Positions 1 to 64,000 of a stretch of 64,000 bases of DNA are shown here, piece after piece; position 1 is the stretch's first letter, and each line of letters opens with the position of its first letter. Both the position numbers and the translations under genes were made by a program. The notes under the pieces are model-generated. The model was not told the origin of the DNA and did no database searches. It was given only the letters and a program-made list of their open reading frames with translations. The stretch is from positions 124,001-188,000 of the forward strand of contig NZ_UYYD01000003.1 in assembly GCF_900625105.1 (NCBI RefSeq), in the 5' to 3' direction. The DNA is from Agathobaculum sp. Marseille-P7918 (GTDB lineage: Bacteria; Bacillota; Clostridia; Oscillospirales; Butyricicoccaceae).

Positions 1-2
1 TG

Positions 3-1029
<1,027 letters not shown>

Positions 1030-1053
1030 TATCAGGCATGGACGGAGTGTATT

Positions 1054-1491
1054 ATGAAAAAGGACGTTTGGCTTTCGATTTCCTCCAAGCAGCAGTTTGC
1101 CGACTGCGATGAGGAGCGGATCGATTTGGTGACCGCGGCGACGCTCTATGAGCGCGGCGGCAAATATTACATCGCCTATGAGGAGAGCGAGCTGACCGGT
1201 CTGGAAGGCACCAAGACCACGGTCAAGCTGGACGGCAAGACGGTCGCGCTCATCCGCACGGGCGCATTTCCTTCGCACATGCTGTTTGCCGAGGATGAGC
1301 GGCATGTTGGATTGTATCAGACACCGGTCGGCGCGGAAATGACGGTTTCCACCCATACCTCGCGTGTGCGCAACACCGTGGGGGAAAACGGCGGCGAACT
1401 GGTGATTGATTATACGGTGGAAGTGGATCATTCGCTCATGGGCGAGCATCATTTTGAAATGGTGGTATCCACCCAGCCGGCACAGGTTTGA
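1054..1491 (+). CDS. DUF1934 (YwiB-like) beta-barrel protein
   Basis: A 145-residue protein starting MKKDVWLSISSKQQF and rich in alternating beta strands, with the GAFPSHMLFAEDERHVGLY segment and a C-terminal TVEVDHSLMGEHHF typical of DUF1934. The fold is a small calycin-like barrel of unknown function. In Bacillus subtilis the homologue ywiB sits directly before argS, and the same order is seen here with only 24 bases between the genes. Cytoplasmic, with no signal peptide. Confidence 0.85.
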   Translation: MKKDVWLSISSKQQFADCDEERIDLVTAATLYERGGKYYIAYEESELTGLEGTKTTVKLDGKTVALIRTGAFPSHMLFAEDERHVGLYQTPVGAEMTVSTHTSRVRNTVGENGGELVIDYTVEVDHSLMGEHHFEMVVSTQPAQV

Positions 1492-1515
1492 GAAAAATAA
1501 ACGGAGAGTGAACAG

Positions 1516-3213
1516 ATGAACGCATATGAATTTGCGCGCGCCGAGGCCACCCGCGTGGTCGAGGCGGCTTACCATAAAGCAGTGGCGGCGGGCCAGCTGC
1601 CCGAGGGCGATATCCCGCCCGTTGCGGTCGAAACCCCGAAGGACGCCTCCAACGGCGACTGGGCTTCCACCTTTGCCATGCAGTGCGCCAAGCCCCTGCG
1701 CATGGCGCCCCGCAAGATCGCCGAGGCGATCGTGGCCAACCTCGATCTCGCGGACAGCTGCTTTGACACGGTCGATATCGCTGGCCCCGGTTTTATGAAC
1801 TTCACGCTCGGCCAGAGCTGGTATGAAAAGGCCGTCAAGGGCGTATTTGAGATGGGCGACAATTACGGCCGCACCCAGACCAAGACCCCGGAAAAGGTGA
1901 TGGTCGAGTTTGTGTCCGCCAACCCCACCGGTCCGATGCACATGGGCAACGCGCGCGGCGGCGTGCTGGGCGACTGCCTGTCGTCCGTTTTGGACTGGTC
2001 GGGCAACGACGTGACGCGTGAGTTCTATATCAACGACGCGGGCAATCAGGTCGATAAGTTTGCGCACTCGGTCGAGGGCCGCTATATTCAGGAGATCCGC
2101 GGCGAGGACGCGATCGAGTTTGACCCCTCGTGGTATCAGGGCGACGACATCAAGGTGCTCGCGCATGACCTGGTCGAGCAGTACGGCGACAGCCTGATGG
2201 ACAAAACGCCGGAAGAGCGCTTTGCGATCATCGAAGGCTACGGCCTGCCGACCAACATCGCGCGCATGAAGCGCGATCTGGAGCGCTATAAGATTCACTA
2301 TGACGTCTGGTTCCCGGAGAGCCAGCTGCACGAGAGCGGCTATATTAAGGAAACCATGGACCTGCTGACCGAGAAGGGCGCCACCTACGAAACCGAGGAC
2401 GGCGCGCTCTGGCTGCGCACGACCGCCTTTGGCTGCGACAAGGACGACGTTCTGCGCCGCGCCAACGGTTTTTACACCTATTTTGCGGCGGATATCGCGT
2501 ATCACCGCAACAAGTTTGAAAAGCGCGGCTTTGACCGTGTCATCAACATCTGGGGCGCGGACCACCATGGCCATGTCAAGCGTTTGCAGTGCGCACTCGA
2601 CGCGTTGGGTCTGGACGGCTCGCACCGCCTCGAGATTGTGCTCATGCAGCTGGTGCGCATGATGCAGGGCGGCGAAGTCGTCCGTATGTCCAAGCGCACG
2701 GGCAAGAGTCTGACCCTGACCGACCTGCTCGACGAAATTCCGGTCGATGCGGCGCGCTTTTTCTTCAACTCCCGTGCGGCCGAGACCCAGATGGAGTTCG
2801 ACCTCGACCTTGCGGTCAAGCAGGATTCGGACAACCCGCTGTACTATGTGCAGTACGCGCACGCGCGTATCTGCTCGGTCATCAAGAACTGCACTGAGGG
2901 CGGCATCCCTATGCCCGACCCGGCGAGTACCGACCTGTCCGTCCTGACCGGCGCGGATGAGCGTCAGCTTATCAAGCTGATCGCGCAGTTCCCTGAGGAG
3001 ATCGTGCAGGCGGCTGTCAGCCGCGACCCGTCGCGTCTGAACAAGTATGCTGTGGCGCTTGCGCAGCAGTTCCACCATTTCTACAATGCCTGCCGCATCA
3101 AGTGCGACGACGCAAAGCTGTGCGCGGCACGTCTGACGCTGTGCCTTGCCGCGCGGCAGACCATTGCCAACGCGCTCGGCCTGATCGGCGTGGAGGCACC
3201 GGAAACGATGTGA
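1516..3213 (+). CDS. argS: Arginyl-tRNA synthetase
   Basis: A class I aminoacyl-tRNA synthetase charging tRNA-Arg. It has 565 residues, the usual length. The N-terminal tRNA-binding Add-1 domain covers about residues 1-110. The HIGH-type motif is HMGN at about residue 142, after EFVSANPTGP. The KMSKS-type motif is RMSKR at about 390, followed by GKSLTLTDLLDEI. The anticodon-binding DALR domain occupies about 440-565. GGAGAGTGAACAG precedes the ATG. It is the last gene of the ddl-murI-ywiB-argS run; a double hairpin follows the stop. Confidence 0.98.
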   Translation: MNAYEFARAEATRVVEAAYHKAVAAGQLPEGDIPPVAVETPKDASNGDWASTFAMQCAKPLRMAPRKIAEAIVANLDLADSCFDTVDIAGPGFMNFTLGQSWYEKAVKGVFEMGDNYGRTQTKTPEKVMVEFVSANPTGPMHMGNARGGVLGDCLSSVLDWSGNDVTREFYINDAGNQVDKFAHSVEGRYIQEIRGEDAIEFDPSWYQGDDIKVLAHDLVEQYGDSLMDKTPEERFAIIEGYGLPTNIARMKRDLERYKIHYDVWFPESQLHESGYIKETMDLLTEKGATYETEDGALWLRTTAFGCDKDDVLRRANGFYTYFAADIAYHRNKFEKRGFDRVINIWGADHHGHVKRLQCALDALGLDGSHRLEIVLMQLVRMMQGGEVVRMSKRTGKSLTLTDLLDEIPVDAARFFFNSRAAETQMEFDLDLAVKQDSDNPLYYVQYAHARICSVIKNCTEGGIPMPDPASTDLSVLTGADERQLIKLIAQFPEEIVQAAVSRDPSRLNKYAVALAQQFHHFYNACRIKCDDAKLCAARLTLCLAARQTIANALGLIGVEAPETM

Positions 3214-3218
3214 TAACG

Positions 3219-3277
3219 TATAGGGGGAATCCAATTCCCCCTATATACAAAACCGGGTTCCGAAGAAACCCGGTTTT
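3219..3277 (+). terminator. Two successive hairpins after argS
   Basis: A 12-bp stem TATAGGGGGAAT/ATTCCCCCTATA (3219-3230 with 3234-3245, loop CCA) is followed at once by an 11-bp stem AAAACCGGGTT/AACCCGGTTTT (3249-3259 with 3267-3277). The second ends in a T-run of four, so it could terminate argS transcription. Both belong to the longer hairpin chain described separately. Confidence 0.65.
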
Positions 3278-3410
3278 GATACCCCCTGGACGCCGCCCAA
3301 GGCGGCTGGGTCGCGGTATCAAAAGCATGGGCAAAGCGCATGCTTTTGATGAAAATTCTTTATTTTGAAGAATTTTCTGTTTGGAGAGCGCGAAAGCGCG
3401 TTTGGTTCTC
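3274..3410. repeat. Chain of interlocking inverted repeats before the S41 protease
   Basis: Four further inverted repeats follow without a gap. TTTTGATACC/GGTATCAAAA (3274-3283 with 3315-3324) encloses GCCGCC/GGCGGC (3292-3297 with 3301-3306). Next come TCAAAAGCATG/CATGCTTTTGA (3319-3329 with 3339-3349), GAAAATTCTT/AAGAATTTTC (3351-3360 with 3368-3377), and GCGC-GAAA-GCGC (3388-3399) inside GAGA/TCTC (3384-3387 with 3407-3410). The first shares TTTT with the preceding terminator-like stem, and the second shares its left arm with the right arm of the first, so some pairings exclude others. This could be a palindromic dispersed element or a structured mRNA leader. I cannot tell which without other genome copies. 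Confidence 0.6.
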
Positions 3411-3427
3411 TGAAAATGGAGATTTCT

Positions 3428-4909
3428 ATGAAAAAAATTGCAAAAAGACTGGCAGCGCTGGCGCTGTCTGCGGCGATGATCGTGCCGGCCGGTGCGATCA
3501 CACAGGACGGGCAGAGCGAAACCTGGTTTGACGGCGTTTGGGCGCTGATCGATGCGTTCGGCCTGAAAGCGGAGGACAACCCATACATCCTGCAAAACTA
3601 CATCAACAAGTATTTGCAGGAACATCCGGAGGAGATGTACAACGTCATCAACGACATTCTGTCGCTGCTGGATACGCACTCCATGTATCTGTCGAGTGAG
3701 GAATATTCGGAAGGCTTTGCCACACTCGAGGGCTTTGTCGGCATCGGCGTCGGTCTGCAGGAAACCGCAGGCGGCGTGCAGATCAGCGAGGTCATGCGCT
3801 TTTCGGCGGCGGAGGAAGCCGGTTTGCAGATTGGCGACGTGATTGTGGCGGTCGATGGTGAGGACGCGTCCGGCTGGTCGAACACCGACGTGGCGGAAAA
3901 GCTGCGCGGCAAGGAAGGCACGAGCGTGACCCTGACCGTGCGCCGGCAGGGACGCGAAGTGACCGTCACCTGCATGCGGCGGCAGGTCAATCAGGTGTAT
4001 GTCTCGAATCAGACCGTAGCCGACGGCGTGGAGTACATTAAGGTCAGCGCGATGGGTTCGGAAAACGATTGGACGGCCTTTTCGGAGATCTGGAATGGGC
4101 TGGATGAGAAGAACACGCGCGCGGTCATTCTGGACCTGCGCGGCAACGGCGGCGGCGTGATCGACGTGGCGCTCAAAATGGCCGATGCCATGACGCAGGA
4201 CAAGGGCGTTTATCTGGCCGGCGTGCAGTGGCGGCAGGATATGGGCGGTCTGGAACAGACCTTCTCGACCGGCGGCGGGCTGCCGCTCAATAAAATCGTG
4301 GTGCTGGTGGACGGCGGCACGGCTTCGGCGGCGGAGCTGCTGGCCGGCAGCTTGCAGGACACCGGAACGGCGACGCTCATCGGTGAAAAGACGTACGGCA
4401 AGGGGCAGGGCCAGTATCACATCGATCTGGTCAACGGCGACAAGCTGGTCATCACCACGCTGGAGCTCGAACTGCCGCAGCAGGGCTGCTGGGAAGGCGT
4501 TGGCCTGACACCCGACCTGCAGGTGTCCAACCGCACGGTGACGGTCGATGCGGCAAGCCTTACGCCGCTCGATACGTCGGCGTCCCTCCTGTTTGGCGAG
4601 CAGTCGGATGCCGTCTATGCGATGACCGAACGGTTGGCGCTGCTGGGGCTGCTGGATGAGGCGACCGATACCTTTGACAGCACGGTGATGACTGCGGTGC
4701 AGTCGTTCTTGGCAAGCTATGAGATGGACGAGGAACTTTACGCTTCACCCGCCATGCTGCAGGCGCTGGATGCAGCGATGCAGACGCTGGACGGTCAGAC
4801 CTACCAGCTGGACGAACAGCTGAACACAGCGCTGGAAATTTGTAAGCTCGCGGCGGCCAAGCCGCAGCAATATACTGCGCTGCCGGATGGCAGCTGGAAG
4901 AAAAACTAA
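3428..4909 (+). CDS. S41 family carboxyl-terminal processing protease (CtpA/CtpB type)
   Basis: An exported serine protease. The start is set at ATG 3428 because GGAG lies 6 bases upstream and the protein then opens with a signal peptide, MKKIAKRLAALALSAAM. A PDZ domain covers about residues 100-185 (GFVGIGVGLQE, then AEEAGLQIGDVIVAVDG). The catalytic Ser is about Ser300 in GGTASAAELLAGS, and the general-base Lys is about Lys325 in TYGKGQGQ, 25 residues later as in CtpB. A peptidoglycan-binding-like C-terminal region follows. It probably acts at the membrane or wall, perhaps in sporulation signalling as CtpB does, but that is inference. The long structured leader upstream may control it. Confidence 0.93.
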   Translation: MKKIAKRLAALALSAAMIVPAGAITQDGQSETWFDGVWALIDAFGLKAEDNPYILQNYINKYLQEHPEEMYNVINDILSLLDTHSMYLSSEEYSEGFATLEGFVGIGVGLQETAGGVQISEVMRFSAAEEAGLQIGDVIVAVDGEDASGWSNTDVAEKLRGKEGTSVTLTVRRQGREVTVTCMRRQVNQVYVSNQTVADGVEYIKVSAMGSENDWTAFSEIWNGLDEKNTRAVILDLRGNGGGVIDVALKMADAMTQDKGVYLAGVQWRQDMGGLEQTFSTGGGLPLNKIVVLVDGGTASAAELLAGSLQDTGTATLIGEKTYGKGQGQYHIDLVNGDKLVITTLELELPQQGCWEGVGLTPDLQVSNRTVTVDAASLTPLDTSASLLFGEQSDAVYAMTERLALLGLLDEATDTFDSTVMTAVQSFLASYEMDEELYASPAMLQALDAAMQTLDGQTYQLDEQLNTALEICKLAAAKPQQYTALPDGSWKKN

Positions 4910-4942
4910 CAACCGGTATTCTTCTTGGGAGGAAGAACGAAA

Positions 4943-5983
4943 TTGGATATTCCTTTATGCCCGATCGAACATAAACCGCAGATCCTGCTGACCGACCCGG
5001 CGGCATTGCCGCTTTGTCGGCAGCAGCCGGAACGCTTTGCCGGCGCGATCGCACCGGATGGGGAGACCTGCGCGGCCTGGGCGCAAAGCCTGGACCCGCT
5101 GCCGGTCGGCCTGATGCTGGACTGCCCGCCGGTGCCGGATGCGGATACCTGCGAGCGCCCGATCACCATGCAGTACATCAAACTGTGCAAGCAGGTGTTC
5201 CGGCCGCAGCTGCATGATGACGCCGCGTTTTACTATCTGCGCGGCGCGCCGACCTTTGCCGCGCTGCGCGCAGCGGTGCTGGCGCTGGGCGATCTGTGCG
5301 GCCGCACGCTGATTGCGGAGCTGCTCATCGAGGATGACGAAGGCCGCTTGGCCGACGGCACGGATGTGCGCGCGGCGGTGGGTGTGCTGCAGCGCATCGG
5401 GGTGACCACGGTCATTCTGATCGCGCCCGATCCGCAGTCGATCACCGAAGCGCTCGATATGACCGCGCCGTATGCGCGGCTGTCGCTGGGCGTGTGCGTA
5501 CATTCCGCATGGCTGCGTGCGCAGACCACGCTGTACAATACCGAGATCTTTCTGGCGGCCGAGCATGATGACACCGTGCGTCTGCTCGAGGCGCTGGACG
5601 CACATACGGGCGGCACCGTGGTCGAACGCGACCATGACGACTTCATTCTGGCGCCGGACGGCAAAAATGCGCATTTCATCGACCCGACGATCGACATTTC
5701 GGACGAGATCGAGTGCGGCCCCCGGCTGGAGGAAGCGCTCATCGAGGCCGAGGATGATTCGGGCGCGCTCAAACTCGTGCTGGAAACCGAGGATGATGTG
5801 ATCGCGCTGGAGGAATACTGGTATATGATCTCGCGGCCGCTTTGCCTGTGCGCGGAGTCGGCCGAGCTGCTCGAGCAGGGCCTAAGGGTCTATCCCGGCC
5901 TTGCGCTGTATGACGGCACTTGGGAGCAGCCGGAAGAAGTGGTACATTATCTGGAACAAAAATACGGTCTGATTCGTCTATAA
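4943..5983 (+). CDS. Uncharacterised protein, diverged homocysteine S-methyltransferase-like TIM barrel
   Basis: The start is put at TTG 4943 because GGGAGGA (4927-4933) sits 9 bases upstream; an upstream in-frame TTG at 4925 overlaps that site. The product has 346 residues with alternating helices and strands. The stretch GRLADGTDVRAAVGVLQRIGV resembles the GxxxxG barrel segment of homocysteine methyltransferases, but the zinc-ligand GGCC motif of that family is not present. Other features are FIDPTIDISDEIECGPRLEE and a cysteine pair in RPLCLCAES. It may be a non-catalytic or repurposed barrel. Soluble, in a run of genes oriented like prmA. The function is unknown. Confidence 0.6.
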   Translation: MDIPLCPIEHKPQILLTDPAALPLCRQQPERFAGAIAPDGETCAAWAQSLDPLPVGLMLDCPPVPDADTCERPITMQYIKLCKQVFRPQLHDDAAFYYLRGAPTFAALRAAVLALGDLCGRTLIAELLIEDDEGRLADGTDVRAAVGVLQRIGVTTVILIAPDPQSITEALDMTAPYARLSLGVCVHSAWLRAQTTLYNTEIFLAAEHDDTVRLLEALDAHTGGTVVERDHDDFILAPDGKNAHFIDPTIDISDEIECGPRLEEALIEAEDDSGALKLVLETEDDVIALEEYWYMISRPLCLCAESAELLEQGLRVYPGLALYDGTWEQPEEVVHYLEQKYGLIRL

Positions 5984-6044
5984 GATTTGGCCGAATGGGC
6001 GAGGGCGCTGCACGGCAGCGCACAGACATGCGTGGAGGACAGGA

Positions 6045-7007
6045 ATGGACTGGAAAGAAGTCACAATTTACACGACCACGGCCGGCATCGGCCCGGTGGA
6101 AGCGCTGTTGGAGGACAATGGCGTAGAGGGCTATGTGCTGGAAGACGCGGCGGATTTTGAGGAATTTTTGCAGGATACCGAGATTTATTGGGACTATGTG
6201 GACGAGGATCTGGTGCGCGAGAAGCGCGCGCAGGAAACCTGCCTGAAGATTTACCTGTCGGATGATGAGGACGGTGCAAAGCAGTATGCCGCGATCTGCG
6301 CGGCGCTGGAAAACCTCAAGGCGCGCGATGAAGAGCACGCTTGGGGCCGCCTGTGCACCGAAACTGCCCTGACCCGCCAGGAGGACTGGGAATGGGGCTG
6401 GAAACAGTATTTCAAGCCGTTCCCGGTGGGCGATACCTTTTTGATCAAGCCCTCGTGGGAGACCGTGGACGATGCGCAGGGGAGAAAGATCCTGGAGATC
6501 GATCCGGCTTCCTCGTTCGGCACGGGCAGCCATGACACGACGCAGCTCTGCATGACCGCGCTGGAAAAACTGGTTCGGCCCGGCGATAAGCTGCTCGACA
6601 TGGGCACCGGCTCGGGCATTCTGGCGATCGCGGCGGCCATGCTGGGCGCGGACGTCAAAACTGTTGTGGACATCGATGAAAACTGCCTGAAAACCGCGCA
6701 GGAAAACGCGGAGAAAAACCATGTCGCAATTGGCCGCGGCCTGTGCGGCGACGCGCTGCGCAATCCGCAGCTCGCCGAGGAGATCGGCACGGGTTATGAT
6801 ATCATCGTGGCGAACATCGTGGCGGATGTCATCATCGGCATGGCGCCGCTGTTTGCGGACAAGCTGGTGCCGGGCGGACGGCTGATCTGCTCGGGCATCC
6901 TCAACGAACGCGCGGACGAAGTGCGCGCGGCGCTCGAGCAAAACGGCTTTACCGATTTGGTGCATGCACACAGCGACGATTGGAGCGCTTTTACCGCGCA
7001 GCGATGA
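6045..7007 (+). CDS. prmA: Ribosomal protein L11 methyltransferase
   Basis: Trimethylates ribosomal protein L11 using S-adenosylmethionine. It has 320 residues with the N-terminal substrate-recognition domain (MDWKEVTIYTTTAG), the linker signature IDPASSFGTGSHDTT, SAM motif I LDMGTGSGILAIAA, the acidic VDIDENCL, and the catalytic-region VANIVADVI. The order and length are those of bacterial PrmA. rsmE follows 66 bases downstream; prmA and rsmE are commonly paired in Firmicutes. Confidence 0.96.
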   Translation: MDWKEVTIYTTTAGIGPVEALLEDNGVEGYVLEDAADFEEFLQDTEIYWDYVDEDLVREKRAQETCLKIYLSDDEDGAKQYAAICAALENLKARDEEHAWGRLCTETALTRQEDWEWGWKQYFKPFPVGDTFLIKPSWETVDDAQGRKILEIDPASSFGTGSHDTTQLCMTALEKLVRPGDKLLDMGTGSGILAIAAAMLGADVKTVVDIDENCLKTAQENAEKNHVAIGRGLCGDALRNPQLAEEIGTGYDIIVANIVADVIIGMAPLFADKLVPGGRLICSGILNERADEVRAALEQNGFTDLVHAHSDDWSAFTAQR

Positions 7008-7073
7008 TTCACGGAATGTTCACTTGCCAAAGTGCTGTTTTTTTGGTAGAATAGGAAAGGTTATAGGATTGTT

Positions 7074-7799
7074 ATGCCGAGATTCTTTGTGGCCGGACAG
7101 CCGGAAAACGGTCTGCTGACGCTGCACGGCGAGAACGCCCATCACGCGGGACGCGTGCTGCGGCTGCGCTCGGGCGAGTCGGTGACCCTGTGCGACGGCA
7201 AAGGCACGGATTTTGATTGTACGATCGAATCGGTCGAAAAGGATGCGGTGGTTTGCCGGGTGCAGAGCAGTCATCCGGCGGAGACCGAGCCGAAACAGCG
7301 TTTGACGCTGTTTATGGCGCTGCCGAAGGGCGATAAAATGGATTTTATCGTGCAGAAGGCGGTCGAGCTCGGGGTGCGTGAGATTGTGCCGTACCTGTCG
7401 AAAAACTGCGTGTCCCGACCGGATAAAACCGAGAAAAAAGTGGAGCGCTGGCAGAAAATTGCGCTGGAAGCCGCAAAACAATGCGGCAGAGGATATCTGC
7501 CTGCCGTCGGGGCGGTCATTCCGTTCGAACAGGCGGCGGCGCAGGCGGCGCAGAGCGAAACCGCGCTGTTTTTTTACGAACACGAAAAGCAGACCGGCCT
7601 GCGCGATGCGCTGGCGGACGGTGTGGGCGAAACGGTTTCGCTGCTGATCGGCCCGGAAGGTGGGTTTGCGCCCGAAGAGGCCGCGCTGGCTGTCGATGCG
7701 GGACTGAAGAGCGTTTCGCTCGGCACGCGGATTCTGCGATGCGAGACGGCGCCGGTGGCGGCGCTTGCCGCGGTGCTGTATGCAGGCGGCAACATGTGA
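7074..7799 (+). CDS. rsmE: 16S rRNA (uracil1498-N3)-methyltransferase
   Basis: A SPOUT-class methyltransferase acting on U1498 of 16S rRNA. It has 241 residues with an N-terminal PUA-like domain (MPRFFVAGQPENG), then MALPKGDKMDFIVQKAVELGV and the knotted SAM-binding signatures LLIGPEGGFAPEEAA and LGTRILRCETAPVAAL. It lies just after prmA, so both genes modify the translation machinery. A TATAATAGG-like A/T stretch precedes it, but no clear promoter is scored. Confidence 0.96.
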   Translation: MPRFFVAGQPENGLLTLHGENAHHAGRVLRLRSGESVTLCDGKGTDFDCTIESVEKDAVVCRVQSSHPAETEPKQRLTLFMALPKGDKMDFIVQKAVELGVREIVPYLSKNCVSRPDKTEKKVERWQKIALEAAKQCGRGYLPAVGAVIPFEQAAAQAAQSETALFFYEHEKQTGLRDALADGVGETVSLLIGPEGGFAPEEAALAVDAGLKSVSLGTRILRCETAPVAALAAVLYAGGNM

Positions 7800-7824
7800 G
7801 AACAAAAAAGAGGGAGTGTAGGCA

Positions 7825-8607
7825 TTGGCTAAAAGCAATGTGGGCAAAAAGCCAATCAGTGAGGAAGAATATACCACCAACAAGGTGTTGACCGTTTTCA
7901 GCGTATGCCTGCTGGGGGTACTGGTGCTGATGGTCGTGCAGCGTCTGCTGGATTACACCAATACCTGGTCCACCGGCATGCTGGTATCCAGAATCCTGCT
8001 CGGCATCGGTGTGCTGGGCCTGATCTGCGGCGTTGTGCTGCTGGCGCGTGAGATTGCCGGCAAGCGGCAGGCAGTTCGCCGCATCCTGTGCGGACGCAAT
8101 GTGCTGATTGCCAGCATTGTGCTGGTGCTTGCCATGGCAGCTGTGCTGTATCTGGGTACCGGCCCGATCAAGGTGCTGTATGTGGTTTTGCCGGTGCTGG
8201 CCGTGTATTATCTGGTCTATCATTCTTATGCAAAGGAATTTTTCCTGATCGCGGTGGATACCGGCGTGGGGATTGGCCTGATGTGGCTGATTCACCGTGC
8301 GTTGGATACGACCAACTATGTCTGGGTCGCCTATGCGTCGCTGATCGCGGCGATCGTTCTGACGGTGGCGCAGCTGATCGCAGTCGGCATCCTGCGCGGC
8401 AAAAACGGAAAAATCATGTATCGCGGAAAAAAGAAGGATATGCAGTTCAGCCGGAATGCGTATACCATGCTGACGATCACGCCGGTGCTGATGGCGGTGC
8501 TGGTGGCGGCGGTGCTGTTTGCACCCACGCATATTTTGATCGCCATGGGTGTTGCGGCGGCATATCTGTTTATCACGGCGGTATACTATACTGTAAAGCT
8601 GATGTGA
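7825..8607 (+). CDS. Integral membrane protein of unknown function
   Basis: Starts at TTG 7825 with GGGAG 8 bases upstream, giving 260 residues. The first 30 residues are polar and basic. About six or seven hydrophobic helices follow (for example VFSVCLLGVLVLMVV, VLIASIVLVLAMAAVLY, ILIAMGVAAAYLFITAVYY), with a lysine-rich cytoplasmic loop GKKKDMQFSRN before the last pair. No catalytic motif is evident and I do not recognise the family. It follows rsmE by 25 bases and ends shortly before a strong terminator. Confidence 0.75.
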   Translation: MAKSNVGKKPISEEEYTTNKVLTVFSVCLLGVLVLMVVQRLLDYTNTWSTGMLVSRILLGIGVLGLICGVVLLAREIAGKRQAVRRILCGRNVLIASIVLVLAMAAVLYLGTGPIKVLYVVLPVLAVYYLVYHSYAKEFFLIAVDTGVGIGLMWLIHRALDTTNYVWVAYASLIAAIVLTVAQLIAVGILRGKNGKIMYRGKKKDMQFSRNAYTMLTITPVLMAVLVAAVLFAPTHILIAMGVAAAYLFITAVYYTVKLM

Positions 8608-8626
8608 TTTTGAGATTGCAATGCAG

Positions 8627-8652
8627 GCGGACGGCTTGGCCGTCCGCTTTTT
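8627..8652 (+). terminator. Intrinsic terminator after the membrane-protein gene
   Basis: A 9-bp perfect stem GCGGACGGC/GCCGTCCGC (8627-8635 with 8639-8647), loop TTG, followed by five T residues. It lies immediately before the ribosome site of the next gene, so that gene may depend partly on read-through. Confidence 0.85.
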
Positions 8653-8668
8653 CATAAGGAGGGAAAAC

Positions 8669-9448
8669 ATGAAGCGCCTGGCCGGAGTGTGGGTCGTGCT
8701 GCTGCTGTTCGGCGGCGCGGCGTTGTGGTGGTATCCGATGGTTTCGGCAACACGGGTGCAGAACCCGTATCAGGCGGCGGAGATCCTGGAGCAGGACGCG
8801 CGGGCGGGCGGCGACGGCGTGCTGTTCCGCACCGGGGACGTGGACCCGGACGAGGTGTACCGCGCGCTGGAAGCGCAGTTCCCTTACGCGTTTGCACTGC
8901 ATGCGACTGTCCGGCCCAATCAGACCACCGAATTGCAGGTGGAGATTTCGCGGCAGGCGCGGCAGGCGCAGGCAGAGAGCTATGCCAAAGCGCTGGCTGC
9001 GGAATGCATCCAGGACGGCATGACGGAGGAGCAGAAACTGCGTGCGCTGCACGATACGTTGGTGCGCCTGTGCCAGTATGATACCGATACGGCGGCGCAG
9101 ACGGCGCCGGACGGCGCGTCCGCCCCGTTCGCGGCAGATGGGGCGCTGCTCGACCATCGTGCCGTGTGCGCGGGCTACGGCCGCGCATACGGGATGCTGT
9201 GTGAAGCGGCGGGGCTGGACAGCATCTACGTCGCGTCGGAAGAGATGAACCACGGCTGGAATGCTGTGCGGCTGGATGGGCAGACGTATTTCATCGATTG
9301 TACATTTGACGATCCGGTGCCGGACCGCGGCGAATATGTTTCCGGGCAGTACTTTCTGCTGACGGCAGACGAGCTGGCAAAGACCCATACTTGGGACCGG
9401 ACGTTCTATGAACAGCTGCTCGACAACATGGAAAAAGAAAATTCATAA
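8669..9448 (+). CDS. Secreted or membrane-anchored transglutaminase-like protein
   Basis: The start is ATG 8669, with AGGAGGG 5 bases upstream; the upstream in-frame codons run through a terminator. The 259-residue product begins with a signal anchor (MKRLAGVWVVLLLFGGAAL) and has a C-terminal transglutaminase-core triad: Cys167 in RAVCAGYGRAYG, His195 in NHGWNAVRLDG and Asp210 in FIDCTFDDP. Such proteins act as proteases or crosslinkers on the outside of the cell. The target is unknown. The tRNA operon promoter begins 16 bases after its stop. Confidence 0.82.
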   Translation: MKRLAGVWVVLLLFGGAALWWYPMVSATRVQNPYQAAEILEQDARAGGDGVLFRTGDVDPDEVYRALEAQFPYAFALHATVRPNQTTELQVEISRQARQAQAESYAKALAAECIQDGMTEEQKLRALHDTLVRLCQYDTDTAAQTAPDGASAPFAADGALLDHRAVCAGYGRAYGMLCEAAGLDSIYVASEEMNHGWNAVRLDGQTYFIDCTFDDPVPDRGEYVSGQYFLLTADELAKTHTWDRTFYEQLLDNMEKENS

Positions 9449-9464
9449 AATCTATAAAAAACCC

Positions 9465-9493
9465 TTGACACCACATAGGACATGGGTTATAAT
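9465..9493 (+). promoter_or_regulatory. Consensus housekeeping promoter of the tRNA operon
   Basis: A perfect TTGACA (9465-9470), a 17-base spacer, and a perfect TATAAT (9488-9493), about 44 bases before tRNA-Met. It is the strongest promoter seen in the window, as expected for stable RNA. Confidence 0.95.
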
Positions 9494-9536
9494 ATACATC
9501 GTCGCCGGCGAACGGGCGACACAGGGAAGCGAGAAT

Positions 9537-9613
9537 GGCGGTATAGCTTAGTTGGCTAGAGCGTCCGGTTCATACCCGGAAGGTCATTGGTTCAAGTCCA
9601 ATTACCGCTACCA
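9537..9613 (+). tRNA. tRNA-Met (anticodon CAT)
   Basis: A 77-base cloverleaf including the encoded CCA. The acceptor stem is GGCGGTA with TACCGCT, starting with a G-T pair. The anticodon loop is TTCATAC with CAT at 9571-9573, and the T arm contains GGTTCAAGTCC. The paired first acceptor base suggests elongator rather than initiator Met. A lysidine-modified Ile2 identity is not excluded. Confidence 0.93.
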
Positions 9614-9621
9614 TTTCCTTT

Positions 9622-9696
9622 GGCCCGTTGGTCAAGCGGTTAAGACACCGCCCTTTCACGGCGGTAACGCGGGTTCGAGTCCCGCACGGGTCACCA
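9622..9696 (+). tRNA. tRNA-Glu (anticodon TTC)
   Basis: A 75-base tRNA with encoded CCA. The acceptor is GGCCCGT/ACGGGTC and the anticodon stem CCGCC/GGCGG encloses CTTTCAC, with TTC at 9655-9657. It follows tRNA-Met by 8 bases. Confidence 0.96.
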
Positions 9697-9699
9697 TTT

Positions 9700-9775
9700 G
9701 GAAGTTTAGCTCAGCTGGGAGAGCATCTGCCTTACAAGCAGAGGGTCAGCGGTTCGAGCCCGTTAACTTCCACCA
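9700..9775 (+). tRNA. tRNA-Val (anticodon TAC)
   Basis: A 76-base tRNA with encoded CCA. The acceptor is GGAAGTT/AACTTCC and the anticodon stem TCTGC/GCAGA encloses CTTACAA, with TAC at 9733-9735. Only 3 bases separate it from tRNA-Glu. Confidence 0.96.
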
Positions 9776-9777
9776 AC

Positions 9778-9811
9778 AAAAACGGCATCTGCGAAAGCGG
9801 ATGCCGTTTTT
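9778..9811 (+). terminator. Terminator of the tRNA operon
   Basis: AACGGCATC..GC-GAAA-GC..GATGCCGTT (arms 9781-9792 and 9797-9808, one T-G mismatch) capped by a GAAA tetraloop and followed by a T-run to 9811. Confidence 0.9.
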
Positions 9812-9881
9812 GCTTTATGCGAAAGAAAAGCATTGTCTTTTGCGACATTCCTCTTGGTTATATCAGCATAGCGCTTTTCTA

Positions 9882-9911
9882 TTGGACAAAAATGCGGTTT
9901 GCTTGTATACT
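9882..9911 (+). promoter_or_regulatory. Promoter before the aminotransferase gene
   Basis: TTGGAC (9882-9887), an 18-base spacer, TATACT (9906-9911). The expected start is near 9918, only about 9 bases before a strong terminator-like hairpin. Confidence 0.7.
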
Positions 9912-9926
9912 AGATGCATCAGCAAA

Positions 9927-9964
9927 GGTGCTGGAATCCCTAGGGGATTTCAGCACCCTTTTTT
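9927..9964 (+). terminator. Leader terminator or attenuator ahead of the aminotransferase gene
   Basis: A 14-bp stem, GGTGCTGGAATCCC with GGGATTTCAGCACC (9927-9940 with 9944-9957, one G-T pair), loop TAG, then C and six T residues. It is an excellent intrinsic terminator sitting between a promoter and the coding start at 10001, so transcripts would normally be only about 45 bases long unless it is bypassed. Confidence 0.8.
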
Positions 9965-10000
9965 ATTCTATCAAATTATCAAAGGCAGGAGCGTTTGAAG

Positions 10001-11194
10001 ATGCAATATCAAGTTTCCAACCGTATGTCCGGTGTGCACGGCTCTGCGATCCGCGAGCTGTTCAAACTGGGTGCAGACCCGAATATGATTTCCTTCGGCG
10101 GCGGCAATCCGTCTGCCGAGACCTTTCCTTGCGCGGAGATCGAGCAGATCGTCAGCGATGTGCTGAAAAATGCGCCGGTTTCCATGCTGCAGTATGGCCT
10201 GTCCGAAGGCTATGTGCCGCTGCGCGAAACCATGAAGAAGTACCTTGCCGAAAAGGAAGGCTTTGACTTTGAGAAGAACGAGCTGTTCATCGTGTCCGGC
10301 GGACAGCAGTGCGCCGATCTGACCACCAAGGTGCTGGTCAACGAAGGCGATGTCGTGCTGACTGAGGAGCCGGCCTTTGTCGGCTGCCTGAACACCTTCC
10401 GTTCGTACGGCGCAAAGCTCGTCGGCATTCCGATGCAGGAGGACGGCATGGATGTTGAGGCGCTGGAGGCGGCGCTTAAGGCGCATCCCAACGCCAAGCT
10501 GCTGTATACCATCCCGTCCTTCCAGAACCCGACCGGCATCACCACCACGCTGGAAAAGCGCAAAAAGGTGTACGAGCTGGCCTGCAAGTATGACATTGCC
10601 ATTTTGGAGGACAACCCGTACGGCGAACTGCGCTTTGCGGGCGAGACCGTGCCGACCATCAAGTCGATGGACACCGAGGGCCGTGTGATTTACGCGGGCA
10701 GCTTTTCCAAGGTCATGGCGCCGGCATTCCGTCTGGGCTTTCTGGTGTTTGACAAGGGCCTGACCATGCCGCTGACCGTTGCTAAGCAGACGACCGACGT
10801 GCATTCCAACGTGCTGTTCCAGTATGTCTGCAACACCTATATGACCCAGTATGATTTTGAGGCGCATCTCGAGCAGTCGCGCAAGGTTTACCGCGCGAAG
10901 TGCCAGCTGATGCTGGATACCATGCGCCGCACCTTCCATCCGTCGGTGCGCTTTGGCCAGCCGGAGGGCGGTCTGTTCGTCATGGCGTTCCTGCCGGACG
11001 GCATGGACGCACAGCCCTTCGTGCGCGAAGCGATCAACCGCGGCGTACTGTGCGTACCGGGTTCGGCGTTCCTCGCGGATGAAAGCGGCATATCCAACGG
11101 CTTCCGTCTGAACTATTCCACCCCGACGGATGAGCAGATCGTCCGCGGCATTGAAATTCTCGGCAAGCTGACACACGAATGGATCAAGGAGTGA
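10001..11194 (+). CDS. PLP-dependent aminotransferase (class I/II, 2-aminoadipate/LysN-like)
   Basis: Start ATG 10001 with AGGAG 9 bases upstream; an in-frame TTG at 9995 is too close to that site. The 397 residues carry ISFGGGNPSAETFP near the N-terminus, IPSFQNPTG, ILEDNPYGELRF and the Schiff-base Lys237 in YAGSFSKVMAPAFRLGF. The family includes aromatic and 2-aminoadipate aminotransferases that convert amino acids to 2-oxo acids. Only 5 bases separate it from a D-2-hydroxyacid dehydrogenase, which could reduce the 2-oxo acid produced. The exact amino acid is not readable. Confidence 0.88.
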   Translation: MQYQVSNRMSGVHGSAIRELFKLGADPNMISFGGGNPSAETFPCAEIEQIVSDVLKNAPVSMLQYGLSEGYVPLRETMKKYLAEKEGFDFEKNELFIVSGGQQCADLTTKVLVNEGDVVLTEEPAFVGCLNTFRSYGAKLVGIPMQEDGMDVEALEAALKAHPNAKLLYTIPSFQNPTGITTTLEKRKKVYELACKYDIAILEDNPYGELRFAGETVPTIKSMDTEGRVIYAGSFSKVMAPAFRLGFLVFDKGLTMPLTVAKQTTDVHSNVLFQYVCNTYMTQYDFEAHLEQSRKVYRAKCQLMLDTMRRTFHPSVRFGQPEGGLFVMAFLPDGMDAQPFVREAINRGVLCVPGSAFLADESGISNGFRLNYSTPTDEQIVRGIEILGKLTHEWIKE

Positions 11195-11199
11195 GCAAA

Positions 11200-12201
11200 A
11201 TGAAAATGAAAGTAATGGCGTTCAGCGCCCGTCCGGACGAGCGCGCCTTTTTTGAACATTGGTCGCAGACGTTGGATATCGATCTGACCTATCAGCCGGA
11301 TGGCCTGAGCATGAAGAACGTTGCACAGACCAAGGGATATGATGGCGTATCCTGCGTGGGCACCTGCAACCTGTCGGCCCCGGTGCTGGAAGAGCTGGCG
11401 AAGAACAGCGTGCACTATGTTTCGCTGCGCACGATCGGCTTTGACAACGTCGATCTGGAAGCGGCGGCCCGTCTGGGCATCCGCGTGTCGCACGCGGGCT
11501 ATTCGCCGTACTCGGTGGCGAACTACACGGTCATGCTCATTCTCATGTGCATCCGCAAGGCGGGCTATATCATGTTCCGCTCGCACACGGCGGACTATTC
11601 GCTCGGCGCTGCGGGCGCGGCGCGCGGCATGGAGATGCAGAACCTGACCATCGGCGTCATCGGCACCGGCCGCATCGGCAAGGCGGTCATCGAGAACCTG
11701 TCCGGCTTCGGCTGCAACATCATTGCGCACGATCCGTATCCGTCTCCCGATCTGAAGAACGTCGAGTATGTTTCGCTCGATCAGCTGTATGCGCGTGCGG
11801 ACGTGATTACGCTGCATACCTTCCTCGATGAGAGCACGCATCACATGATCGACGCGCAGGCGATCGAGAAGATGAAGCCCGGCGTGGTTATCATCAACTG
11901 CGCGCGCGGCGCGCTGATCGACACCCGTGCGCTGATCGACGGCATCGAGTCCGGCCGCATCGGCGCGGTGGGCGTAGACTGCTTCGAGGGTGAGAACGAC
12001 GTCATCCGCGTGGATCACAGCTACAACAGCCGCGTCACCAACCACGACTATATCATCCTCAAGTCCTTCCAGAACACGATCGTCACGCCGCATATGGCGT
12101 TCTTCACCGATCAGGCGGTGTTCGATATGGTGCAGTGCTCGCTCGAGAGCCTGCGGCAGTTCTACGACGGCGAGAAAGTGCCGCTTGAAGTCTGCGCCTG
12201 A
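11200..12201 (+). CDS. VanH/LdhA-type D-2-hydroxyacid dehydrogenase
   Basis: Start ATG 11200, with AAGGAG 8 bases upstream. The 333 residues have the NAD-binding GVIGTGRIGKAVIENL and the catalytic Arg in INCARGALIDT, Glu in DCFEGEND and His in TPHMAFFTDQAV. The long insertion before TPHMAFF (residues VIRVDHSYNSRVTNHDYIIL) is typical of D-lactate dehydrogenases and VanH. It reduces a 2-oxo acid to the D-hydroxy acid with NADH. It is coupled to the aminotransferase, suggesting amino acid to 2-oxo acid to D-hydroxy acid flow that regenerates NAD. Its 3' end overlaps the convergent LysR gene by 40 bases. Confidence 0.88.
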   Translation: MKMKVMAFSARPDERAFFEHWSQTLDIDLTYQPDGLSMKNVAQTKGYDGVSCVGTCNLSAPVLEELAKNSVHYVSLRTIGFDNVDLEAAARLGIRVSHAGYSPYSVANYTVMLILMCIRKAGYIMFRSHTADYSLGAAGAARGMEMQNLTIGVIGTGRIGKAVIENLSGFGCNIIAHDPYPSPDLKNVEYVSLDQLYARADVITLHTFLDESTHHMIDAQAIEKMKPGVVIINCARGALIDTRALIDGIESGRIGAVGVDCFEGENDVIRVDHSYNSRVTNHDYIILKSFQNTIVTPHMAFFTDQAVFDMVQCSLESLRQFYDGEKVPLEVCA

Positions 12202-13055
12202 TCCTGAATATCCGCGAAAAAGCGGCGGAGATAGGCTTTGAAATCCCGCATGCCGCGCGTCTGGTACCGGCTGAGCGTCCGCACATAGAGATAGCGGCGG
12301 CAGTCGGCATCCCGGATGTGCAGCAGACGGATATCGCCGTTCTGTTCCGCGTGCCGCCAAGCATTTGATGCAACCAGTGCGACCCCCATGCCGAGCGAGA
12401 TCAGCCGGTTTTGCAGGGCCGCACTGTCGCATTCAATGGCGATGCGGGGGTCCAGTCCGGCTAAGCGGAAGATATGCTCGGAAACCTGCCGGAATGAGTG
12501 CGAGTTGCGCAGCACGATGAACGAGTCCCCAGTCAGCTCGGACAAGGCGACCGAATCCTGTTCGGCCAGCCGGTGGGAAGCGGGCACGGCCAGACAGATC
12601 TCCTCGCTGCCGAGCAGTTCCGCGTCCGCGGGGATATCCTCGCGGGAGACGGCGGAATCGAGCAGCAGATCGCTCTGCTCGGGTGTGGTGGTCACGCGGA
12701 AGCGGATGTCGCCGCAGCTGCGTGTAAAACCGGACAGGATCTCGCCGATCTGTTCGCTCAGCGAGAGCGCGCAGATGCGCAGGCTGCCGGCCTGCTGCGC
12801 GCTTTCCGCGATTTCGCGGCGGGCGTCCTCTTCCGCCTGCAAAATCTGCCGGGCATAACGCAGCAGAATATCACCCTGTTCGGTGCGGCGCAGCCCCTTG
12901 CCGGTGCGCTCGAACAGGATTACCCCCAGCTCGCCTTCCAGACGATGGATCGTTTTGGAAATGGCGGGCTGCGCGATGTTGAGCTGTTCCGCGGCGCGGG
13001 TCATGTTTTCCTGTTCCGCGGCGGCCGCAAATTGCTTCAGTTGATATAATTCCAA
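12162..13055 (-). CDS. LysR-family transcriptional regulator
   Basis: A 297-residue regulator starting at TTG 13055 with AAGGAAAGGG upstream. The N-terminal winged helix is clear (ELYQLKQFAAAAEQENMTRAAEQLNIAQPAISKTI, read in segments), followed by a substrate-binding domain from about residue 90. It is divergent from the AEC transporter gene with only 47 bases between the coding regions, so one operator probably serves both. It is convergent with, and overlaps by 40 bases, the hydroxyacid dehydrogenase. The inducer is unknown. Confidence 0.93.
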   Translation of the reverse strand: MELYQLKQFAAAAEQENMTRAAEQLNIAQPAISKTIHRLEGELGVILFERTGKGLRRTEQGDILLRYARQILQAEEDARREIAESAQQAGSLRICALSLSEQIGEILSGFTRSCGDIRFRVTTTPEQSDLLLDSAVSREDIPADAELLGSEEICLAVPASHRLAEQDSVALSELTGDSFIVLRNSHSFRQVSEHIFRLAGLDPRIAIECDSAALQNRLISLGMGVALVASNAWRHAEQNGDIRLLHIRDADCRRYLYVRTLSRYQTRGMRDFKAYLRRFFADIQDQAQTSSGTFSPS

Positions 13056-13102
13056 ACAAATCCCTTTCCTTTATTTTTTTGACTGACAGGAATGACAGTA
13101 TT

Positions 13103-14017
13103 ATGGTTACACAAATTTTAATTCAGCAAACAATCATCATGTTCCTGCTCATGCTGCTCGGCCTGCTGCTGTCCCGTTTGGGCGCCATCACCGAGCAGGG
13201 CAGCAAGGACATGGCCAACATCCTGCTGTATGCGGTCATCCCGTGCGTGATCGTGCGCAGCTATATCACCGAATACAGCACACAAAAGCTGTATGCGCTT
13301 GGCATTTCCGCCGTGATTGCCGTCGTGGCGTTTATCGTGACAATCGCGGTGGCGTGGATCGCGTTCGGCATGCGGCACCGGATCGAAAACTTCAGCACGG
13401 CCTTCGGCAACGCCGGGTTCATCGGCATTCCGCTGGTCACCTCGGTGTTCGGCGCGGAAGCGGCGTTTTACGTTGTGGCGTTCTCGTCCATGCTCAATCT
13501 GCTGCAATGGACCTATGGTATTGTCATTATATCAGGCAACCCCAAGACAATCAACGTCAAAAAGGTGTTCATCAACCCGGTGTTTATCTCGATGATGGTT
13601 GGTTTGGTCCTGTTTCTCACGGGCTTCACACTGCCGGCTATTGTCGGCAACACGATCGGGCTGATTGCGGACGCCAACACGCCGCTTGCCATGCTGGTGC
13701 TCGGCTTTTACCTGTCGCAGGTCAAGCCGCGCGAGCTGTTCTGCGGCGCAAAGCTCTATCTGGTGGCCGCGCTGCGTCTGTTTGTCATCCCGCTGCTCAC
13801 GGCGCTGGCGTTTCTGCCGATGCCCTTTGCGCGCGGCGAGGTCGCGCTCATCACGCTGGTCGCGGCGGCGACGCCGGTCGCAACCAGCACCGGCATCTTT
13901 GCGCAGAAATTCGGGCAGGATTACCGCAGCGCGGTCACGCAGGTCTGTTTTTCTACCATTGTGTCGGTCGTATCCATTCCGATCGTGATCTGGATCGCGG
14001 AGCGCCTGCTGGCATAA
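13103..14017 (+). CDS. AEC (auxin efflux carrier) family transporter
   Basis: The start is ATG 13103, with AGGA 11 bases upstream; an earlier TTG gives nine extra polar residues. The 304-residue protein has ten predicted hydrophobic helices, beginning ILIQQTIIMFLLMLLGLLL, and the FGNAGFIGIPLV motif with conserved Asn-Gly-Pro features of the family. AEC carriers move organic acids such as malate or lactate. The divergent LysR gene and the hydroxyacid operon just beyond it suggest export of a hydroxy or oxo acid, which is inference. Confidence 0.88.
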   Translation: MVTQILIQQTIIMFLLMLLGLLLSRLGAITEQGSKDMANILLYAVIPCVIVRSYITEYSTQKLYALGISAVIAVVAFIVTIAVAWIAFGMRHRIENFSTAFGNAGFIGIPLVTSVFGAEAAFYVVAFSSMLNLLQWTYGIVIISGNPKTINVKKVFINPVFISMMVGLVLFLTGFTLPAIVGNTIGLIADANTPLAMLVLGFYLSQVKPRELFCGAKLYLVAALRLFVIPLLTALAFLPMPFARGEVALITLVAAATPVATSTGIFAQKFGQDYRSAVTQVCFSTIVSVVSIPIVIWIAERLLA

Positions 14018-14062
14018 AAATTTCATGCGTTTCAGGCATACAAAAGAAAAACGCATAGGTAT

Positions 14063-14091
14063 TTGCTATTCACATCGCTTCGGCTTACAAT
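14063..14091 (+). promoter_or_regulatory. Promoter of the acetyltransferase gene
   Basis: TTGCTA (14063-14068), 17-base spacer, TACAAT (14086-14091), 35 bases before the ATG. An 8-bp repeat ATGCGTTT/AAACGCAT (14025-14032 with 14049-14056) just upstream may end the AEC transcript. Confidence 0.65.
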
Positions 14092-14125
14092 GAAGATAAA
14101 CAAAAAATTGCAGAGGAGCGAGCAA

Positions 14126-14680
14126 ATGAATAGCATCGATCGCAAGGAAATCGCGCAGGGTCTGGAAGACCCGGAAGCAATGCGGGCGGCGTCGCAGCGT
14201 GCGCTGCGCCTGACCATGGAGCTGAACAGCCGGTATTATGAGCCGGCAGAGGTGCGCCGCCGGTTTTTTGAACTGATCTGCCAGCCGGAGGACGAAACCT
14301 TCTGCCTGTTCCCGCCCTTTCACACGGATTACGGCAAAAATATCCGCGTCGGCAAAAACGTGTTCATCAACACCGGCTGCCACTTTCAGGATCAGGGCGG
14401 CATCGAGATCGGCGACGGCACGCTCATCGGCCATAACGTCGTGCTGGCGACGCTCAACCACGACGAGGACCCGGCGCTGCGGCATATTCTGCATCCGGCG
14501 CCCATTGTAATCGGCAAAAATGTCTGGATCGGCGCGAATGTGACCATTGTTTCGGGCGTCACCGTGGGCGACGGTGCAATCGTTGCCGCGGGCGCGGTGG
14601 TTACCAAGGACGTGCCGCCGGAAACCATGGTCGGCGGCGTGCCGGCCAAAGTGATCCGCAAGGTACGCCGGCAGGCGTGA
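14126..14680 (+). CDS. Sugar O-acetyltransferase, hexapeptide-repeat (Maa/LacA/NodL type)
   Basis: Start ATG 14126, preceded by AGAGGAG; the longer frame overlaps the promoter. The 184 residues have the N-terminal maltose-acetyltransferase helix region, [21 protein letters not shown], the catalytic-His region ATLNHDEDP, and left-handed beta-helix repeats ending in [25 protein letters not shown]-type sequence (here [13 protein letters not shown]). It transfers acetyl from acetyl-CoA to a sugar hydroxyl. It stands alone with its own promoter. Confidence 0.92.
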
Positions 14681-14705
14681 GCAGAGGAAAATGTGCCGCA
14701 GCCTC

Positions 14706-14734
14706 TTGTGCATTCGCGTCCCCTTTGGTACAAT
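14706..14734 (+). promoter_or_regulatory. Promoter of moaC
   Basis: TTGTGC (14706-14711), 17-base spacer, TACAAT (14729-14734), about 49 bases before the start codon. Confidence 0.65.
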
Positions 14735-14782
14735 AGAAGCCAAACCAAAGCCGCGGATTTGCAGAAGGGGGAGAGGAGCCGC

Positions 14783-15265
14783 ATGCAGCTTTCGCATTTG
14801 GATGACAAGGGAAATGCGCATATGGTGGATGTCGGCGACAAGGCGGTGACCGCCCGCATGGCGGTGGCGCAGGCCGAGATCGTCATGCAGCCGGAGACGC
14901 TGGCGCGGATCTGCCGGGGCGAAATGCCCAAGGGAGACGTGTTCTCCTGCGCGCGGATCGCGGGCATCATGGCGGCCAAGCGCACGTTTGAGCTGATCCC
15001 CATGTGCCATCCGCTGCCGATCGAGGCGGTGTCCATCGACTTTACAACCGAAGCACCGGCCTGCGTCCGCATCAAGGCAACCTTGCGGTGCAACTGGAAA
15101 ACCGGCATCGAGATGGAAGCGCTGACGGCGGCCAGCGTGGCGGCGCTGACCGTGTATGACATGTGCAAAGCGGTGGATCGCGGTATGGTGATCCAGAATA
15201 TTTGTCTGCTGGAAAAAGCGGGCGGCAAGTCCGGCCACTTTGTCCGGCCAACCGAGCAACCCTAA
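14783..15265 (+). CDS. moaC: Cyclic pyranopterin monophosphate synthase
   Basis: Second step of molybdenum cofactor synthesis, converting the MoaA product to cPMP. Start ATG 14783 after GAGAGGAG. The 160-residue length is normal. Signatures are [15 protein letters not shown] at the N-terminus, MCHPLPI with its active-site Cys/His, and [20 protein letters not shown] with the catalytic Asp and Lys. No other moa genes are in this window, so it stands apart from the rest of the pathway. A strong terminator follows. Confidence 0.96.
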
Positions 15266-15288
15266 TCATTGCGTTACGAATCAATGGA

Positions 15289-15328
15289 ACATCCCGGATC
15301 GTACGATGGTACGATCCGGGATGTTTTT
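15289..15328 (+). terminator. Terminator after moaC
   Basis: A 16-bp perfect stem ACATCCCGGATCGTAC/GTACGATCCGGGATGT (15289-15304 with 15309-15324), loop GATG, followed by a T-run. Confidence 0.93.
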
Positions 15329-15466
15329 GTATGATGGGGAAAAAATCTGAACGATGCCGTATGATGGATGCAAACTCTGGTCAAGATAAAGCGTGGCAAA
15401 GCGAACGCGCCGCAGCGATACACCATACATACCAGCAAGATCACAGACAGGAGGAGCGTTTGCACG

Positions 15467-16495
15467 ATGAAAAACTTCTCAAAAGGGCTGGCATGCGTGC
15501 TGGCGGCCGTGGTGCTGACGGCGGTGCTGACCGGCTGCGGCGGCCGCGCGGGCGGCAGGACCATCATTCGGATCGGGCACAACCAGTCCACCAATCACCC
15601 CACCCATATTGCGCTGTCGGAGTTTGAAACATGGATTGAAAGCAAGCTCGGCGACAAATATGACGTAGAGGTGTTTCCGAGCGAGTTGCTGGGGTCGCAG
15701 AACGAAATGGTGCAGCTGACGCAGACCGGCGCCATCCATTTCTGCGTCGCGTCCAATTCGCTGCTCGAGACCTTCAGCACCAATTATACGCTGTTCAACC
15801 TGCCGTACCTGTTTGTCAGCGCGGAGGCGTACCACGCGGCGATGGACGACGCGGCCATCACCGGCCCGATTTTTGCGTCCACCAAGGATGCCGGTTTTGA
15901 GGCGGTGACTTGGCTGGACGCCGGCACGCGCAACTTCTACACGGTCAACACGCCGATCGAGACGCCCGCCGACCTCAAGGGCCTCAAGATCCGCGTGCAG
16001 CAGTCGCCGACCAATGTGCAGATGATGCAGCTGCTGGGCGGTTCGGCCACACCGATGGGCTTTGGCGAGGTGTACACCGCGCTGCAAAGCAAGATCATTG
16101 ACGGCGCGGAGAACAACGAACTGGCGCTGACCGACAACGGTCACGGCGACGTGTGCAAATATTATTCCTATGACATGCACCAGATGATCCCGGATATCCT
16201 GATCGGCAACGCGGCTTTCCTCGACAGCCTGAGCGAGGAGGAACGCGCGGTCTTTGAAGAGGGCTTCGAGCTGGTCAATCAGGTGCAGCGCGAGGCGTGG
16301 ACCGACGCCGTGGCGGCCGCCAAGGACCGCGCGGCAAACGAGCAGGGCGTGCAGTTCCTCTATCCCGATACCAAGCCCTTCCAAGAGGCCTGCGCGCCCA
16401 TGCACGAGGACATGCTCGCCCAGTATCCGGATCTGCGGCCGATCTATGACGCAATCCAGCAGTATAACGAGCAGTACCCGTCCGCTGCGTCCTGA
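15467..16495 (+). CDS. TRAP transporter substrate-binding lipoprotein (DctP family), system 1
   Basis: Start ATG 15467, with AGGAGGAG upstream. The 342 residues begin with a lipoprotein signal (MKNFSKGLACVLAAVV, lipobox LTGC). Family features are IGHNQSTNHPTHIALSEFE, ELLGSQNEMVQLTQTG, the DLKGLKIRVQQSP segment with the carboxylate-binding Arg, and GFGEVYTALQSKIIDGAENN. It binds an organic acid outside the membrane and delivers it to the two permeases that follow at once. Confidence 0.93.
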   Translation: MKNFSKGLACVLAAVVLTAVLTGCGGRAGGRTIIRIGHNQSTNHPTHIALSEFETWIESKLGDKYDVEVFPSELLGSQNEMVQLTQTGAIHFCVASNSLLETFSTNYTLFNLPYLFVSAEAYHAAMDDAAITGPIFASTKDAGFEAVTWLDAGTRNFYTVNTPIETPADLKGLKIRVQQSPTNVQMMQLLGGSATPMGFGEVYTALQSKIIDGAENNELALTDNGHGDVCKYYSYDMHQMIPDILIGNAAFLDSLSEEERAVFEEGFELVNQVQREAWTDAVAAAKDRAANEQGVQFLYPDTKPFQEACAPMHEDMLAQYPDLRPIYDAIQQYNEQYPSAAS

Positions 16496-16507
16496 GGAGG
16501 TACCCCA

Positions 16508-17002
16508 ATGAAACGACTGAGAAATGTGCTGACCCAGCTGCTGCGCGCGCTAGCCGGCGTGAGTCTGCTTGCCATGGTTGCACTCACTTGCTGGCAGGTA
16601 TTTACGCGCTATGTGCTGCAAAACCCTTCGTCCTGGTCGGAAGAACTGGTCTCATACCTGTTTGCCTGGGCGAGCCTTTTGGGCGCGTCGCTGGTCACCG
16701 GCGAGCGCGGCCATATGAACATCCCGATCGTGGTAGAAAGGCTGCGACCTACGGGGCGCAGGACGCTCGCGGTTTTCGGTGAGCTGGTTGCCTTTGCGTT
16801 TTCGCTGATCATCCTCGTGTATGGCGGTGTGCAGATCTCGCAGCTGGCGATGGGGCAGATGACCTCGTCGCTGGGCGTTGCGGTCGGCGTGTTTTACGTT
16901 GTCCTGCCGCTGTGCGGTGTGCTCAACATGATCTATACCATCCTGAACATCGCGGACCTCTGCAAAGGTACCGCTGCGGATGCGGAAAAGGAGGGGATGT
17001 AA
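16508..17002 (+). CDS. TRAP transporter small permease (DctQ family), system 1
   Basis: A 164-residue protein with four hydrophobic helices and the DctQ signature WSEELVSYLFAWASLLGASLV near residues 40-60, followed by GERGHMNIPIVVERL. It pairs with the large subunit to form the sodium-driven importer. It starts 12 bases after the binding-protein stop, with GAGGAGGT overlapping that stop. Confidence 0.93.
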   Translation: MKRLRNVLTQLLRALAGVSLLAMVALTCWQVFTRYVLQNPSSWSEELVSYLFAWASLLGASLVTGERGHMNIPIVVERLRPTGRRTLAVFGELVAFAFSLIILVYGGVQISQLAMGQMTSSLGVAVGVFYVVLPLCGVLNMIYTILNIADLCKGTAADAEKEGM

Positions 17003-17005
17003 CGT

Positions 17006-18307
17006 ATGGCGATCCAGTCTCTGCTGATTATCCTGGTCGTATTGGCTGTGCTGCTGGTCATCGGTGTGCCGATCTCGTATGCCATCGGCATCTCCTCGCT
17101 GATCGCGATTTTGCAGACGGTTTCGCTGGATGTTTCGGTCATTACCGGCGCGCAGCGGATTTTCGTCGGCATGAGCAAGTTCAGCCTGACCGCGATCCCG
17201 TTTTTCATCCTCGCGGGCAACCTGATGAATCAGGGCGGCATTGCAAAACGCCTGGTGGATTTCGTCATGGCGATCCTCGGCAAGCTGCCGGGCGCGCTGC
17301 TGGTGACCAATATCGGCGCAAACGCGCTGTTCGGCGCGATTTCGGGTTCGGCATCGGCGGCGGCCGCGGCGGTCGGCAGCATGGTGGAAAAAGGGGAAGA
17401 GGAGCAGGGCTATGACAAGGCGCTATGCGCTGCTACCAATGGCGCGTCCGCTCCGTCCGGCCTGCTGATCCCGCCGTCCAACGCGCTGATCACCTATTCG
17501 CTCGCCGCCGGCGGCACCTCGGTTGCGGCGCTGTTTATGGCCGGTTATATTCCGGGCATCCTGTGGGCGCTGTGCTGCATGGCGGTGGCCATGGTTATCG
17601 CGGCGAGAAAGGGCTATCGGGGGATGCCTGGCCGGTTCGACTGGAAAAACCTTGGCGTGTGCACGCTCAAGGCGATTCCGTCCCTGTCGCTGATCGTGGT
17701 CGTCATCGGCGGCATCATCGGCGGTATTTTCACCGCGACCGAAGGCTCGGCCATCGCGGTCGTCTATGCGCTGGTTCTGGGCATTTGCTATCGGAATATC
17801 ACGCTCGAATCGTTCTGGAATATCGTGGTGGACAGCGCCAAGATGAGCGGCATGGTCGTGTTTCTGATCGGTGTTTCCAACATCCTCGGCTGGGTGATGG
17901 CGTTCACCCAGATTCCGCAGGCGATTTCGGAAGCGCTGCTCGGCCTGACGCAGAACCCGATCGCCATTCTGCTGATTATGAACGTTATTCTGCTGATTGC
18001 GGGCACGTTTATGGACGTCACGCCCGCGATCCTGATCTTCACGCCGCTGTTTCTGCCGGTGGTCCGGACCTTCGGCATGGATCCGGTGCAGTTCGGTTTG
18101 ATTCTGGTGTACAATCTGTGCATCGGCAACATCACGCCGCCGGTCGGCAACACGCTGTTTGTCGCGATCAAGGTCGGGCGGTCCAGCCTGTCCAAGGTCA
18201 TGCCGTATATGCTCTGGTATTATGTGGCCATCCTGATCGGCCTGCTGCTGGTCACCTATGTGCCGGTTGTCAGTCTGGGTTTGCCGCAGGCGGTTGGACT
18301 GATCTGA
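17006..18307 (+). CDS. TRAP transporter large permease (DctM family), system 1
   Basis: A 433-residue protein with about twelve helices. Signatures are IPFFILAGNLMNQGGIAKRLVDF, GAISGSASAAAAAVGSMV, IPPSNALITYSLAAGGTSVAALF, and the C-terminal LVYNLCIGNITPPVGNTLF. It carries the transport path and follows the small permease by 3 bases. The transported acid cannot be named; nearby genes are not catabolic. Confidence 0.95.
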   Translation: MAIQSLLIILVVLAVLLVIGVPISYAIGISSLIAILQTVSLDVSVITGAQRIFVGMSKFSLTAIPFFILAGNLMNQGGIAKRLVDFVMAILGKLPGALLVTNIGANALFGAISGSASAAAAAVGSMVEKGEEEQGYDKALCAATNGASAPSGLLIPPSNALITYSLAAGGTSVAALFMAGYIPGILWALCCMAVAMVIAARKGYRGMPGRFDWKNLGVCTLKAIPSLSLIVVVIGGIIGGIFTATEGSAIAVVYALVLGICYRNITLESFWNIVVDSAKMSGMVVFLIGVSNILGWVMAFTQIPQAISEALLGLTQNPIAILLIMNVILLIAGTFMDVTPAILIFTPLFLPVVRTFGMDPVQFGLILVYNLCIGNITPPVGNTLFVAIKVGRSSLSKVMPYMLWYYVAILIGLLLVTYVPVVSLGLPQAVGLI

Positions 18308-18318
18308 AAAGCAGGAAA

Positions 18319-18353
18319 AAACGGCCTGACCGGATCATCCGGTCAGGCCGTTT
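18319..18353. terminator. Bidirectional terminator between TRAP system 1 and the YesL-like gene
   Basis: A 16-bp perfect stem AAACGGCCTGACCGGA/TCCGGTCAGGCCGTTT (18319-18334 with 18338-18353). The plus side ends in TTT and the minus side has six T residues (the A-run 18316-18321), so it serves both convergent genes. Confidence 0.92.
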
Positions 18354-18365
18354 CATATGCCCTTT

Positions 18366-19106
18366 TTAAGAGTTCCAGATCGCGGCCCATTCGTCCGCAT
18401 CATCCAGAAGCGAGGTCTTGGCGTTTTGCAGCGCTTCCGCGACCACATGATCCCGGATGCCGGCCCAGGCAGCAAACGTGCAGATCAGGCCGAGTATGGA
18501 CAGAACGCCGAACAGCAGGAACGGGATGGAGATCGGGAAATAGAGCAGCGCATAATAGAGGAGCAGGCCGCAGGCAACGACCGCTGCCGCAGCATGCTTG
18601 GCGCACATCAGCGACAGGGAAAAGGCGTTTTTTACAATATGCCGCAGGGGCAGGTCGGTGACCGCGAGCAGCGGATAGACATAGATCCACGCCATGCAGC
18701 ACAGGAACAGCACGATGGCCGTTGCGGGCAGCAGCAGATAGGTGAAGATCGGCGGCAGGAAAAACAGCACGGCGATCAGCAGACCGATCAGCAGCGCGAA
18801 CAGGAGCAGACCGATCAGCCCGAGCAGGGTAGCCTGCCGGAAATCCCGTTTGAACACCGACCAGAATCGGTGCACAAGCATGCGGGGGCGATCCCGCACC
18901 ATATCGCACAGCTCGGCGGTGAACGCTGCGGTGGCCGCCGGAATGGTGACCACCGGCAGGCAGAACAACACATACAGGATATTCAGCAGGATCAGGTTCC
19001 AGAACTCGATCCAGATGATCTGGAAAAAGCGCAGGATACCCGTTTTCAGCGGACGCGGTCCTTCTTCCTTGTGCGTACGGTTGTACAGTACGTCAAACAG
19101 CTTCAT
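18366..19106 (-). CDS. DUF624 (YesL-like) membrane protein
   Basis: The start is the second ATG, at 19106, because AGAGGAG is 7 bases upstream of it but only one base from the ATG at 19112. The 246-residue protein opens MKLFDVLYNRT and has about five or six hydrophobic helices (FWNLILLNILYVLFCLPVVTIP, LLGLIGLLLFALLIGLLIAVL). DUF624 proteins are found with CUT1 sugar importers, for example yesL in the rhamnogalacturonan region of Bacillus subtilis. Here it lies downstream of the MsmX-type ATPase in the same direction, which fits that association. Molecular function unknown. Confidence 0.85.
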   Translation of the reverse strand: MKLFDVLYNRTHKEEGPRPLKTGILRFFQIIWIEFWNLILLNILYVLFCLPVVTIPAATAAFTAELCDMVRDRPRMLVHRFWSVFKRDFRQATLLGLIGLLLFALLIGLLIAVLFFLPPIFTYLLLPATAIVLFLCCMAWIYVYPLLAVTDLPLRHIVKNAFSLSLMCAKHAAAAVVACGLLLYYALLYFPISIPFLLFGVLSILGLICTFAAWAGIRDHVVAEALQNAKTSLLDDADEWAAIWNS

Positions 19107-19135
19107 AAACATGCTCCTCTGTTTCGAAAAAAACA

Positions 19136-19161
19136 AAACCGCAGGCGTTCGCCTGCGGTTT
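19136..19161 (-). terminator. Terminator of the MsmX-type ATPase gene
   Basis: An 11-bp stem AAACCGCAGGC/GCCTGCGGTTT (19136-19146 with 19151-19161); on the minus strand it is followed by TTTTGTTTTTTT. It separates the ATPase from the YesL-like gene. Confidence 0.9.
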
Positions 19162-19174
19162 GTAAGACGTAGGA

Positions 19175-20287
19175 TTAGTGGCAGATTGCCTGCTCGGTCT
19201 GCTTGTCAAACAGATGGATTTTGTCCATGTTGATCGCAAACTCGGCAGTTTCTCCGTGCTTCTGCGTGAAACGCTCGGGAGAACGGGACATCAGGCGAGT
19301 GCCCTTGCAATCCATATATACATAGGTTTCCGCACCCATCAGCTCCACCAGATCGACGGTCGCCGAGATAGCGGCATCTTTATGCTCTGCGATGAAGCTG
19401 GCTTGGTTATGCAGATCTTCCGGACGGATGCCGAAGACGATTTCCTTGCCGACGTAGGGCCCGAACAGTTCCTTGCCGCCCTTGTTCTTCGGGATGGCAA
19501 CGCTGTATCCGAGGAAATCCAGATAGAAATCGTCGCCCTTCTGCGAGATCGTGGCGTCGATAAAGTTCATCTGAGGCGAACCGATGAAGCCGGCAACAAA
19601 GATGTTGCACGGGAAATCATACAGATACTGCGGCGTATCCACCTGCTGAATAAAGCCGTCCTTCATGACAACGATCCGGTCGCCCATGGTCATGGCTTCG
19701 GTCTGGTCATGCGTAACATATACGAATGTGGTCCCCAGTTTCTGATGCAGCTTGGAAATCACGGTGCGCATCTGCGTGCGCAGCTTGGCATCCAGATTGG
19801 AGAGCGGCTCGTCGAGCAGGAATACCGAGGGATTGCGCACCATTGCACGTCCCAGTGCAACGCGCTGCCGCTGGCCGCCGGACAGTGCCTTGGGCTTGCG
19901 GTTGAGGTATTCGGTCAGGTTCAGTGCTTCCGCAGCGGCGCGAACGGCGCGGTCGATCTCGTCCTTGGGTACTTTGCGCAGGGACAAGCCAAACGCCATA
20001 TTATCGTAAACCGTCATGTGCGGGTAAAGCGCATAGTTCTGGAATACCATCGCGATATCGCGATCCTTCGGGGCAACGTCGTTCATCAGCTTGTCGCCGA
20101 TGTACAGTTCACCTTCCGAAATTTCTTCCAAACCTGCAATCATGCGAAGGGTTGTGGATTTACCACAGCCGGACGGGCCAACCAAAATCACAAATTCCTT
20201 GTCTTTGATCTCCAGATTGCATTCATGGACGGCGACCACATTGCCGGGATACACCTTCTTAATGTCTTTTAAGACAATACCGGCCAT
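19175..20287 (-). CDS. CUT1 sugar-importer ATPase (MsmX/UgpC family)
   Basis: Start ATG 20287, with AAAGGAGG upstream; a longer frame adds nine residues without a ribosome site. The 370 residues have Walker A GPSGCGKST, Q-loop FQNYALYPHMTVYDN, the signature LSGGQRQRVALGRA, Walker B VFLLDEPLSNLD and H-loop VTHDQTEAM, followed by a MOI/TOBE regulatory domain with FGIRPEDL. MsmX-type ATPases energise several CUT1 importers at once. It is divergent from the GntR-importer operon, which has no ATPase of its own, so it is the probable partner. A shared operator is described separately. Confidence 0.96.
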   Translation of the reverse strand: MAGIVLKDIKKVYPGNVVAVHECNLEIKDKEFVILVGPSGCGKSTTLRMIAGLEEISEGELYIGDKLMNDVAPKDRDIAMVFQNYALYPHMTVYDNMAFGLSLRKVPKDEIDRAVRAAAEALNLTEYLNRKPKALSGGQRQRVALGRAMVRNPSVFLLDEPLSNLDAKLRTQMRTVISKLHQKLGTTFVYVTHDQTEAMTMGDRIVVMKDGFIQQVDTPQYLYDFPCNIFVAGFIGSPQMNFIDATISQKGDDFYLDFLGYSVAIPKNKGGKELFGPYVGKEIVFGIRPEDLHNQASFIAEHKDAAISATVDLVELMGAETYVYMDCKGTRLMSRSPERFTQKHGETAEFAINMDKIHLFDKQTEQAICH

Positions 20288-20341
20288 AATGAAGAGCCTC
20301 CTTTGTTCAACCAAATAGTCAGAATGAACGCGGGAGAACGT

Positions 20342-20353
20342 TTGAGCACGTTT
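20342..20353. promoter_or_regulatory. 12-bp repeated site TTGAGCACGTTT, copy 1 (msmX leader)
   Basis: TTGAGCACGTTT at 20342-20353 lies in the msmX leader and is repeated exactly at 21464-21475 in the importer leader. With its left flank it forms AACGT-TTGAGC-ACGTT, a LacI-type inverted repeat. Confidence 0.6.
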
Positions 20354-20357
20354 CCTT

Positions 20358-20399
20358 CAACTTGTATGTTAGTATACCATGCGTGACTGCCAGACTCAA
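20358..20399 (-). promoter_or_regulatory. msmX promoter overlapped by an 18-bp repeated operator, copy 1
   Basis: On the minus strand, TTGAGT (20394-20399), a 17-base spacer and TATACT (20371-20376). The 18-mer CAACTTGTATGTTAGTAT (20358-20375, plus strand) overlaps the -10 and the start region, and an exact inverted copy lies at 21403-21420. This is a strong repressor-site candidate for the GntR/FCD gene that lies between the two copies. Confidence 0.75.
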
Positions 20400-20469
20400 C
20401 AGCAAAAAAGGACAAAATAAAAAAGCGTTTTTTAGCTATTTTACATAATGACAAAGCTTGACCTGACAT

Positions 20470-20513
20470 ACTTGTATTTGCAATTTGACAAAGAGGGTAC
20501 ATTATGATAGTAT
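20470..20513 (+). promoter_or_regulatory. Promoter of the GntR gene with a partial operator
   Basis: TTGACA (20485-20490), 17-base spacer, TAGTAT (20508-20513). ACTTGTAT at 20470-20477 repeats the core of the 18-bp site, suggesting autoregulation. The rest of 20400-20587 is A/T-rich and holds no gene. Confidence 0.55.
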
Positions 20514-20587
20514 GATGGTAATATTTGTGATGATATATGATGATAAGTTTATAATAAATTTATCAGAAAGATGAGGCGGGGATTATC

Positions 20588-21271
20588 ATGGAAGGCACGA
20601 AAAAACGTCGTGAATTCATCAAAGACCGAATATATGAGGACGTGCGGCACGATATTATAACATTTCGCTATCAGCCGGGGGAAAAGCTGAGCGAATACAG
20701 TCTGGCAGAGAAATTCGGGGTATCCCGTTCGCCGGTGCGGTCTGTGCTGCAAAAACTGGAATCCGAAAGCCTGGTGGTGATCGATCCGCAGCGGGGCACG
20801 TTTGTCACCAAGCTGGATTATGATTATATCCGGGATATTATTTATCTGCGCTGGTGCGTGGAAAGCACGTTGATGTGCCAGATTGCCGACCAGCAGCCCA
20901 AAGCGCTGCTGCTGGAGCTGCGCAAATGTCTGGAAAATCAGAAAGATCTGCTGCAAAGCGACGCGATCGATCCGGAAGAGTTCACCGCGCTGGACAATGC
21001 GTTCCATGAGACCATCTACACCGGCAGCCACCGGGAAAACCTGTGGGATATCATCCAGGAGGTCAATACCAGCTATCTGCGTTTCCGTATGCTCGACCTG
21101 GTCGAGGGGAACTCCCATCGGCAGATCTATCAGGATCACTGCAAGCTGGTGCAGTTTATGGAGCACAATGATCAGAGCGAGCTGCGTTCGCTGCTGCATC
21201 AGCATCTCAACGGCAACCTGCAAAACAACGAAGGCATCAAGCTCGAGTATAAAGAATATTTCACGGCCTGA
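20588..21271 (+). CDS. GntR-family regulator, FCD subfamily
   Basis: A 227-residue regulator. The N-terminal winged helix covers about residues 10-78 (IYEDVRHDIITFRYQPGEKLSEYSL, then FGVSRSPVRSVLQKLESE), and the all-helical FCD effector domain about 85-215, with FHETIYTGSHRENLW carrying likely metal/carboxylate ligands. Members such as UxuR and ExuR bind uronate-pathway intermediates. The position before a uronate-type operon and between two copies of one 18-bp site makes it the likely local regulator. Confidence 0.93.
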   Translation: MEGTKKRREFIKDRIYEDVRHDIITFRYQPGEKLSEYSLAEKFGVSRSPVRSVLQKLESESLVVIDPQRGTFVTKLDYDYIRDIIYLRWCVESTLMCQIADQQPKALLLELRKCLENQKDLLQSDAIDPEEFTALDNAFHETIYTGSHRENLWDIIQEVNTSYLRFRMLDLVEGNSHRQIYQDHCKLVQFMEHNDQSELRSLLHQHLNGNLQNNEGIKLEYKEYFTA

Positions 21272-21309
21272 AAATTTGTTCAGGCGAAAAAAGAACGAAA
21301 AAGGCGTGC

Positions 21310-21343
21310 AAATGGTGTATCCAAAGGGATGCACCATTTATTT
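21310..21343 (+). terminator. Weak terminator after the GntR gene
   Basis: AAATGGTGTATCC pairs with GGATGCACCATTT (21310-21322 with 21327-21339, one mismatch), followed by ATTTT. It insulates the importer promoter that follows. Confidence 0.65.
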
Positions 21344-21397
21344 TGCACAAAAACAGCCGGAAAATTTATGCAAAACATAAAACCTGCACAAAAAGTA

Positions 21398-21475
21398 TTG
21401 ACATACTAACATACAAGTTGTAAAAATATAAATATGAAGAACGCGGCAAAGTAACACTGAACCTTGAGCACGTTT
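21398..21475 (+). promoter_or_regulatory. Importer-operon promoter with operator copies 2
   Basis: TTGACA (21398-21403), then ATACTAACATACAAGTTG (21403-21420, the exact reverse complement of 20358-20375) filling the spacer, and a -10-like TAAAAA (21421-21426). TTGAGCACGTTT recurs at 21464-21475 in the leader. An operator between -35 and -10 implies repression by exclusion of polymerase. Confidence 0.75.
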
Positions 21476-21543
21476 GGCAACTTTGTACGTAGTGAAATAG
21501 GAAAAGAACACTGTAAAAAAGAGAAAAGGAGAAGGAATACAGT

Positions 21544-22794
21544 ATGAAAAAGAGACTTTTAGCGGCTCTTCTGGCAGCTGCAATGGCGGCAAGCCTGACC
21601 GCATGCGGCGGTTCCTCCGACAGCAACGCTTCTGACAGCGAAGGCTTTAAGATTCTGATTTCCGACGATACTTCGGAAGGCGGCGCAATGGCGGACGCAG
21701 CCAAGCGCTACACCGAAGAGACCGGCATCCCGGTAGAGATCGTTGAGGTTCCGAAGGATGACCGCGATACCAAGCTGGCGAACATGATCCAGGGCAAGGA
21801 TGCTCCGGCCCTGATCCGTACCGATATTTACGGCGCTTACGAGGACCAGCTGATGGACCTGTCCGACGTCATCTCCATCGACGAGTTCCCGGAATCCCTG
21901 CATGAGAAGATCCAGAACGACGACGGCGAGCTGATCGCGCTGCCGATCGACGTTACCGTTACCGGTATGATCTACAACAAGACCGCATTTGACGCTGCCG
22001 GCGTTTCCGTTCCGCAGAGCGAAGACGACATCTGGACTTGGGACGAGTTCACCGAGGCAGTCAAGAAGGTTGTCGCCAACTCCGACTGCCAGTACGGCCT
22101 TGCGTTCGATAAGACCCAGCGCCGTTATCAGGTTCTGATGTATCAGTTCGGTGCTTCGGTTGTCAACAACGACGGCACCGCGGTTGTGGCCAACTCTCCG
22201 GAGTCCGTGAAGGCCCTCGAGTACTTCATCAAGCTGCATGACGACGGCATCATGCCCAAGTCCGTATTCCTCGGCACCGAGGACCCGTCCGCACTGTTCA
22301 AGTCCGGCCAGCTGGCAACCGTTATCCAGGGTTCCTGGAAGATTTCCGACTACTCGGAAAACATCAGCGACTTTGAGTGGGGCGTAACCTACATGCCGAT
22401 CGGCACTCAGCGTGCAAACCGTCTGGGCGGCAACTTCTTCTGCGCGATCAAGGATTCCGGCAAGGAAGAGCAGGCTAAGGAGTTCCTCAAGTGGTTCTAC
22501 GATTACGACAACTTCAAGACCTACTGCGAGAAGGGCAACTACATGTCCGGCCTGAACAACGTAACCCCGGATTACTCGGTACATCCGGAAATGTACGAGA
22601 TCTTTGAGCAGGAACTGGCAGCTTCCGGCGATGCCGGCGCGGGCGATAACGCTTGGGACTACGCGGACGTAGTTGGCAACCTGCTGCTGGATGACGTTTG
22701 CGCTGCGCTGAACGGCGACATGTCTGCACAGGAAGCGATGGATTCGTTCGCACAGGAAGTTTCCACCGAAATGGGCATCCCGCTCGCTTCTTAA
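21544..22794 (+). CDS. CUT1 ABC importer, sugar-binding lipoprotein
   Basis: A 416-residue extracellular solute-binding protein of the MalE type. The lipoprotein signal is MKKRLLAALLAAAMAA with lipobox LTAC. Family features are EVPKDDRDTKLANMIQGKDAPALI, ITVTGMIYNKTAFDAAGV-like residues (here VTVTGMIYNKTAFDAAGV), WTWDEFTEAVKK and LFKSGQLATVIQGSWKISDY. It begins the operon for two permeases, a GH28-like enzyme and uronate genes, so an oligo-uronide is the likely ligand. A GC-rich hairpin follows the gene. Confidence 0.92.
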   Translation: MKKRLLAALLAAAMAASLTACGGSSDSNASDSEGFKILISDDTSEGGAMADAAKRYTEETGIPVEIVEVPKDDRDTKLANMIQGKDAPALIRTDIYGAYEDQLMDLSDVISIDEFPESLHEKIQNDDGELIALPIDVTVTGMIYNKTAFDAAGVSVPQSEDDIWTWDEFTEAVKKVVANSDCQYGLAFDKTQRRYQVLMYQFGASVVNNDGTAVVANSPESVKALEYFIKLHDDGIMPKSVFLGTEDPSALFKSGQLATVIQGSWKISDYSENISDFEWGVTYMPIGTQRANRLGGNFFCAIKDSGKEEQAKEFLKWFYDYDNFKTYCEKGNYMSGLNNVTPDYSVHPEMYEIFEQELAASGDAGAGDNAWDYADVVGNLLLDDVCAALNGDMSAQEAMDSFAQEVSTEMGIPLAS

Positions 22795-22823
22795 AGCAAT
22801 CTGCAAAGTAAACATGATGTGTC

Positions 22824-22855
22824 GGCTGCCGCCGGGAAGCCTCTCTGCGGCAGCC
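22824..22855 (+). other. Intercistronic hairpin after the binding-protein gene
   Basis: A 9-bp perfect stem GGCTGCCGC/GCGGCAGCC (22824-22832 with 22847-22855) with no T-run. It is the type of structure that protects the 3' end of an abundant upstream mRNA segment, giving more binding protein than permease. Confidence 0.6.
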
Positions 22856-22883
22856 GCCCTATCCATAGGAAAGCAGGTGAATT

Positions 22884-23798
22884 TTGTTGGAGCCCACAAA
22901 AACCGTTAAAATGAAAAAAGCCTCCAAGCTCGGCGCGGAACAGCGCAGGACAGGTTACCTGTTTATTCTGCCGAACTGCATCATTTTTGTGTTGTTCTTC
23001 ATCATTCCCGCCGTATTGGGCTTCTACTATTCGCTGACGGAATATAACGGCTTTGGTTCGCCGGAATTTATCGGCTTTGCCAACTACGCTAAGCTGTTCA
23101 GCGATGCATCCTTCTACAAGATCCTTTGGCATACGTTTTTATATGTCATTCTGACCGTGCCGACCGTTTTCGTCGCCGCGCTGGCCATCGCCATGGGCCT
23201 GACCCGTGTCTGGATCCGCGGACGCGATTTCATGCGTATCTCGGTGTTCTGGCCGACCATGATCTCGACCGTTATCGTAGGTCTGATCTGGCGCTGGATT
23301 TTTGGTGAAAACAGCGGTATCGTCAACTATTTGCTCTCGCTGCTCAAGGGCAGCGGCCTGCCGTGGCTGACGGACAGCACGCTCGCCATGGTAACGCTTG
23401 TCATTGCCACCATCTGGAGCAAGGCAGGCTACTTTATGATCATCTTTGTCGGCGCGATCGAAGCGATCCCGACCAGCTATTACGAAGCGGCCTATCTGGA
23501 CGGCGCAAAGCCGTGGCAGGTATTCCGCCGCATTACGTTCCCGCTGCTCAAGCCGACCAACTTCATGGTCATCCTGCTGTGCATGATCAACTCTTTTAAG
23601 GAATACCCGATGATCCTGTCCTTGACGGGCGGCGGTCCGGCCGATGCAACGACCAACATTGTCCAGTATATCTACAAGATGGGCTTTGAGCGTTCGGATA
23701 TCGGCTATGCGTCCGCAGCATCCATGGTCATGTTTGTCATTCTGGTCATCATTGCGATCCTCCAGTTCAAACTCCAGAAGGGAGGGTCTAACGAATGA
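22884..23798 (+). CDS. CUT1 ABC importer permease (MalF/UgpA type)
   Basis: A 304-residue permease with six helices (YLFILPNCIIFVLFFIIPAVL is the first). The EAA loop is EAAYLDGAKPWQVFRRITFPLLKP. Two adjacent TTG codons, 22884 and 22887, are both possible starts after AGGAAAGCAGGTG; I keep the first. The C-terminus overlaps the next permease gene by 4 bases (ATGA). Confidence 0.93.
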   Translation: MLEPTKTVKMKKASKLGAEQRRTGYLFILPNCIIFVLFFIIPAVLGFYYSLTEYNGFGSPEFIGFANYAKLFSDASFYKILWHTFLYVILTVPTVFVAALAIAMGLTRVWIRGRDFMRISVFWPTMISTVIVGLIWRWIFGENSGIVNYLLSLLKGSGLPWLTDSTLAMVTLVIATIWSKAGYFMIIFVGAIEAIPTSYYEAAYLDGAKPWQVFRRITFPLLKPTNFMVILLCMINSFKEYPMILSLTGGGPADATTNIVQYIYKMGFERSDIGYASAASMVMFVILVIIAILQFKLQKGGSNE

Positions 23799-24628
23799 CA
23801 CCCAAAAAGACAAGCAAAGGAATGGTAGCAGGCAACGTCATCATGTGGGTCGTTGCGCTGTTGTTCCTGTTCCCGGCGGTGTGGATTGTTCTGTGCTCGT
23901 TTAAGCCGGGCAACGAACTGTTCTCTCTCCCGCCCACGCTGTTCCCCAAAAACCCTTCGTTTTCTTCGTACCTGACCACCTGGCAGCAGAATAACTTCCT
24001 GCACTATTTCGTCAACTCCATGATCGTTGCCGTGGCTTCCACGCTGATCACGCTGCTGATCAACACCATGGCGGGTTTTGCGTTTGCAAAATACCGTTTC
24101 AAGGGCCGCGACTTCATCTTCATGGCGCTGCTGACGACCATGATGCTCCCCACCGAAGTTATCATGCGCCCGACGTTCACCGTGGTCAGCGCGCTCGGCC
24201 TGTACAACACCCTGTGGGGCGTGATCATTCCGCCGATTGCAACGCCGACGGGCATCTTCCTGATGCGCCAGTATTTTATGGGCGTGCCGGATTCGCTGCT
24301 CGAATCCGCCCGTATCGACGGCGCAGGCGAAGTGCGTATTTTCGCGACGATGATGGTGCCGCTGGCAAAGCCGGTCATCTCCACGCTGACGATCCTGTCG
24401 TTTATGTGGCGTTGGAACGACTATGTCTGGCCGATGCTGGTCATCAGTGATGAATCCAAGTATACGATGCAGCTGGCCATTGCCAACCTGGTCGGCGAGC
24501 TGTCCATCGACTGGAACACGCTGCTGTGTGCATCCGTTATCTCGATGGTCCCGATGCTGATTGTGTTTGCCCTGTTCCAGAAACAGATCATTGCAAGCGT
24601 TATGACGTCCGGACTGAAGGAAGGCTGA
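23795..24628 (+). CDS. CUT1 ABC importer permease (MalG/UgpE type)
   Basis: A 277-residue permease with six helices, the partner of the preceding one. The EAA loop is ESARIDGAGEVRIFATMMVPLAKP. The gene overlaps its neighbour by 4 bases, showing translational coupling. The C-terminal MTSGLKEG ending is typical of CUT1 MalG-like subunits. It needs an external ATPase, probably the divergent MsmX-type protein. Confidence 0.95.
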   Translation: MTPKKTSKGMVAGNVIMWVVALLFLFPAVWIVLCSFKPGNELFSLPPTLFPKNPSFSSYLTTWQQNNFLHYFVNSMIVAVASTLITLLINTMAGFAFAKYRFKGRDFIFMALLTTMMLPTEVIMRPTFTVVSALGLYNTLWGVIIPPIATPTGIFLMRQYFMGVPDSLLESARIDGAGEVRIFATMMVPLAKPVISTLTILSFMWRWNDYVWPMLVISDESKYTMQLAIANLVGELSIDWNTLLCASVISMVPMLIVFALFQKQIIASVMTSGLKEG

Positions 24629-24644
24629 CGTTCTCTCTCCTTGG

Positions 24645-24674
24645 GAAGCCGCCGCATGTGCGGCGGCTTCTTTT
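24645..24674 (+). terminator. Terminator-like hairpin between importer and GH28 genes
   Basis: A 12-bp perfect stem GAAGCCGCCGCA/TGCGGCGGCTTC (24645-24656 with 24659-24670), loop TG, then TTTT. The downstream genes have no obvious promoter, so partial read-through is likely. Confidence 0.7.
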
Positions 24675-24742
24675 GCTGTACAAACGGATTTGCCGTTTCA
24701 AGCAAATCCATCTTCCCAATCTGTTTTGAAAAGAGGGAAAAC

Positions 24743-26098
24743 ATGCAATACTATGTAAAAGACTTCGGCGCAAAAGCCGATGGTGTGACCAATGACGCGG
24801 CGGCCATCCAGGCCGCGATCGACGCCTGCTCCGCTGCGGGCGGCGGCCGCGTAGTGCTGGAAAACGGACGCACCTATTATTCCAGCTCGATCATTCTCAA
24901 GCCGGGCGTAGACCTGCATCTCGAGCGCGGCAGCGTGCTCAAGGCGCACAGCGATCTGGAAACCTATTTCCACCCGAACGGCGGCGCGAAGGACGACGGC
25001 GTCGATCGCGTCGGCACGCCGGTGACGCTCAAGCCGTCCTATGCGTTCATCTACGCCAAGGACGCGGACAATATCGCCATTTCGGGCGCGGGCGCGATCG
25101 ACGGCAACGCCTATGCGTTTGTCGGCCGGGTCAGCCAGTATTATGTGACGGGTGACTTTTATCCCCGTCCGACGCTGATCTATGTCGAGCACTGCAACCA
25201 CATTTCGTTCACCGGCGTCATCATGCGCAACGCACCGTTCTGGACGCTGCACCCCGCCGGCTGCGACGATGTGCTGATCTCCGAAATCCGCATTCTCAAC
25301 GATCTGGATGTGGCAAATTCGGACGGCATCGACCCCGATCACTCTTCCAATGTGCGCATTCTGGGCTGCCATATCACCTGCGCGGACGACTGCATCTGCC
25401 TGAAGAGTTCGGCGGGCAACATGGAATACGGCCCGTGCCGCAATATCGTGATCGCAAACTGTACGCTGACCTCGACTTCGGCCGCCATCAAGATTGGCAC
25501 CGAGGGCACGGGCGATTTCGAGAACGTCGTGGTGGATAACTGCGTCATCTCGGATTCCAACCGCGGTCTGTCCATCCAGATCCGCGACGGCGGCAACGTC
25601 AAGAACGTGTCGTTCTCCAACATCATCATCGGCACGCGCCGCTTTGCGGACAGCTGGTGGGGCTGCGCCGAGCCGATCACGATCACCACGCACAACCGCG
25701 ATGACGATACGCTTTCCGGCCATATTTCCGGCATCCGTTTCCGCAACATCACCTGTGACAGCGAAAACGGCGTGCTGCTCTCCGGCCGCGACGGCAACCA
25801 CATCGAGGACGTGCTGTTTGACAACGTGCAGGTCACCATCCGCGCCAAGAGCAAGTGGGAGCGCGGCCTGTACGACCTGCGTCCGGGCATCCGCCAGACG
25901 ATCGAGCACATCCCGAGTGCGGGCTTCTACATGCGCCGCGCGGACGATGTGACGCTGCGAAACTGTCGCGTGCGCTTTGCGGGCGACCAGCTCGAGGACT
26001 TCGGCGAAGCTGTGCGCTGCGAGGACTGCAAGAACGTCTCGCTCGAGCAGTTTGACGGCAAGGCGGCGCGTCCGGAACTCGAGGACGTCGTTCTGTAA
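24743..26098 (+). CDS. GH28-like (polygalacturonase-fold) enzyme, cytoplasmic
   Basis: Start ATG 24743 with GAGGG upstream; the longer frame runs through a terminator. The 451 residues form a right-handed beta-helix: YYVKDFGAKADGVTNDAAAIQAA-type N-terminus, then SDGIDPDHSSNVRI and CADDCICLKSS, which match the three catalytic Asp residues of GH28. The usual GHG and RIK motifs are missing; the corresponding places read STSAAIKIGTE and GLSIQIRDGG. There is no signal peptide, so it acts on imported oligosaccharides inside the cell. A uronic-acid-containing substrate is likely from the neighbours, but homogalacturonan specificity is not assured. Confidence 0.85.
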   Translation: MQYYVKDFGAKADGVTNDAAAIQAAIDACSAAGGGRVVLENGRTYYSSSIILKPGVDLHLERGSVLKAHSDLETYFHPNGGAKDDGVDRVGTPVTLKPSYAFIYAKDADNIAISGAGAIDGNAYAFVGRVSQYYVTGDFYPRPTLIYVEHCNHISFTGVIMRNAPFWTLHPAGCDDVLISEIRILNDLDVANSDGIDPDHSSNVRILGCHITCADDCICLKSSAGNMEYGPCRNIVIANCTLTSTSAAIKIGTEGTGDFENVVVDNCVISDSNRGLSIQIRDGGNVKNVSFSNIIIGTRRFADSWWGCAEPITITTHNRDDDTLSGHISGIRFRNITCDSENGVLLSGRDGNHIEDVLFDNVQVTIRAKSKWERGLYDLRPGIRQTIEHIPSAGFYMRRADDVTLRNCRVRFAGDQLEDFGEAVRCEDCKNVSLEQFDGKAARPELEDVVL

Positions 26099-26158
26099 GT
26101 TGCCGCAGGCAGCGAGATATTTTTTCGGTACATCCGCATCCGAAAAGGAGAAATGAAG

Positions 26159-27565
26159 ATGAAAACATTTATTGGCGACGACTTTTTGCTGCAAAGCGAA
26201 GCGGCGCGCATCCTCTACCATGAGCATGCCAAGAAAATGCCGATTTTCGACTATCATTGCCATCTCAATCCGCAGGAGATTTATGAGGATGTCCGTTTTG
26301 ACGATCTGGCGCATGCGTGGCTGGGCGGCGACCACTACAAGTGGCGCGTCATGCGCGCCAATGCGATCCCCGAGCGCTTTGTCACGGGCGACGCGCCCGG
26401 CCGCGAAAAGTACGACCGCTACGCCGAGATCATGCCGCGGCTGATCGGCAACCCGATCTATCACTGGTCGCATCTCGAGCTGATCCGCTTTTTCGGCATC
26501 GACGACCTGCTCGACCCGACGACCGCGGACGCCATCTGGGAAAAGGCCAACGCCAAGCTGCAAAGCCCGGCGGGCTCGTCCCGTTCTCTCATTCAGGAGA
26601 GCAACGTGCGCGCCCTGTGCACGACCGATGATCCGGCGGACGATCTGCGCTGGCACAAGGCGCTGGCGGCGGACGCCACGTTTGACGTGCGCGTGCTGCC
26701 GACTTTCCGCCCGGAAAAGGCGCTGAACATCGTCGATCCGGGATACGCCGGCTATATCAGCAAGCTGGGCGCGGTCTGCGGCATGGACATCCGCACGATC
26801 GACGATCTGAAGCAGGCGCTGGCGCAGCGCGTCGCCTATTTTGCCGAGGCCGGCTGCCGCCTGTCCGACCATTCGTTCGGCTCGCCCGACTTCACGGTCT
26901 GGGATGAGGCAGCGGCGGAAAGAGCCATGCGCAAGGCGCTGGCAGGGGAAACGCCGGACGACCACGAGACCGCGGCCTACCAGTCGCTGATGATGGACTT
27001 TGTCGGCGAACAGTATGCCGACCACGGCTGGGCGATGCAGCTGCATCTGGGCGCGATCCGCAACCTGAACACCAAGCTGTACCGCGTGTTCGGCGCGGAC
27101 GCCGGCGGCGACTCGATCGGCGACACGATCACCGCGGCTTCGCTCGCGGCGCTGCTCGACCGGCTGGCCGTACGCGACAAGCTGCCCAAGACCGTGCTGT
27201 ATCCGCTCAACGCGGCAGATAACGACAAGCTGGCCGCGGCGGCGGGCTGCTTCCAGGATGAAACTGCGGCGGGCAAGGTGCAGTTCGGCGCTGCATGGTG
27301 GTTCAACGATCACTATGACGGCATGATCGCTCAGATGAAGAGCCTGGCGAACATCGGTGTACTCAGCCGTTTTGTCGGCATGCTCACCGATTCCCGTTCG
27401 TTCCTGTCCTATCCCCGCCATGAATATTTCCGCCGTATCCTGTGCAATCTGGTGGGCGGCTGGGTGGCCGACGGCATGGCGCCGGCCGACTATGACCTGC
27501 TTGGCGGCATGATTGAGGATATCTGCTTCAATAATGTATGGAAATATATCGGTTTAGACCGATAA
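26159..27565 (+). CDS. uxaC: Uronate isomerase
   Basis: Converts glucuronate to fructuronate and galacturonate to tagaturonate. The start is the second ATG, 26159, because AAAAGGAG is 8 bases upstream of it and only 2 bases from the first ATG. The 468 residues open [11 protein letters not shown] and carry the metal-binding DYHCHLNP, the [10 protein letters not shown]-like segment (here [12 protein letters not shown]), [13 protein letters not shown] and the C-terminal [20 protein letters not shown] typical of UxaC. It follows the GH28-like gene, so it would take the uronate released. Confidence 0.97.
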
Positions 27566-27584
27566 TAAGGAGGAAACCCCCTAT

Positions 27585-28634
<1,050 letters not shown>

Positions 28635-28676
28635 ACGAAACACATCACACAGTTGGAACAGAAAGGAATGATCCCT

Positions 28677-30293
28677 GTGAAACTCTGTCTGGAAGCACTG
28701 CAGGACAAGGCGGGCTGGCAGGCGGTTGGCGTCAAGCTGCCGCAGTTTGACGTGCAGAGCATGCGCGCGCAGACCGCGGAAACCCCGGTTTGGGTGCATT
28801 TCGGCGCGGGCAACATCTTCCGCGGCTTTGTGGCGATGCTGCAGCAGCGCCTGCTGAACGCAGGCGAGGCCACCTGCGGCATCATCGCGGGCGACACCTT
28901 TGACTACGATATCATCAAGAAGATCTACAAGCCGCATGACGAACTGACCATGATGGTCGGTCTCAAGCCAGACGGCACGACCGAGCGCGAGATCGTCGCG
29001 TCCATCGCGGACAGCGTGTGCGCGGACAGCTCGGATGCGGCCGAGATGGCAAAGCTGCGAAAGATTTTCGTCAACCCCTCTTTGCAGATGGTCAGCTTCA
29101 CGATCACCGAAAAGGGCTATGCGCTGCGCAACATCAAGGGCGAGCTGATGCCGGTGGTCGTCGAAGACATGAAGGCGGGCCCGGCCGGCGCGCGCCATGC
29201 GATGAGCATGGTTGCGGCGCTGATGTACGAGCGCTATAAAGCGGGCGCGTATCCGATCGCGCTGGCCAGCATGGACAACTGCTCGCACAACGGCGAAAAG
29301 CTGCGCGGCAGCGTGCTCGAAGTCGTGGAAGCGTGGAAGAATAATGGTCTGGTGGACGACGGTTTTGCCGCCTATATGCAGGATGAAACGCGCGTTGCGT
29401 TCCCGTGGAGCATGATCGACAAGATCACCCCGCGTCCGGCCAAGGAAGTGGAAAATGCGCTTCTGGCGGACGGCATCGAGGATATGGAGCCGATCGTCAC
29501 CAGCCGCAACACCTTTATCGCGCCGTTTGTCAACGCGGAGATCCCGCAGTATCTGGTGGTCGAGGATAACTTCCCGAACGGCCGCCCGGCGCTTGAGAAG
29601 GCAGGCGTTTACATGACCGACCGCGACACGGTCAACAAGACCGAGCGAATGAAGGTCACCACCTGCTTAAACCCGCTGCACACCGCGCTGGCGGTTTACG
29701 GCTGCCTGCTGGGTTACACCAGCATCGCCGCCGAGATGCAGGACACCGAGCTCAAGGGCCTGATCGAGCGCATCGGCTATGACGAAGGCATGCCGGTCGT
29801 GACCGACCCGGGCATCATCAAGCCGGCCGACTTCATCGCGGAAGTCGTGGGCCAGCGCTTCCCGAATCCGTTTATCCCGGACACGCCGCAGCGCATCGCG
29901 ACCGATACCTCCCAGAAGATCCCGATCCGCTTCGGTGAGACCATCAAGAGCTATATCGCATCCGACAAGCTGGACGTTAAGAGCCTGACGTTCATCCCGC
30001 TGGCGATTGCGGGCTGGCTGCGTTATCTGCTCGGCGTGGACGACAAGGGCGAAAAGATGGAGGTTTCCTCCGACCCGATGCTCGAAACCCTCCAGCAGCA
30101 GCTGGCGGGCATCGAGCTGGGCAAGCCCGCGTCTGTCGGCGATAAGCTGCGTCCGATCCTGTCCAATGAGGCGGTCTTTGCAGCCGATCTGGTGGCAAAC
30201 GGCCTTGCCGACAAGATCGAAACCATGTTCGGCAAGCTGATTGCCGGCCCGGGCGCCGTGCGCGCCACCCTGCAGGAGTACCTGCGCGGATAA
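28677..30293 (+). CDS. uxuB: Fructuronate reductase, mannitol-dehydrogenase family
   Basis: The start is GTG 28677, because AAAGGA lies 9 bases upstream and overlaps the alternative ATG at 28668. The 538-residue polyol-specific long-chain dehydrogenase has WVHFGAGNIFRGF as the nucleotide-binding region, ALASMDNCSHNG, WSMIDKITPRP and the catalytic Lys/Asn/His set in KVTTCLNPLHTALAVYG. It reduces fructuronate to mannonate for UxuA. A role as tagaturonate reductase cannot be excluded from sequence. It is the last gene of the operon. Confidence 0.9.
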   Translation: MKLCLEALQDKAGWQAVGVKLPQFDVQSMRAQTAETPVWVHFGAGNIFRGFVAMLQQRLLNAGEATCGIIAGDTFDYDIIKKIYKPHDELTMMVGLKPDGTTEREIVASIADSVCADSSDAAEMAKLRKIFVNPSLQMVSFTITEKGYALRNIKGELMPVVVEDMKAGPAGARHAMSMVAALMYERYKAGAYPIALASMDNCSHNGEKLRGSVLEVVEAWKNNGLVDDGFAAYMQDETRVAFPWSMIDKITPRPAKEVENALLADGIEDMEPIVTSRNTFIAPFVNAEIPQYLVVEDNFPNGRPALEKAGVYMTDRDTVNKTERMKVTTCLNPLHTALAVYGCLLGYTSIAAEMQDTELKGLIERIGYDEGMPVVTDPGIIKPADFIAEVVGQRFPNPFIPDTPQRIATDTSQKIPIRFGETIKSYIASDKLDVKSLTFIPLAIAGWLRYLLGVDDKGEKMEVSSDPMLETLQQQLAGIELGKPASVGDKLRPILSNEAVFAADLVANGLADKIETMFGKLIAGPGAVRATLQEYLRG

Positions 30294-30332
30294 AACCTCT
30301 CCAAACAACAAGATAAGCCTAAAATCCTAACG

Positions 30333-30369
30333 AAACGCGCCGCAGGAGGCATAGCCTGCGGCGCGTTTT
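30333..30369 (+). terminator. Terminator of the uronate operon
   Basis: A 14-bp perfect stem AAACGCGCCGCAGG/CCTGCGGCGCGTTT (30333-30346 with 30355-30368) followed by TG-interrupted T residues. Confidence 0.88.
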
Positions 30370-30393
30370 GTTGTGAAAAGGATTTGTGATAGA

Positions 30394-30474
30394 TGTATAC
30401 AGAATGGTTAAACAATAGTATATATTTTGTATACTTTAACGACTATTGGAAAAAGCAAACAAACACGGTATAAT
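30394..30474 (+). promoter_or_regulatory. Promoter of pyruvate carboxylase with two GTATAC boxes upstream
   Basis: TTGGAA (30446-30451), a 17-base spacer and TATAAT (30469-30474), 57 bases before the ATG. GTATAC occurs at 30395-30400 (within TGTATACA) and again at 30429-30434 (within TTGTATACTT). Both are short palindromes of the kind bound by FCD-type GntR proteins. Confidence 0.7.
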
Positions 30475-30531
30475 CGAATTATAGGACAGCGCCGCAGCGC
30501 AAAGCTGCCGTTTTGGAAAGGATGATTGCCT

Positions 30532-33500
30532 ATGGAAACCCATAAATTCAGGAAGATACTGGTGGCGAACCGCGGCGAGATCGCACTGCGTATCTTCCGG
30601 GCGTGCTATGACCTCAACCTGCGCACGGTGGCGATTTATTCGCAGGAGGATACTTACAGCCTGTACCGCACCCGTGCGGACGAAGCCTATCTCATTGGCG
30701 AGAACAAAAGTCCGCTGGCGGCGTATCTGGATATTCCGGCGATCATCGATCTGGCCAAACGGCGGCAGGTGGACGCAATCCACCCGGGCTACGGTTTCCT
30801 GTCGGAAAACGCGGAATTCGCCCGTGCCTGCCGGCAGGCGGGCATCATGTTCATCGGCCCGTCGCCCGAAATCCTCGACCAGATGGGCGACAAGCTCGCA
30901 GCCAAGACCATCGCGCATGCGTGCGGCGTGCCCACGATTCCGGGTTCGTCCCGTCCGCTGCGCGACGTGGAGGACGCGGCCGCGCTGGCGGAGGAGTTTG
31001 GTTATCCGGTGCTGCTCAAGGCCGCGGGCGGGGGCGGCGGACGCGGCATGCGCCGCTGCGACAGCGCGGAGGAGCTGCGCATCAACTTCCCACTGGTCAA
31101 GAGCGAAGCGGCCAAGGCATTCGGCAACGACGATATTTTCATCGAGAAGTATCTGGTGGAACCCAAGCATATCGAAGTGCAGATCCTGGGCGATCGGTAC
31201 GGCAACATTGTGCACCTGTATGAGCGCGACTGCTCGCTGCAGCGGCGCTATCAGAAGGTGATCGAGTTCGCGCCCGCGTGGAGCGTGCCGCATGAGGTGC
31301 GCCGCTGCCTGTACGAGGACGCGGTCAAGATCGCGCGGCACGTCGGCTATGTGTCCGCGGGCACGATCGAGTTTTTGGTGGACAAGACCGGAAACTACTA
31401 TTTCATTGAGATGAACCCGCGCATTCAGGTCGAGCATACGGTCACCGAGGAACTGACCGGCGTCGATTTGGTGCGCTCGCAGATCCTGATTGCGGAAGGC
31501 TATCCGCTTTTCGATGAGGCGATCGGCATCCGCAAGCAGTCGGACGTGCAGGCGCGCGGCTATGCCATGCAGTGCCGCATCACGACCGAGGACCCGAAAA
31601 ACAACTTTTTGCCCGATATCGGCAAAATCACGTCCTATCGCTCGTCGGGCGGTACGGGTGTGCGGCTGGACGGCAGCGGCGTGTATGCAGGCACGGTGAT
31701 CTCGCCGTATTACGATTCGCTGCTGGTCAAGATCACCTGCCGCGATCAGACGTTCTCCGGCCTGTGCCAGAAGGCGCTGCGCGCCATCAGTGAGGAGCAC
31801 ATCCGCGGCGTCAAAACCAACATCCCGTTTATCACCAACATTTTGCAGCATCCGGTGTTCCGTGCGGGGCAGTGCCACACGCGCTTCATCGACGAAACGC
31901 CCGAGCTGTTTGATTTTGAAGAGGGCAAGGACCGCGCCACCAAGGTGCTGCGCTACATCGCGGAGATTCAGGTGGCTAACCCCTCGGCTGAACGCGCGCA
32001 GTATGACGCGCCGCGTTTTCCGCCGTATGAAAGCACGCCGCCCCGGTGCGAAGGGCTCAAGCAGCTGCTCGACCGGGCGGGCCCGGAAGCCGTGCGCGAC
32101 TATGTGCTGACGCAGAAGCGCCTGCTGATCACGGATACGACCATGCGCGATGCGCACCAGTCGCTGCTGGCGACCCGCATGCGTACGCGCGACATGCTGG
32201 GCGCGGCGAGCGGCACGGCGGAGATCCTGAACGACTGCTTCTCGCTCGAAATGTGGGGCGGCGCGACGTTTGACACGGCTTACCGCTTCCTGCACGAGTC
32301 ACCGTGGGAGCGGCTCGAGCTGCTGCGAGAGCGCATCCCCAACATCCCGTTTCAGATGCTGCTGCGCGGCTCGAGTCTGGTCGGCTACGCGAACTATCCG
32401 GACAATCTGGTGCGCGCGTTCGTCAAGGAGGCGGCGCAGAGCGGCATCGACGTGTTCCGCGTGTTTGATTCGCTCAACTGGCTGCCCGGCATGGAAGTCG
32501 CGATGGACGAGGTTCTAAAGCAGGGCAAGCTGTGCGAGGCGGCCATCTGCTACACGGGCGATATTCTCGATCCCAAGCGGGACAAGTATACGCTGAATTA
32601 CTATGTCAACCTCGCCAAGGAGATCGAAAAACGCGGCGCGCATATCCTGTGCATCAAGGATATGTCCGGTCTTTTGAAGCCTTATGCAGCCAAAAAGCTG
32701 GTCACGGCGCTCAAAAACGAGGTCGGCCTGCCCATCCACCTGCATACGCACGATACCTCGGGCAATCAGGTCGCGGCGCTGCTGCTCGCGGCCGAAGCGG
32801 GCGTGGATATCGTGGATACCGCGATCGACTCGCTGTCCTCCATGACCAGCCAGCCGTCCATGAACGCTGTCGTTGCCGCGCTGCACGGACAGGAGCGCGA
32901 CACCGGTCTGGATTCGGAGAAATTGCAGTATCTGAGCGATTATTGGGCGGATGTGCGCCTGCGTTATGCGTCGTTTGACGGCGGGCTCAAGGCGCCCTCG
33001 ACCGATATTTATCGCTATGAGATGCCCGGCGGGCAGTACACGAATTTGCAGTCGCAGGTTGAGGCGCTCGGCCTCGGCAGCCAGTTTGAGGACGTGCGCG
33101 AGATGTACAAGCGGGTCAACCTCATGCTGGGCGATATCGTCAAGGTGACGCCGTCCTCCAAAATGGTGGGCGATCTGGCGATTTTCATGGTGCAGAACCG
33201 CTTGACACCGGAAAATATTCTGGAAAAGGGCGAGGCGCTGACCTTCCCGGACTCGGTTGTCTCTTATTTCAAGGGCATGATGGGCCAGCCGGAGGGTGGT
33301 TTCCCACCTGAGCTGCAAAAGCTGGTGCTCAAGGGCGAAGAACCGATCACCTGCCGTCCGGGCGCGCTGCTGCCGCCCGTGGATTTCGACGAGGCACGCC
33401 GGTCGGTCGAGCGGTTCCAGCCGCATGCGAACAACCGCACGGTGCTGTCGTGGTGCCTATACCCCAAGGTGGTCGAGGAATTCTGCCGCCACCGCAAGGA

Positions 33501-33960
33501 ATACGGCTATATCACCCGCATGGGCAGCCATGTGTTCTTCAACGGCATGGCGCTCGGCGAAACCAACCAGATCACGATCGAGGACGGCAAGACGCTGGTG
33601 GTCAAGTATCTCGGCCTGGGCGACCGGAACGAGGACGGGACGCGCAGCGTGCTGTTTGAGCTCAACGGCATGCGCCGTGAAGTCGCGGTCCATGACCCGC
33701 AGGCGCATACGGTCGCGGATCTGGTGCAGTTGGCTGACCCGCAGGATAAGGGACAGGTCGGCGCACCCATGCCGGGCATGGTTTCCCGTGTGCTGGTACA
33801 CGAGGGCGATACGGTCGAGCAGAATCAGGTGCTGCTCATCATTGAGGCGATGAAGATGGAAACCTCGGTCGTGGCGCGCATCGCGGGCCGTGTGGACAAG
33901 CTGCTGGCCAAGGAAAACGGCGCGGTTAAGGCGGGCGAGCTGCTCGCGGTCATCAAGTGA
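30532..33960 (+). CDS. pyc: Pyruvate carboxylase
   Basis: An ATP- and biotin-dependent enzyme making oxaloacetate from pyruvate. The start is ATG 30532, 9 bases after GGAAAGGA; a TTG at 30526 is too close. The 1142-residue single chain has a biotin carboxylase domain (about 6-450: ILVANRGEIALRIFRAC, AAGGGGGRGMRR near 166, MNPRIQVEHTVTEE), a carboxyltransferase domain (about 530-800: DTTMRDAHQSLLATRMRT, HTHDTSGNQVA), the allosteric linker, and a biotinyl domain with EAMKMET, biotin-Lys about 1108. It stands alone with its own promoter. Confidence 0.98.
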   Translation: METHKFRKILVANRGEIALRIFRACYDLNLRTVAIYSQEDTYSLYRTRADEAYLIGENKSPLAAYLDIPAIIDLAKRRQVDAIHPGYGFLSENAEFARACRQAGIMFIGPSPEILDQMGDKLAAKTIAHACGVPTIPGSSRPLRDVEDAAALAEEFGYPVLLKAAGGGGGRGMRRCDSAEELRINFPLVKSEAAKAFGNDDIFIEKYLVEPKHIEVQILGDRYGNIVHLYERDCSLQRRYQKVIEFAPAWSVPHEVRRCLYEDAVKIARHVGYVSAGTIEFLVDKTGNYYFIEMNPRIQVEHTVTEELTGVDLVRSQILIAEGYPLFDEAIGIRKQSDVQARGYAMQCRITTEDPKNNFLPDIGKITSYRSSGGTGVRLDGSGVYAGTVISPYYDSLLVKITCRDQTFSGLCQKALRAISEEHIRGVKTNIPFITNILQHPVFRAGQCHTRFIDETPELFDFEEGKDRATKVLRYIAEIQVANPSAERAQYDAPRFPPYESTPPRCEGLKQLLDRAGPEAVRDYVLTQKRLLITDTTMRDAHQSLLATRMRTRDMLGAASGTAEILNDCFSLEMWGGATFDTAYRFLHESPWERLELLRERIPNIPFQMLLRGSSLVGYANYPDNLVRAFVKEAAQSGIDVFRVFDSLNWLPGMEVAMDEVLKQGKLCEAAICYTGDILDPKRDKYTLNYYVNLAKEIEKRGAHILCIKDMSGLLKPYAAKKLVTALKNEVGLPIHLHTHDTSGNQVAALLLAAEAGVDIVDTAIDSLSSMTSQPSMNAVVAALHGQERDTGLDSEKLQYLSDYWADVRLRYASFDGGLKAPSTDIYRYEMPGGQYTNLQSQVEALGLGSQFEDVREMYKRVNLMLGDIVKVTPSSKMVGDLAIFMVQNRLTPENILEKGEALTFPDSVVSYFKGMMGQPEGGFPPELQKLVLKGEEPITCRPGALLPPVDFDEARRSVERFQPHANNRTVLSWCLYPKVVEEFCRHRKEYGYITRMGSHVFFNGMALGETNQITIEDGKTLVVKYLGLGDRNEDGTRSVLFELNGMRREVAVHDPQAHTVADLVQLADPQDKGQVGAPMPGMVSRVLVHEGDTVEQNQVLLIIEAMKMETSVVARIAGRVDKLLAKENGAVKAGELLAVIK

Positions 33961-34236
33961 ATGCGCGCGAAAGGTGGGATGAGAAAAAATTTTTGGCGAA
34001 ATGTTAAATTCTTGTAAAGTACACAAAAACGACACAAAGCGCTGGCAGTAATGCACAACATTCCTTAGGCGTTCCAGTGGAACAACCTGTGCAATACCGC
34101 GTGTTTCTGAAAATGCACGGCGGAAAAGTGCACAAGAATCGAGTTGCAAATCCCTTTCTTTTCAGATATTATTGATAAATCATTTGACCCGGAAGACAAG
34201 GCTTCCGGAGAAAATCAAGGAAAAGGAGAGAGAATT
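33961..34236. other. Leader region of the large phosphoesterase gene
   Basis: 276 bases without a gene. A weak promoter candidate is TTGGCG (33993-33998), 16-base spacer, TAAAGT (34015-34020), which would give a leader of about 210 bases. AAAAGGAGAGAG precedes the ATG. No strong hairpin or known riboswitch was recognised. Confidence 0.4.
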
Positions 34237-37200
34237 ATGAAGCGACGACTCAGTCAATCCAAGCGGCTGCTCAGTTTGCTGCTGGCCATCGTGATGGTGG
34301 CGGCCATGCTGCCGACCGCATTCGCAGCGGAGGACGCCAAATTCGTCATCGGGCCATATCTGCTCGCGCCCAAGACGACCAGCATGGTAGCCGTGTGGGA
34401 GACGGATACCGGCGACGCGACCACCATCCGTTGGGGCACGGACGCCAATGCGCTGGGCGAGCCGATCACGGTGGAGCGTGATCCGTCCGCACCGTCATAT
34501 GGCGGCGCGCAGACCAACATTTTCCGCTACAAATTCACCGATTTGAAGCCGGGCGCGCGGTATTACTACGAGGTAGCGCTGGCAGGCGGCGAGAGCTGCA
34601 AGGGCACCTTCCGCACGCTGGAGGAAAATCCGGAGGAAGTGCGCTATATCTCGATCACGGATACGCACAAGTTCGACACCAAGAGCACCTTTGACAAGGC
34701 GGTTGCCGATTATGATCCGGCCTTCATCATCCATGGCGGCGACATGGTGGAAGGCACCGGCACGCAGAAGGAGCAGTATGCGTTCTGGTTCAACAGCGGC
34801 GAGTTCATTCACAACTATCCGGTTGTGTACGCCTGCGGCAACCACGACTTCAGCGATTATTTTGACATGTATGTCATCGACACCCAGACCGAGGAATACG
34901 GTTCGGTGGTCGAGGGCAACATCGCCTTTGATTACGGCGACATCCATTTCGATCTGATGGACAGCAACCCGTGGGCGCTGTTCCAGATGAACGCAGAGAC
35001 TTCGGGCGGAAAGATGGACGCCGCGACCGCGGACAAGATCGAAAAGTCCGTGCAGTGGCTGAAGGACGATCTGGCCAAGAATCAGGATAAGAAATTCCGC
35101 ATTCTGGTCATGCATCACCCGATCTCCGACCCGTACACCAAGATGCATATCGCATCGGTTGCGGAAGCGGGCCACGTTGACATGATGCTCGCGGGCCATA
35201 CGCACAGCTACGCCCGCGCGGTATCCGATGACCCGACCGTAGGCGCAGGCACGATCTACCTGACCCATCAGGATTCCCGTGCGGTCAGCGCCAAGGGCAG
35301 CTACATGACCCACTCCATCAAGGGCGATGTGCTGACCACGTCCAATATGGCCGAGGGCAAGGTCGTCGGCACGACCGTCACTGCGGTTGCCAAGCAGCAG
35401 CTGTCGTACTCGGATGTGTCCATCCAGTCCGGCCCGGTGCCCTGCAACAGCGACATTGAGATCTCCGCAACCGTCAAGAACGACGGCAAGGGCCTTGCGG
35501 CAGCGGTCATCCCGGTGGACGACAACGGCACCATGAAGTATATCTACGGCGAGCTGGTCAGCGACAGCGGCGTGTCCACCTCGGGCGAGCCGGTGCGCGT
35601 GGAGTCCAACGGCGTCAAAACGATCGATCCGGGCGAGTCCATTGAACTGCGCGGCACGGTCAAGCTGACCACGACCGGCACGCATACCCTCAAGGTCGGC
35701 GGCAAGACCCAGACCGTGCAGGTCAATTTCCGCCCCGCGACCTTCTCGTACACCAACGTCCGCACCAAGATGGGCGACGGTGAGATCAGCGATATCAACA
35801 GCGACGTGCTGCACATCAAGGCGGACGTGACCAACATCGGCAACGAAGCCGGCACCGCGACCGCAACGCTCTACATCGACGACAAGGCGATCGAGAGCAA
35901 GCAGTACAGCATCGAGGCAGGCGGCGTTAAGACCTGCGAGTTCACCTATCAGTTTGAAAAGGCCGGCGATTTCAAGGTCCGCATCGGCGATTCCGCGGTG
36001 CAGACCGTGTCCATCGAAGGCTCGATCCAGGGCATGCCGATGGTCAAGGATAAGTCCGGCATGGGCAACAACGGCTATCTGCACGGCGCGCCCACGCTCG
36101 GCACGGATGAAAACGGCAAGGGCACGATCATCCTCGACGGCGACAAGGACTATGTGGAGATCCCGGATAACGGCAACTTCACGATCGACGACGGCATCAC
36201 CGGCATGGTTTGGGCCAAGCTCCCGAACTGCCCGGGCACCGGCATCGACACGCTGACCCCGACCGGACGAGACCACAACCCGCTGATGACCAAGGGTGTG
36301 TCGATCGGCTGGGGCACCAACTATCTGTACCGCATGGCGGTGCGCGCGACCGGCAAGGTCACGGTCGGCATCGGCTTTGACAACGACAACGGCGAGTTCT
36401 TCTGGAACGACGATGACGCGGACGACAACGCGGGCATCAAGAAGGGCGAGTGGGTGCAGTACGTCGGCGGCTTTGACCGCACGACCGGCGGCGACTCGTA
36501 CCAGAACAAGTATCACTCCGGCCATATCGACGCACCGGCGTTCGATTCCGAGATCAAGAACTGGCCGGGCGCTTCCACTTACATTGGCTTCTCTTACACC
36601 GGCGCACTGCTGACCAACCGCGGCCGCGGCATTGACCGCACCATGCTCGCGGGCGAGATCTCGCAGGCCCGCCTGTATCAGACCAAGCTGACCGAGAGCG
36701 AAGTTGCATCCGTACACGACAATCCGACGGCAGCCGGCCCGAAGAGCAACCAGATGGTGCTCTGGCTGGATTTCGACCCGTCCAACATCGTGCAGACCGG
36801 CACGCACACCACCGAATGGGTCAAGGTATCCGGCGCGCCCGAATCGCTGGCGTATGACGCGAAGATCGAGGGCGACGCGAAGATCGAAGCCACGGTTGAG
36901 TTCTCGCAGGACGGCAAGACCGCTTCCGCTTCCAAGCAGTATGCGCTGGCAAACGGCACCGGCACGATCGACCTGACCGGCGCGGGCGAGGGCGCTTACA
37001 TGCGCATCGTCACCAAGTTCACCTCGGATCTGGGCACGGATGCAAGCTATCTGCCTGTGCTGAACACCTATACGCTCAAGGCCGGCAACGAGACTTCGTG
37101 GAACACCTGGGCGGATTGGAAGAAGGGCACCTTCACCGACGGCGCAGGCCATCAGTCTGCGGATGTCTACCGCGCTCTGTCCGCGGACTTTGACGATTAC

Positions 37201-37785
37201 TCCGGTACGGCCGACGAAGGCAAGCCGGTCGATCCGGTACAGCCCAGCGGCACACTCGGTTGGGACGTTCCGTCCGGTTACTGGGCGGCGGAGACCATCC
37301 AGAAGTTGATCGACATGGGCATCATCAAGGGCGACGGCGACGGCAGCGTGCGGCCGGAAGACCGCATCACGCGCGAAGAAGTTGCCTCCCTGCTGGTCAA
37401 TGCGCTGGATATCCAGCCGGTAGCGGACGCGAAGCTCGACCCGGCGGACAATTCTTCCGCATGGGCGGCAGGCGTGCTGCAGGCGGCGAAGAACGCCGGC
37501 ATCATGCAGGGCGATGAAAAGGGCTACATGAACGGCTGCGATAACGCAACCCGTGCAGAAGTAGCGGTCATGATTGCCCGCGCGGCAAAGATCTCGTCGG
37601 ACGACCTGTCCGTGCTGGATAAGTTCTCGGATGCCGACACCATCCCGTCCTGGGCACAGTCCTCGATCGCAGGCCTGGTTGCGCAGGGCAAGATGAACGG
37701 CTACGAAGACAGCACGCTCCGTCTGAACAACCTGATCATCCGCGCAGAGGCCTTTCAGCTTCTGTCCGGCATTCTGGCAAAGTAA
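34237..37785 (+). CDS. Large secreted SLH-anchored metallophosphoesterase
   Basis: Start ATG 34237 after GGAGAGAG. The 1182-residue protein has a signal peptide (RLLSLLLAIVMVAAMLPTAFA), a fibronectin-like N-domain as in purple acid phosphatases (about 35-130), and a calcineurin-like catalytic domain (about 135-345). The metal ligands are visible in SITDTH, IHGGDMVEG, ACGNHDF, MHHPISD and AGHTHSYARA. CARDB-like beta domains follow (about 400-600), then a LamG-type lectin domain (GNNGYLHGAPTLG onward, about 610-850), a linker, and three SLH repeats at the C-terminus (WAAETIQKLIDMGIIKGDGD, WAAGVLQAAKNAGIM, WAQSSIAGLVAQGKMNGYED). It should sit on the cell wall; the lectin domain may target glycans. 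Substrate unknown. Confidence 0.9.
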   Translation: MKRRLSQSKRLLSLLLAIVMVAAMLPTAFAAEDAKFVIGPYLLAPKTTSMVAVWETDTGDATTIRWGTDANALGEPITVERDPSAPSYGGAQTNIFRYKFTDLKPGARYYYEVALAGGESCKGTFRTLEENPEEVRYISITDTHKFDTKSTFDKAVADYDPAFIIHGGDMVEGTGTQKEQYAFWFNSGEFIHNYPVVYACGNHDFSDYFDMYVIDTQTEEYGSVVEGNIAFDYGDIHFDLMDSNPWALFQMNAETSGGKMDAATADKIEKSVQWLKDDLAKNQDKKFRILVMHHPISDPYTKMHIASVAEAGHVDMMLAGHTHSYARAVSDDPTVGAGTIYLTHQDSRAVSAKGSYMTHSIKGDVLTTSNMAEGKVVGTTVTAVAKQQLSYSDVSIQSGPVPCNSDIEISATVKNDGKGLAAAVIPVDDNGTMKYIYGELVSDSGVSTSGEPVRVESNGVKTIDPGESIELRGTVKLTTTGTHTLKVGGKTQTVQVNFRPATFSYTNVRTKMGDGEISDINSDVLHIKADVTNIGNEAGTATATLYIDDKAIESKQYSIEAGGVKTCEFTYQFEKAGDFKVRIGDSAVQTVSIEGSIQGMPMVKDKSGMGNNGYLHGAPTLGTDENGKGTIILDGDKDYVEIPDNGNFTIDDGITGMVWAKLPNCPGTGIDTLTPTGRDHNPLMTKGVSIGWGTNYLYRMAVRATGKVTVGIGFDNDNGEFFWNDDDADDNAGIKKGEWVQYVGGFDRTTGGDSYQNKYHSGHIDAPAFDSEIKNWPGASTYIGFSYTGALLTNRGRGIDRTMLAGEISQARLYQTKLTESEVASVHDNPTAAGPKSNQMVLWLDFDPSNIVQTGTHTTEWVKVSGAPESLAYDAKIEGDAKIEATVEFSQDGKTASASKQYALANGTGTIDLTGAGEGAYMRIVTKFTSDLGTDASYLPVLNTYTLKAGNETSWNTWADWKKGTFTDGAGHQSADVYRALSADFDDYSGTADEGKPVDPVQPSGTLGWDVPSGYWAAETIQKLIDMGIIKGDGDGSVRPEDRITREEVASLLVNALDIQPVADAKLDPADNSSAWAAGVLQAAKNAGIMQGDEKGYMNGCDNATRAEVAVMIARAAKISSDDLSVLDKFSDADTIPSWAQSSIAGLVAQGKMNGYEDSTLRLNNLIIRAEAFQLLSGILAK

Positions 37786-37799
37786 GCAAGACGGCAATA

Positions 37800-37828
37800 A
37801 AAAAGGCCGGGGCAATCGCCCCGGCCTT
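37800..37828 (+). terminator. Terminator of the phosphoesterase gene
   Basis: A 12-bp perfect stem AAAGGCCGGGGC/GCCCCGGCCTTT (37800-37811 with 37816-37827), loop AATC, then T residues. Confidence 0.92.
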
Positions 37829-37865
37829 TTCCCGTCCGGCAGCGCAGGCCGGGCAGGGGGAAAGC

Positions 37866-37893
37866 AAAGGCTCCGCGAAAAGCGGAGCCTTTT
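37866..37893 (-). terminator. Terminator of the isomerase-like operon
   Basis: An 11-bp perfect stem AAAGGCTCCGC/GCGGAGCCTTT (37866-37876 with 37882-37892). It lies just past the end of the minus-strand isomerase gene and is nearly symmetrical, so it may stop transcription from both sides. Confidence 0.85.
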
Positions 37894-37902
37894 GATTCGT
37901 TT

Positions 37903-38691
37903 TCAGCAGTTTTCCATGATCGCCTTGACCGCGGTTTTGGTGTCGGTCAGCGGGAACAGCTCGTAGCCGACGCGGCCGGTGTAGCCGCAGGCTTCGAGGT
38001 GGGAGATCACCTTTTTGTAGTTGATCTCGCCCGTGCCCGGCTCGTGACGGCCGGGCGCGTCCGCCACATGGATGTGGCCGAAGGTGTCGCCGTACTTGGT
38101 GATCGTGTCGCAGATGCAGCCTTCGTTGATCTGCATGTGGTATACATCATACAGTAGCTTGAGCCGCGGCGAGCCGATCAGGCGGACGATTTCCGCGCCC
38201 ATCTGGGTGGTCGCGAGGAAGTTGCCGACGTGGTCGGTCGTGATGTTGAGCGCCTCGAGGTTGAGGTTGATGCCCTCGGCCTCCGCGAGCTTGGCGCAGT
38301 CGAGCAGCATGTCGTACATCGAGCACAGCTTGACCGTGTGCGACAGGTTGTCATAGTGATCCACCACGATGCCGCCTTCGCCGAGCGCGTTGGAGTGAAT
38401 GGTCACGCTGGCAGCGCCGACCTTTTTCGCGGCGGCGATCGACTGCTTCAGATAATCGATGTATTTTTGCTTGTGGGTCGGATCGACGAGAGAATAGTCC
38501 GCGTCGCCGTTGAAACCCGAAATCGCGATGCCGGCCTTTTCCGCTGCTTCACGGGTTGCATCCAGATCGCGGATGCGCCAGTCCCAGAATTCTACGGCTT
38601 CAAAACCGTCGTCCTTGGCCGCCTGGAAGCGGTCCAGCCAGTCCAGTTCGGTGTACAGCGTGTCGATGCACGCGCATTTTCTCAGTGCCAT
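37903..38691 (-). CDS. Hydroxypyruvate isomerase-like sugar isomerase (xylose isomerase-like TIM barrel)
   Basis: Start ATG 38691, preceded by AGGAGGA; the longer frame crosses an intercistronic hairpin. The 262 residues show the hydroxypyruvate isomerase signature GHIHVADAPGRHEPGTGEINY, with metal ligands in NLEALN, LLYDVYHMQIN and the C-terminal GYELFP. The family interconverts hydroxypyruvate and tartronate semialdehyde or epimerises related ketoses. It follows an inositol-dehydrogenase-like gene, so an inosose or ketose substrate is also possible. Confidence 0.82.
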   Translation of the reverse strand: MALRKCACIDTLYTELDWLDRFQAAKDDGFEAVEFWDWRIRDLDATREAAEKAGIAISGFNGDADYSLVDPTHKQKYIDYLKQSIAAAKKVGAASVTIHSNALGEGGIVVDHYDNLSHTVKLCSMYDMLLDCAKLAEAEGINLNLEALNITTDHVGNFLATTQMGAEIVRLIGSPRLKLLYDVYHMQINEGCICDTITKYGDTFGHIHVADAPGRHEPGTGEINYKKVISHLEACGYTGRVGYELFPLTDTKTAVKAIMENC

Positions 38692-38719
38692 TGTGATCAG
38701 TCCTCCTGATGGGTGGTGT

Positions 38720-38760
38720 GCGGGTGGTGATGGTGTTGTCAATACCATCATACCACCCGC
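38720..38760 (-). other. Intercistronic hairpin between the dehydrogenase and isomerase genes
   Basis: GCGGGTGGT-GATGGT (38720-38734) pairs with ACCATC-AT-ACCACCCGC (38744-38760), a 15-bp stem with a 2-base bulge and no T-run on the minus strand. It probably tunes relative mRNA stability. Confidence 0.6.
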
Positions 38761-38767
38761 GGTTTCA

Positions 38768-39775
38768 TTATTCAATTTCGGAAATCTTGACCGGACGGCC
38801 CTCGTGCAGGGACTTGGTAGCGGCAGTCGCCATCAGAACCGGATACAGACCGTCTTCGCCGGTAACCGGAGTCTCCTTATCATTTACGACTGCATCGGCA
38901 AATGCCTGCATCTCGGCCACGAATGCGCCGGTGTAGCGGTCCCACATGACCTTGTATGCCGTGCCGTGCACTGCGCCGTCCGCCGTGGACAGGACTGCGG
39001 TGTTCGGGGTGTCGTTCTGGTCCTCGGCGCAGCCTTCCGAGCCGAAAACCTCGACGCGCTGGTCGTAACCGTAAACCGCCTTGCGGCTGTTGTCGATCAC
39101 GCCGATGGCGCCGTTGGCAAACTTGAGGGTGACCAGCGCGGTGTCCACGTCGCCCGCCTCGCCGATGCCGGGATCGACCAGCACGGAACCGATGGCATTG
39201 ACCTCGGTGACTTCGCTGCCCGCGAGGAAGCGCGCCATATCGAAGTCGTGGATCATCATGTCGTAGAAGATGCCGCCGGAAACCTTGACATAGTCAATGG
39301 ACGGGGGCTCGGGATCGCGGGAAGAGATCTTGACGATGTTGACCTTGCCGACCTTGCCTTCGCGCACCATGTCGTAAACCGCGCGATGGTTGTGGTCAAA
39401 GCGGCGGCAGAAGCCGATCTGCAGCTTGACGCCGGCCTGCTTGGCTGCGTCGATCGCCGCATGCACCTTGGCCAGATCGTAGTCGATCGGCTTTTCACAG
39501 AAGATGTGCTTGCCGGCGTGCGCAGCTTCGATGATGTACTTGGAGTGCGTGTCGGTCGAGGAGCAGATCAGAACGGCCTCGATTTCGGGATCGTTCAGGA
39601 TGTCGTTTGCATCCTTGGTGCAGTTCGGGATGCCGCACTGCTTGGCAAATGCTTCGGTCTGCTCGTTCATAAACGGGTCGGCGATGGTCTTGATTTCCAT
39701 CTCCGGCACAAACATGGAAATGTTCTTGGCATGGACCTTGCCGATGCGGCCCGCGCCGATAATACCTACTTTCAT
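38768..39775 (-). CDS. Gfo/Idh/MocA oxidoreductase, inositol 2-dehydrogenase-like
   Basis: A 335-residue NAD(P)-dependent dehydrogenase. The Rossmann motif is KVGIIGAGRIGKVHAKN, followed by AVLICSSTDTHSKYI, the catalytic-Lys motif FCEKPID, GFCRRFDHNHRAV and GGIFYDMMIHDFDMARFL with its catalytic Asp/His. These are standard for myo-inositol 2-dehydrogenase (IolG), but scyllo-inositol or sugar dehydrogenases share them. AGGAGGA precedes the ATG. Two identical operator-like repeats lie upstream. Confidence 0.87.
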   Translation of the reverse strand: MKVGIIGAGRIGKVHAKNISMFVPEMEIKTIADPFMNEQTEAFAKQCGIPNCTKDANDILNDPEIEAVLICSSTDTHSKYIIEAAHAGKHIFCEKPIDYDLAKVHAAIDAAKQAGVKLQIGFCRRFDHNHRAVYDMVREGKVGKVNIVKISSRDPEPPSIDYVKVSGGIFYDMMIHDFDMARFLAGSEVTEVNAIGSVLVDPGIGEAGDVDTALVTLKFANGAIGVIDNSRKAVYGYDQRVEVFGSEGCAEDQNDTPNTAVLSTADGAVHGTAYKVMWDRYTGAFVAEMQAFADAVVNDKETPVTGEDGLYPVLMATAATKSLHEGRPVKISEIE

Positions 39776-39829
39776 GGAGAGTCCTCCTTTGGGGAATGCA
39801 ATTGGGTTATCATGAAGAATGTAAAATGA

Positions 39830-39892
39830 AAACGTTGGAGCGTTTCAAAAAGTTGAGAGTGCTGAGATTTGATTTGGAACGTTGGAGCGTTC
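39830..39892. promoter_or_regulatory. Two tandem 14-bp operator-like repeats upstream of the dehydrogenase gene
   Basis: AACGTTGGAGCGTT occurs at 39831-39844 and exactly again at 39878-39891, centres 47 bases apart. Each is an inverted repeat: AAACG/CGTTT and GAACG/CGTTC, both separated by TTGGAG. The first lies just downstream of a minus-strand TTGAAA (39843-39848) and before weak -10 candidates near 39818-39825. The form is LacI-like. Confidence 0.7.
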
Positions 39893-39976
39893 TGAAATGA
39901 AAGAGAGTGAGAGGTATCTGAATAGGGAAATTGGGGAATAGGAGAATAAACAATCAGGGATTCAGGACTTTGTCGC

Positions 39977-40975
39977 TCAGGCCATCCATTCCGCGAAGCG
40001 GTCCAGACGATCCTGTGCGTTTTCCTTGGTGATGATCTCGGTACCGGTATCGACGACTTCGTCGTACTCCTCGCCCTGCAGGATCTTCACCATGGTCTCA
40101 ACAGCCTTGTAGCCGATGTCGTAGTTGTTCTGCGCGGCGGTCATGGTCAGCTCGCCGTCGAGAACGGCCTGCACGGCGGACTGCTGACCGTCAAAGCCGA
40201 GGAAAATGGTGTTGGCGTAAGCCGGATTGTCGGCTGCGGTGCGCGCGGCGGCCAACGCCATGTCGTCGTTGTTCGAGCAGATGATCGCGACGCCCTCGGG
40301 GAATTTGTTCATGATCGCTTCCATCGAGGTAACAGCGAGGTCTGCCGTCGCGTTGGCGTACTGGACTTCGTCGTCCAGGAACTCGCCGCCGGCTTCGGTG
40401 ATGCCTTCGCGGTAGCCTTCCATGCGGGCGGTGTTGGTGGCGTCGCCCTGTACGCCGGCGATCTCAATGCACTTGATTTCGTCCCAGCCGGCAGCCTTGG
40501 CCGCTTCGACCGCGGCCTTTGCGCCTTCCTTTGCGGCTTCCTTATTGCCGGTGCCGATGAAGCTCAGGCATTTGTCCGAGTTGATATCGGTGTCAAAAGC
40601 GACGACCGGCTTATCCGTGCCCGCGATGGCGGTGGCCACGGCTTCGGATTGCAGCGGCGCGATCAGATAACCGTCGTAGGAGTCTACGGAAATGTCGGTG
40701 GTGATCATGTTCAGCTGCTCTTCATAGAAGGTCTCTCCCGGAGGGCCTTTGATGGACAGCTTGACCAGATCGGGATGCTCTTCCTCATAGGCTTCCGCGC
40801 CGGCCTGAATGATCTGCCAGAACTCGGATGCGTTGGTCTTGAGGATCATGCTGATCTCGTAGGGCGTTTCCGCGGAATCGCCGTTGGCCGCCTCGTTGGC
40901 GTCGCCGCCGCACGCGGTCAGGGTCAGTGCGAGCGAACCTGCCAGCAGAGCTGCAAACCAATTTTTCTTTGTCAT
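39977..40975 (-). CDS. RbsB-type sugar-binding lipoprotein without its own ABC partners
   Basis: The start is ATG 40975, 8 bases after AAAGGA; the ATG at 40984 touches that site. The 332 residues begin with a lipoprotein signal (MTKKNWFAALLAGSLAL, lipobox LTAC), then the periplasmic-binding-protein type 1 fold: ILKTNASEFWQIIQAGAEAYEEE, IAPLQSEAVATAI, PVVAFDTDIN, AIICSNNDDMALAAARTA and FLGFDGQQSAVQAVLDG. Such proteins bind ribose, inositol or similar sugars. No RbsA-type ATPase or RbsC-type permease is nearby, so it must pair with a transporter elsewhere or act as a sensor. A 201-base gap with operators separates it from the dehydrogenase gene. Confidence 0.9.
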   Translation of the reverse strand: MTKKNWFAALLAGSLALTLTACGGDANEAANGDSAETPYEISMILKTNASEFWQIIQAGAEAYEEEHPDLVKLSIKGPPGETFYEEQLNMITTDISVDSYDGYLIAPLQSEAVATAIAGTDKPVVAFDTDINSDKCLSFIGTGNKEAAKEGAKAAVEAAKAAGWDEIKCIEIAGVQGDATNTARMEGYREGITEAGGEFLDDEVQYANATADLAVTSMEAIMNKFPEGVAIICSNNDDMALAAARTAADNPAYANTIFLGFDGQQSAVQAVLDGELTMTAAQNNYDIGYKAVETMVKILQGEEYDEVVDTGTEIITKENAQDRLDRFAEWMA

Positions 40976-41035
40976 GTCTTTCATCCTTTCTCTTTTGGTG
41001 TGTGCATTTATGTGCTCTGTGCCGTTTGCGTGCTT

Positions 41036-41064
41036 ATTGTATCGAGAAAGGGGAAAAAAGTCAA
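41036..41064 (-). promoter_or_regulatory. Promoter of the RbsB-type gene
   Basis: On the minus strand, TTGACT (41059-41064), a 17-base spacer and TACAAT (41036-41041), 61 bases before the start codon. Confidence 0.8.
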
Positions 41065-41326
41065 TGGTCAATTTGTGAGGCAATGAATGGTGCAGAGAGA
41101 AATGCACGAGAAAGTGATGAATTTGGTTAATTATCTCAATATTTGTTTCGATAAAATGGAAAAATGTAAAAAGTGCAAGGGGTGGAGAGATTTGAAAGGG
41201 TGTGTTGTTGGTTTTTCACAACAAAAACACAGCGAAAAACGAGGGATTACTGTTATAAAAATGCTGTAATTATCGAATAGCAGGAGAAAACAGATTGAAA
41301 TGAGAAAAATAAGTTCATATGCCCGA

Positions 41327-41409
41327 TATGTGCAAAAGCACATACAATGTAAAAATGATGTGCGAAAGCCCAATTTCCTTTGCAGAACGCACAGAGTGTG
41401 TGCTATAAT
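41327..41409 (+). promoter_or_regulatory. lacI-type gene promoter with palindromic operators
   Basis: TTGCAG (41380-41385), 18-base spacer, TATAAT (41404-41409). In the spacer lies the perfect repeat GCACA-GAGTG-TGTGC (41389-41403). Upstream is an 18-bp perfect palindrome TATGTGC-AAAA-GCACATA (41327-41344) and an imperfect third copy ATGTGC-GAAA-GCCCA near 41358-41372. The remainder of 41065-41326 is A/T-rich with no gene seen. Confidence 0.75.
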
Positions 41410-41445
41410 GAATCCACTGAAATTTTTATCGACAGGTGAGACGGT

Positions 41446-42489
41446 ATGAGAGAAAAACGTCCAACCATACAGACCGTGGCCGAGCGGGCAGGGGTTTCGC
41501 GCGGTACGGTGGACCGGGTGCTGAACAATCGTTCCTATGTCAGCGCGGAGGTGCGCGCGCGCATCCTCCAGGCAATCGAGGAAACCGGCTATGTGCCGGT
41601 GCGGCAGGCGCGGCCGAAGGAGGAATCCAAAGACTATCCGCCGCTTCGGCTGGGGGTTTTGCTGCCGAACTGGACCGGTCCGTTCAAAACCGAGGTATCC
41701 GCGGGCATTGCGGACGCGAGGCGGGAGCTGGCGCCGTACCATGTGGAGATCCGCGTGTGCGTGTGTGAGACCGACTTGCCGGTCGAGTGCATTGAGCATT
41801 TGGACGCGCTGGTAGAGTGGGGCGCGCAGGGGATTGCCTTGTGCGCGCTCAACGATATCCTGATCGAAACCAAGGTGGGGGAGCTGGCGGATCGCGGGAT
41901 TCCGTGCATCACGCTCAATTCCGATCTGCCGGCCAGCCGTCGGCTGTGCTTTGTCGGGCAGGATTACACCAAGAGCGGCCGAATCGCAGCCGAGCTGCTC
42001 AGCAAGTGCGTGCCGCATGATGCGCACATTCTGGCGATGGTGGGCAATCTGGAATACCATGGCCACCGCACGCGGCTGGACGGGTTTTGTGCGCGCATGC
42101 ACGAGCTAGGTTTTGCCGCTGCGCAGATTGAGATCACCGAGACCTATAACAATTACCGCCTGACCTGCGACAAGGTGCGGCAGGCGCTGCACGATATGCC
42201 CGATCTGGCGGCGATCTACATGGTCAACCGCAGCGTGACCGGCTGCACCGATGCGCTGCGGCAGGCGGGCATGACCGACCGCATCCGCGTGGTGGCGCAC
42301 GATTTGTCCGCGCGCACCAAGCTGCTGCTGCAGGAGGGCAGTCTGGATTTCACCATCACGCAGGATATGTACCGGCAGGGGTATCTGCCGCTGATGCTGC
42401 TGCGCGATCTGCTGCACAAGGGCGTCCGTCCGCAGGAGGATCAGATCGGCACCAGCATTTCCATCATCTGTTCCCAGAATATAGACTGA
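41446..42489 (+). CDS. LacI-family transcriptional regulator
   Basis: A 347-residue repressor. The helix-turn-helix covers residues 6-28 (PTIQTVAERAGVSRGTVDRVLN), then the hinge region and a periplasmic-binding-like effector domain (LGVLLPNWTGPFKTEVSAGIAD, GIALCALNDILIETKV, CFVGQDYTKSGRIAAELL). The last part resembles sugar-binding proteins such as RbsB, so ligand could match that of the divergent binding protein. Several palindromes in its own promoter suggest autoregulation. Confidence 0.94.
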   Translation: MREKRPTIQTVAERAGVSRGTVDRVLNNRSYVSAEVRARILQAIEETGYVPVRQARPKEESKDYPPLRLGVLLPNWTGPFKTEVSAGIADARRELAPYHVEIRVCVCETDLPVECIEHLDALVEWGAQGIALCALNDILIETKVGELADRGIPCITLNSDLPASRRLCFVGQDYTKSGRIAAELLSKCVPHDAHILAMVGNLEYHGHRTRLDGFCARMHELGFAAAQIEITETYNNYRLTCDKVRQALHDMPDLAAIYMVNRSVTGCTDALRQAGMTDRIRVVAHDLSARTKLLLQEGSLDFTITQDMYRQGYLPLMLLRDLLHKGVRPQEDQIGTSISIICSQNID

Positions 42490-42500
42490 CCGGGCAATAA

Positions 42501-42533
42501 AAAATGCGTTTCCGTTACGGAAACGCATTTTTT
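42501..42533. terminator. Bidirectional terminator between the LacI-type and sulfite reductase genes
   Basis: A 14-bp perfect stem AAAATGCGTTTCCG/CGGAAACGCATTTT (42501-42514 with 42518-42531), loop TTA, with T-runs on both strands between two convergent genes. Confidence 0.93.
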
Positions 42534-42549
42534 TGTGTCTTATTTGCAA

Positions 42550-44097
42550 TCAGGCCAGATAGGGCGCGGCGATTTGGTCGATGCCGTCGGGGTTGGCTTC
42601 GCGCCAGGCGGCGAAGTCCATGCCGGAAGCGGCCACCGTCTTGCCCAGCTCGACCAGGAAGGCGGGCACTTTGCTTTCCAGAATGTTGCCCAGCTCGCGG
42701 CCCATCATTTCCTTGCCCTGTGCGTCGCAGCCGCCGACAAACAGCGTGAACGCGGACTGCGGCTTGCCGTCCACCAGTTTGGACGCGCCGCGGAAGCCGA
42801 TCGAGCCGGTCTGGTGCGTGCCGCACGAGGACGCGCAGCCGGAAACATGCATCTGGGGCAGCGCGCCGTCCGGCAGATCCGCTTCGCGCACCGCATTGAT
42901 GCACGCGGCGAGCAGACCGTGCGAGTCGCGCATGCCGACCTGACAGATCGTGCCGCCGATACAGCTGACCGAGGTCTCAAACAGCGTGCGGGCGCCGTCC
43001 GCGGTGGCGGCCAGCACTTTTTCCGCTTCCGCGCCGGTCAGGTTGATGATATAAGCGGTCTCGTCCGGCGCAAGGCGCAGTTCCGCGTCCTGCATATCGG
43101 CCAGCAGATCGCTCAGCGCGCAGAGCGTTTCGGGGGCGGGCTGGCCGCCGAGCGGGTGCCAGACCACCGTGTACAGGCCGGGCTGCTTCTGCGTGAGGAC
43201 GCGCGGGCCGCTGGCCGTCGTGCCGTCGCCGGTTTTGGTGATTTGCTGCGGCTCGACCGACAGCGTCAGATCCTCGCCCGAGGCAAACACCTCGTCCAGC
43301 TTTTCGCGATACGCCTTGGCATAGTTTTCCGGTCCGCCCAGCGCTTCCTGCATGTAGCGGGTGCGCGCCTTGCCGCGGTTTTCGTAGTTGCCGTAGGTGC
43401 GGAAGGTCAGCCACATGGCCTTGATATAATAAAGGATCTTGGTCGGCTCGACCGCTTCGGCTACCTTGACGCCGAAACGCGGGTTGTTGCCCAGACCGCC
43501 GGCGCTGTATACGTCAAACTTGCCGTCCGCACGGGCAACAAAGCCGAGGTCGCGGTAGGTCGCGTGCGTCTGGTTGGCCGGGGAGTTGGAGAAACAGACC
43601 TTGAGCTTGCGCGGCATCTTCTCCGCCTTGATAAAGCCCAGCAAGTAGTTGCCAGCGGCTTCCGCCCACGGCAGGGTGTCGAAATACTCGTCCGCCTGCA
43701 CGCCGGAGAGCGGGGAGCACATGACGTTGCGCGGGAAGTCACCGCCGCCGCCCATGGTCACGATGCCGGCGTCGAGCGCCTGCTCCATGATGGCGCATAC
43801 CGTGTCCTGTCCGAGGTCGTGCAGCTGGATGGTCTGGCAGGTGGTGAAGTGTACGCGCGATACGGCGTAGGTGCGGATCATCTGTGCGACAAACGCCAGC
43901 TTGTCGCGGGTGACGCGGCCGGCGGGCATGCGCAGACGCAGCATGCTGGCCTTGCCGCCCTTCTGGGCATAGCTGCCGTAGTAGCCGGAAAAGCCCTTAT
44001 ATTCGCCGACTTTGATCTCGCCTGCGTAAAACGCCGCGGTCTTTTCGCGGAAAGCGGGCAGATCCGCCTTCCAGCTCTGGGGATTGATGGTGTTCAT
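42550..44097 (-). CDS. Siroheme/4Fe-4S nitrite/sulfite reductase
   Basis: Start ATG 44097, with AAGGAGG 8 bases upstream; the longer frame extends through the promoter. The 515-residue protein has the duplicated ferredoxin-like and catalytic halves of the family (LRLRMPAGRVTRDKLAFVAQMI, then FTTCQTIQLHDL and GVQADEYFDTLPWAEAAGNYLLG). The siroheme-cluster cysteines are in SCIGGTICQVGM and HVSGCASSCGTHQTGSIGF (C-x5-C and C-x3-C). It reduces sulfite to sulfide, or nitrite to ammonia, in the cytoplasm. It has its own promoter and no partner subunits nearby. Confidence 0.92.
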   Translation of the reverse strand: MNTINPQSWKADLPAFREKTAAFYAGEIKVGEYKGFSGYYGSYAQKGGKASMLRLRMPAGRVTRDKLAFVAQMIRTYAVSRVHFTTCQTIQLHDLGQDTVCAIMEQALDAGIVTMGGGGDFPRNVMCSPLSGVQADEYFDTLPWAEAAGNYLLGFIKAEKMPRKLKVCFSNSPANQTHATYRDLGFVARADGKFDVYSAGGLGNNPRFGVKVAEAVEPTKILYYIKAMWLTFRTYGNYENRGKARTRYMQEALGGPENYAKAYREKLDEVFASGEDLTLSVEPQQITKTGDGTTASGPRVLTQKQPGLYTVVWHPLGGQPAPETLCALSDLLADMQDAELRLAPDETAYIINLTGAEAEKVLAATADGARTLFETSVSCIGGTICQVGMRDSHGLLAACINAVREADLPDGALPQMHVSGCASSCGTHQTGSIGFRGASKLVDGKPQSAFTLFVGGCDAQGKEMMGRELGNILESKVPAFLVELGKTVAASGMDFAAWREANPDGIDQIAAPYLA

Positions 44098-44176
44098 GGA
44101 TATCCTCCTTGTTATTTTCCAAGCAAAGGCCGACCCGTGCGACGCACGCGGCGGGGAAGCCGATCGTCTTGTCCCT

Positions 44177-44205
44177 ATTATACGATATTTCACAAAGGAT
44201 GACAA
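44177..44205 (-). promoter_or_regulatory. Promoter of the sulfite reductase gene
   Basis: On the minus strand, TTGTCA (44200-44205), a 17-base spacer and a perfect TATAAT (44177-44182). The leader of about 75 bases is GC-rich with short inverted repeats but matches no riboswitch I recognise. Confidence 0.8.
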
Positions 44206-44247
44206 TTTATCCGCGCATATAATCCAAAATTTTTCAGGCGACAGAAA

Positions 44248-44290
44248 AAGCCCCGGCGCGCCGAAAACCGGATCGGTGCGTCGGGGCTTT
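44248..44290 (-). terminator. Terminator of the glycerate kinase operon
   Basis: AAAGCCCCGGCGC (44248-44260) pairs with GCGTCGGGGCTTT (44278-44290) with one mismatch; minus-strand transcripts end in TTTTTC. Confidence 0.85.
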
Positions 44291-44301
44291 GATGAGGGGT
44301 G

Positions 44302-45534
44302 TCATGCTTCTATCAGCAGAACCGAAAGGTCGTTGACATTGGTGCCGGTGGCGCCGGTTTGAATCAGGCCGCCGCAGGCCGCCAGCGCGTGATACGCGTC
44401 GTTTTCCGCCAATACCTGCGGGATCGAAATGCCTTGTGCGCGCAGCGTATCGTAGGTGGTTCCGTCGGTATAGCCGCCGGCGGCGTCGGTCGGGCCGTCG
44501 GTGCCGTCCGAGCCAACCGAGAACACCGCCGCGCCGGCAAGGCCGCGCAGGCCTTCCGCGGCGGCGAGCGCAAGTTCTTGGTTGCGGCCGCCCTTGCCGT
44601 GGCCGGTCAGACGCACCACGGTTTCACCGCCCGCAAGGAAAGCGCGCTTTTCGCCGCGCCCCGCGTAATGCTGCGCGATGTTGGACAGGAATACGCCCGC
44701 GTCGCGCGCCGTGCAGCAGAGCGACTCGGTCAGAATCACGGGCCGGTAGCCAAGCGCGGCGCAGGCTTCGGCCGCATGGCGGCACAGGACGGATACGCCG
44801 CCGATCACGCGGTTGTGCACATGGGGCAGCGCCTGCGGCAGCGGCTGCGCAAGGCAGCTGCGCGCCTGCGCGGAAAGCGGCAGCCCGTACCGCTCGGCAA
44901 TCGGCAGCGCGGAGCCTGCGGCGTTGCGGTCCACCGCGCTCAGGCCCGAGGCGATGGCGTCCGGCCGGTCGCCCAGCACGTCGCTGAGCAGCAGCGCTTC
45001 CACATGGGCGGGCGCGCAGTGTTCTGCCAGCCGGCCGCCTTTGACCAGACTCAACCGCTTGCGCACGGCGTTCATTTCCGTGATATCCGCGCCCGAGGCG
45101 AGCAGCGCCTGTGTGATGTGCTGCATTTCATCCAGTCCGATCCGCGGCAGTTCGAGCAGCGCCGAGCCGCCGCCCGAGATCAGCAGCAGTACGGTGTCCT
45201 GCGTGGTCAGGCCTTGCGTCATCTCGAGCGCGCGCTGTGCTGCGCGCACCGAGTTTTCGTCCGGCACGGGATGGCCGGATTCCATGATCTCCAGATCGCC
45301 GAGCGGGCCTTCGCTGTGATGATATTTGGTGACAACCAGACCGGCAGCGATCCGGCTGCCGAGCACTTGCTGCACAGCCCGCGCCATGCGCCACGCGGCT
45401 TTGCCGATTGCAAGCAGGATGGTGCGTCCCGCGGGCGGCTGCCAGTCAGCCAGCGCATCCTGCACGGCGCGGTCGGGCAGGGACGCGCGGATGGCTGTCT
45501 GATAAATGGTTTCCGCATCGGTGCGCAGGCTCAT
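44302..45534 (-). CDS. Glycerate 2-kinase (DUF4147/MOFRL family)
   Basis: Phosphorylates D-glycerate to 2-phosphoglycerate, feeding lower glycolysis. It has 410 residues. Signatures are ILLAIGKAAWRMA, LLLISGGGSALLELP, LSDVLGDRPDAIASGLS, and the MOFRL part with FLAGGETVVRLTGHGKGGRNQELAL and GSDGTDGPTDAAGGY. It ends the minus-strand operon begun by the 3-hydroxyacid dehydrogenase and follows a hydroxypyruvate/glyoxylate-type reductase by 16 bases, so hydroxypyruvate or tartronate semialdehyde would flow to glycerate and then 2-phosphoglycerate. Placed under the sigma-54 promoter at 47521-47536. Confidence 0.93.
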   Translation of the reverse strand: MSLRTDAETIYQTAIRASLPDRAVQDALADWQPPAGRTILLAIGKAAWRMARAVQQVLGSRIAAGLVVTKYHHSEGPLGDLEIMESGHPVPDENSVRAAQRALEMTQGLTTQDTVLLLISGGGSALLELPRIGLDEMQHITQALLASGADITEMNAVRKRLSLVKGGRLAEHCAPAHVEALLLSDVLGDRPDAIASGLSAVDRNAAGSALPIAERYGLPLSAQARSCLAQPLPQALPHVHNRVIGGVSVLCRHAAEACAALGYRPVILTESLCCTARDAGVFLSNIAQHYAGRGEKRAFLAGGETVVRLTGHGKGGRNQELALAAAEGLRGLAGAAVFSVGSDGTDGPTDAAGGYTDGTTYDTLRAQGISIPQVLAENDAYHALAACGGLIQTGATGTNVNDLSVLLIEA

Positions 45535-45550
45535 CGCAGTTCCTCCTTTG

Positions 45551-46507
45551 TCAGTTTACAACGTGGATCGGTGTGCCCGCCAGCCACTGGGACAGGTTTT
45601 CCGCTGCCATGTCCATGATGCGTGCGCGGCTTTCTTTGGGCGCCCAGCTGATGTGTGGGGTAATCAGGCAGTTTTTCGCGTGCAGCAGTGGATTGTCGTC
45701 CCGAATCGGCTCGACGGAGACCACGTCCAGTCCGGCGGCGTATACCTTGCCGCTTTCAAGCGCGTCCGCCAGATCCTGTTCGTTGATGAGCGGACCGCGC
45801 GAGTTGTTGAGCAGGATGACGCCGTCCTTCATTTTGGCGATGCTTTCCTTGCAGATCATGCCGCGTGTTTCGGGAAACAGCGGGCAGTGCAGCGCGATCA
45901 CATCGCTCTGCGCGTACAGCTCGTCGAGCGAAACGTATTCGCCGATCGCGCGGCCTTCGTCGCAGGGGAAGCTGTCGTGCGCGAGGATGCGCATGCCCAT
46001 GGCTTTGGCGATGCGCGCGGTCTGACGGCCAATGCGGCCGAAGCCGATCACGCCCAGCGTTTTGCCGTCCAGCTCAATGAGCGGATAATCCCAGAAACAC
46101 CAGTCCGGATTGGAAGCCCAGCGCCCGTCGTGCACGGCCTGTGCGTGATGGGCGACATGGTGGCAGATCTCGAGCAGCATGGCGATCGCGTACTGCCCGA
46201 CCGCGGCCGTCCCGTAGGAGGGGACGTTGGTCACCGGGATGCCGCGCGCGCGAGCGGCCTGCACATCGACCACATCGTACCCGGTCGCCAGCACGCCGAT
46301 GTACCGGATCGAGGGACAGGCGTCGAGCGTCGCTTCGCGCAGCGGCGTTTTGTTTACGATGACGATTTCCGCGTCCCCGATGCGGGGGATGATCTGCTCG
46401 GCGGAGGTTCGGTCGTATACCGTCACTTCGCCCAGCGCTTCCAACGGCGCCCAGGACAGATCGCCCGGATTTTCGGTATAGCCGTCCAAAATGACGATTT
46501 TACGCAT
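45551..46507 (-). CDS. D-2-hydroxyacid dehydrogenase, glycerate dehydrogenase-like
   Basis: A 318-residue NAD-dependent enzyme. The opening MRKIVILDGYTENPGDLSW is characteristic of HprA-type glycerate dehydrogenases. The Rossmann motif is LGVIGFGRIGRQTARI, with catalytic Arg in LNNSRGPLIN, Glu in DVVSVEPI and His in TPHISWAPKESR. It interconverts hydroxypyruvate and D-glycerate. It lies between the 3-hydroxyacid dehydrogenase and glycerate kinase genes in one operon. Confidence 0.9.
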   Translation of the reverse strand: MRKIVILDGYTENPGDLSWAPLEALGEVTVYDRTSAEQIIPRIGDAEIVIVNKTPLREATLDACPSIRYIGVLATGYDVVDVQAARARGIPVTNVPSYGTAAVGQYAIAMLLEICHHVAHHAQAVHDGRWASNPDWCFWDYPLIELDGKTLGVIGFGRIGRQTARIAKAMGMRILAHDSFPCDEGRAIGEYVSLDELYAQSDVIALHCPLFPETRGMICKESIAKMKDGVILLNNSRGPLINEQDLADALESGKVYAAGLDVVSVEPIRDDNPLLHAKNCLITPHISWAPKESRARIMDMAAENLSQWLAGTPIHVVN

Positions 46508-46528
46508 GACATATCCTTCTTTCTTTTG

Positions 46529-47467
46529 TTACGCTTCCGGCATATCCCAATGGAAGCAGGCATAGTACGGCGCGGCCTTGCGGCGCAGATAGTCGGCGTC
46601 GTCCTTCTTCGACCAGTCGTACAAACCAAGGCCGACGCTGCGGCCGGTTTTGCCGGACGCCAGTCCGTCCAGCACGATCTGCTGGATGGCGCGGGTGCTG
46701 CACAGGTCGGGATACACGGTCTGCGCGATGTCGCGTTCCAGACTGAAGCCGACGTCGTCAAAGTATTCGAGCAAACCGATGGATGCATAGCGCATGCCGA
46801 CGGCATATTTGATAGCTTTATCCACATCCGCGACCGAAACCACGCCCTGTTCCACCAGATAGAGCGATTCGCGGAACAGCGCCTGCGCCAGACGGTTGAT
46901 GATGAAGCCGGGCACGCTTTTGTGCAGCGTGACGACCTCGCGATCAAGTTCCTCAAGGAAGGCGTGCAGCCGGTCGATCGTTTCAGGGGCGGTGTTCGGG
47001 CCGCCGACCAGCTCGACCAGCGGCAGCATGTGCGCGGGCTGGAACGGATGGGTGACGGCAAAACGCTCGGGATGCGCCATGTCGGCGGTCAGCAGTTCGA
47101 CCGAGATGGCCGATGTGGTGGACGCCATGAGCGTGTCCGGCGAGACAACGGCTTCCACCTGGCGGTAAATACCTTTTTTGACATCCAGGTTTTCAAATGC
47201 CGCTTCGAGCACGAACATGCAGCCCTTTAAAGCTGTGGTGTCGGTGGTCAGGGTGAAGCGGCGCAGGATCGCGGCGCGGTTTTTCTCCGTGGCTAGCCCC
47301 TGCTGCACCAGTTCGTCCAGATTGCCCTCCAGAATCCCGCGGCAGCGCTGAAGATCGTCCTCGTCCAGCCCGACAATCGTGACCTCGCAGCCGTGTCCCG
47401 CCATCAGCGTTGCCATGCCTGCGCCGACGCGTCCCGCGCCGACCACACCGGTTTTGTAGTTGAGCAT
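46529..47467 (-). CDS. 3-hydroxyacid dehydrogenase (lambda-crystallin/L-gulonate 3-dehydrogenase-like)
   Basis: Start ATG 47467, 9 bases after AAAGGAG. The 312 residues match the 3-hydroxyacyl-CoA dehydrogenase superfamily: TGVVGAGRVGAGMATLMA, ASTTSAISVELL, THPFQPAHMLPLVELVGG with the catalytic His, and VPGFIINRLAQALFRESLYLVEQG. The segment GMRYASIGLLEYFDDVG is typical of lambda-crystallin and carnitine or gulonate dehydrogenases, which oxidise free 3-hydroxy acids, not CoA esters. It is the first gene under the sigma-54 promoter on this strand, so it probably acts early on a hydroxy acid. Confidence 0.85.
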   Translation of the reverse strand: MLNYKTGVVGAGRVGAGMATLMAGHGCEVTIVGLDEDDLQRCRGILEGNLDELVQQGLATEKNRAAILRRFTLTTDTTALKGCMFVLEAAFENLDVKKGIYRQVEAVVSPDTLMASTTSAISVELLTADMAHPERFAVTHPFQPAHMLPLVELVGGPNTAPETIDRLHAFLEELDREVVTLHKSVPGFIINRLAQALFRESLYLVEQGVVSVADVDKAIKYAVGMRYASIGLLEYFDDVGFSLERDIAQTVYPDLCSTRAIQQIVLDGLASGKTGRSVGLGLYDWSKKDDADYLRRKAAPYYACFHWDMPEA

Positions 47468-47520
47468 ATGTATTTCTCCTTTCAAGCCGTGGATGCAATG
47501 TTGTTACACCCCTATACAAA

Positions 47521-47536
47521 AGCAAGATGCTTGCCA
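47521..47536 (-). promoter_or_regulatory. Sigma-54 promoter of the minus-strand hydroxyacid operon
   Basis: On the minus strand TGGCAAGCATCTTGCT, with -24 GG at 47534-47535, exactly ten bases, and -12 GC at 47522-47523. It matches the YTGGCAC-N5-TTGCW consensus except one base of the -24 box. The start codon is about 44 bases beyond the expected transcription start. Confidence 0.88.
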
Positions 47537-47639
47537 AGGAGAGGGGAGACGGCGCAAAAGGAGCGTTCCTTACAAAAATCAGCGGTTATTTTCTGCAAAT
47601 TGACGAAAAATATTGCGCAGGTGCGGGAGAATATCCAAA

Positions 47640-47681
47640 TGTTTCAAATTGGAGAAACAGTTTCGGTGCAACGGTTGAAAC
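47640..47681. promoter_or_regulatory. Enhancer-like sites for the sigma-54 activator, minus-strand operon
   Basis: TGTTTC-N8-GAAACA (47640-47645 with 47654-47659) is followed by GCAACGGTTGAAAC (47668-47681), whose complement GTTTCAACCGTTGC matches GTTTCATGCGTTGC at 49713-49726 in 12 of 14 positions. It lies about 130 bases upstream of the -24 box. Confidence 0.75.
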
Positions 47682-47711
47682 GGCGGTCGGAAATAGCCTC
47701 GTCAGGGCGGC

Positions 47712-49664
47712 TCATCTTTTGGGCGGCTGCTCTTCTTCCAGCTTTTTCAGCTGACGCCAAAGCGTAACGCGGCTCATGCCGAGCGCCTGCGCGGCGGCAG
47801 TTTTGTTGCCGCCCGCAGCTTCCAGCGCGGCCAGAATGCGGTCGAGATCGTTGTCCGGCAGAAGTTCGCCGGCAGGCGCAGGGGCAGCGGCCGGTGCCGC
47901 GACAAATGCAGCGTGGTTGGGCAAAAATGCAGGCAGGTCGTCCGCGTCCAGCAGGTCGCGGTCGCTGCAAAGCACGCTCAGCCGTTCGCAGAAGTTGCGC
48001 AGTTCGCGGATGTTGCCCTGCCAGGGCTGCTGCTCCAGACAGCGCGCGGCGGCGTCGGTCAGCCGAAGCGGGGTTCGGTTTTGGGCAATGCCGAATTCAT
48101 TCAAAAATGCATGGGCGAGCAGGGAAATGTCGTGGCCGCGTTGCCGCAGCGGCGGGATGGTCAGGTCGAGCACGTCCAGCCGGTAGTACAGGTCCTCGCG
48201 GAACAAGCCCTTGCGGACCTGCTCATACAGGTTGCGGTTGCTGGCGGCGATGACGCGCACGTCGATCGGAATGACTTTGTCGTGGCCGATTCGCATGATT
48301 TCGCGTTCCTGGATGACACGCAGCAGGCGGCTTTGCAGCGCCAGCGGCATTTCCGAGATCTCATCGAGGAAAATGGTGCCGTTGTGCGCCAGCTCGAACA
48401 GACCGGGCTTTCCTTCCTTGCTCGCGCCGGTGAAGGCGCCGCCGACATAGCCGAATAGCTCGCTTTCCAGCAGGTTTTCCGGGATCGCCGCGCAGTTGAC
48501 CGCGACAAAGGGCTGCTCGCGCCGCGCGCTGGCATTGTGGATGGACTGGCTGAACAGTTCCTTGCCCGTGCCGCTTTCGCCGAAGATGACGATGTTGGAG
48601 TTGGTCTGCGCATAGGCGTTGGCGCGGCGCACACATTCCCGGATGGCGGGGCTTTCCCCGATGATGGTATCAAAGGTATATTTGGCCGTATGCCCCTTGT
48701 GATAGATCTTGCCGCGCAGTTTGCCCTCGGCTTCCTGGATCTGGTTGGCGTTGAGAAAGGTGAGCACATAGCCGACCACTTCATCGCGCAGGTAAATGGT
48801 GATCTTTTTAAAGGAAAGGTGGGTCTGATGGTATTCAATGATCTCATCAATATAATTGTCCGGCCGGTTGATCAGCCGCACAATCTGCGGCGAGCGCAGC
48901 ACTTCGCGGATCGGCATGCCGAGGAACCAGTTGCCGGGCGCCAGACCGAGGATGGTTTGCGCCGAGCGGTTCATGGCGGTGATGTTGTTTTGCGGGTCGA
49001 GCGCGATCAGCCCTTCAAAGGCGTTGTCCACCATGGCGGAGCGCAGCAGGCTGTGTTCCTGCACTTCGCGGCTGCTGGCGCCCAGCTGCTTGGCGGCGTT
49101 GATCGCGTTCCAGATGGAGCTGCGCCCGGAGGTCAGCAACAGGTGCGCGGCGCCGAGGTTGTGCGCATAGGTGCAGCCGCGCATACCGCCCAGAATGATT
49201 TTTTTGCCGTCCTCCACCGCACGGGATACCACGCGGTAGATCTCTTCATCGGTGTTTTCCTCCAGATAATACGGCGTCAGGTTGACACCGATTTTCTGCG
49301 CCGTATCCTCGATGCCGAGGATCATGTTGACCGAACCGATGATACCGGCCGGTGTTTCTCCATAGCGTTCCTTTAATAGATACAGCACATTGAGCGTATC
49401 CTCGCCCGAGATGACCAGCTCCACCACGGGGACGGGGAAACCCTGGCGTTTCAGGTCGAAGGCGGTCGCGCCGCGTGCAATGATCACGTCGGCATTGAGG
49501 TCGAGCGAAAGGGCCTGCACGGTCGTCGGGGCGAGCATGGCGCAGAATTCATAGTGGCGGCCGCTGGTTTTGCTGGCGCGGTCGTTTTCGGTGCCTTCTG
49601 CAAACACCTGCTCTGCCAGTTCCTTGAGTTCTTCAAAAGGGGCAAGAAATACAATCCGGATCAC
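47712..49664 (-). CDS. Sigma-54-dependent activator with PrpR-type sensor domain
   Basis: A 650-residue enhancer-binding protein. A PrpR_N sensor domain occupies about residues 1-165 (MIRIVFLAPFEELKELAEQVF; ADVIIARGATAFDLKR), then a PAS domain about 205-310 (AFEGLIALDPQNNITAMNRSAQ). The AAA+ core has Walker A GESGTGKE near 361, the sigma-54 contact loop GAFTGA near 409, and Walker B GTIFLDEISEMP. A C-terminal Fis-type helix-turn-helix ends the protein (NKTAAAQALGMSRVTLWRQLKKL, read in parts). PrpR_N domains sense small metabolites such as 2-methylcitrate-like acids. It lies between two operons that both carry sigma-54 promoters. Confidence 0.96.
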   Translation of the reverse strand: MIRIVFLAPFEELKELAEQVFAEGTENDRASKTSGRHYEFCAMLAPTTVQALSLDLNADVIIARGATAFDLKRQGFPVPVVELVISGEDTLNVLYLLKERYGETPAGIIGSVNMILGIEDTAQKIGVNLTPYYLEENTDEEIYRVVSRAVEDGKKIILGGMRGCTYAHNLGAAHLLLTSGRSSIWNAINAAKQLGASSREVQEHSLLRSAMVDNAFEGLIALDPQNNITAMNRSAQTILGLAPGNWFLGMPIREVLRSPQIVRLINRPDNYIDEIIEYHQTHLSFKKITIYLRDEVVGYVLTFLNANQIQEAEGKLRGKIYHKGHTAKYTFDTIIGESPAIRECVRRANAYAQTNSNIVIFGESGTGKELFSQSIHNASARREQPFVAVNCAAIPENLLESELFGYVGGAFTGASKEGKPGLFELAHNGTIFLDEISEMPLALQSRLLRVIQEREIMRIGHDKVIPIDVRVIAASNRNLYEQVRKGLFREDLYYRLDVLDLTIPPLRQRGHDISLLAHAFLNEFGIAQNRTPLRLTDAAARCLEQQPWQGNIRELRNFCERLSVLCSDRDLLDADDLPAFLPNHAAFVAAPAAAPAPAGELLPDNDLDRILAALEAAGGNKTAAAQALGMSRVTLWRQLKKLEEEQPPKR

Positions 49665-49683
49665 AGAATTTCCTCCATTTTGC

Positions 49684-49740
49684 CTGTTGTTTCAACAGCG
49701 TTGCGTGTTTCTGTTTCATGCGTTGCAATGCATTTGCAAC
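49684..49740. promoter_or_regulatory. Enhancer-like sites for the sigma-54 activator, plus-strand operon
   Basis: Three repeats in 57 bases: CTGTTG-TTT-CAACAG (49684-49698), GTTTCAACAGCGTTGC (49689-49704), GTTTCATGCGTTGC (49713-49726), and GTTGCAA-TGCAT-TTGCAAC (49722-49740). They lie 110-165 bases before the -24 box and directly upstream of the activator gene itself, so they may also govern its own expression. Confidence 0.75.
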
Positions 49741-49847
49741 AACTATACCATACAAAGATTTCCTTTTCAAGTTTTTTCTGTTCATTTTGCACAAGGGGCG
49801 CGGTTGGTCTTTGTCGAGGAAGAAATTTTTTTGTCAAACCATGCAGT

Positions 49848-49863
49848 TGGCACGGTTCATGCT
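49848..49863 (+). promoter_or_regulatory. Sigma-54 promoter of the plus-strand operon
   Basis: TGGCACGGTTCATGCT, with a perfect TGGCAC, -24 GG at 49849-49850, exactly ten bases, and -12 GC at 49861-49862. The first gene starts 60 bases downstream at 49923. Confidence 0.9.
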
Positions 49864-49922
49864 CTTTAACAGGGTGAGCGCAAAAAAGAAAAGCGTTATT
49901 GAAAAGAGAAGGAGCGTTGCTT

Positions 49923-50888
49923 ATGAAGAGGAAAGTCCTGATCCCTTCCGATATTTCGGAGGCAGGAAAGAAATACCTGCGGGATCGCGGGTATGAAGTG
50001 AAAATGGGACGCGGACTGGATGAAGATACCATTATTGCAGATGCAAAGGATTGTGAGGCCATGCTGGTGCGCAACGAGCCGATCACACGGCGAATCATCG
50101 AGAACATCCCGTCGGTAAAGGTGATCAGCAAACACGGCGTGGGTCTGGACAAGATCGATCTGGAGGCCGCTGCCGAGCAGAACATCTGGGTCACCAACGG
50201 CCCGCTGTCCAACGCCATCGCGGTGGCGGAGCACACCATGATGCTGCTTCTGGCCTGTGCGAAAAAGCTGGTGCGGTTTGATCTGGCGATCCGTTCGGGA
50301 GATTACAACATCCGCAACACCATGAAGGGCATGGATGTGGAAGGCAAGACGGTCGGCATCATCGGCTGCGGCAAGATCGGCTCCATGGTCGCCAAAAAGT
50401 GTGTGCACGGCTTTGATATGAAGGCGGTTGGATATGACCCGTTCGTTCCGGCGGAAGCGCGGCTGCCCGAGATCGAGTATGTCGATACGATGGAAGAGGT
50501 TTTCCGCCGCGCGGATTTTGTTTCCCTTCATGTGCCGGCCACCAAGGACAACGCAGGCTTTGTCAACAAGGATCTGCTTAGCCTGATGAAGCCCACGGCC
50601 TATCTGCTCAATGCGGCGCGCGGCTCGATCGTCAACGAAGCCGATCTGTACGAAGCGCTGCACAGCGGACGGATCGCCGGCGCGGGCCTGGATGTGTATG
50701 CGCAGGAGCCGCCCGCGGCAGATAACCCGCTGTTTACGCTGCCCAACATCACGGTGACGCCGCACAACGCGTCCCTGACCTATGAGACTACCGACCGCAT
50801 GGGTCTGCATGCGGCGCAGGGAATTGATGAGGTGCTCTCCGGCGGCACGCCGACCTGGCCGTGCGTCACGCCCAAGCATCCGAGATAA
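49923..50888 (+). CDS. D-2-hydroxyacid dehydrogenase (phosphoglycerate dehydrogenase-like)
   Basis: Start ATG 49923, 8 bases after AAGGAG; the longer frame overlaps the ribosome site. The 321 residues contain VKVISKHGVGLDKIDL, the Rossmann motif VGIIGCGKIGSMVAKK, catalytic Arg in NAARGSIVNE, Glu in DVYAQEPP and His in TPHNASLTYE. It is short for SerA because it lacks the ACT domain, so it is a catabolic hydroxyacid dehydrogenase. First gene of the sigma-54 operon. Its likely role is oxidising or reducing a 2-hydroxy acid, possibly in tandem with the L-type dehydrogenase at the far end. Confidence 0.9.
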   Translation: MKRKVLIPSDISEAGKKYLRDRGYEVKMGRGLDEDTIIADAKDCEAMLVRNEPITRRIIENIPSVKVISKHGVGLDKIDLEAAAEQNIWVTNGPLSNAIAVAEHTMMLLLACAKKLVRFDLAIRSGDYNIRNTMKGMDVEGKTVGIIGCGKIGSMVAKKCVHGFDMKAVGYDPFVPAEARLPEIEYVDTMEEVFRRADFVSLHVPATKDNAGFVNKDLLSLMKPTAYLLNAARGSIVNEADLYEALHSGRIAGAGLDVYAQEPPAADNPLFTLPNITVTPHNASLTYETTDRMGLHAAQGIDEVLSGGTPTWPCVTPKHPR

Positions 50889-50910
50889 CATTTTCCGAGA
50901 GGAGGACATG

Positions 50911-52080
50911 ATGTATCAGCTCAGGAATAAGAAATACGATATCGTCATTCAAAACGGCACTTTGATTGATACGATCGGCGGCTTTGAGAAAAAAGCTGAT
51001 ATTGCCATTGTTTCCGGTAAGATTGCCGCCATCGGAACGATTTCGGTAGACGATGCCAAGATGTGCGTCAATGCGGAAGGGTGCTATGTGTCCGCCGGAT
51101 TGATTGACTATCACTGTCATGTATTCCATGGCGGTGATTGGGCAAGCTGCTCCGCAGAAGCTTATGCACTGCCTAACGGGGTAACGACGCTGGTGGATGC
51201 CGGTTCGGCAGGCTGTGGGGGGTTCCCGTTATTCTGGAACGGGGTAGCCGCGCGCAGCCTAGTCAATATCAAGGCGTACATTTTTGTCGGCACAGGCGGC
51301 CAGGTCGGACTGGGATGCGTGGAGGATGAGAATCCGGCTCACATCAACCGGGACGGTATCGTGGAACTGTGTCAGAAGTATCCCAAGGAGATTGTCGGCA
51401 TCAAGATCAAGATCGACAAGGATCATCTGGCCCAGTACGGCATTGAGCCGCTGCGCGAAGCGATTCGGCTGGGGGAGCAAACCGCTCTGCGGGTTTCCGC
51501 ACACGCAACCGATCCTGTGGTTCCGGTGGATGAATTTATCGACCTGTTCCGTCCGGGTGATATTTACTGCCATATGTATCATGAAACCGGCGAAGGTATC
51601 TTGGATGAGAACGGCCGCGTGCGGGACAGCGTTCGGCGCGCACGGGAGCGTGGCGTATTGTTTGACGCAGCGCACGGTAAAACAAATAACTTTTCCTTGT
51701 CCTGTGCCAAGAAAGCCATAGATCAGGGATTTGCACCGGATATCATCAGTTCGGATTATACAAAGATTTCGATGTCCGCACGATATCCCTTTACCATGAT
51801 GCTGTCCGAGTATCTCAATCTCGGCATGTCCTTCCCAGAGGTGCTGCGCTGCTGCACCGAAAATCCCGCAAAACTGATTGCGGATCGCAACACTCCCTTC
51901 CTCGCGCCCGGCGAAGCGGCGGACTTGGCCGTACTGAAAATTACGGAACGTCCGGTCACTTTCTGGGATCACTATGGCAACCTGGTTCACGGCGATCGGC
52001 TGATCGAGAACAAAATGACTGTTTGCGGCGGTGAGATTTTGTTCGATCAGCTGGAAGATAAGTATCAGAAATTTGCTTAA
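50911..52080 (+). CDS. Amidohydrolase/deacetylase-family metallohydrolase
   Basis: Two adjacent ATGs (50908, 50911) follow AGAGGAGG; the second has the better spacing and gives 389 residues. It is a dihydroorotase-like TIM barrel: DIVIQNGTLIDTIGGFEKKADIAI, metal-binding DYHCHVF, likely carbamylated Lys in GIKIKIDKD, then SAHATD, CHMYHETGEGILDE and SSDYTKISM. Its family includes deacetylases of N-acetyl or O-acetyl hydroxy acids and D-aminoacylases. In this operon it may open a lactone or strip an acyl group from the imported substrate. Codon use here is somewhat less GC-rich than the flanking dehydrogenase. Confidence 0.85.
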   Translation: MYQLRNKKYDIVIQNGTLIDTIGGFEKKADIAIVSGKIAAIGTISVDDAKMCVNAEGCYVSAGLIDYHCHVFHGGDWASCSAEAYALPNGVTTLVDAGSAGCGGFPLFWNGVAARSLVNIKAYIFVGTGGQVGLGCVEDENPAHINRDGIVELCQKYPKEIVGIKIKIDKDHLAQYGIEPLREAIRLGEQTALRVSAHATDPVVPVDEFIDLFRPGDIYCHMYHETGEGILDENGRVRDSVRRARERGVLFDAAHGKTNNFSLSCAKKAIDQGFAPDIISSDYTKISMSARYPFTMMLSEYLNLGMSFPEVLRCCTENPAKLIADRNTPFLAPGEAADLAVLKITERPVTFWDHYGNLVHGDRLIENKMTVCGGEILFDQLEDKYQKFA

Positions 52081-52101
52081 CAGAAGAAAAGGAGAATGAA
52101 A

Positions 52102-53166
52102 ATGAAACTGAGAAAGATCTGTGCATTGTTCCTGGCTTCGAGCCTGCTGCTTTCGGTTGCAGCCTGCGCGCCGAATACGACGGTGGAAACCAAGGATGAC
52201 AGCAGCGACGCTTCGACCAACACCGAGGCAAAGGTGTTCACCATCGGTCATTCCAACCCGGCGGACCCGGATGACCAGTATCACTATTTCTGTGAGCAGC
52301 TCAACAAGAACCTGCAGGAGATCTGTGATGGTGCCATTCAGTTTGAGATTTTCTCGGACAGCCAGTTCGGTACGGAAACCGAGATGTTCCAGGCGGTCAG
52401 TGACGGCTCGCTGGATGCAGTCTGCATCTCCAACAACATTGTTTCCGGCAGTATTCCGCAGCTGCAGGTGCTTGACCTGCCGTACTTCTTTGATAGTGAG
52501 GACGAGTATCAGTTCCTGGTCGATAATGAGGACTTCCTGAAGGAAATCACTCCGATCTATGAAAGCACTTGGAACATGCATCAGTTCGCACCGGTGCTTG
52601 ATGCTTCCTGGCGTACGCTGTTTACCAAGGGCAAGGCTGTCAAGAGCCTGGATGATATGAAGGATCTCAAGGTCCGTGTTACCACCAACCGCGTGCACGA
52701 AGCAGCTTACAAGGCACTTGGCACCATTCCTTCGGTTATTGCTTGGAACGAATGCTATACGGCGTTCCAGCAGGGCGTTATTGACGGCCTGGACGTTGGC
52801 GTTCCGATTGCTGCCACCATGGGTTTCTATGAAGTTGCCGATTACTGCACGCGTGTCAACCCGTTCCCGATCCTGTGCTGGCCGATGATCAACATGGATG
52901 TCTGGAATTCTCTGACCGAAGAAGAGCAGGGCTGGCTGACGCAGGCCGGTTATGATGCGGCAATGGCGCAGCGCAGCCATCAGCGTGAGATGGAAGTTTC
53001 CTTTACGGAGATGGAAGAAGAGGCCGGTATCGAGTTCTTTGAGCCCGACCTGACCCCGTTCAAGGAAGCGACCGCCGGCGTTCGCGAGCAGTTCAAGCCT
53101 GAGATCGGCGAAGATTTCTACAACATGTGCGTTGATCTGGTAGACGGTTATCGCGCAAGCAAGTAA
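52102..53166 (+). CDS. TRAP transporter substrate-binding lipoprotein (DctP family), system 2
   Basis: The start is the second ATG, 52102, 7 bases after AAAAGGAG. The 354 residues have a lipoprotein signal (MKLRKICALFLASSLLLSV, lipobox VAAC) and DctP features: IGHSNPADPDDQYHYFCEQL, SQFGTETEMFQAVSDGSLDA, DLKVRVTTNRVHEAAYKALGTIP with the ligand-binding Arg, and WNECYTAFQQGVIDGLD. It captures the acid substrate for the sigma-54-controlled pathway. A GC-rich hairpin follows. Confidence 0.93.
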   Translation: MKLRKICALFLASSLLLSVAACAPNTTVETKDDSSDASTNTEAKVFTIGHSNPADPDDQYHYFCEQLNKNLQEICDGAIQFEIFSDSQFGTETEMFQAVSDGSLDAVCISNNIVSGSIPQLQVLDLPYFFDSEDEYQFLVDNEDFLKEITPIYESTWNMHQFAPVLDASWRTLFTKGKAVKSLDDMKDLKVRVTTNRVHEAAYKALGTIPSVIAWNECYTAFQQGVIDGLDVGVPIAATMGFYEVADYCTRVNPFPILCWPMINMDVWNSLTEEEQGWLTQAGYDAAMAQRSHQREMEVSFTEMEEEAGIEFFEPDLTPFKEATAGVREQFKPEIGEDFYNMCVDLVDGYRASK

Positions 53167-53175
53167 ATTGCATTG

Positions 53176-53209
53176 CTGCCCGGTGTGTGCTGATGGCCGC
53201 ACCGGGCAG
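53176..53209 (+). other. Intercistronic hairpin after the TRAP binding-protein gene
   Basis: A 10-bp perfect stem CTGCCCGGTG/CACCGGGCAG (53176-53185 with 53200-53209), without a T-run. As after the CUT1 binding protein, it may protect the upstream message and raise binding-protein yield. Confidence 0.65.
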
Positions 53210-53236
53210 TCCCCCCTAATCCATGAAAGGAGATGA

Positions 53237-53806
53237 ATGTGTATGCAGTGGGCGAAACGCCTGGACCGCGGTGTGCAGAAAATCAATGCGGTGCTGATGG
53301 TTCTTGCCTGTGTATTTCTTGGCATCTTGGTTGTCACCTGTATCATGATGGTGCTGACCCGTTTTATTCCGAACTTTACCTTGACCGGCTTGGAAGAAAT
53401 CGCACGATATTCGTTCATTTTTCTGACCTTTTTTGCAGCGGGTGCGGGCACAGGAAGTAATGCGCATCCGGGTTTGACCCTTCTGCGCGATGCGCTGCCG
53501 AAAAAGGGCCGGTTTGTTCTGGATCTGATCGTTTATGCATTGATCGGATTGTTTGGCGTCATCTTTATCGTCTGCGGTTATCAGGCTGCTATGGGCGTCA
53601 GCAAACTGATTTCTACATCCTGGCGTATCCCGATGCCGATCATCTATTCTTCGGCGGTGCTGGGCGGCATTTTCATCACCGGCAACACGATCAACAACGT
53701 GATCCAGCTGATCGTATGCGGTGATGACAAGCGCAGTACGGAAATCGAAGAAGTACAGATTGTTGCCGCACAGCAAGCGGAAGCGGAAGGAGGAAAGAAT
53801 CAATGA
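53237..53806 (+). CDS. TRAP transporter small permease (DctQ family), system 2
   Basis: A 189-residue four-helix protein. Starts at 53237 or 53243 are both possible after AAAGGAG. DctQ signature LTGLEEIARYSFIFLTFFAAGAG, then NAHPGLTLLRDALPKKGR. Its acidic C-terminal tail (STEIEEVQIVAAQQAEAEGG) is unusual for the family in length. It overlaps the large permease by 4 bases. Confidence 0.92.
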   Translation: MCMQWAKRLDRGVQKINAVLMVLACVFLGILVVTCIMMVLTRFIPNFTLTGLEEIARYSFIFLTFFAAGAGTGSNAHPGLTLLRDALPKKGRFVLDLIVYALIGLFGVIFIVCGYQAAMGVSKLISTSWRIPMPIIYSSAVLGGIFITGNTINNVIQLIVCGDDKRSTEIEEVQIVAAQQAEAEGGKNQ

Positions 53807-55086
53807 CATCAGCTTTGATCCTGTTTGGTTTATTGTTCCTGCTGCTTGCGCTGTGCGTACCGGTGGGGTATGCAATTGGTCTGGCGTGCTGTGGCCTGGC
53901 GTTTTTCACCGGCACCTGTGACCTGTCTATGATTCCGGCCAAGATGATCACGGGTAATGACTCATTCATCTTCTTGGCGGTTCCGATGTTCACTTTTGCC
54001 GGTTATCTGATGGAGGCCGGCAATATCACCGAACGTCTGGTTGACTGGGTCAACAAGGTGTTCGGCCGTCTGCCCGGCAGCATGGGCGCGGTTGCTATCA
54101 TCACCTGCGCGATTTTCGCTGCGCTGACCGGTTCCGGTGCCGCTACGACGGCGGCAGTCGGTGCGATCATGTATCCGCTGATGATCAAGGCGCAGTACAG
54201 CAGGGAAGCATCCGCTGGTATCATCGCATCCGGCGCGGTGCTTGGCCCGGTCATTCCGCCCAGTATTCCGATGATCATTTACGGTTCCGCGATGGGTGTA
54301 TCCATTTCGGATATGTTCCTCGGCGGCGTCATCCCCGGTGTGCTGATGGCAGGCTCCTTCCTGCTGTACAACACCTGGTATGCGGTCAAGAACAAGCTGC
54401 CGCGCAGCACGACGAAATATTCTTTGATGGATATTTTAAAGGCAACTTGGCACAGCTTGGGCGTTTTGATGTTGCCGGTCATCATCCTCGGCGGTATTTA
54501 TTCTGGTCTGTTTACACCGACCGAGGCGGCGGCGGTTGCAATTGCATACACCACCGCGCTGATGATCGCCTATGGCCGCTTCACGCTCAAGCGTTATCTG
54601 GAAGTGATGAAGCGCACGGCGAGCACGACCGGCGTTATCATGCTGATCGTCGCGCTTTCCAACGCGTTCTCCTTCCTGCTGACCAAGGAACGCATCCCGT
54701 CCAAGCTGACGGCGGCAGTCGTTCCGATGTTGGGCAATGCATACATTTATCTGGCGGTTGTTATCATCATCTTCCTGATTGCGGGCGCATTGATGGATAC
54801 CGCGCCGGCACTGCTGATTCTGGCGCCGATCCTGGTTCCGATCGGTGTGGAGTTTGGTCTGAGCGAACTGCATCTGGGCGTATTGATGTGTATCGTCATG
54901 ATCTGCGGTCTGATCACGCCGCCGTTCGGCCTGAACCTGTTTACTATTTCGTCCACATCGGGCGTATCGTTTGAACAGGCAACCAAGGGCGCGGCGCCTA
55001 TGATTGGATGCTGTATCATCATCTGTATCCTTTGCGCATATATTCCGGGTCTGATCACCTTCCTGCCGTCCGTTGTCGGCGGATGA
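53803..55086 (+). CDS. TRAP transporter large permease (DctM family), system 2
   Basis: A 427-residue protein with about twelve helices. Signatures are SFIFLAVPMFTFAGYLMEAGNI, LTGSGAATTAAVGAIMYPLM, GPVIPPSIPMIIYGSAMGVSI, and VMICGLITPPFGLNLF. It is the transport subunit of the second TRAP system, translationally coupled to the small permease. The two TRAP systems are clearly different proteins, not a recent duplication. Confidence 0.95.
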   Translation: MTSALILFGLLFLLLALCVPVGYAIGLACCGLAFFTGTCDLSMIPAKMITGNDSFIFLAVPMFTFAGYLMEAGNITERLVDWVNKVFGRLPGSMGAVAIITCAIFAALTGSGAATTAAVGAIMYPLMIKAQYSREASAGIIASGAVLGPVIPPSIPMIIYGSAMGVSISDMFLGGVIPGVLMAGSFLLYNTWYAVKNKLPRSTTKYSLMDILKATWHSLGVLMLPVIILGGIYSGLFTPTEAAAVAIAYTTALMIAYGRFTLKRYLEVMKRTASTTGVIMLIVALSNAFSFLLTKERIPSKLTAAVVPMLGNAYIYLAVVIIIFLIAGALMDTAPALLILAPILVPIGVEFGLSELHLGVLMCIVMICGLITPPFGLNLFTISSTSGVSFEQATKGAAPMIGCCIIICILCAYIPGLITFLPSVVGG

Positions 55087-55155
55087 TCGCCCTGACCGAT
55101 GAAATTATTATCACCTGACAATTAACAATAAAATCTTGGAAAGAGGGTTCTTTGA

Positions 55156-55959
55156 ATGTTTAACCTGCAAAAAATCACCGATAAGATCGCCGCGGGCAAG
55201 ATCCCGGTCGGCTCGCATGTTGGCTTTGACAGCCCGTTTCTGACCGAAGCGCTCGCAGGCTGCGGCTTTGATTTCATCTGGATCGACGCGGAGCATTCCG
55301 CGATCGACAAAAAGGATATCCAGAACCACCTGCTCGCGTGCCGCGCCGCGGGCGTGGCCGGCATCGTTCGCGTGCCGTGGAACGACCATGTGTTCATCAA
55401 GAGCGTGCTCGACATGGGCGCGGACGGCATCATTGTTCCGATGGTGCGCTCGCTCGAGGAGGCCAAGACGGCCGCGGCAGCAACCCATTATCCGCCGAAC
55501 GGCGTGCGTGGTATGGGCACCCGCCGCGCGGTCAACTATTCGATGTGGGACAAGGCGGAGTATACCGCCAATGAGGACAAGCACATCTGGACGATCGTGC
55601 AGATCGAGCATGTCGATGTCGTCAAGGACCTCGAAGCGATCGCGGCACTGCCCGGCATTTCCGGCTTCGTCATCGGCCCGAACGACTATGCGATGAGCAT
55701 GAACACGCAGGAGCACCGTTACACCGCGGCCTCTCCCGAAGCCAAGGCGGAGTTCGACAAGATCGGCGAGATCCTGCGCAAGACCGGCAAGCCCTTCGGC
55801 GTATCCGGTGCGTACAGCGAACAGTTCGTCAAGGACTGGCTGGGTCGCGGCGCCAACTGGCTGTGCATGAACTTCGATTTCAACTACATCGTCAACGGCG
55901 GTAAGGCCGTCCTCAAGGGCACGCATGAGACGCTTGACGCACTCGGTCAGGCATATTAA
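55156..55959 (+). CDS. HpcH/HpaI-family class II aldolase
   Basis: A 267-residue metal-dependent aldolase. Signatures are FDFIWIDAEHSAIDKKDI, GIVRVPWNDHVFIKSVLDMGADGIIVPMV, VRGMGTRRAVNY and the metal-ligand segments QIEHVDVVKDLEAI and GFVIGPNDYAMSM. Members cleave 2-keto-3-deoxy or 4-hydroxy-2-oxo acids to pyruvate and an aldehyde such as tartronate semialdehyde or glyceraldehyde. In this operon it is the likely step producing pyruvate, with the aldehyde passing to the reductase and glycerate kinase of the other operon. Confidence 0.9.
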   Translation: MFNLQKITDKIAAGKIPVGSHVGFDSPFLTEALAGCGFDFIWIDAEHSAIDKKDIQNHLLACRAAGVAGIVRVPWNDHVFIKSVLDMGADGIIVPMVRSLEEAKTAAAATHYPPNGVRGMGTRRAVNYSMWDKAEYTANEDKHIWTIVQIEHVDVVKDLEAIAALPGISGFVIGPNDYAMSMNTQEHRYTAASPEAKAEFDKIGEILRKTGKPFGVSGAYSEQFVKDWLGRGANWLCMNFDFNYIVNGGKAVLKGTHETLDALGQAY

Positions 55960-55980
55960 GCCGAGGAGGCATCGCTACAT

Positions 55981-56706
55981 ATGGAACTGCTGACAGCAGC
56001 GCAGCTGGAAGCGCTGCGTGAATTTGACACCCCGACCATTTGCAACGCCATCGAAGGTTTCGGTGTGCGTGCTAAAACCACCGGCTATACCGACCCCAGC
56101 CTGCGGCTGCGGGTCGGTATGGAGGACAAGCCGATGGTCGGCTACGCCCGGACCGGCATCATTTCCGCTCGGTTCCCGGCAAAGCCGGAGCACAATGAGG
56201 TGATGCGGGCGTACTACCGGCAATATGAGGGATTTGACCTGCCGCAGGTCGCGGTCATTCAGGATCTTGATCCCCAGCCGGTCGGCTCCTTCTGGGGCGA
56301 CGTGCAGGCGACCGTGCACCGTGCGCTCGGCTGCATCGGTACGGTCACTTCGGGCGGTGTGCGCGACGTGGCCGAGGTGGAAAAGGTCGGATTCTACCTG
56401 TTTTCCAAAGAAGTGCTGATCTCGCATGCGTACATCCACATGGTGGAAGCGGGCGGAACGGTCGAGGTGTGCGGCATGACCGTGCAGCCGGGCGACCTGA
56501 TCCACGCCGACTGCCATGGCGCGATCGTCATTCCGCATGAAGTCGCGCCGCGTCTGGCAGCGGCCTGCCGCCAGGCGGTGGACGCGGAGGAAGCGCTGCT
56601 GCTGCCCTGCCGTCAGGCGCTCGAAGAAGGCCACCGCGTCACCGCCGATCAGGTGATGGAATGGCGCGCGGAGATGACCCGCCGTCGTGCGGCAATCGGC
56701 AAGTGA
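55981..56706 (+). CDS. RraA-like aldolase/decarboxylase
   Basis: A 241-residue protein of the RraA family, which includes 4-hydroxy-4-methyl-2-oxoglutarate aldolase and oxaloacetate decarboxylase. Visible motifs are FDTPTICNAIEGFGVR, GSFWGDVQATVHRALGCIGTVTSGGVRD with the substrate Arg and metal Asp, and GDLIHADCHGAIVIP. Having both this and an HpcH/HpaI aldolase in one operon suggests two successive carbon-carbon cleavages or alternative substrates. Confidence 0.88.
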   Translation: MELLTAAQLEALREFDTPTICNAIEGFGVRAKTTGYTDPSLRLRVGMEDKPMVGYARTGIISARFPAKPEHNEVMRAYYRQYEGFDLPQVAVIQDLDPQPVGSFWGDVQATVHRALGCIGTVTSGGVRDVAEVEKVGFYLFSKEVLISHAYIHMVEAGGTVEVCGMTVQPGDLIHADCHGAIVIPHEVAPRLAAACRQAVDAEEALLLPCRQALEEGHRVTADQVMEWRAEMTRRRAAIGK

Positions 56707-56716
56707 GGAGGGTTTC

Positions 56717-57541
56717 ATGTTCGAAGAACAAAAGATACAGGAAATTGCCCGGCAGATCCGTCGGGATATCGTGACCATGACGCATGCAGCCGGCTCGGGA
56801 CATCCGGGCGGTTCGCTCTCTGCGGCCGATGCGCTCGCGGCGCTGTATTTCACCGATCAGTTCCGCTGTGATCCGCACAACCCGGACTGGGACGAGCGCG
56901 ACCGCTTCATCCTGTCCAAGGGGCATACTGCGCCGGTTATTTACAGCGTGCTGGCGCGGCGGGGCTTTTTTCCGCCCGAGGAGCTGCTGACGCTGCGCAA
57001 ATTGGGCTCGCGTCTGCAAGGCCATCCGAAAAAGGACGCTACGCCCGGTCTGGACTGCTCGTCCGGTTCGCTCGGACAGGGCCTGTCGGTTGCCAACGGC
57101 ATCGCGTTTGCGCTGCGCCGCCGCGGCTCGGACGCGCGTGTCTATTGTCTGATGGGCGACGGTGAGCTGCAGGAAGGGCAGGTCTGGGAGGCGGCGATGT
57201 TCGCGCCCCAGCACGGTCTGGACAATATGTGTGCGATCGTGGATTACAACAATGTGCAGCTGGACGGCAAGGTTGATGAGATCAAGGACGTTTATCCGCT
57301 GCGTGAAAAGTGGGAGGCGTTCCGCTGGAACGTGATCCAAGCGGACGGCCACAGCGTGCGCGAGATGTACGAGGCGTATCAGGCGGCACGCACCTGCAAG
57401 GGCAAGCCCACCGTCATTCTGGCGCGCTGCGTCAAGGGTAAGGGCGTTTCCTATATGGAAAACAGCGCCAAGTGGCACGGCACCGCCCCGAATGACGAAG
57501 AATACGCGCAGGCGATGGCGGAACTGGAGGTGCAGGCATGA
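56717..57541 (+). CDS. Transketolase, N-terminal (thiamine diphosphate-binding) subunit
   Basis: Start ATG 56717 after GAGGAGGG. The 274 residues are the first half of a transketolase: AAGSGHPGGSLSAADALAALYF, DRFILSKGHTAPVIYSVLARRG, GSLGQGLSVANGIA, and the cofactor motif GDGELQEGQVWEAAMFA with VDYNNVQLDG. It forms an active enzyme with the next gene product, which overlaps by 4 bases. It moves two-carbon ketol units and could use hydroxypyruvate or a ketose acid as donor. Confidence 0.95.
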   Translation: MFEEQKIQEIARQIRRDIVTMTHAAGSGHPGGSLSAADALAALYFTDQFRCDPHNPDWDERDRFILSKGHTAPVIYSVLARRGFFPPEELLTLRKLGSRLQGHPKKDATPGLDCSSGSLGQGLSVANGIAFALRRRGSDARVYCLMGDGELQEGQVWEAAMFAPQHGLDNMCAIVDYNNVQLDGKVDEIKDVYPLREKWEAFRWNVIQADGHSVREMYEAYQAARTCKGKPTVILARCVKGKGVSYMENSAKWHGTAPNDEEYAQAMAELEVQA

Positions 57542-58473
57542 AGGATACCCCAATGCGCGACGGCTATGGCAAGGCCATTCTTGAGCTGAGCCAAACGCAC
57601 GAGGACGTGATGGTGCTGGACGCGGACGTGGCCAAATCCACCCGTTCCGAGTGGGTCAAGCAGCAGAACCCGTCGCACTTTCTCGACTGCGGCATCTCCG
57701 AACAGGATATGGTCGGCACGGCGTCCGGCATGGCGCTGGCCGGGCTGACCCCATTCGTTTCGACCTACGGCGTGTTCCTTGCGGGACGCGCGTGGGATCA
57801 GGTGCGCAATACGGTTTGCTACAACCATCTGAACGTCAAGCTCGCGGGTGCGCACGGCGGCATTTCGGTCGGCCCGGACGGCGCGACGCATCAGGCGCTC
57901 GAGGATGTGGCGCTCATGCGCACGCTGCCCGGCATGACCGTGGTCGTGCCGTGTGACGCGATCGAGACCTATAAGGCGACGCTGGCGTTGTACGATACCC
58001 CCGGTCCGTGCTACATCCGGTTTGGCCGCGAAGCGGTGCCGGTCGTGACCGACGACGACACGCCCTTTGTGCTTGGAAGAAATAGACTGGTGCAGGACGG
58101 CACGGATGTGGTATACTTGGCAAACGGCTATCTGGTGCATCAGGCGATGCGCGCGGCGGAAAAGTTGGCAAAAGAAGGAATTTCTGCCCGTGTCGTGGAT
58201 GTACATACGGTCAAACCGCTCGATCGCGAAGACGTGATCCGGCATGCATCCGAGACGGGCGCCGTGGTCGTCTGCGAGGAGCACCAGATCAACGGCGGCC
58301 TGTGCGGCGCGGTGTGCGAGACGATTGCGGAAAGCGTATGCGTTCCGGTCGAGCGCATCGGCGTGCGGGACAGCTTCGGCGAGTCCGGCACACCGGAAGA
58401 GCTGATTGAAAAGTACGGTCTCGGCGTGGACGCCCTGTGTCAGGCGGCACGCAAGGCGATCGCGAGAAAATAA
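57538..58473 (+). CDS. Transketolase, C-terminal (pyrimidine-binding) subunit
   Basis: A 311-residue second half of transketolase, coupled to the first by a 4-base overlap. Motifs are MVLDADVAKSTRS, HFLDCGISEQDMVGTASGMAL with the catalytic Glu, GGISVGPDGATHQALEDVALMRTLPGM, and the C-terminal VVVCEEHQINGGLCGAVCE. Split transketolases in Clostridia often serve special pathways separate from the pentose phosphate enzyme, which is likely here given the operon. Confidence 0.95.
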   Translation: MKDTPMRDGYGKAILELSQTHEDVMVLDADVAKSTRSEWVKQQNPSHFLDCGISEQDMVGTASGMALAGLTPFVSTYGVFLAGRAWDQVRNTVCYNHLNVKLAGAHGGISVGPDGATHQALEDVALMRTLPGMTVVVPCDAIETYKATLALYDTPGPCYIRFGREAVPVVTDDDTPFVLGRNRLVQDGTDVVYLANGYLVHQAMRAAEKLAKEGISARVVDVHTVKPLDREDVIRHASETGAVVVCEEHQINGGLCGAVCETIAESVCVPVERIGVRDSFGESGTPEELIEKYGLGVDALCQAARKAIARK

Positions 58474-58501
58474 AAAGCAAGGCAAGCGGGGAGGGACGAG
58501 C

Positions 58502-59809
58502 ATGAAGATGGGTGCCAAGCAGGAGCTGACGCAAAAGCAGATGCTTTCGCAGGCACAGGTGCAGTCCCTCAATGTGCTTGCCATGACAGGAGACGAGCTG
58601 GAGCGGTTTGTTCAGCGCGAAGTAGAGGACAATCCGCTGCTCGAGCAGCCGGATCTGACGGCGGCGCCGGTTTCGCAGACGGGCGGCTATCGGGTTTCCC
58701 TATCCCGTTCCTCGGGCGAGGATGAAGCAGCGTATCGTGATATCCCCGCGCCCGAGCGGGTCAGCCTGCGCGACCATCTGCGCGGCCAGCTGGATGAGCG
58801 CGCCCTGAGTGCAGCGGAACGGCGCTGCATGTGTCTGCTGATCGATTCGTTGGACGAGCAGGGTTTTCTGGACGCAAGCGCGCAGGAAATTGCAAGCGTG
58901 CTGCAGATCGACCCCGTGATCGCCATACGGTGCGTTGAGCGCCTGCGTTCGCTCGATCCGCCGGGGGTTGGCGCGCATGATCTGGGCGACTGCCTGGCGC
59001 TGCAGCTGCAGCGTCAGGGCAAGAGCAACGCGGCGTTTGAACGGCTGCTGCAAGGGTATCTGGAGGATCTGGCGGCAGGCCATTTTCAAAAGATCACCAA
59101 ACAAACCGGCATCCCGCGGCTGGTGCAGCGGGCGTGCATGGAGGCGATCCGGGAACTGAACCCGCATCCGGCCGCAGCCTTTCGCGAGGAAACAGCGGGA
59201 TACGTCGTGCCCGATGTGATTTGCGAGCATGCCGATGGAGAATGGCAGATCCAGATCAATGACCGCTGGATGGGTTCGGTCGGCATTTCTGCGATGTATG
59301 ATCGCCTGCTGCGCACGGACGACAGTCCGGTGGTGCGGGAATATTATGCCGAACGGTTGGCAAAAGCGCGTTTTGTGCTCTCCTGCATCGAAAAACGGCG
59401 TGCTACGCTGCTGGATATCGCGCGGCGCGTGGTCACCTGTCAGGAGGAATACCTGCTGCACGGCGGGGCGCTCCGTCCGCTCACCTTTCGCCAATTGGCC
59501 GAGGAGATGGGCGTGCATGAGTCCACCATCAGCCGTGGCGTAAAAGACAAATATATACAAACGCCGCGCGCGACTATGCCGCTGCGCGAGCTGTTCACAA
59601 CTTCGCTGGACACCGGCGAGACGGTCAGTCAGGCGCAGGCGCTGCAAATGCTCAAAGAGCTGATCGCACGCGAAGACAAAGCCTGTCCGCTGAGCGATCA
59701 GGCGCTGTCCGACCGGCTGCAAAAGCAGGGTGTGGCGCTGGCGCGCCGCACGGTGGCAAAATACCGGGAATCCCTCGGCATTCCGGGTGCGGCACAGCGA
59801 AAACGATAA
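58502..59809 (+). CDS. rpoN: RNA polymerase sigma-54 factor
   Basis: Start ATG 58502 after GGGGAGGGA. The 435 residues have the glutamine-rich activator-response region I (KQELTQKQMLSQAQVQSLNVLAM, then EDNPLLEQPD), the core-binding region (about 100-280), the helix-turn-helix near STISRGVKDKYIQTP, and the RpoN box ARRTVAKYRE at 414-423. It directs polymerase to GG-N10-GC promoters and needs an activator such as the one at 47712-49664. It is embedded between the transketolase and dehydrogenase genes of the operon it should transcribe, which implies positive feedback. Confidence 0.97.
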   Translation: MKMGAKQELTQKQMLSQAQVQSLNVLAMTGDELERFVQREVEDNPLLEQPDLTAAPVSQTGGYRVSLSRSSGEDEAAYRDIPAPERVSLRDHLRGQLDERALSAAERRCMCLLIDSLDEQGFLDASAQEIASVLQIDPVIAIRCVERLRSLDPPGVGAHDLGDCLALQLQRQGKSNAAFERLLQGYLEDLAAGHFQKITKQTGIPRLVQRACMEAIRELNPHPAAAFREETAGYVVPDVICEHADGEWQIQINDRWMGSVGISAMYDRLLRTDDSPVVREYYAERLAKARFVLSCIEKRRATLLDIARRVVTCQEEYLLHGGALRPLTFRQLAEEMGVHESTISRGVKDKYIQTPRATMPLRELFTTSLDTGETVSQAQALQMLKELIAREDKACPLSDQALSDRLQKQGVALARRTVAKYRESLGIPGAAQRKR

Positions 59810-59828
59810 GAAAAAGGAGTATCTTCCC

Positions 59829-60869
59829 ATGAAATTCCCTGTGGAAACCATTCGCGCATTTGGCGAGGCGGTATCGGTCAAGGCCGGTATGACGCCCGAA
59901 AATGCGAAGATTTTTATTGATAATATGATCAACGCCGACCTGCGCAACGTGCGCTCGCACGGCATCACCAAGTTCCGCGGCTATCTGTCCCGCGTCGAGC
60001 ACGGCGTGTCCGACATCAAGGCAGAACCGACCATCGTCAAGACGGCGGCGTCCACCCTTGCGGTAGACGGCAACAACGGCATGGGCACTACGGTGGCATG
60101 GAAAGCGATGGAGGCCTGCATCGAGACGGCGCGCGAAAACGGCGTGGCGTTTGCGACCATCAAGAACGCGTCGCACCACGGCTTTGGCGGCTACTACGTC
60201 ATGCATGCGGCTGAGCAGGGCATGATCGCCTTTGAGGCCTGCAACTCGCCCAAGCTGGTCGCGCCCTTCGGCGGCGCAAAGCCGCTGCTGGGCACCAATC
60301 CGATGTCGATTGCCGTACCCGCGGGCAAGCGCCCGATGCTGGTGTGCGATATGGCGACCAGCGTGGTCGCCAAGGGCAAGATCGCGCTGGCGATGAAGGA
60401 AGGCCGTCCGATCCCGGATACCTGGGCGCTTGACGCCGAGGGCCGCAAGACGACCGATCCGGTTGCGGCGAACACGGGCGTTCTGCTGCCGTTCGGCGGC
60501 CCGAAGGGCTATGCGCTTGCGCTCATTATCGACGTGCTGTGCCACAGCTTGGCCGGCGCCAACGACAGCCAGCATATCCCGCGCGTGTTTGAAAACCTCG
60601 AAGAGCCGTCCAACATCGGCTATGTGATGTGCGTGATCGACATCCGCAAGTTCCTGCCGCTCGAGGACTTCGAGCAAAGCGTGGACGCGCTGTTCGAGAG
60701 CATCAAGGCTTGCCCGCCGGCGGAAGGCTCGAACGGTGTGCTCATTCCGGGCGAGATCGAATACGAAGCTACGCAGAAAAACCGTGCGGAAGGCATCGAG
60801 CTTTCCGAGCCGGTGCTTAAGGAATTCCACGAGCTGTCCGAGAAGTACGGCGTGGACTTCCCCTTCTGA
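59829..60869 (+). CDS. Malate/L-lactate-type dehydrogenase (Ldh2 family)
   Basis: Start ATG 59829, 9 bases after AAGGAG. The 346 residues are typical of the NAD(P)-dependent family that includes ureidoglycolate, L-sulfolactate and 2,3-diketogulonate dehydrogenases: DLRNVRSHGITKFRGYLSRV, TIKNASHHGFGGYYVMHAAEQG with the catalytic His, LLGTNPMSIAVPAG and PFGGPKGYALALIIDVL. It oxidises L-2-hydroxy acids. It ends the sigma-54 operon whose first gene is a D-specific dehydrogenase, so the pair could epimerise a 2-hydroxy acid through its 2-oxo form. Confidence 0.92.
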   Translation: MKFPVETIRAFGEAVSVKAGMTPENAKIFIDNMINADLRNVRSHGITKFRGYLSRVEHGVSDIKAEPTIVKTAASTLAVDGNNGMGTTVAWKAMEACIETARENGVAFATIKNASHHGFGGYYVMHAAEQGMIAFEACNSPKLVAPFGGAKPLLGTNPMSIAVPAGKRPMLVCDMATSVVAKGKIALAMKEGRPIPDTWALDAEGRKTTDPVAANTGVLLPFGGPKGYALALIIDVLCHSLAGANDSQHIPRVFENLEEPSNIGYVMCVIDIRKFLPLEDFEQSVDALFESIKACPPAEGSNGVLIPGEIEYEATQKNRAEGIELSEPVLKEFHELSEKYGVDFPF

Positions 60870-60926
60870 AAACCATTTCTCTTTTTTCTCTCTCACATAT
60901 CTGCTGCGCCTCCGGGCGCGCGGCAG

Positions 60927-60953
60927 AGGGCGTCGCCGATGGCGGCGCCCTTT
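60927..60953 (+). terminator. Terminator of the sigma-54 operon
   Basis: AGGGCGTCGCC/GGCGGCGCCCT (60927-60937 with 60941-60951, one T-G pair), loop GAT, followed by TTTG. Confidence 0.75.
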
Positions 60954-61044
60954 GTCGTTTGAAAAAGGGTAAGGCACAAAAATGCAAAAGTTCTATTCCC
61001 CCTCTTATTTTCCGGCAAAGCCCGCAAAATGTTTGGGATATACT
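60951..61044 (+). promoter_or_regulatory. Putative spoIIE control region
   Basis: TTTGTCGTT at 60951-60959 resembles the reverse form of the Spo0A box (TTTGTCGAA, 7 of 9). TATACT at 61039-61044 could be a -10 for the vegetative sigma factor; no good -35 lies 17 bases before it, as is common for Spo0A-activated promoters. Confidence 0.4.
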
Positions 61045-61070
61045 GGGAAAACAAGGGAGGCAGAACGAAA

Positions 61071-63419
61071 ATGGACAAGCAAAAAACAAAGCGGGCTGCG
61101 CCGCTTGTGTTGGGCCGCGCGGCGGCATGGCTGGCGCGGCTGTGGAACGAGGAACATCTACACATCTTGGTCACCGGTGTGCAGCGGTTTATTCTGTGTG
61201 CTGTGCTGGCGCGCGGCACGGTGTTCGGTGGGTATGCACCGTTCGGGCTGGCGATGGCGGCGGCGCTGATGGCGCGCGGCGCCGGACTGAGCGCGATCGG
61301 CGGCATGGTCTGCGGACTCATGCTGCTGGGCGACGGGCTCAAAAGCGGGGTATATGTGGCGGCGGCGCTGCTGGTGCTGTGCGTGATGAGCGTCTGCGCG
61401 GGGCTGCGCATCGTGCGCACGCCGTGGTTTGCGCCCGTGATTGCGGCACTGGCGGGTGCGTCGTGCACCTTTGTGTTTCTGCCGGTGGGAGAGGCGCTGC
61501 GCGCATCCGTGCTGCTGCCGTTTGCCGCCGTGCAGGGGCTGACTTTTGGCGCGTGCTGGGTATACGGCGCAGCGCTATCTCCGCCGCGGGACGAAAACGA
61601 CTGGCGGCGGCCTGCGACGCTGCTCGTGCTGGTGGCGACCGTTTTGCTGTCGCTGTCCGATTTGAGTCTGTTCGATCTGCTCTCGCCCGCGCGTGTGGCC
61701 GCCCTGCTGCTGGTGCTGGCCTCGGCTTATCTCGGCGGATCGGCGCCCGGCGCGGCGGCCGGTGTGGCGCTGGGTGCGGCGATGGATATCGCCTGCGGAT
61801 ATGGCGCACTGTTCACCTGCTGTTACGGTCTGTGCGCGCTGGTCGCGGGCCTGTTCCGCGACAGCGGCCGCGGCTGGTTTGCGCTGTGCGCGCTGGCTTC
61901 CGGCCTGTGCGCGGCGATGCTGGGTGTGGAGCATGTGCTGTTTGTGCCGATGATCCTCGAACTCATCTGCGCGGTGATCGCGTTTGCGGTCATGCCGCCG
62001 TTTGTGTGGGAAGCGATCCGCCGCAGCCTGCTGCCCGATACGCTCATGGGCGAGGCGGCGCACCGCACGGTGCGGCAGGCGGCGGGCAAGTGCGCGACCG
62101 AGGCGGCGCAGGCGTTTTATGAGCTGTATCTGGCGATGCTGAACGGCGTGAGCGAAGGCAAGGCGGCGGGCGACCAGAATGTGCGCGCGGTGTTCGACCG
62201 CGCGAGCGACCGCGTCTGCAAAAACTGCGTGCTGTGCTCGCAGTGCTGGCAGCGCGATTATGTGACCACGCTTGCCGCTCTCAACGACGTGACCCAGCCC
62301 ATGCTCAAGCGCGGGTGGGCGGAACTGTCCGACTTTCCGTATCATTTTGCCTCGCGCTGCGTGCATCTGCCCGAGCTGATGCGTGCGATCAACAGCGCGT
62401 TGTTTGCGCTGCGCGAGCGCCAAAGCCTTCGGCGGCAGCAGGAGGAAAACCAAAGCCTGCTGGCGCGCCAATATGCGGGCATTACGGATATTCTTCGTCA
62501 GCTGGGCGCGGAGGCGACGCAGGATGTGACCGCCCAGCCCATGATGGAGCGGCAGATCCGGCGGTATGCGGCGGCGTTCGGCTGGATCGACCGCGTGTGC
62601 GCGGTGCGCGACGCGCAGGGACGGCTTGCGGTCGAGCTGTACGGCGAGGGTATCGAGGATGTGCTGCGGCAGGGCGAGGGCTTTTCCGCGGGCTTAAGCG
62701 CGCTGCTCGGCGTGACGCTGACCGCACCCAAACGGGTGGAGGATGAGCTGGGGCCGCATGTGGAAATGCGTGAGCGCGCCCCTTTTCGCGCGATTGTCGG
62801 CATCGGGCGGCAGCAGAAGGAGGACTCCGCGGTCTCCGGGGACAGCGGATGCTATTTCCTGACCGATGCGGGGGTGGCCTGCCTGCTTCTGGCGGACGGC
62901 ATGGGGTCAGGCACGGCCGCGCAGCAGGACAGCCGCATGCTGATCACTTCGCTCGAGCGGTTTCTGCGCGCGGGCATCACGATTGCGGACGCACTCAAGG
63001 CGGTTTCGCCCGCGCTGCGGCTGCGCTCGGACGGCACGCGGTTCACTACGCTGGACGCGCTGACCGTTGACTTGTTCACCGGCCGGGCGGAAAGCCTCAA
63101 GTGCGGCGCCGCGCCGTCCTATCTGCGCATGGGCGGGCAGTGGACCGTGTTGCGCGGCAAGGCGCTGCCCATCGGTCTGGCCGAGGAGGACGCGCTCGGC
63201 GAGCCGGTGCCGCTGCGCCTGGGGCACGGCGACCTGTGCATCCTGCTGTCCGACGGCATTTCGGACGGCATGGACGACGACTGGGTGCGGGAAATGCTGC
63301 TGGCGCATGCGGAGGACAGCCCCAAGGAACTGGCGATGCATCTGGTCACGGGTGCTGCCGGCCGCGGACACGATGACGACCGCACGGCGCTGGTCCTGCG
63401 CCTCGAGAAAATGGAATGA
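61071..63419 (+). CDS. spoIIE: Stage II sporulation protein E
   Basis: Start ATG 61071 after AAGGGAGG. The 782-residue protein has an N-terminal membrane domain of about ten helices (residues 45-310), a central regulatory region with KCATEAAQAFYELYLAML and a cysteine cluster DRVCKNCVLCSQCWQRDYV, and a C-terminal PP2C phosphatase domain with the metal motif LLLADGMGSGTAAQQDSRM, SDGISDGMDDDW and GHDDDRTALVL. It dephosphorylates SpoIIAA to release sigma-F in the forespore and acts at the septum. It shows the organism can sporulate or recently could. Confidence 0.95.
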   Translation: MDKQKTKRAAPLVLGRAAAWLARLWNEEHLHILVTGVQRFILCAVLARGTVFGGYAPFGLAMAAALMARGAGLSAIGGMVCGLMLLGDGLKSGVYVAAALLVLCVMSVCAGLRIVRTPWFAPVIAALAGASCTFVFLPVGEALRASVLLPFAAVQGLTFGACWVYGAALSPPRDENDWRRPATLLVLVATVLLSLSDLSLFDLLSPARVAALLLVLASAYLGGSAPGAAAGVALGAAMDIACGYGALFTCCYGLCALVAGLFRDSGRGWFALCALASGLCAAMLGVEHVLFVPMILELICAVIAFAVMPPFVWEAIRRSLLPDTLMGEAAHRTVRQAAGKCATEAAQAFYELYLAMLNGVSEGKAAGDQNVRAVFDRASDRVCKNCVLCSQCWQRDYVTTLAALNDVTQPMLKRGWAELSDFPYHFASRCVHLPELMRAINSALFALRERQSLRRQQEENQSLLARQYAGITDILRQLGAEATQDVTAQPMMERQIRRYAAAFGWIDRVCAVRDAQGRLAVELYGEGIEDVLRQGEGFSAGLSALLGVTLTAPKRVEDELGPHVEMRERAPFRAIVGIGRQQKEDSAVSGDSGCYFLTDAGVACLLLADGMGSGTAAQQDSRMLITSLERFLRAGITIADALKAVSPALRLRSDGTRFTTLDALTVDLFTGRAESLKCGAAPSYLRMGGQWTVLRGKALPIGLAEEDALGEPVPLRLGHGDLCILLSDGISDGMDDDWVREMLLAHAEDSPKELAMHLVTGAAGRGHDDDRTALVLRLEKME

Positions 63420-63470
63420 TTAAATCCCTCCTTTTTGGGCAATACTTGCTGCAAAAGGGAGGGATTTCCG

Positions 63471-63728
63471 ATGGTAAAAGGGATCAGCCGGCGCGTGGTG
63501 GTCGTGCGGCCGGATGAGCACGGCGTGTTTGAGCAGGCGATCTTTCTGGTGCGCGATTGTACGGTGCCGCGCAGCGATGCGGTGCGCGAGGCCTGCCGCA
63601 TTGCGAACGGTTATCTGGCAGGGCGCAAGCCGCGGCGGCGCGCACCATGGCTGCGGCTGATGGCGGCATTTGCCGCGGGCGCGGTGCTGGCAAGCGGCGT
63701 TTGGGGTGCGCTTTGGCTGCTCTTATGA
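63471..63728 (+). CDS. Small conserved protein with C-terminal membrane anchor
   Basis: Start ATG 63471 after AAAGGGAGGG. The 85 residues contain a basic N-terminal domain, GISRRVVVVRPDEHGVFEQAIFLVRD, and end in a single hydrophobic helix (LMAAFAAGAVLASGVWGALWLLL). Similar short proteins occur in clostridial genomes and are sometimes mislabelled as translation factors; no function is known. It follows spoIIE by 51 bases. Weak A/T-rich region and inverted repeats follow it. Confidence 0.75.
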   Translation: MVKGISRRVVVVRPDEHGVFEQAIFLVRDCTVPRSDAVREACRIANGYLAGRKPRRRAPWLRLMAAFAAGAVLASGVWGALWLLL

Positions 63729-63755
63729 AAAATGTCGAAAAAGCCATGAAATTAT

Positions 63756-63816
63756 TGTCTAGTATTCCAGTAGACATTAAACGATAAATTGTTTATATTA
63801 ATATCAAATATTAATA
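63756..63816 (+). promoter_or_regulatory. Rubredoxin promoter with two inverted repeats
   Basis: TAGACA (63771-63776), a 17-base spacer and TATATT (63794-63799). TGTCTA-N9-TAGACA (63756-63761 with 63771-63776) overlaps the -35. A 9-bp perfect repeat, TATTAATAT and ATATTAATA separated by CAA (63796-63816), covers the -10 and start region. Both positions suit repressors. Confidence 0.65.
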
Positions 63817-63834
63817 ATAAAAGGAGATAGCAAC

Positions 63835-63993
63835 ATGAGCAAGTATGTGTGCAAGGTTTGTGGTTATATTTACGATCCGGCGGAAGGCGATGCGGATAAC
63901 GGCGTAGCGCCGGGCACGGCGTTTGAGAGCCTGCCGGAGGATTGGGTTTGCCCGCTGTGCGGCGTTGGCAAGGACGAATTTGAGCCGGCGTAA
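63835..63993 (+). CDS. Rubredoxin
   Basis: A 52-residue iron protein, too short for most ORF cut-offs. The start ATG 63835 follows AAAAGGAG. The two iron-binding pairs are [14 protein letters not shown] and [15 protein letters not shown], with the conserved Tyr and Trp residues. It carries single electrons in the cytoplasm, typically to rubrerythrin, desulfoferrodoxin or flavodiiron protein for removal of oxygen and peroxide. No partner enzyme is in the window; it may lie just beyond the end. Confidence 0.97.
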
Positions 63994-64000
63994 TCACAAA

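Follow-up and report, generated by a model that had tools for sequence, protein, structure and literature searches.

A probable accessory catabolic island in Agathobaculum with its own sigma-54 factor, activator, and promoters

Sigma-54 is usually viewed as one shared factor for many activators. The window analyzed here, a 64,000-nucleotide stretch of the genome of Agathobaculum sp. Marseille-P7918, contains rpoN among the genes of a catabolic operon. The best-supported reading, reached with good confidence, is that of an accessory island of catabolic genes equipped with a transcription system of its own, comprising an activator, sigma-54, two promoters, an acid pathway, and predicted feedback. 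The regulatory features of the locus are as follows.

47712..49664, minus strand: PrpR-type sigma-54 activator (enhancer-binding protein), from Pfam domains and the GAFTGA motif
58502..59809, plus strand: rpoN, sigma-54, the only genomic copy, from Pfam and TIGR02395
47521..47537, minus strand, first base 47537: -24/-12 promoter of the minus operon, TTGGCAAGCATCTTGCT, from the weighted scan and strict pattern
49847..49863, plus strand, first base 49847: -24/-12 promoter of the plus operon, TTGGCACGGTTCATGCT, from the weighted scan and strict pattern
47639..47682, no strand: putative activator binding region of the minus promoter (GTTTC...GAAAC repeats), from alignment
49689..49742, no strand: putative activator binding region of the plus promoter (GTTTC/GTTGC repeats), from alignment
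49742..49770, minus strand: sigma-A-like promoter of the activator gene, TTGAAA-17-TATAGT, from a pattern scan

The PrpR-type activator with GAFTGA named in the preliminary description is borne out by the motif and the Pfam domains: PrpR_N (87 bits), the AAA+ domain Sigma54_activat (235 bits), and a Fis-type helix-turn-helix (46 bits), with a PAS match slightly under the cut-off (21.7 versus 22.6). The protein is neither PrpR nor PrdR itself, since the equivalog cut-offs of both are not reached. Genome-wide, PF00158 has five matches, this activator at 239 bits and four others at 22 to 28 bits; the sole high-scoring activator of the genome lies in the same locus as rpoN. The rpoN product matches PF00309 (AID), PF04963 (core binding), and PF04552 (DNA binding), scores 371 bits against TIGR02395 (cut-off of 277), and contains the RpoN box ARRTVAKYR. 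A second rpoN elsewhere, which had been considered beforehand, is absent; the PF04552 search of the genome (99% complete) finds a single match, the copy within the locus.

The weighted -24/-12 scan from 40 to 63 kb finds exactly two sites, at 47537 (minus) and 49847 (plus). At a stricter threshold, the 64-kb window contains three, the third (39726) lying within a coding frame. Their count alone is weak evidence because 30 Markov-1 simulations of 64 kb reach up to 3 (mean of 0.87). The placement of the two promoters is strong evidence: both are intergenic and face away from the activator, and relatives keep them at the corresponding positions. The plus-operon site is above threshold in three related loci (L025, L027, and L029), and the minus-operon site is above threshold in L025 and matches less well in L027 and L029. 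The two GG-N10-GC promoters described earlier thus stand in site and orientation, with their coordinates shifted by about one base. With a single sigma factor and a single activator sharing one locus with the two strong intergenic promoters, the portrayal of a self-contained sigma-54 regulon holds as well.

Across the whole 2.8-Mb genome, the strict pattern has five matches, the two locus promoters outside coding frames and the other three inside. The looser pattern TGGCAN6TTGC has 44 matches, compared to 17 for the reversed control; therefore, weaker remote sigma-54 targets are possible. This excess would suit a remnant global regulator, embedded in the operon by chance and still serving genes elsewhere, but such a role is very unlikely given the single activator in the genome and the confinement of the three other strict matches to coding frames. 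It also accords poorly with the occurrence of the island. Three related genomes (G006, G020, and G021) have the island site without the block, which identifies the block as an accessory island, and the RpoN rows of the module make up a separate group in the tree.

The putative activator binding regions are imperfect, with perfect 6-base arms in 3 of 8 aligned intergenic regions. For the region of the minus promoter, these arms are found in the window and in L025 and are absent in L027 and L029; for that of the plus promoter, they occur in the window only. Sigma-A-like sites are no commoner in the region than in shuffles, and the bases at 49742..49770 are similar in the relatives by eye.

The plus operon, all of it on the plus strand and assigned from domain matches, comprises rpoN and the following genes.

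49923..50888, plus strand: SerA-like D-2-hydroxyacid dehydrogenase
50908..52080, plus strand: amidohydrolase/deacetylase-family metallohydrolase
52096..53166, plus strand: TRAP substrate-binding protein DctP
53237..53806, plus strand: TRAP small permease DctQ
53803..55086, plus strand: TRAP large permease DctM
55156..55959, plus strand: HpcH/HpaI aldolase
55981..56706, plus strand: RraA-like aldolase/decarboxylase
56687..57541, plus strand: transketolase, N-terminal subunit
57538..58473, plus strand: transketolase, C-terminal subunit (tktB)
59830..60869, plus strand: Ldh_2-family (malate/L-lactate/sulfolactate type) dehydrogenase (ldh2)

The location of rpoN inside this operon, claimed from the start, is confirmed by the gene order: rpoN lies between tktB and ldh2, 28 bp downstream of tktB. 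The arrangement known from nifU2-rpoN, in which rpoN belongs to an operon preceded by a -24/-12 promoter and served by an activator, is present here and conserved. Because rpoN is part of the sigma-54-driven operon, sigma-54 transcription should raise sigma-54. Positive feedback on the sigma factor would follow from the gene arrangement, and, in the presence of the nutrient, the catabolic block probably boosts its own master regulator.

A different and unlikely view treats rpoN as a passenger with steady expression from an unrecognized internal promoter, to which the operon promoter adds little and without meaningful feedback; rpoN would stay there because an island that inserts at a new place depends on having a sigma factor at hand. 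The close spacing behind tktB argues against this, as does the pattern scan, in which the surroundings of the rpoN start show no sigma-70-like site, a scan that weaker promoters would escape. The order tktB-rpoN-ldh2 is furthermore kept in G001, G004, G005, and G007. The passenger view draws on other cassettes of the family (G026/L037 and G054/L041), where rpoN lies upstream of the -24/-12 sites and not behind them, and on the weak constitutive promoter that gives basal rpoN expression in Rhodobacter capsulatus, according to the available part of PMC6925177. In the favored reading, a self-amplifying island, basal sigma-54 would prime the circuit, and the lack of a recognized basal promoter for rpoN counts against it.

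The minus operon is assigned from domain matches as well.

46529..47485, minus strand: 3HCDH-type dehydrogenase, probable ATG start at 47467, conserved in L025, L027, and L029
45551..46507, minus strand: D-2-hydroxyacid dehydrogenase
44302..45534, minus strand: glycerate 2-kinase family (DUF4147/MOFRL)

Neither an orthologue of the D-2-hydroxyacid dehydrogenase (45551..46507) nor the glycerate 2-kinase is found beside the module in L025, L027, and L029; a counterpart of the kinase with 88% identity is a neighbor in L043. The glycerate exit is therefore not constant, these two genes being missing beside the module in G001, G004, and G005. In G005, a tartronate-semialdehyde-reductase-like (GarR-like) gene adjoins the same 3HCDH gene. 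The "two TRAP permeases" of the preliminary description instead belong to a single transporter, one being its small subunit and the other its large subunit. Its finding that the enzyme set matches no nameable standard pathway recurs here, as no pathway can be assigned and none of the 10 enzymes reaches an NCBIfam equivalog cut-off among the matches listed.

The GarL/GarR/GarK-type sugar-diacid pathway uses an HpaI/GarL-family aldolase, GarR, glycerate 2-kinase, and a sugar-diacid dehydratase. The island resembles it in the aldolase and the glycerate 2-kinase, at the family level and below the equivalog cut-offs, and in the GarR-like gene of G005. It differs in its extra dehydrogenases, RraA, split transketolase, and metallohydrolase, and no sugar-diacid dehydratase family is found among the proteins of the two operons. 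Sulfonate degradation (for example, of sulfolactate), in which the neighboring sulfite-reductase-like gene (NIR_SIR, 42550-44205) would provide the last step, is most improbable and was rejected. The best NCBIfam model of the Ldh_2 protein is indeed L-sulfolactate dehydrogenase, but its 272 bits are far under the cut-off of 500, and no protein of either operon matches a sulfolyase family. The reductase gene itself occurs in 14 of 25 genus genomes, some of them islandless, and is missing from the island carriers G001, G004, and G005.

A working model can be proposed. The PrpR-type activator, probably made from the sigma-A promoter, would sense a pathway metabolite and, bound ∼100 to 160 bp upstream, would drive sigma-54 RNA polymerase at the two promoters. 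Basal sigma-54 may prime the circuit, which transcription of the plus operon would then reinforce. The plus operon would provide for uptake and for hydrolytic, aldolase, and transketolase reactions, and would also supply two dehydrogenases and sigma-54; the minus operon would supply two dehydrogenases and glycerate 2-kinase. Gene content, domains, promoters, the single sigma factor and activator, conservation, and presence or absence of the island are read from the DNA itself; ligand sensing, feedback, basal priming, and the substrate are deduced. The substrate may be a sugar acid or a hydroxy acid whose breakdown yields pyruvate and D-glycerate, possibly imported as an ester or lactone. It would be oxidized and then cleaved by the HpaI aldolase to pyruvate and a C3 unit, which would leave as D-glycerate and 2-phosphoglycerate.

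The suggested search of related genomes for the gene order finds the plus operon, including rpoN, in four further genomes of the genus; a fifth contains a relic with an rpoN lacking the DNA-binding domain. RraA homologues at an E value of ≤1e-30 occur in 4 of 391 genomes of the class and in 4 of 398 of the phylum, both counts including the genome of the window. In this search and the six neighborhoods outside the genus, the enzyme module is not found, and these neighborhoods contain no rpoN or activator match. Two (L087 and L088) show HpaI and SerA homologues near RraA, at 27% and 33 to 42% identity, and two (L081 and L083) show a D-2-hydroxyacid dehydrogenase homologue (32% and 63%).

Of the 22 full-size rpoN genes in the family, 17 have an activator within 20 kb (∼0.6 expected), and three genomes each contain two rpoN genes, every copy near an activator. 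In G050 (L042), an activator seemed to be fused to an RpoN box; this fusion was rejected, as the frame spans an N run, an assembly gap. Insulation of the two copies at the promoter level is not claimed, the RpoN boxes and sites being of the same class. The accessory-island behavior and the repeated rpoN-activator pairing in relatives go beyond what the reading of a single sequence could show. The evidence leaves evenly poised the generalization that, in the family and parts of the order, sigma-54 is a plug-in part and not a global regulator. Dedicated rpoN-activator pairs would come and go with single accessory loci, like ECF sigma factors, and two cassettes could share one genome; here, the self-controlled sigma factor would form a substrate-triggered self-amplifying switch.

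The placement of the genome's only sigma-54 in one optional island, together with the two-copy relatives, opens a way to study the gain, separation, and loss of sigma factors. The layout of one sigma factor, one activator, and two promoters is a minimal natural circuit for testing sigma-factor positive feedback, and the conserved enzymes point to a yet-to-be-named acid pathway of gut bacteria. Cullen et al. reportedly described the nifU2-rpoN superoperon of R. capsulatus in 1994. In the available part of PMC6925177, this operon is driven by sigma-54 and NifA, so that sigma-54 production is autoactivated, and few activators, NifA and AnfA, use the sigma factor. The island shares the rpoN in an operon behind a -24/-12 promoter and the small number of activators. 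The R. capsulatus system, as covered there, serves nitrogen fixation, belongs to an alphaproteobacterium, and has a weak constitutive promoter for rpoN that was established experimentally. The present system is a catabolic operon in Clostridia with a single activator next to rpoN, and the unit as a whole is present or absent as an island.

The accessible portion of a clostridial survey (PMC6615313) reports a single sigL in each of 57 genomes, with patchy occurrence, and 1 to 35 activators per genome, some Clostridiales species having as few as one. One-component activators controlling adjoining metabolic operons and PrpR_N activators are common to those regulons and the island; the two rpoN genes in three relatives and the linkage of rpoN to activators in most cases of the family set the present genomes apart from those of that survey as far as it was available. 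The undescribed system suspected at first is not borne out as a wholly undescribed principle, given the nifU2-rpoN precedent and the one-activator Clostridiales. More than one rpoN copy occurs in about 5% of the organisms covered by PMC12316311. Several dedicated sigma-54 copies with separate roles are known from Rhodobacter sphaeroides and other multi-rpoN bacteria (PMC12316311 and PMC3162934, in the parts available), whereas here, in gut Clostridia, each copy is part of its own rpoN-activator cassette. The literature searched, in which most subscription papers lie outside the coverage, yielded no account of such an arrangement. Autoactivated rpoN operons are already known in nitrogen fixation; the accessory catabolic island with one sigma factor and one activator adds a new version of this known arrangement.

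The genome that carries the window measures 2.83 Mb and is 99% complete; the window is part of its contig C23. Its 16.6-kb locus consists of a PrpR-type sigma-54 activator, two operons pointing away from it, and rpoN within the plus operon. Domain matches bear out this layout as given in the preliminary description; the "two TRAP permeases" listed there are two subunits of one TRAP transporter, and both of its promoters exist with their coordinates shifted by one base.

42550-44205, NIR_SIR (sulfite-reductase-like) gene, nir
47537, minus strand, promoter of the minus operon (3HCDH, D-2-hydroxyacid dehydrogenase, glycerate kinase)
47712-49664, minus strand, PrpR-type sigma-54 activator
49847, plus strand, promoter of the plus operon (serA-hydrolase-dctPQM-hpaI-rraA-tktA-tktB-rpoN-ldh2, the module)
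55156-55959, plus strand, HpaI aldolase
58502-59809, plus strand, rpoN
61029-63419, spoIIE

A profile search of the genome for PF04552, the sigma-54 DNA-binding domain, gives one match only, with no second rpoN of the kind the preliminary description had allowed for. The activator profile PF00158 gives five, comprising the activator of the locus, which scores 239 bits, and four matches of 22-28 bits, taken to be other AAA+ proteins. The strict -24/-12 pattern YTGGCANGNNNNWTGCW matches five times in the genome versus two for the reversed control, at both locus promoters and at three sites within coding frames. A looser pattern, TGGCAN6TTGC, matches 44 times versus 17 for the control, making weaker remote sigma-54 targets possible. 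In a weighted scan, the two locus promoters are the only above-threshold sites in 40-63 kb. At a stricter threshold the window holds three sites, one within a coding frame, versus a mean of 0.87 in simulated 64-kb sequences, so that position, orientation, and conservation carry the promoter argument rather than site number. Among loci from relatives, L025, L027, and L029 have the plus promoter in the corresponding position; L025 also has a strong minus promoter, and the other two have a weaker one. GTTTC/GTTGC repeats lie ∼100-160 bp upstream of both window promoters, with perfect six-base arms of this type in three of eight intergenic regions compared, the remaining likeness being judged by eye. 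A sigma-A-like promoter of the activator gene overlaps one repeat cluster. This overlap would permit autorepression of the activator, which we infer only, since sigma-A-like matches are no commoner in the region than in shuffles.

Transcription by sigma-54 requires an activator, an established point that PMC6615313 states. All plus-operon genes share one orientation from the promoter at 49847 through to 60869. A gap of 28 bp separates tktB from the start of rpoN, around which a search turned up no sigma-70-like site. Given this arrangement, activator-driven transcription of the plus operon should raise the level of sigma-54. Basal rpoN expression would be needed to start such a loop; PMC6925177 describes a weak constitutive promoter serving this role in R. 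capsulatus, and the sigma-70-like site search near the rpoN start recognised no basal promoter at the locus.

With rpoN and the genes around it as the criterion, the module occurs in 5 of 25 genus genomes (the window's own, G001, G004, G005, and G007), with a relic in G017. The G004 and G005 loci are near-identical, which reduces the number of independent cases. The gene-order comparison proposed in the preliminary description shows one plus-operon order across the five genomes, interrupted in G005 by a second TRAP transporter and a lactonase-like gene. The G007 contig begins just 5' of serA, leaving its activator and minus operon out of view; a single activator was found in G007, on a different contig. 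The minus operon is variable: the 3HCDH gene adjoins the activator in G001, G004, and G005; these three lack, at that position, the D-2-hydroxyacid dehydrogenase and glycerate kinase of the window, and in G005 a 2-hydroxy-3-oxopropionate-reductase-like gene takes their place. The least conserved module gene in L007, L025, and L027 is rpoN (63-79% amino acid identity versus 75-100% for the others). The sole relative from a scan of named genomes, Candidatus Agathobaculum merdavium, has an RpoN 79% identical. Identity of the HpaI aldolase reaches 98-100% in three of five relatives and is 90% in the other two, compared to only 63-81% for RpoN from this operon.

The window has the module between nir and spoIIE; in G006 the matches to these two genes are 220 bp apart. 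In G020, 35 bp past the aligned block of nir, a region begins that starts in G017 just beyond a truncated rpoN, 8.6 kb from nir; nir and this region in G021 align to G020 as a single block, and part of the region follows the module in G007. From the module, spoIIE is ∼74 kb away in G001, ∼1.5 Mb away in G005, and on a different contig in G004, and searches of these three genomes gave no nir match, indicating that the module is not confined to a single site. Judged from these alignments, the module is an accessory island. The nir-spoIIE interval itself (L043 and L090-L098 besides the window) varies within the genus, with ∼26 kb lacking the module in G020 and G021, the relic and other genes in G017, and the module only in the window. 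The G017 rpoN match (L043:15173-16162) ends at residue 307 of 435, coinciding with the module edge, and the genome profile search gives no PF04552 match there; G017 still has the activator, at 55% identity, and a -24/-12-like site. Unless the draft assembly misleads, this rpoN has lost its DNA-binding domain.

The nearest solved relatives of DctP are TRAP binding proteins, several of which bind uronates or aldonates, a lead rather than a test. The HpaI protein most closely resembles 4-hydroxy-2-oxoheptanedioate and 2-dehydro-3-deoxyglucarate aldolases. The window's glycerate kinase and the G005 reductase-like gene suggest a glycerate exit, and the metallohydrolase and G005 lactonase-like insert suggest ester or lactone entry. 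Among the matches listed, no enzyme of the ten in the two operons reaches an equivalog cut-off. A pathway outline of pyruvate plus glycerate is tentative, its chances falling slightly short of even.

Across the family, PF04552 matches occur in 24 of 87 genomes (E≤1e-3, partial matches counted) and activators in 28 (E≤1e-25). After six partial rows were dropped, 17 of 22 full-size rpoN genes lie ≤20 kb from an activator, where uniform placement expects ∼0.64; the five exceptions (G007, G033, G076, G081, and G082) are draft assemblies with no activator on the rpoN contig. Seven family drafts (G011, G017, G057, G072, G073, G075, and G079) have an activator domain and no PF04552 match at these thresholds, an absence that is unsure. 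For the remainder of the order sample, with one partial row dropped, 9 of 23 are paired (∼1.0 expected). Nine of the 14 unpaired genes are in genomes with three to eight activators, which is the ordinary global pattern, and five in genomes with one or none. G001, G004, G005, and G415 (outside the family) have two rpoN genes each, every copy ≤20 kb from an activator.

An RpoN tree of 38 rows, excluding G005 (one copy split over two stretches, the other outside the stretches used), places four module RpoN in one group (100/100) and nine of another type in a second (100/100), eight of these beside a GAYTGA activator. The two G004 copies fall one in each group; the second G001 RpoN branches close to the module group without belonging to it, and its branch is long. 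The GAYTGA-type pair recurs in the family (L028, L034, L035, L036, L038, L039, L040, and L071), with a pyruvate:ferredoxin oxidoreductase gene nearby in L035, and no strong -24/-12 site at these loci links the pair to a known regulon. In L037 (G026) and L041 (G054), rpoN adjoins TRAP, aldolase, dehydrogenase, or transketolase genes, and the -24/-12 sites are downstream of rpoN, not upstream.

In one survey, ∼5% of organisms have more than one rpoN (PMC12316311). Our literature search found neither a catabolic island equipped with a single sigma-54 and activator of its own nor repeated rpoN-activator cassettes within one genus. Single-activator Clostridiales are already known (PMC6615313), and nifU2-rpoN of R. 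capsulatus, as described in PMC6925177, is a precedent for the regulatory principle of the locus. The preliminary description's candidate for an "undescribed system" thus reads as a variant on an established principle.
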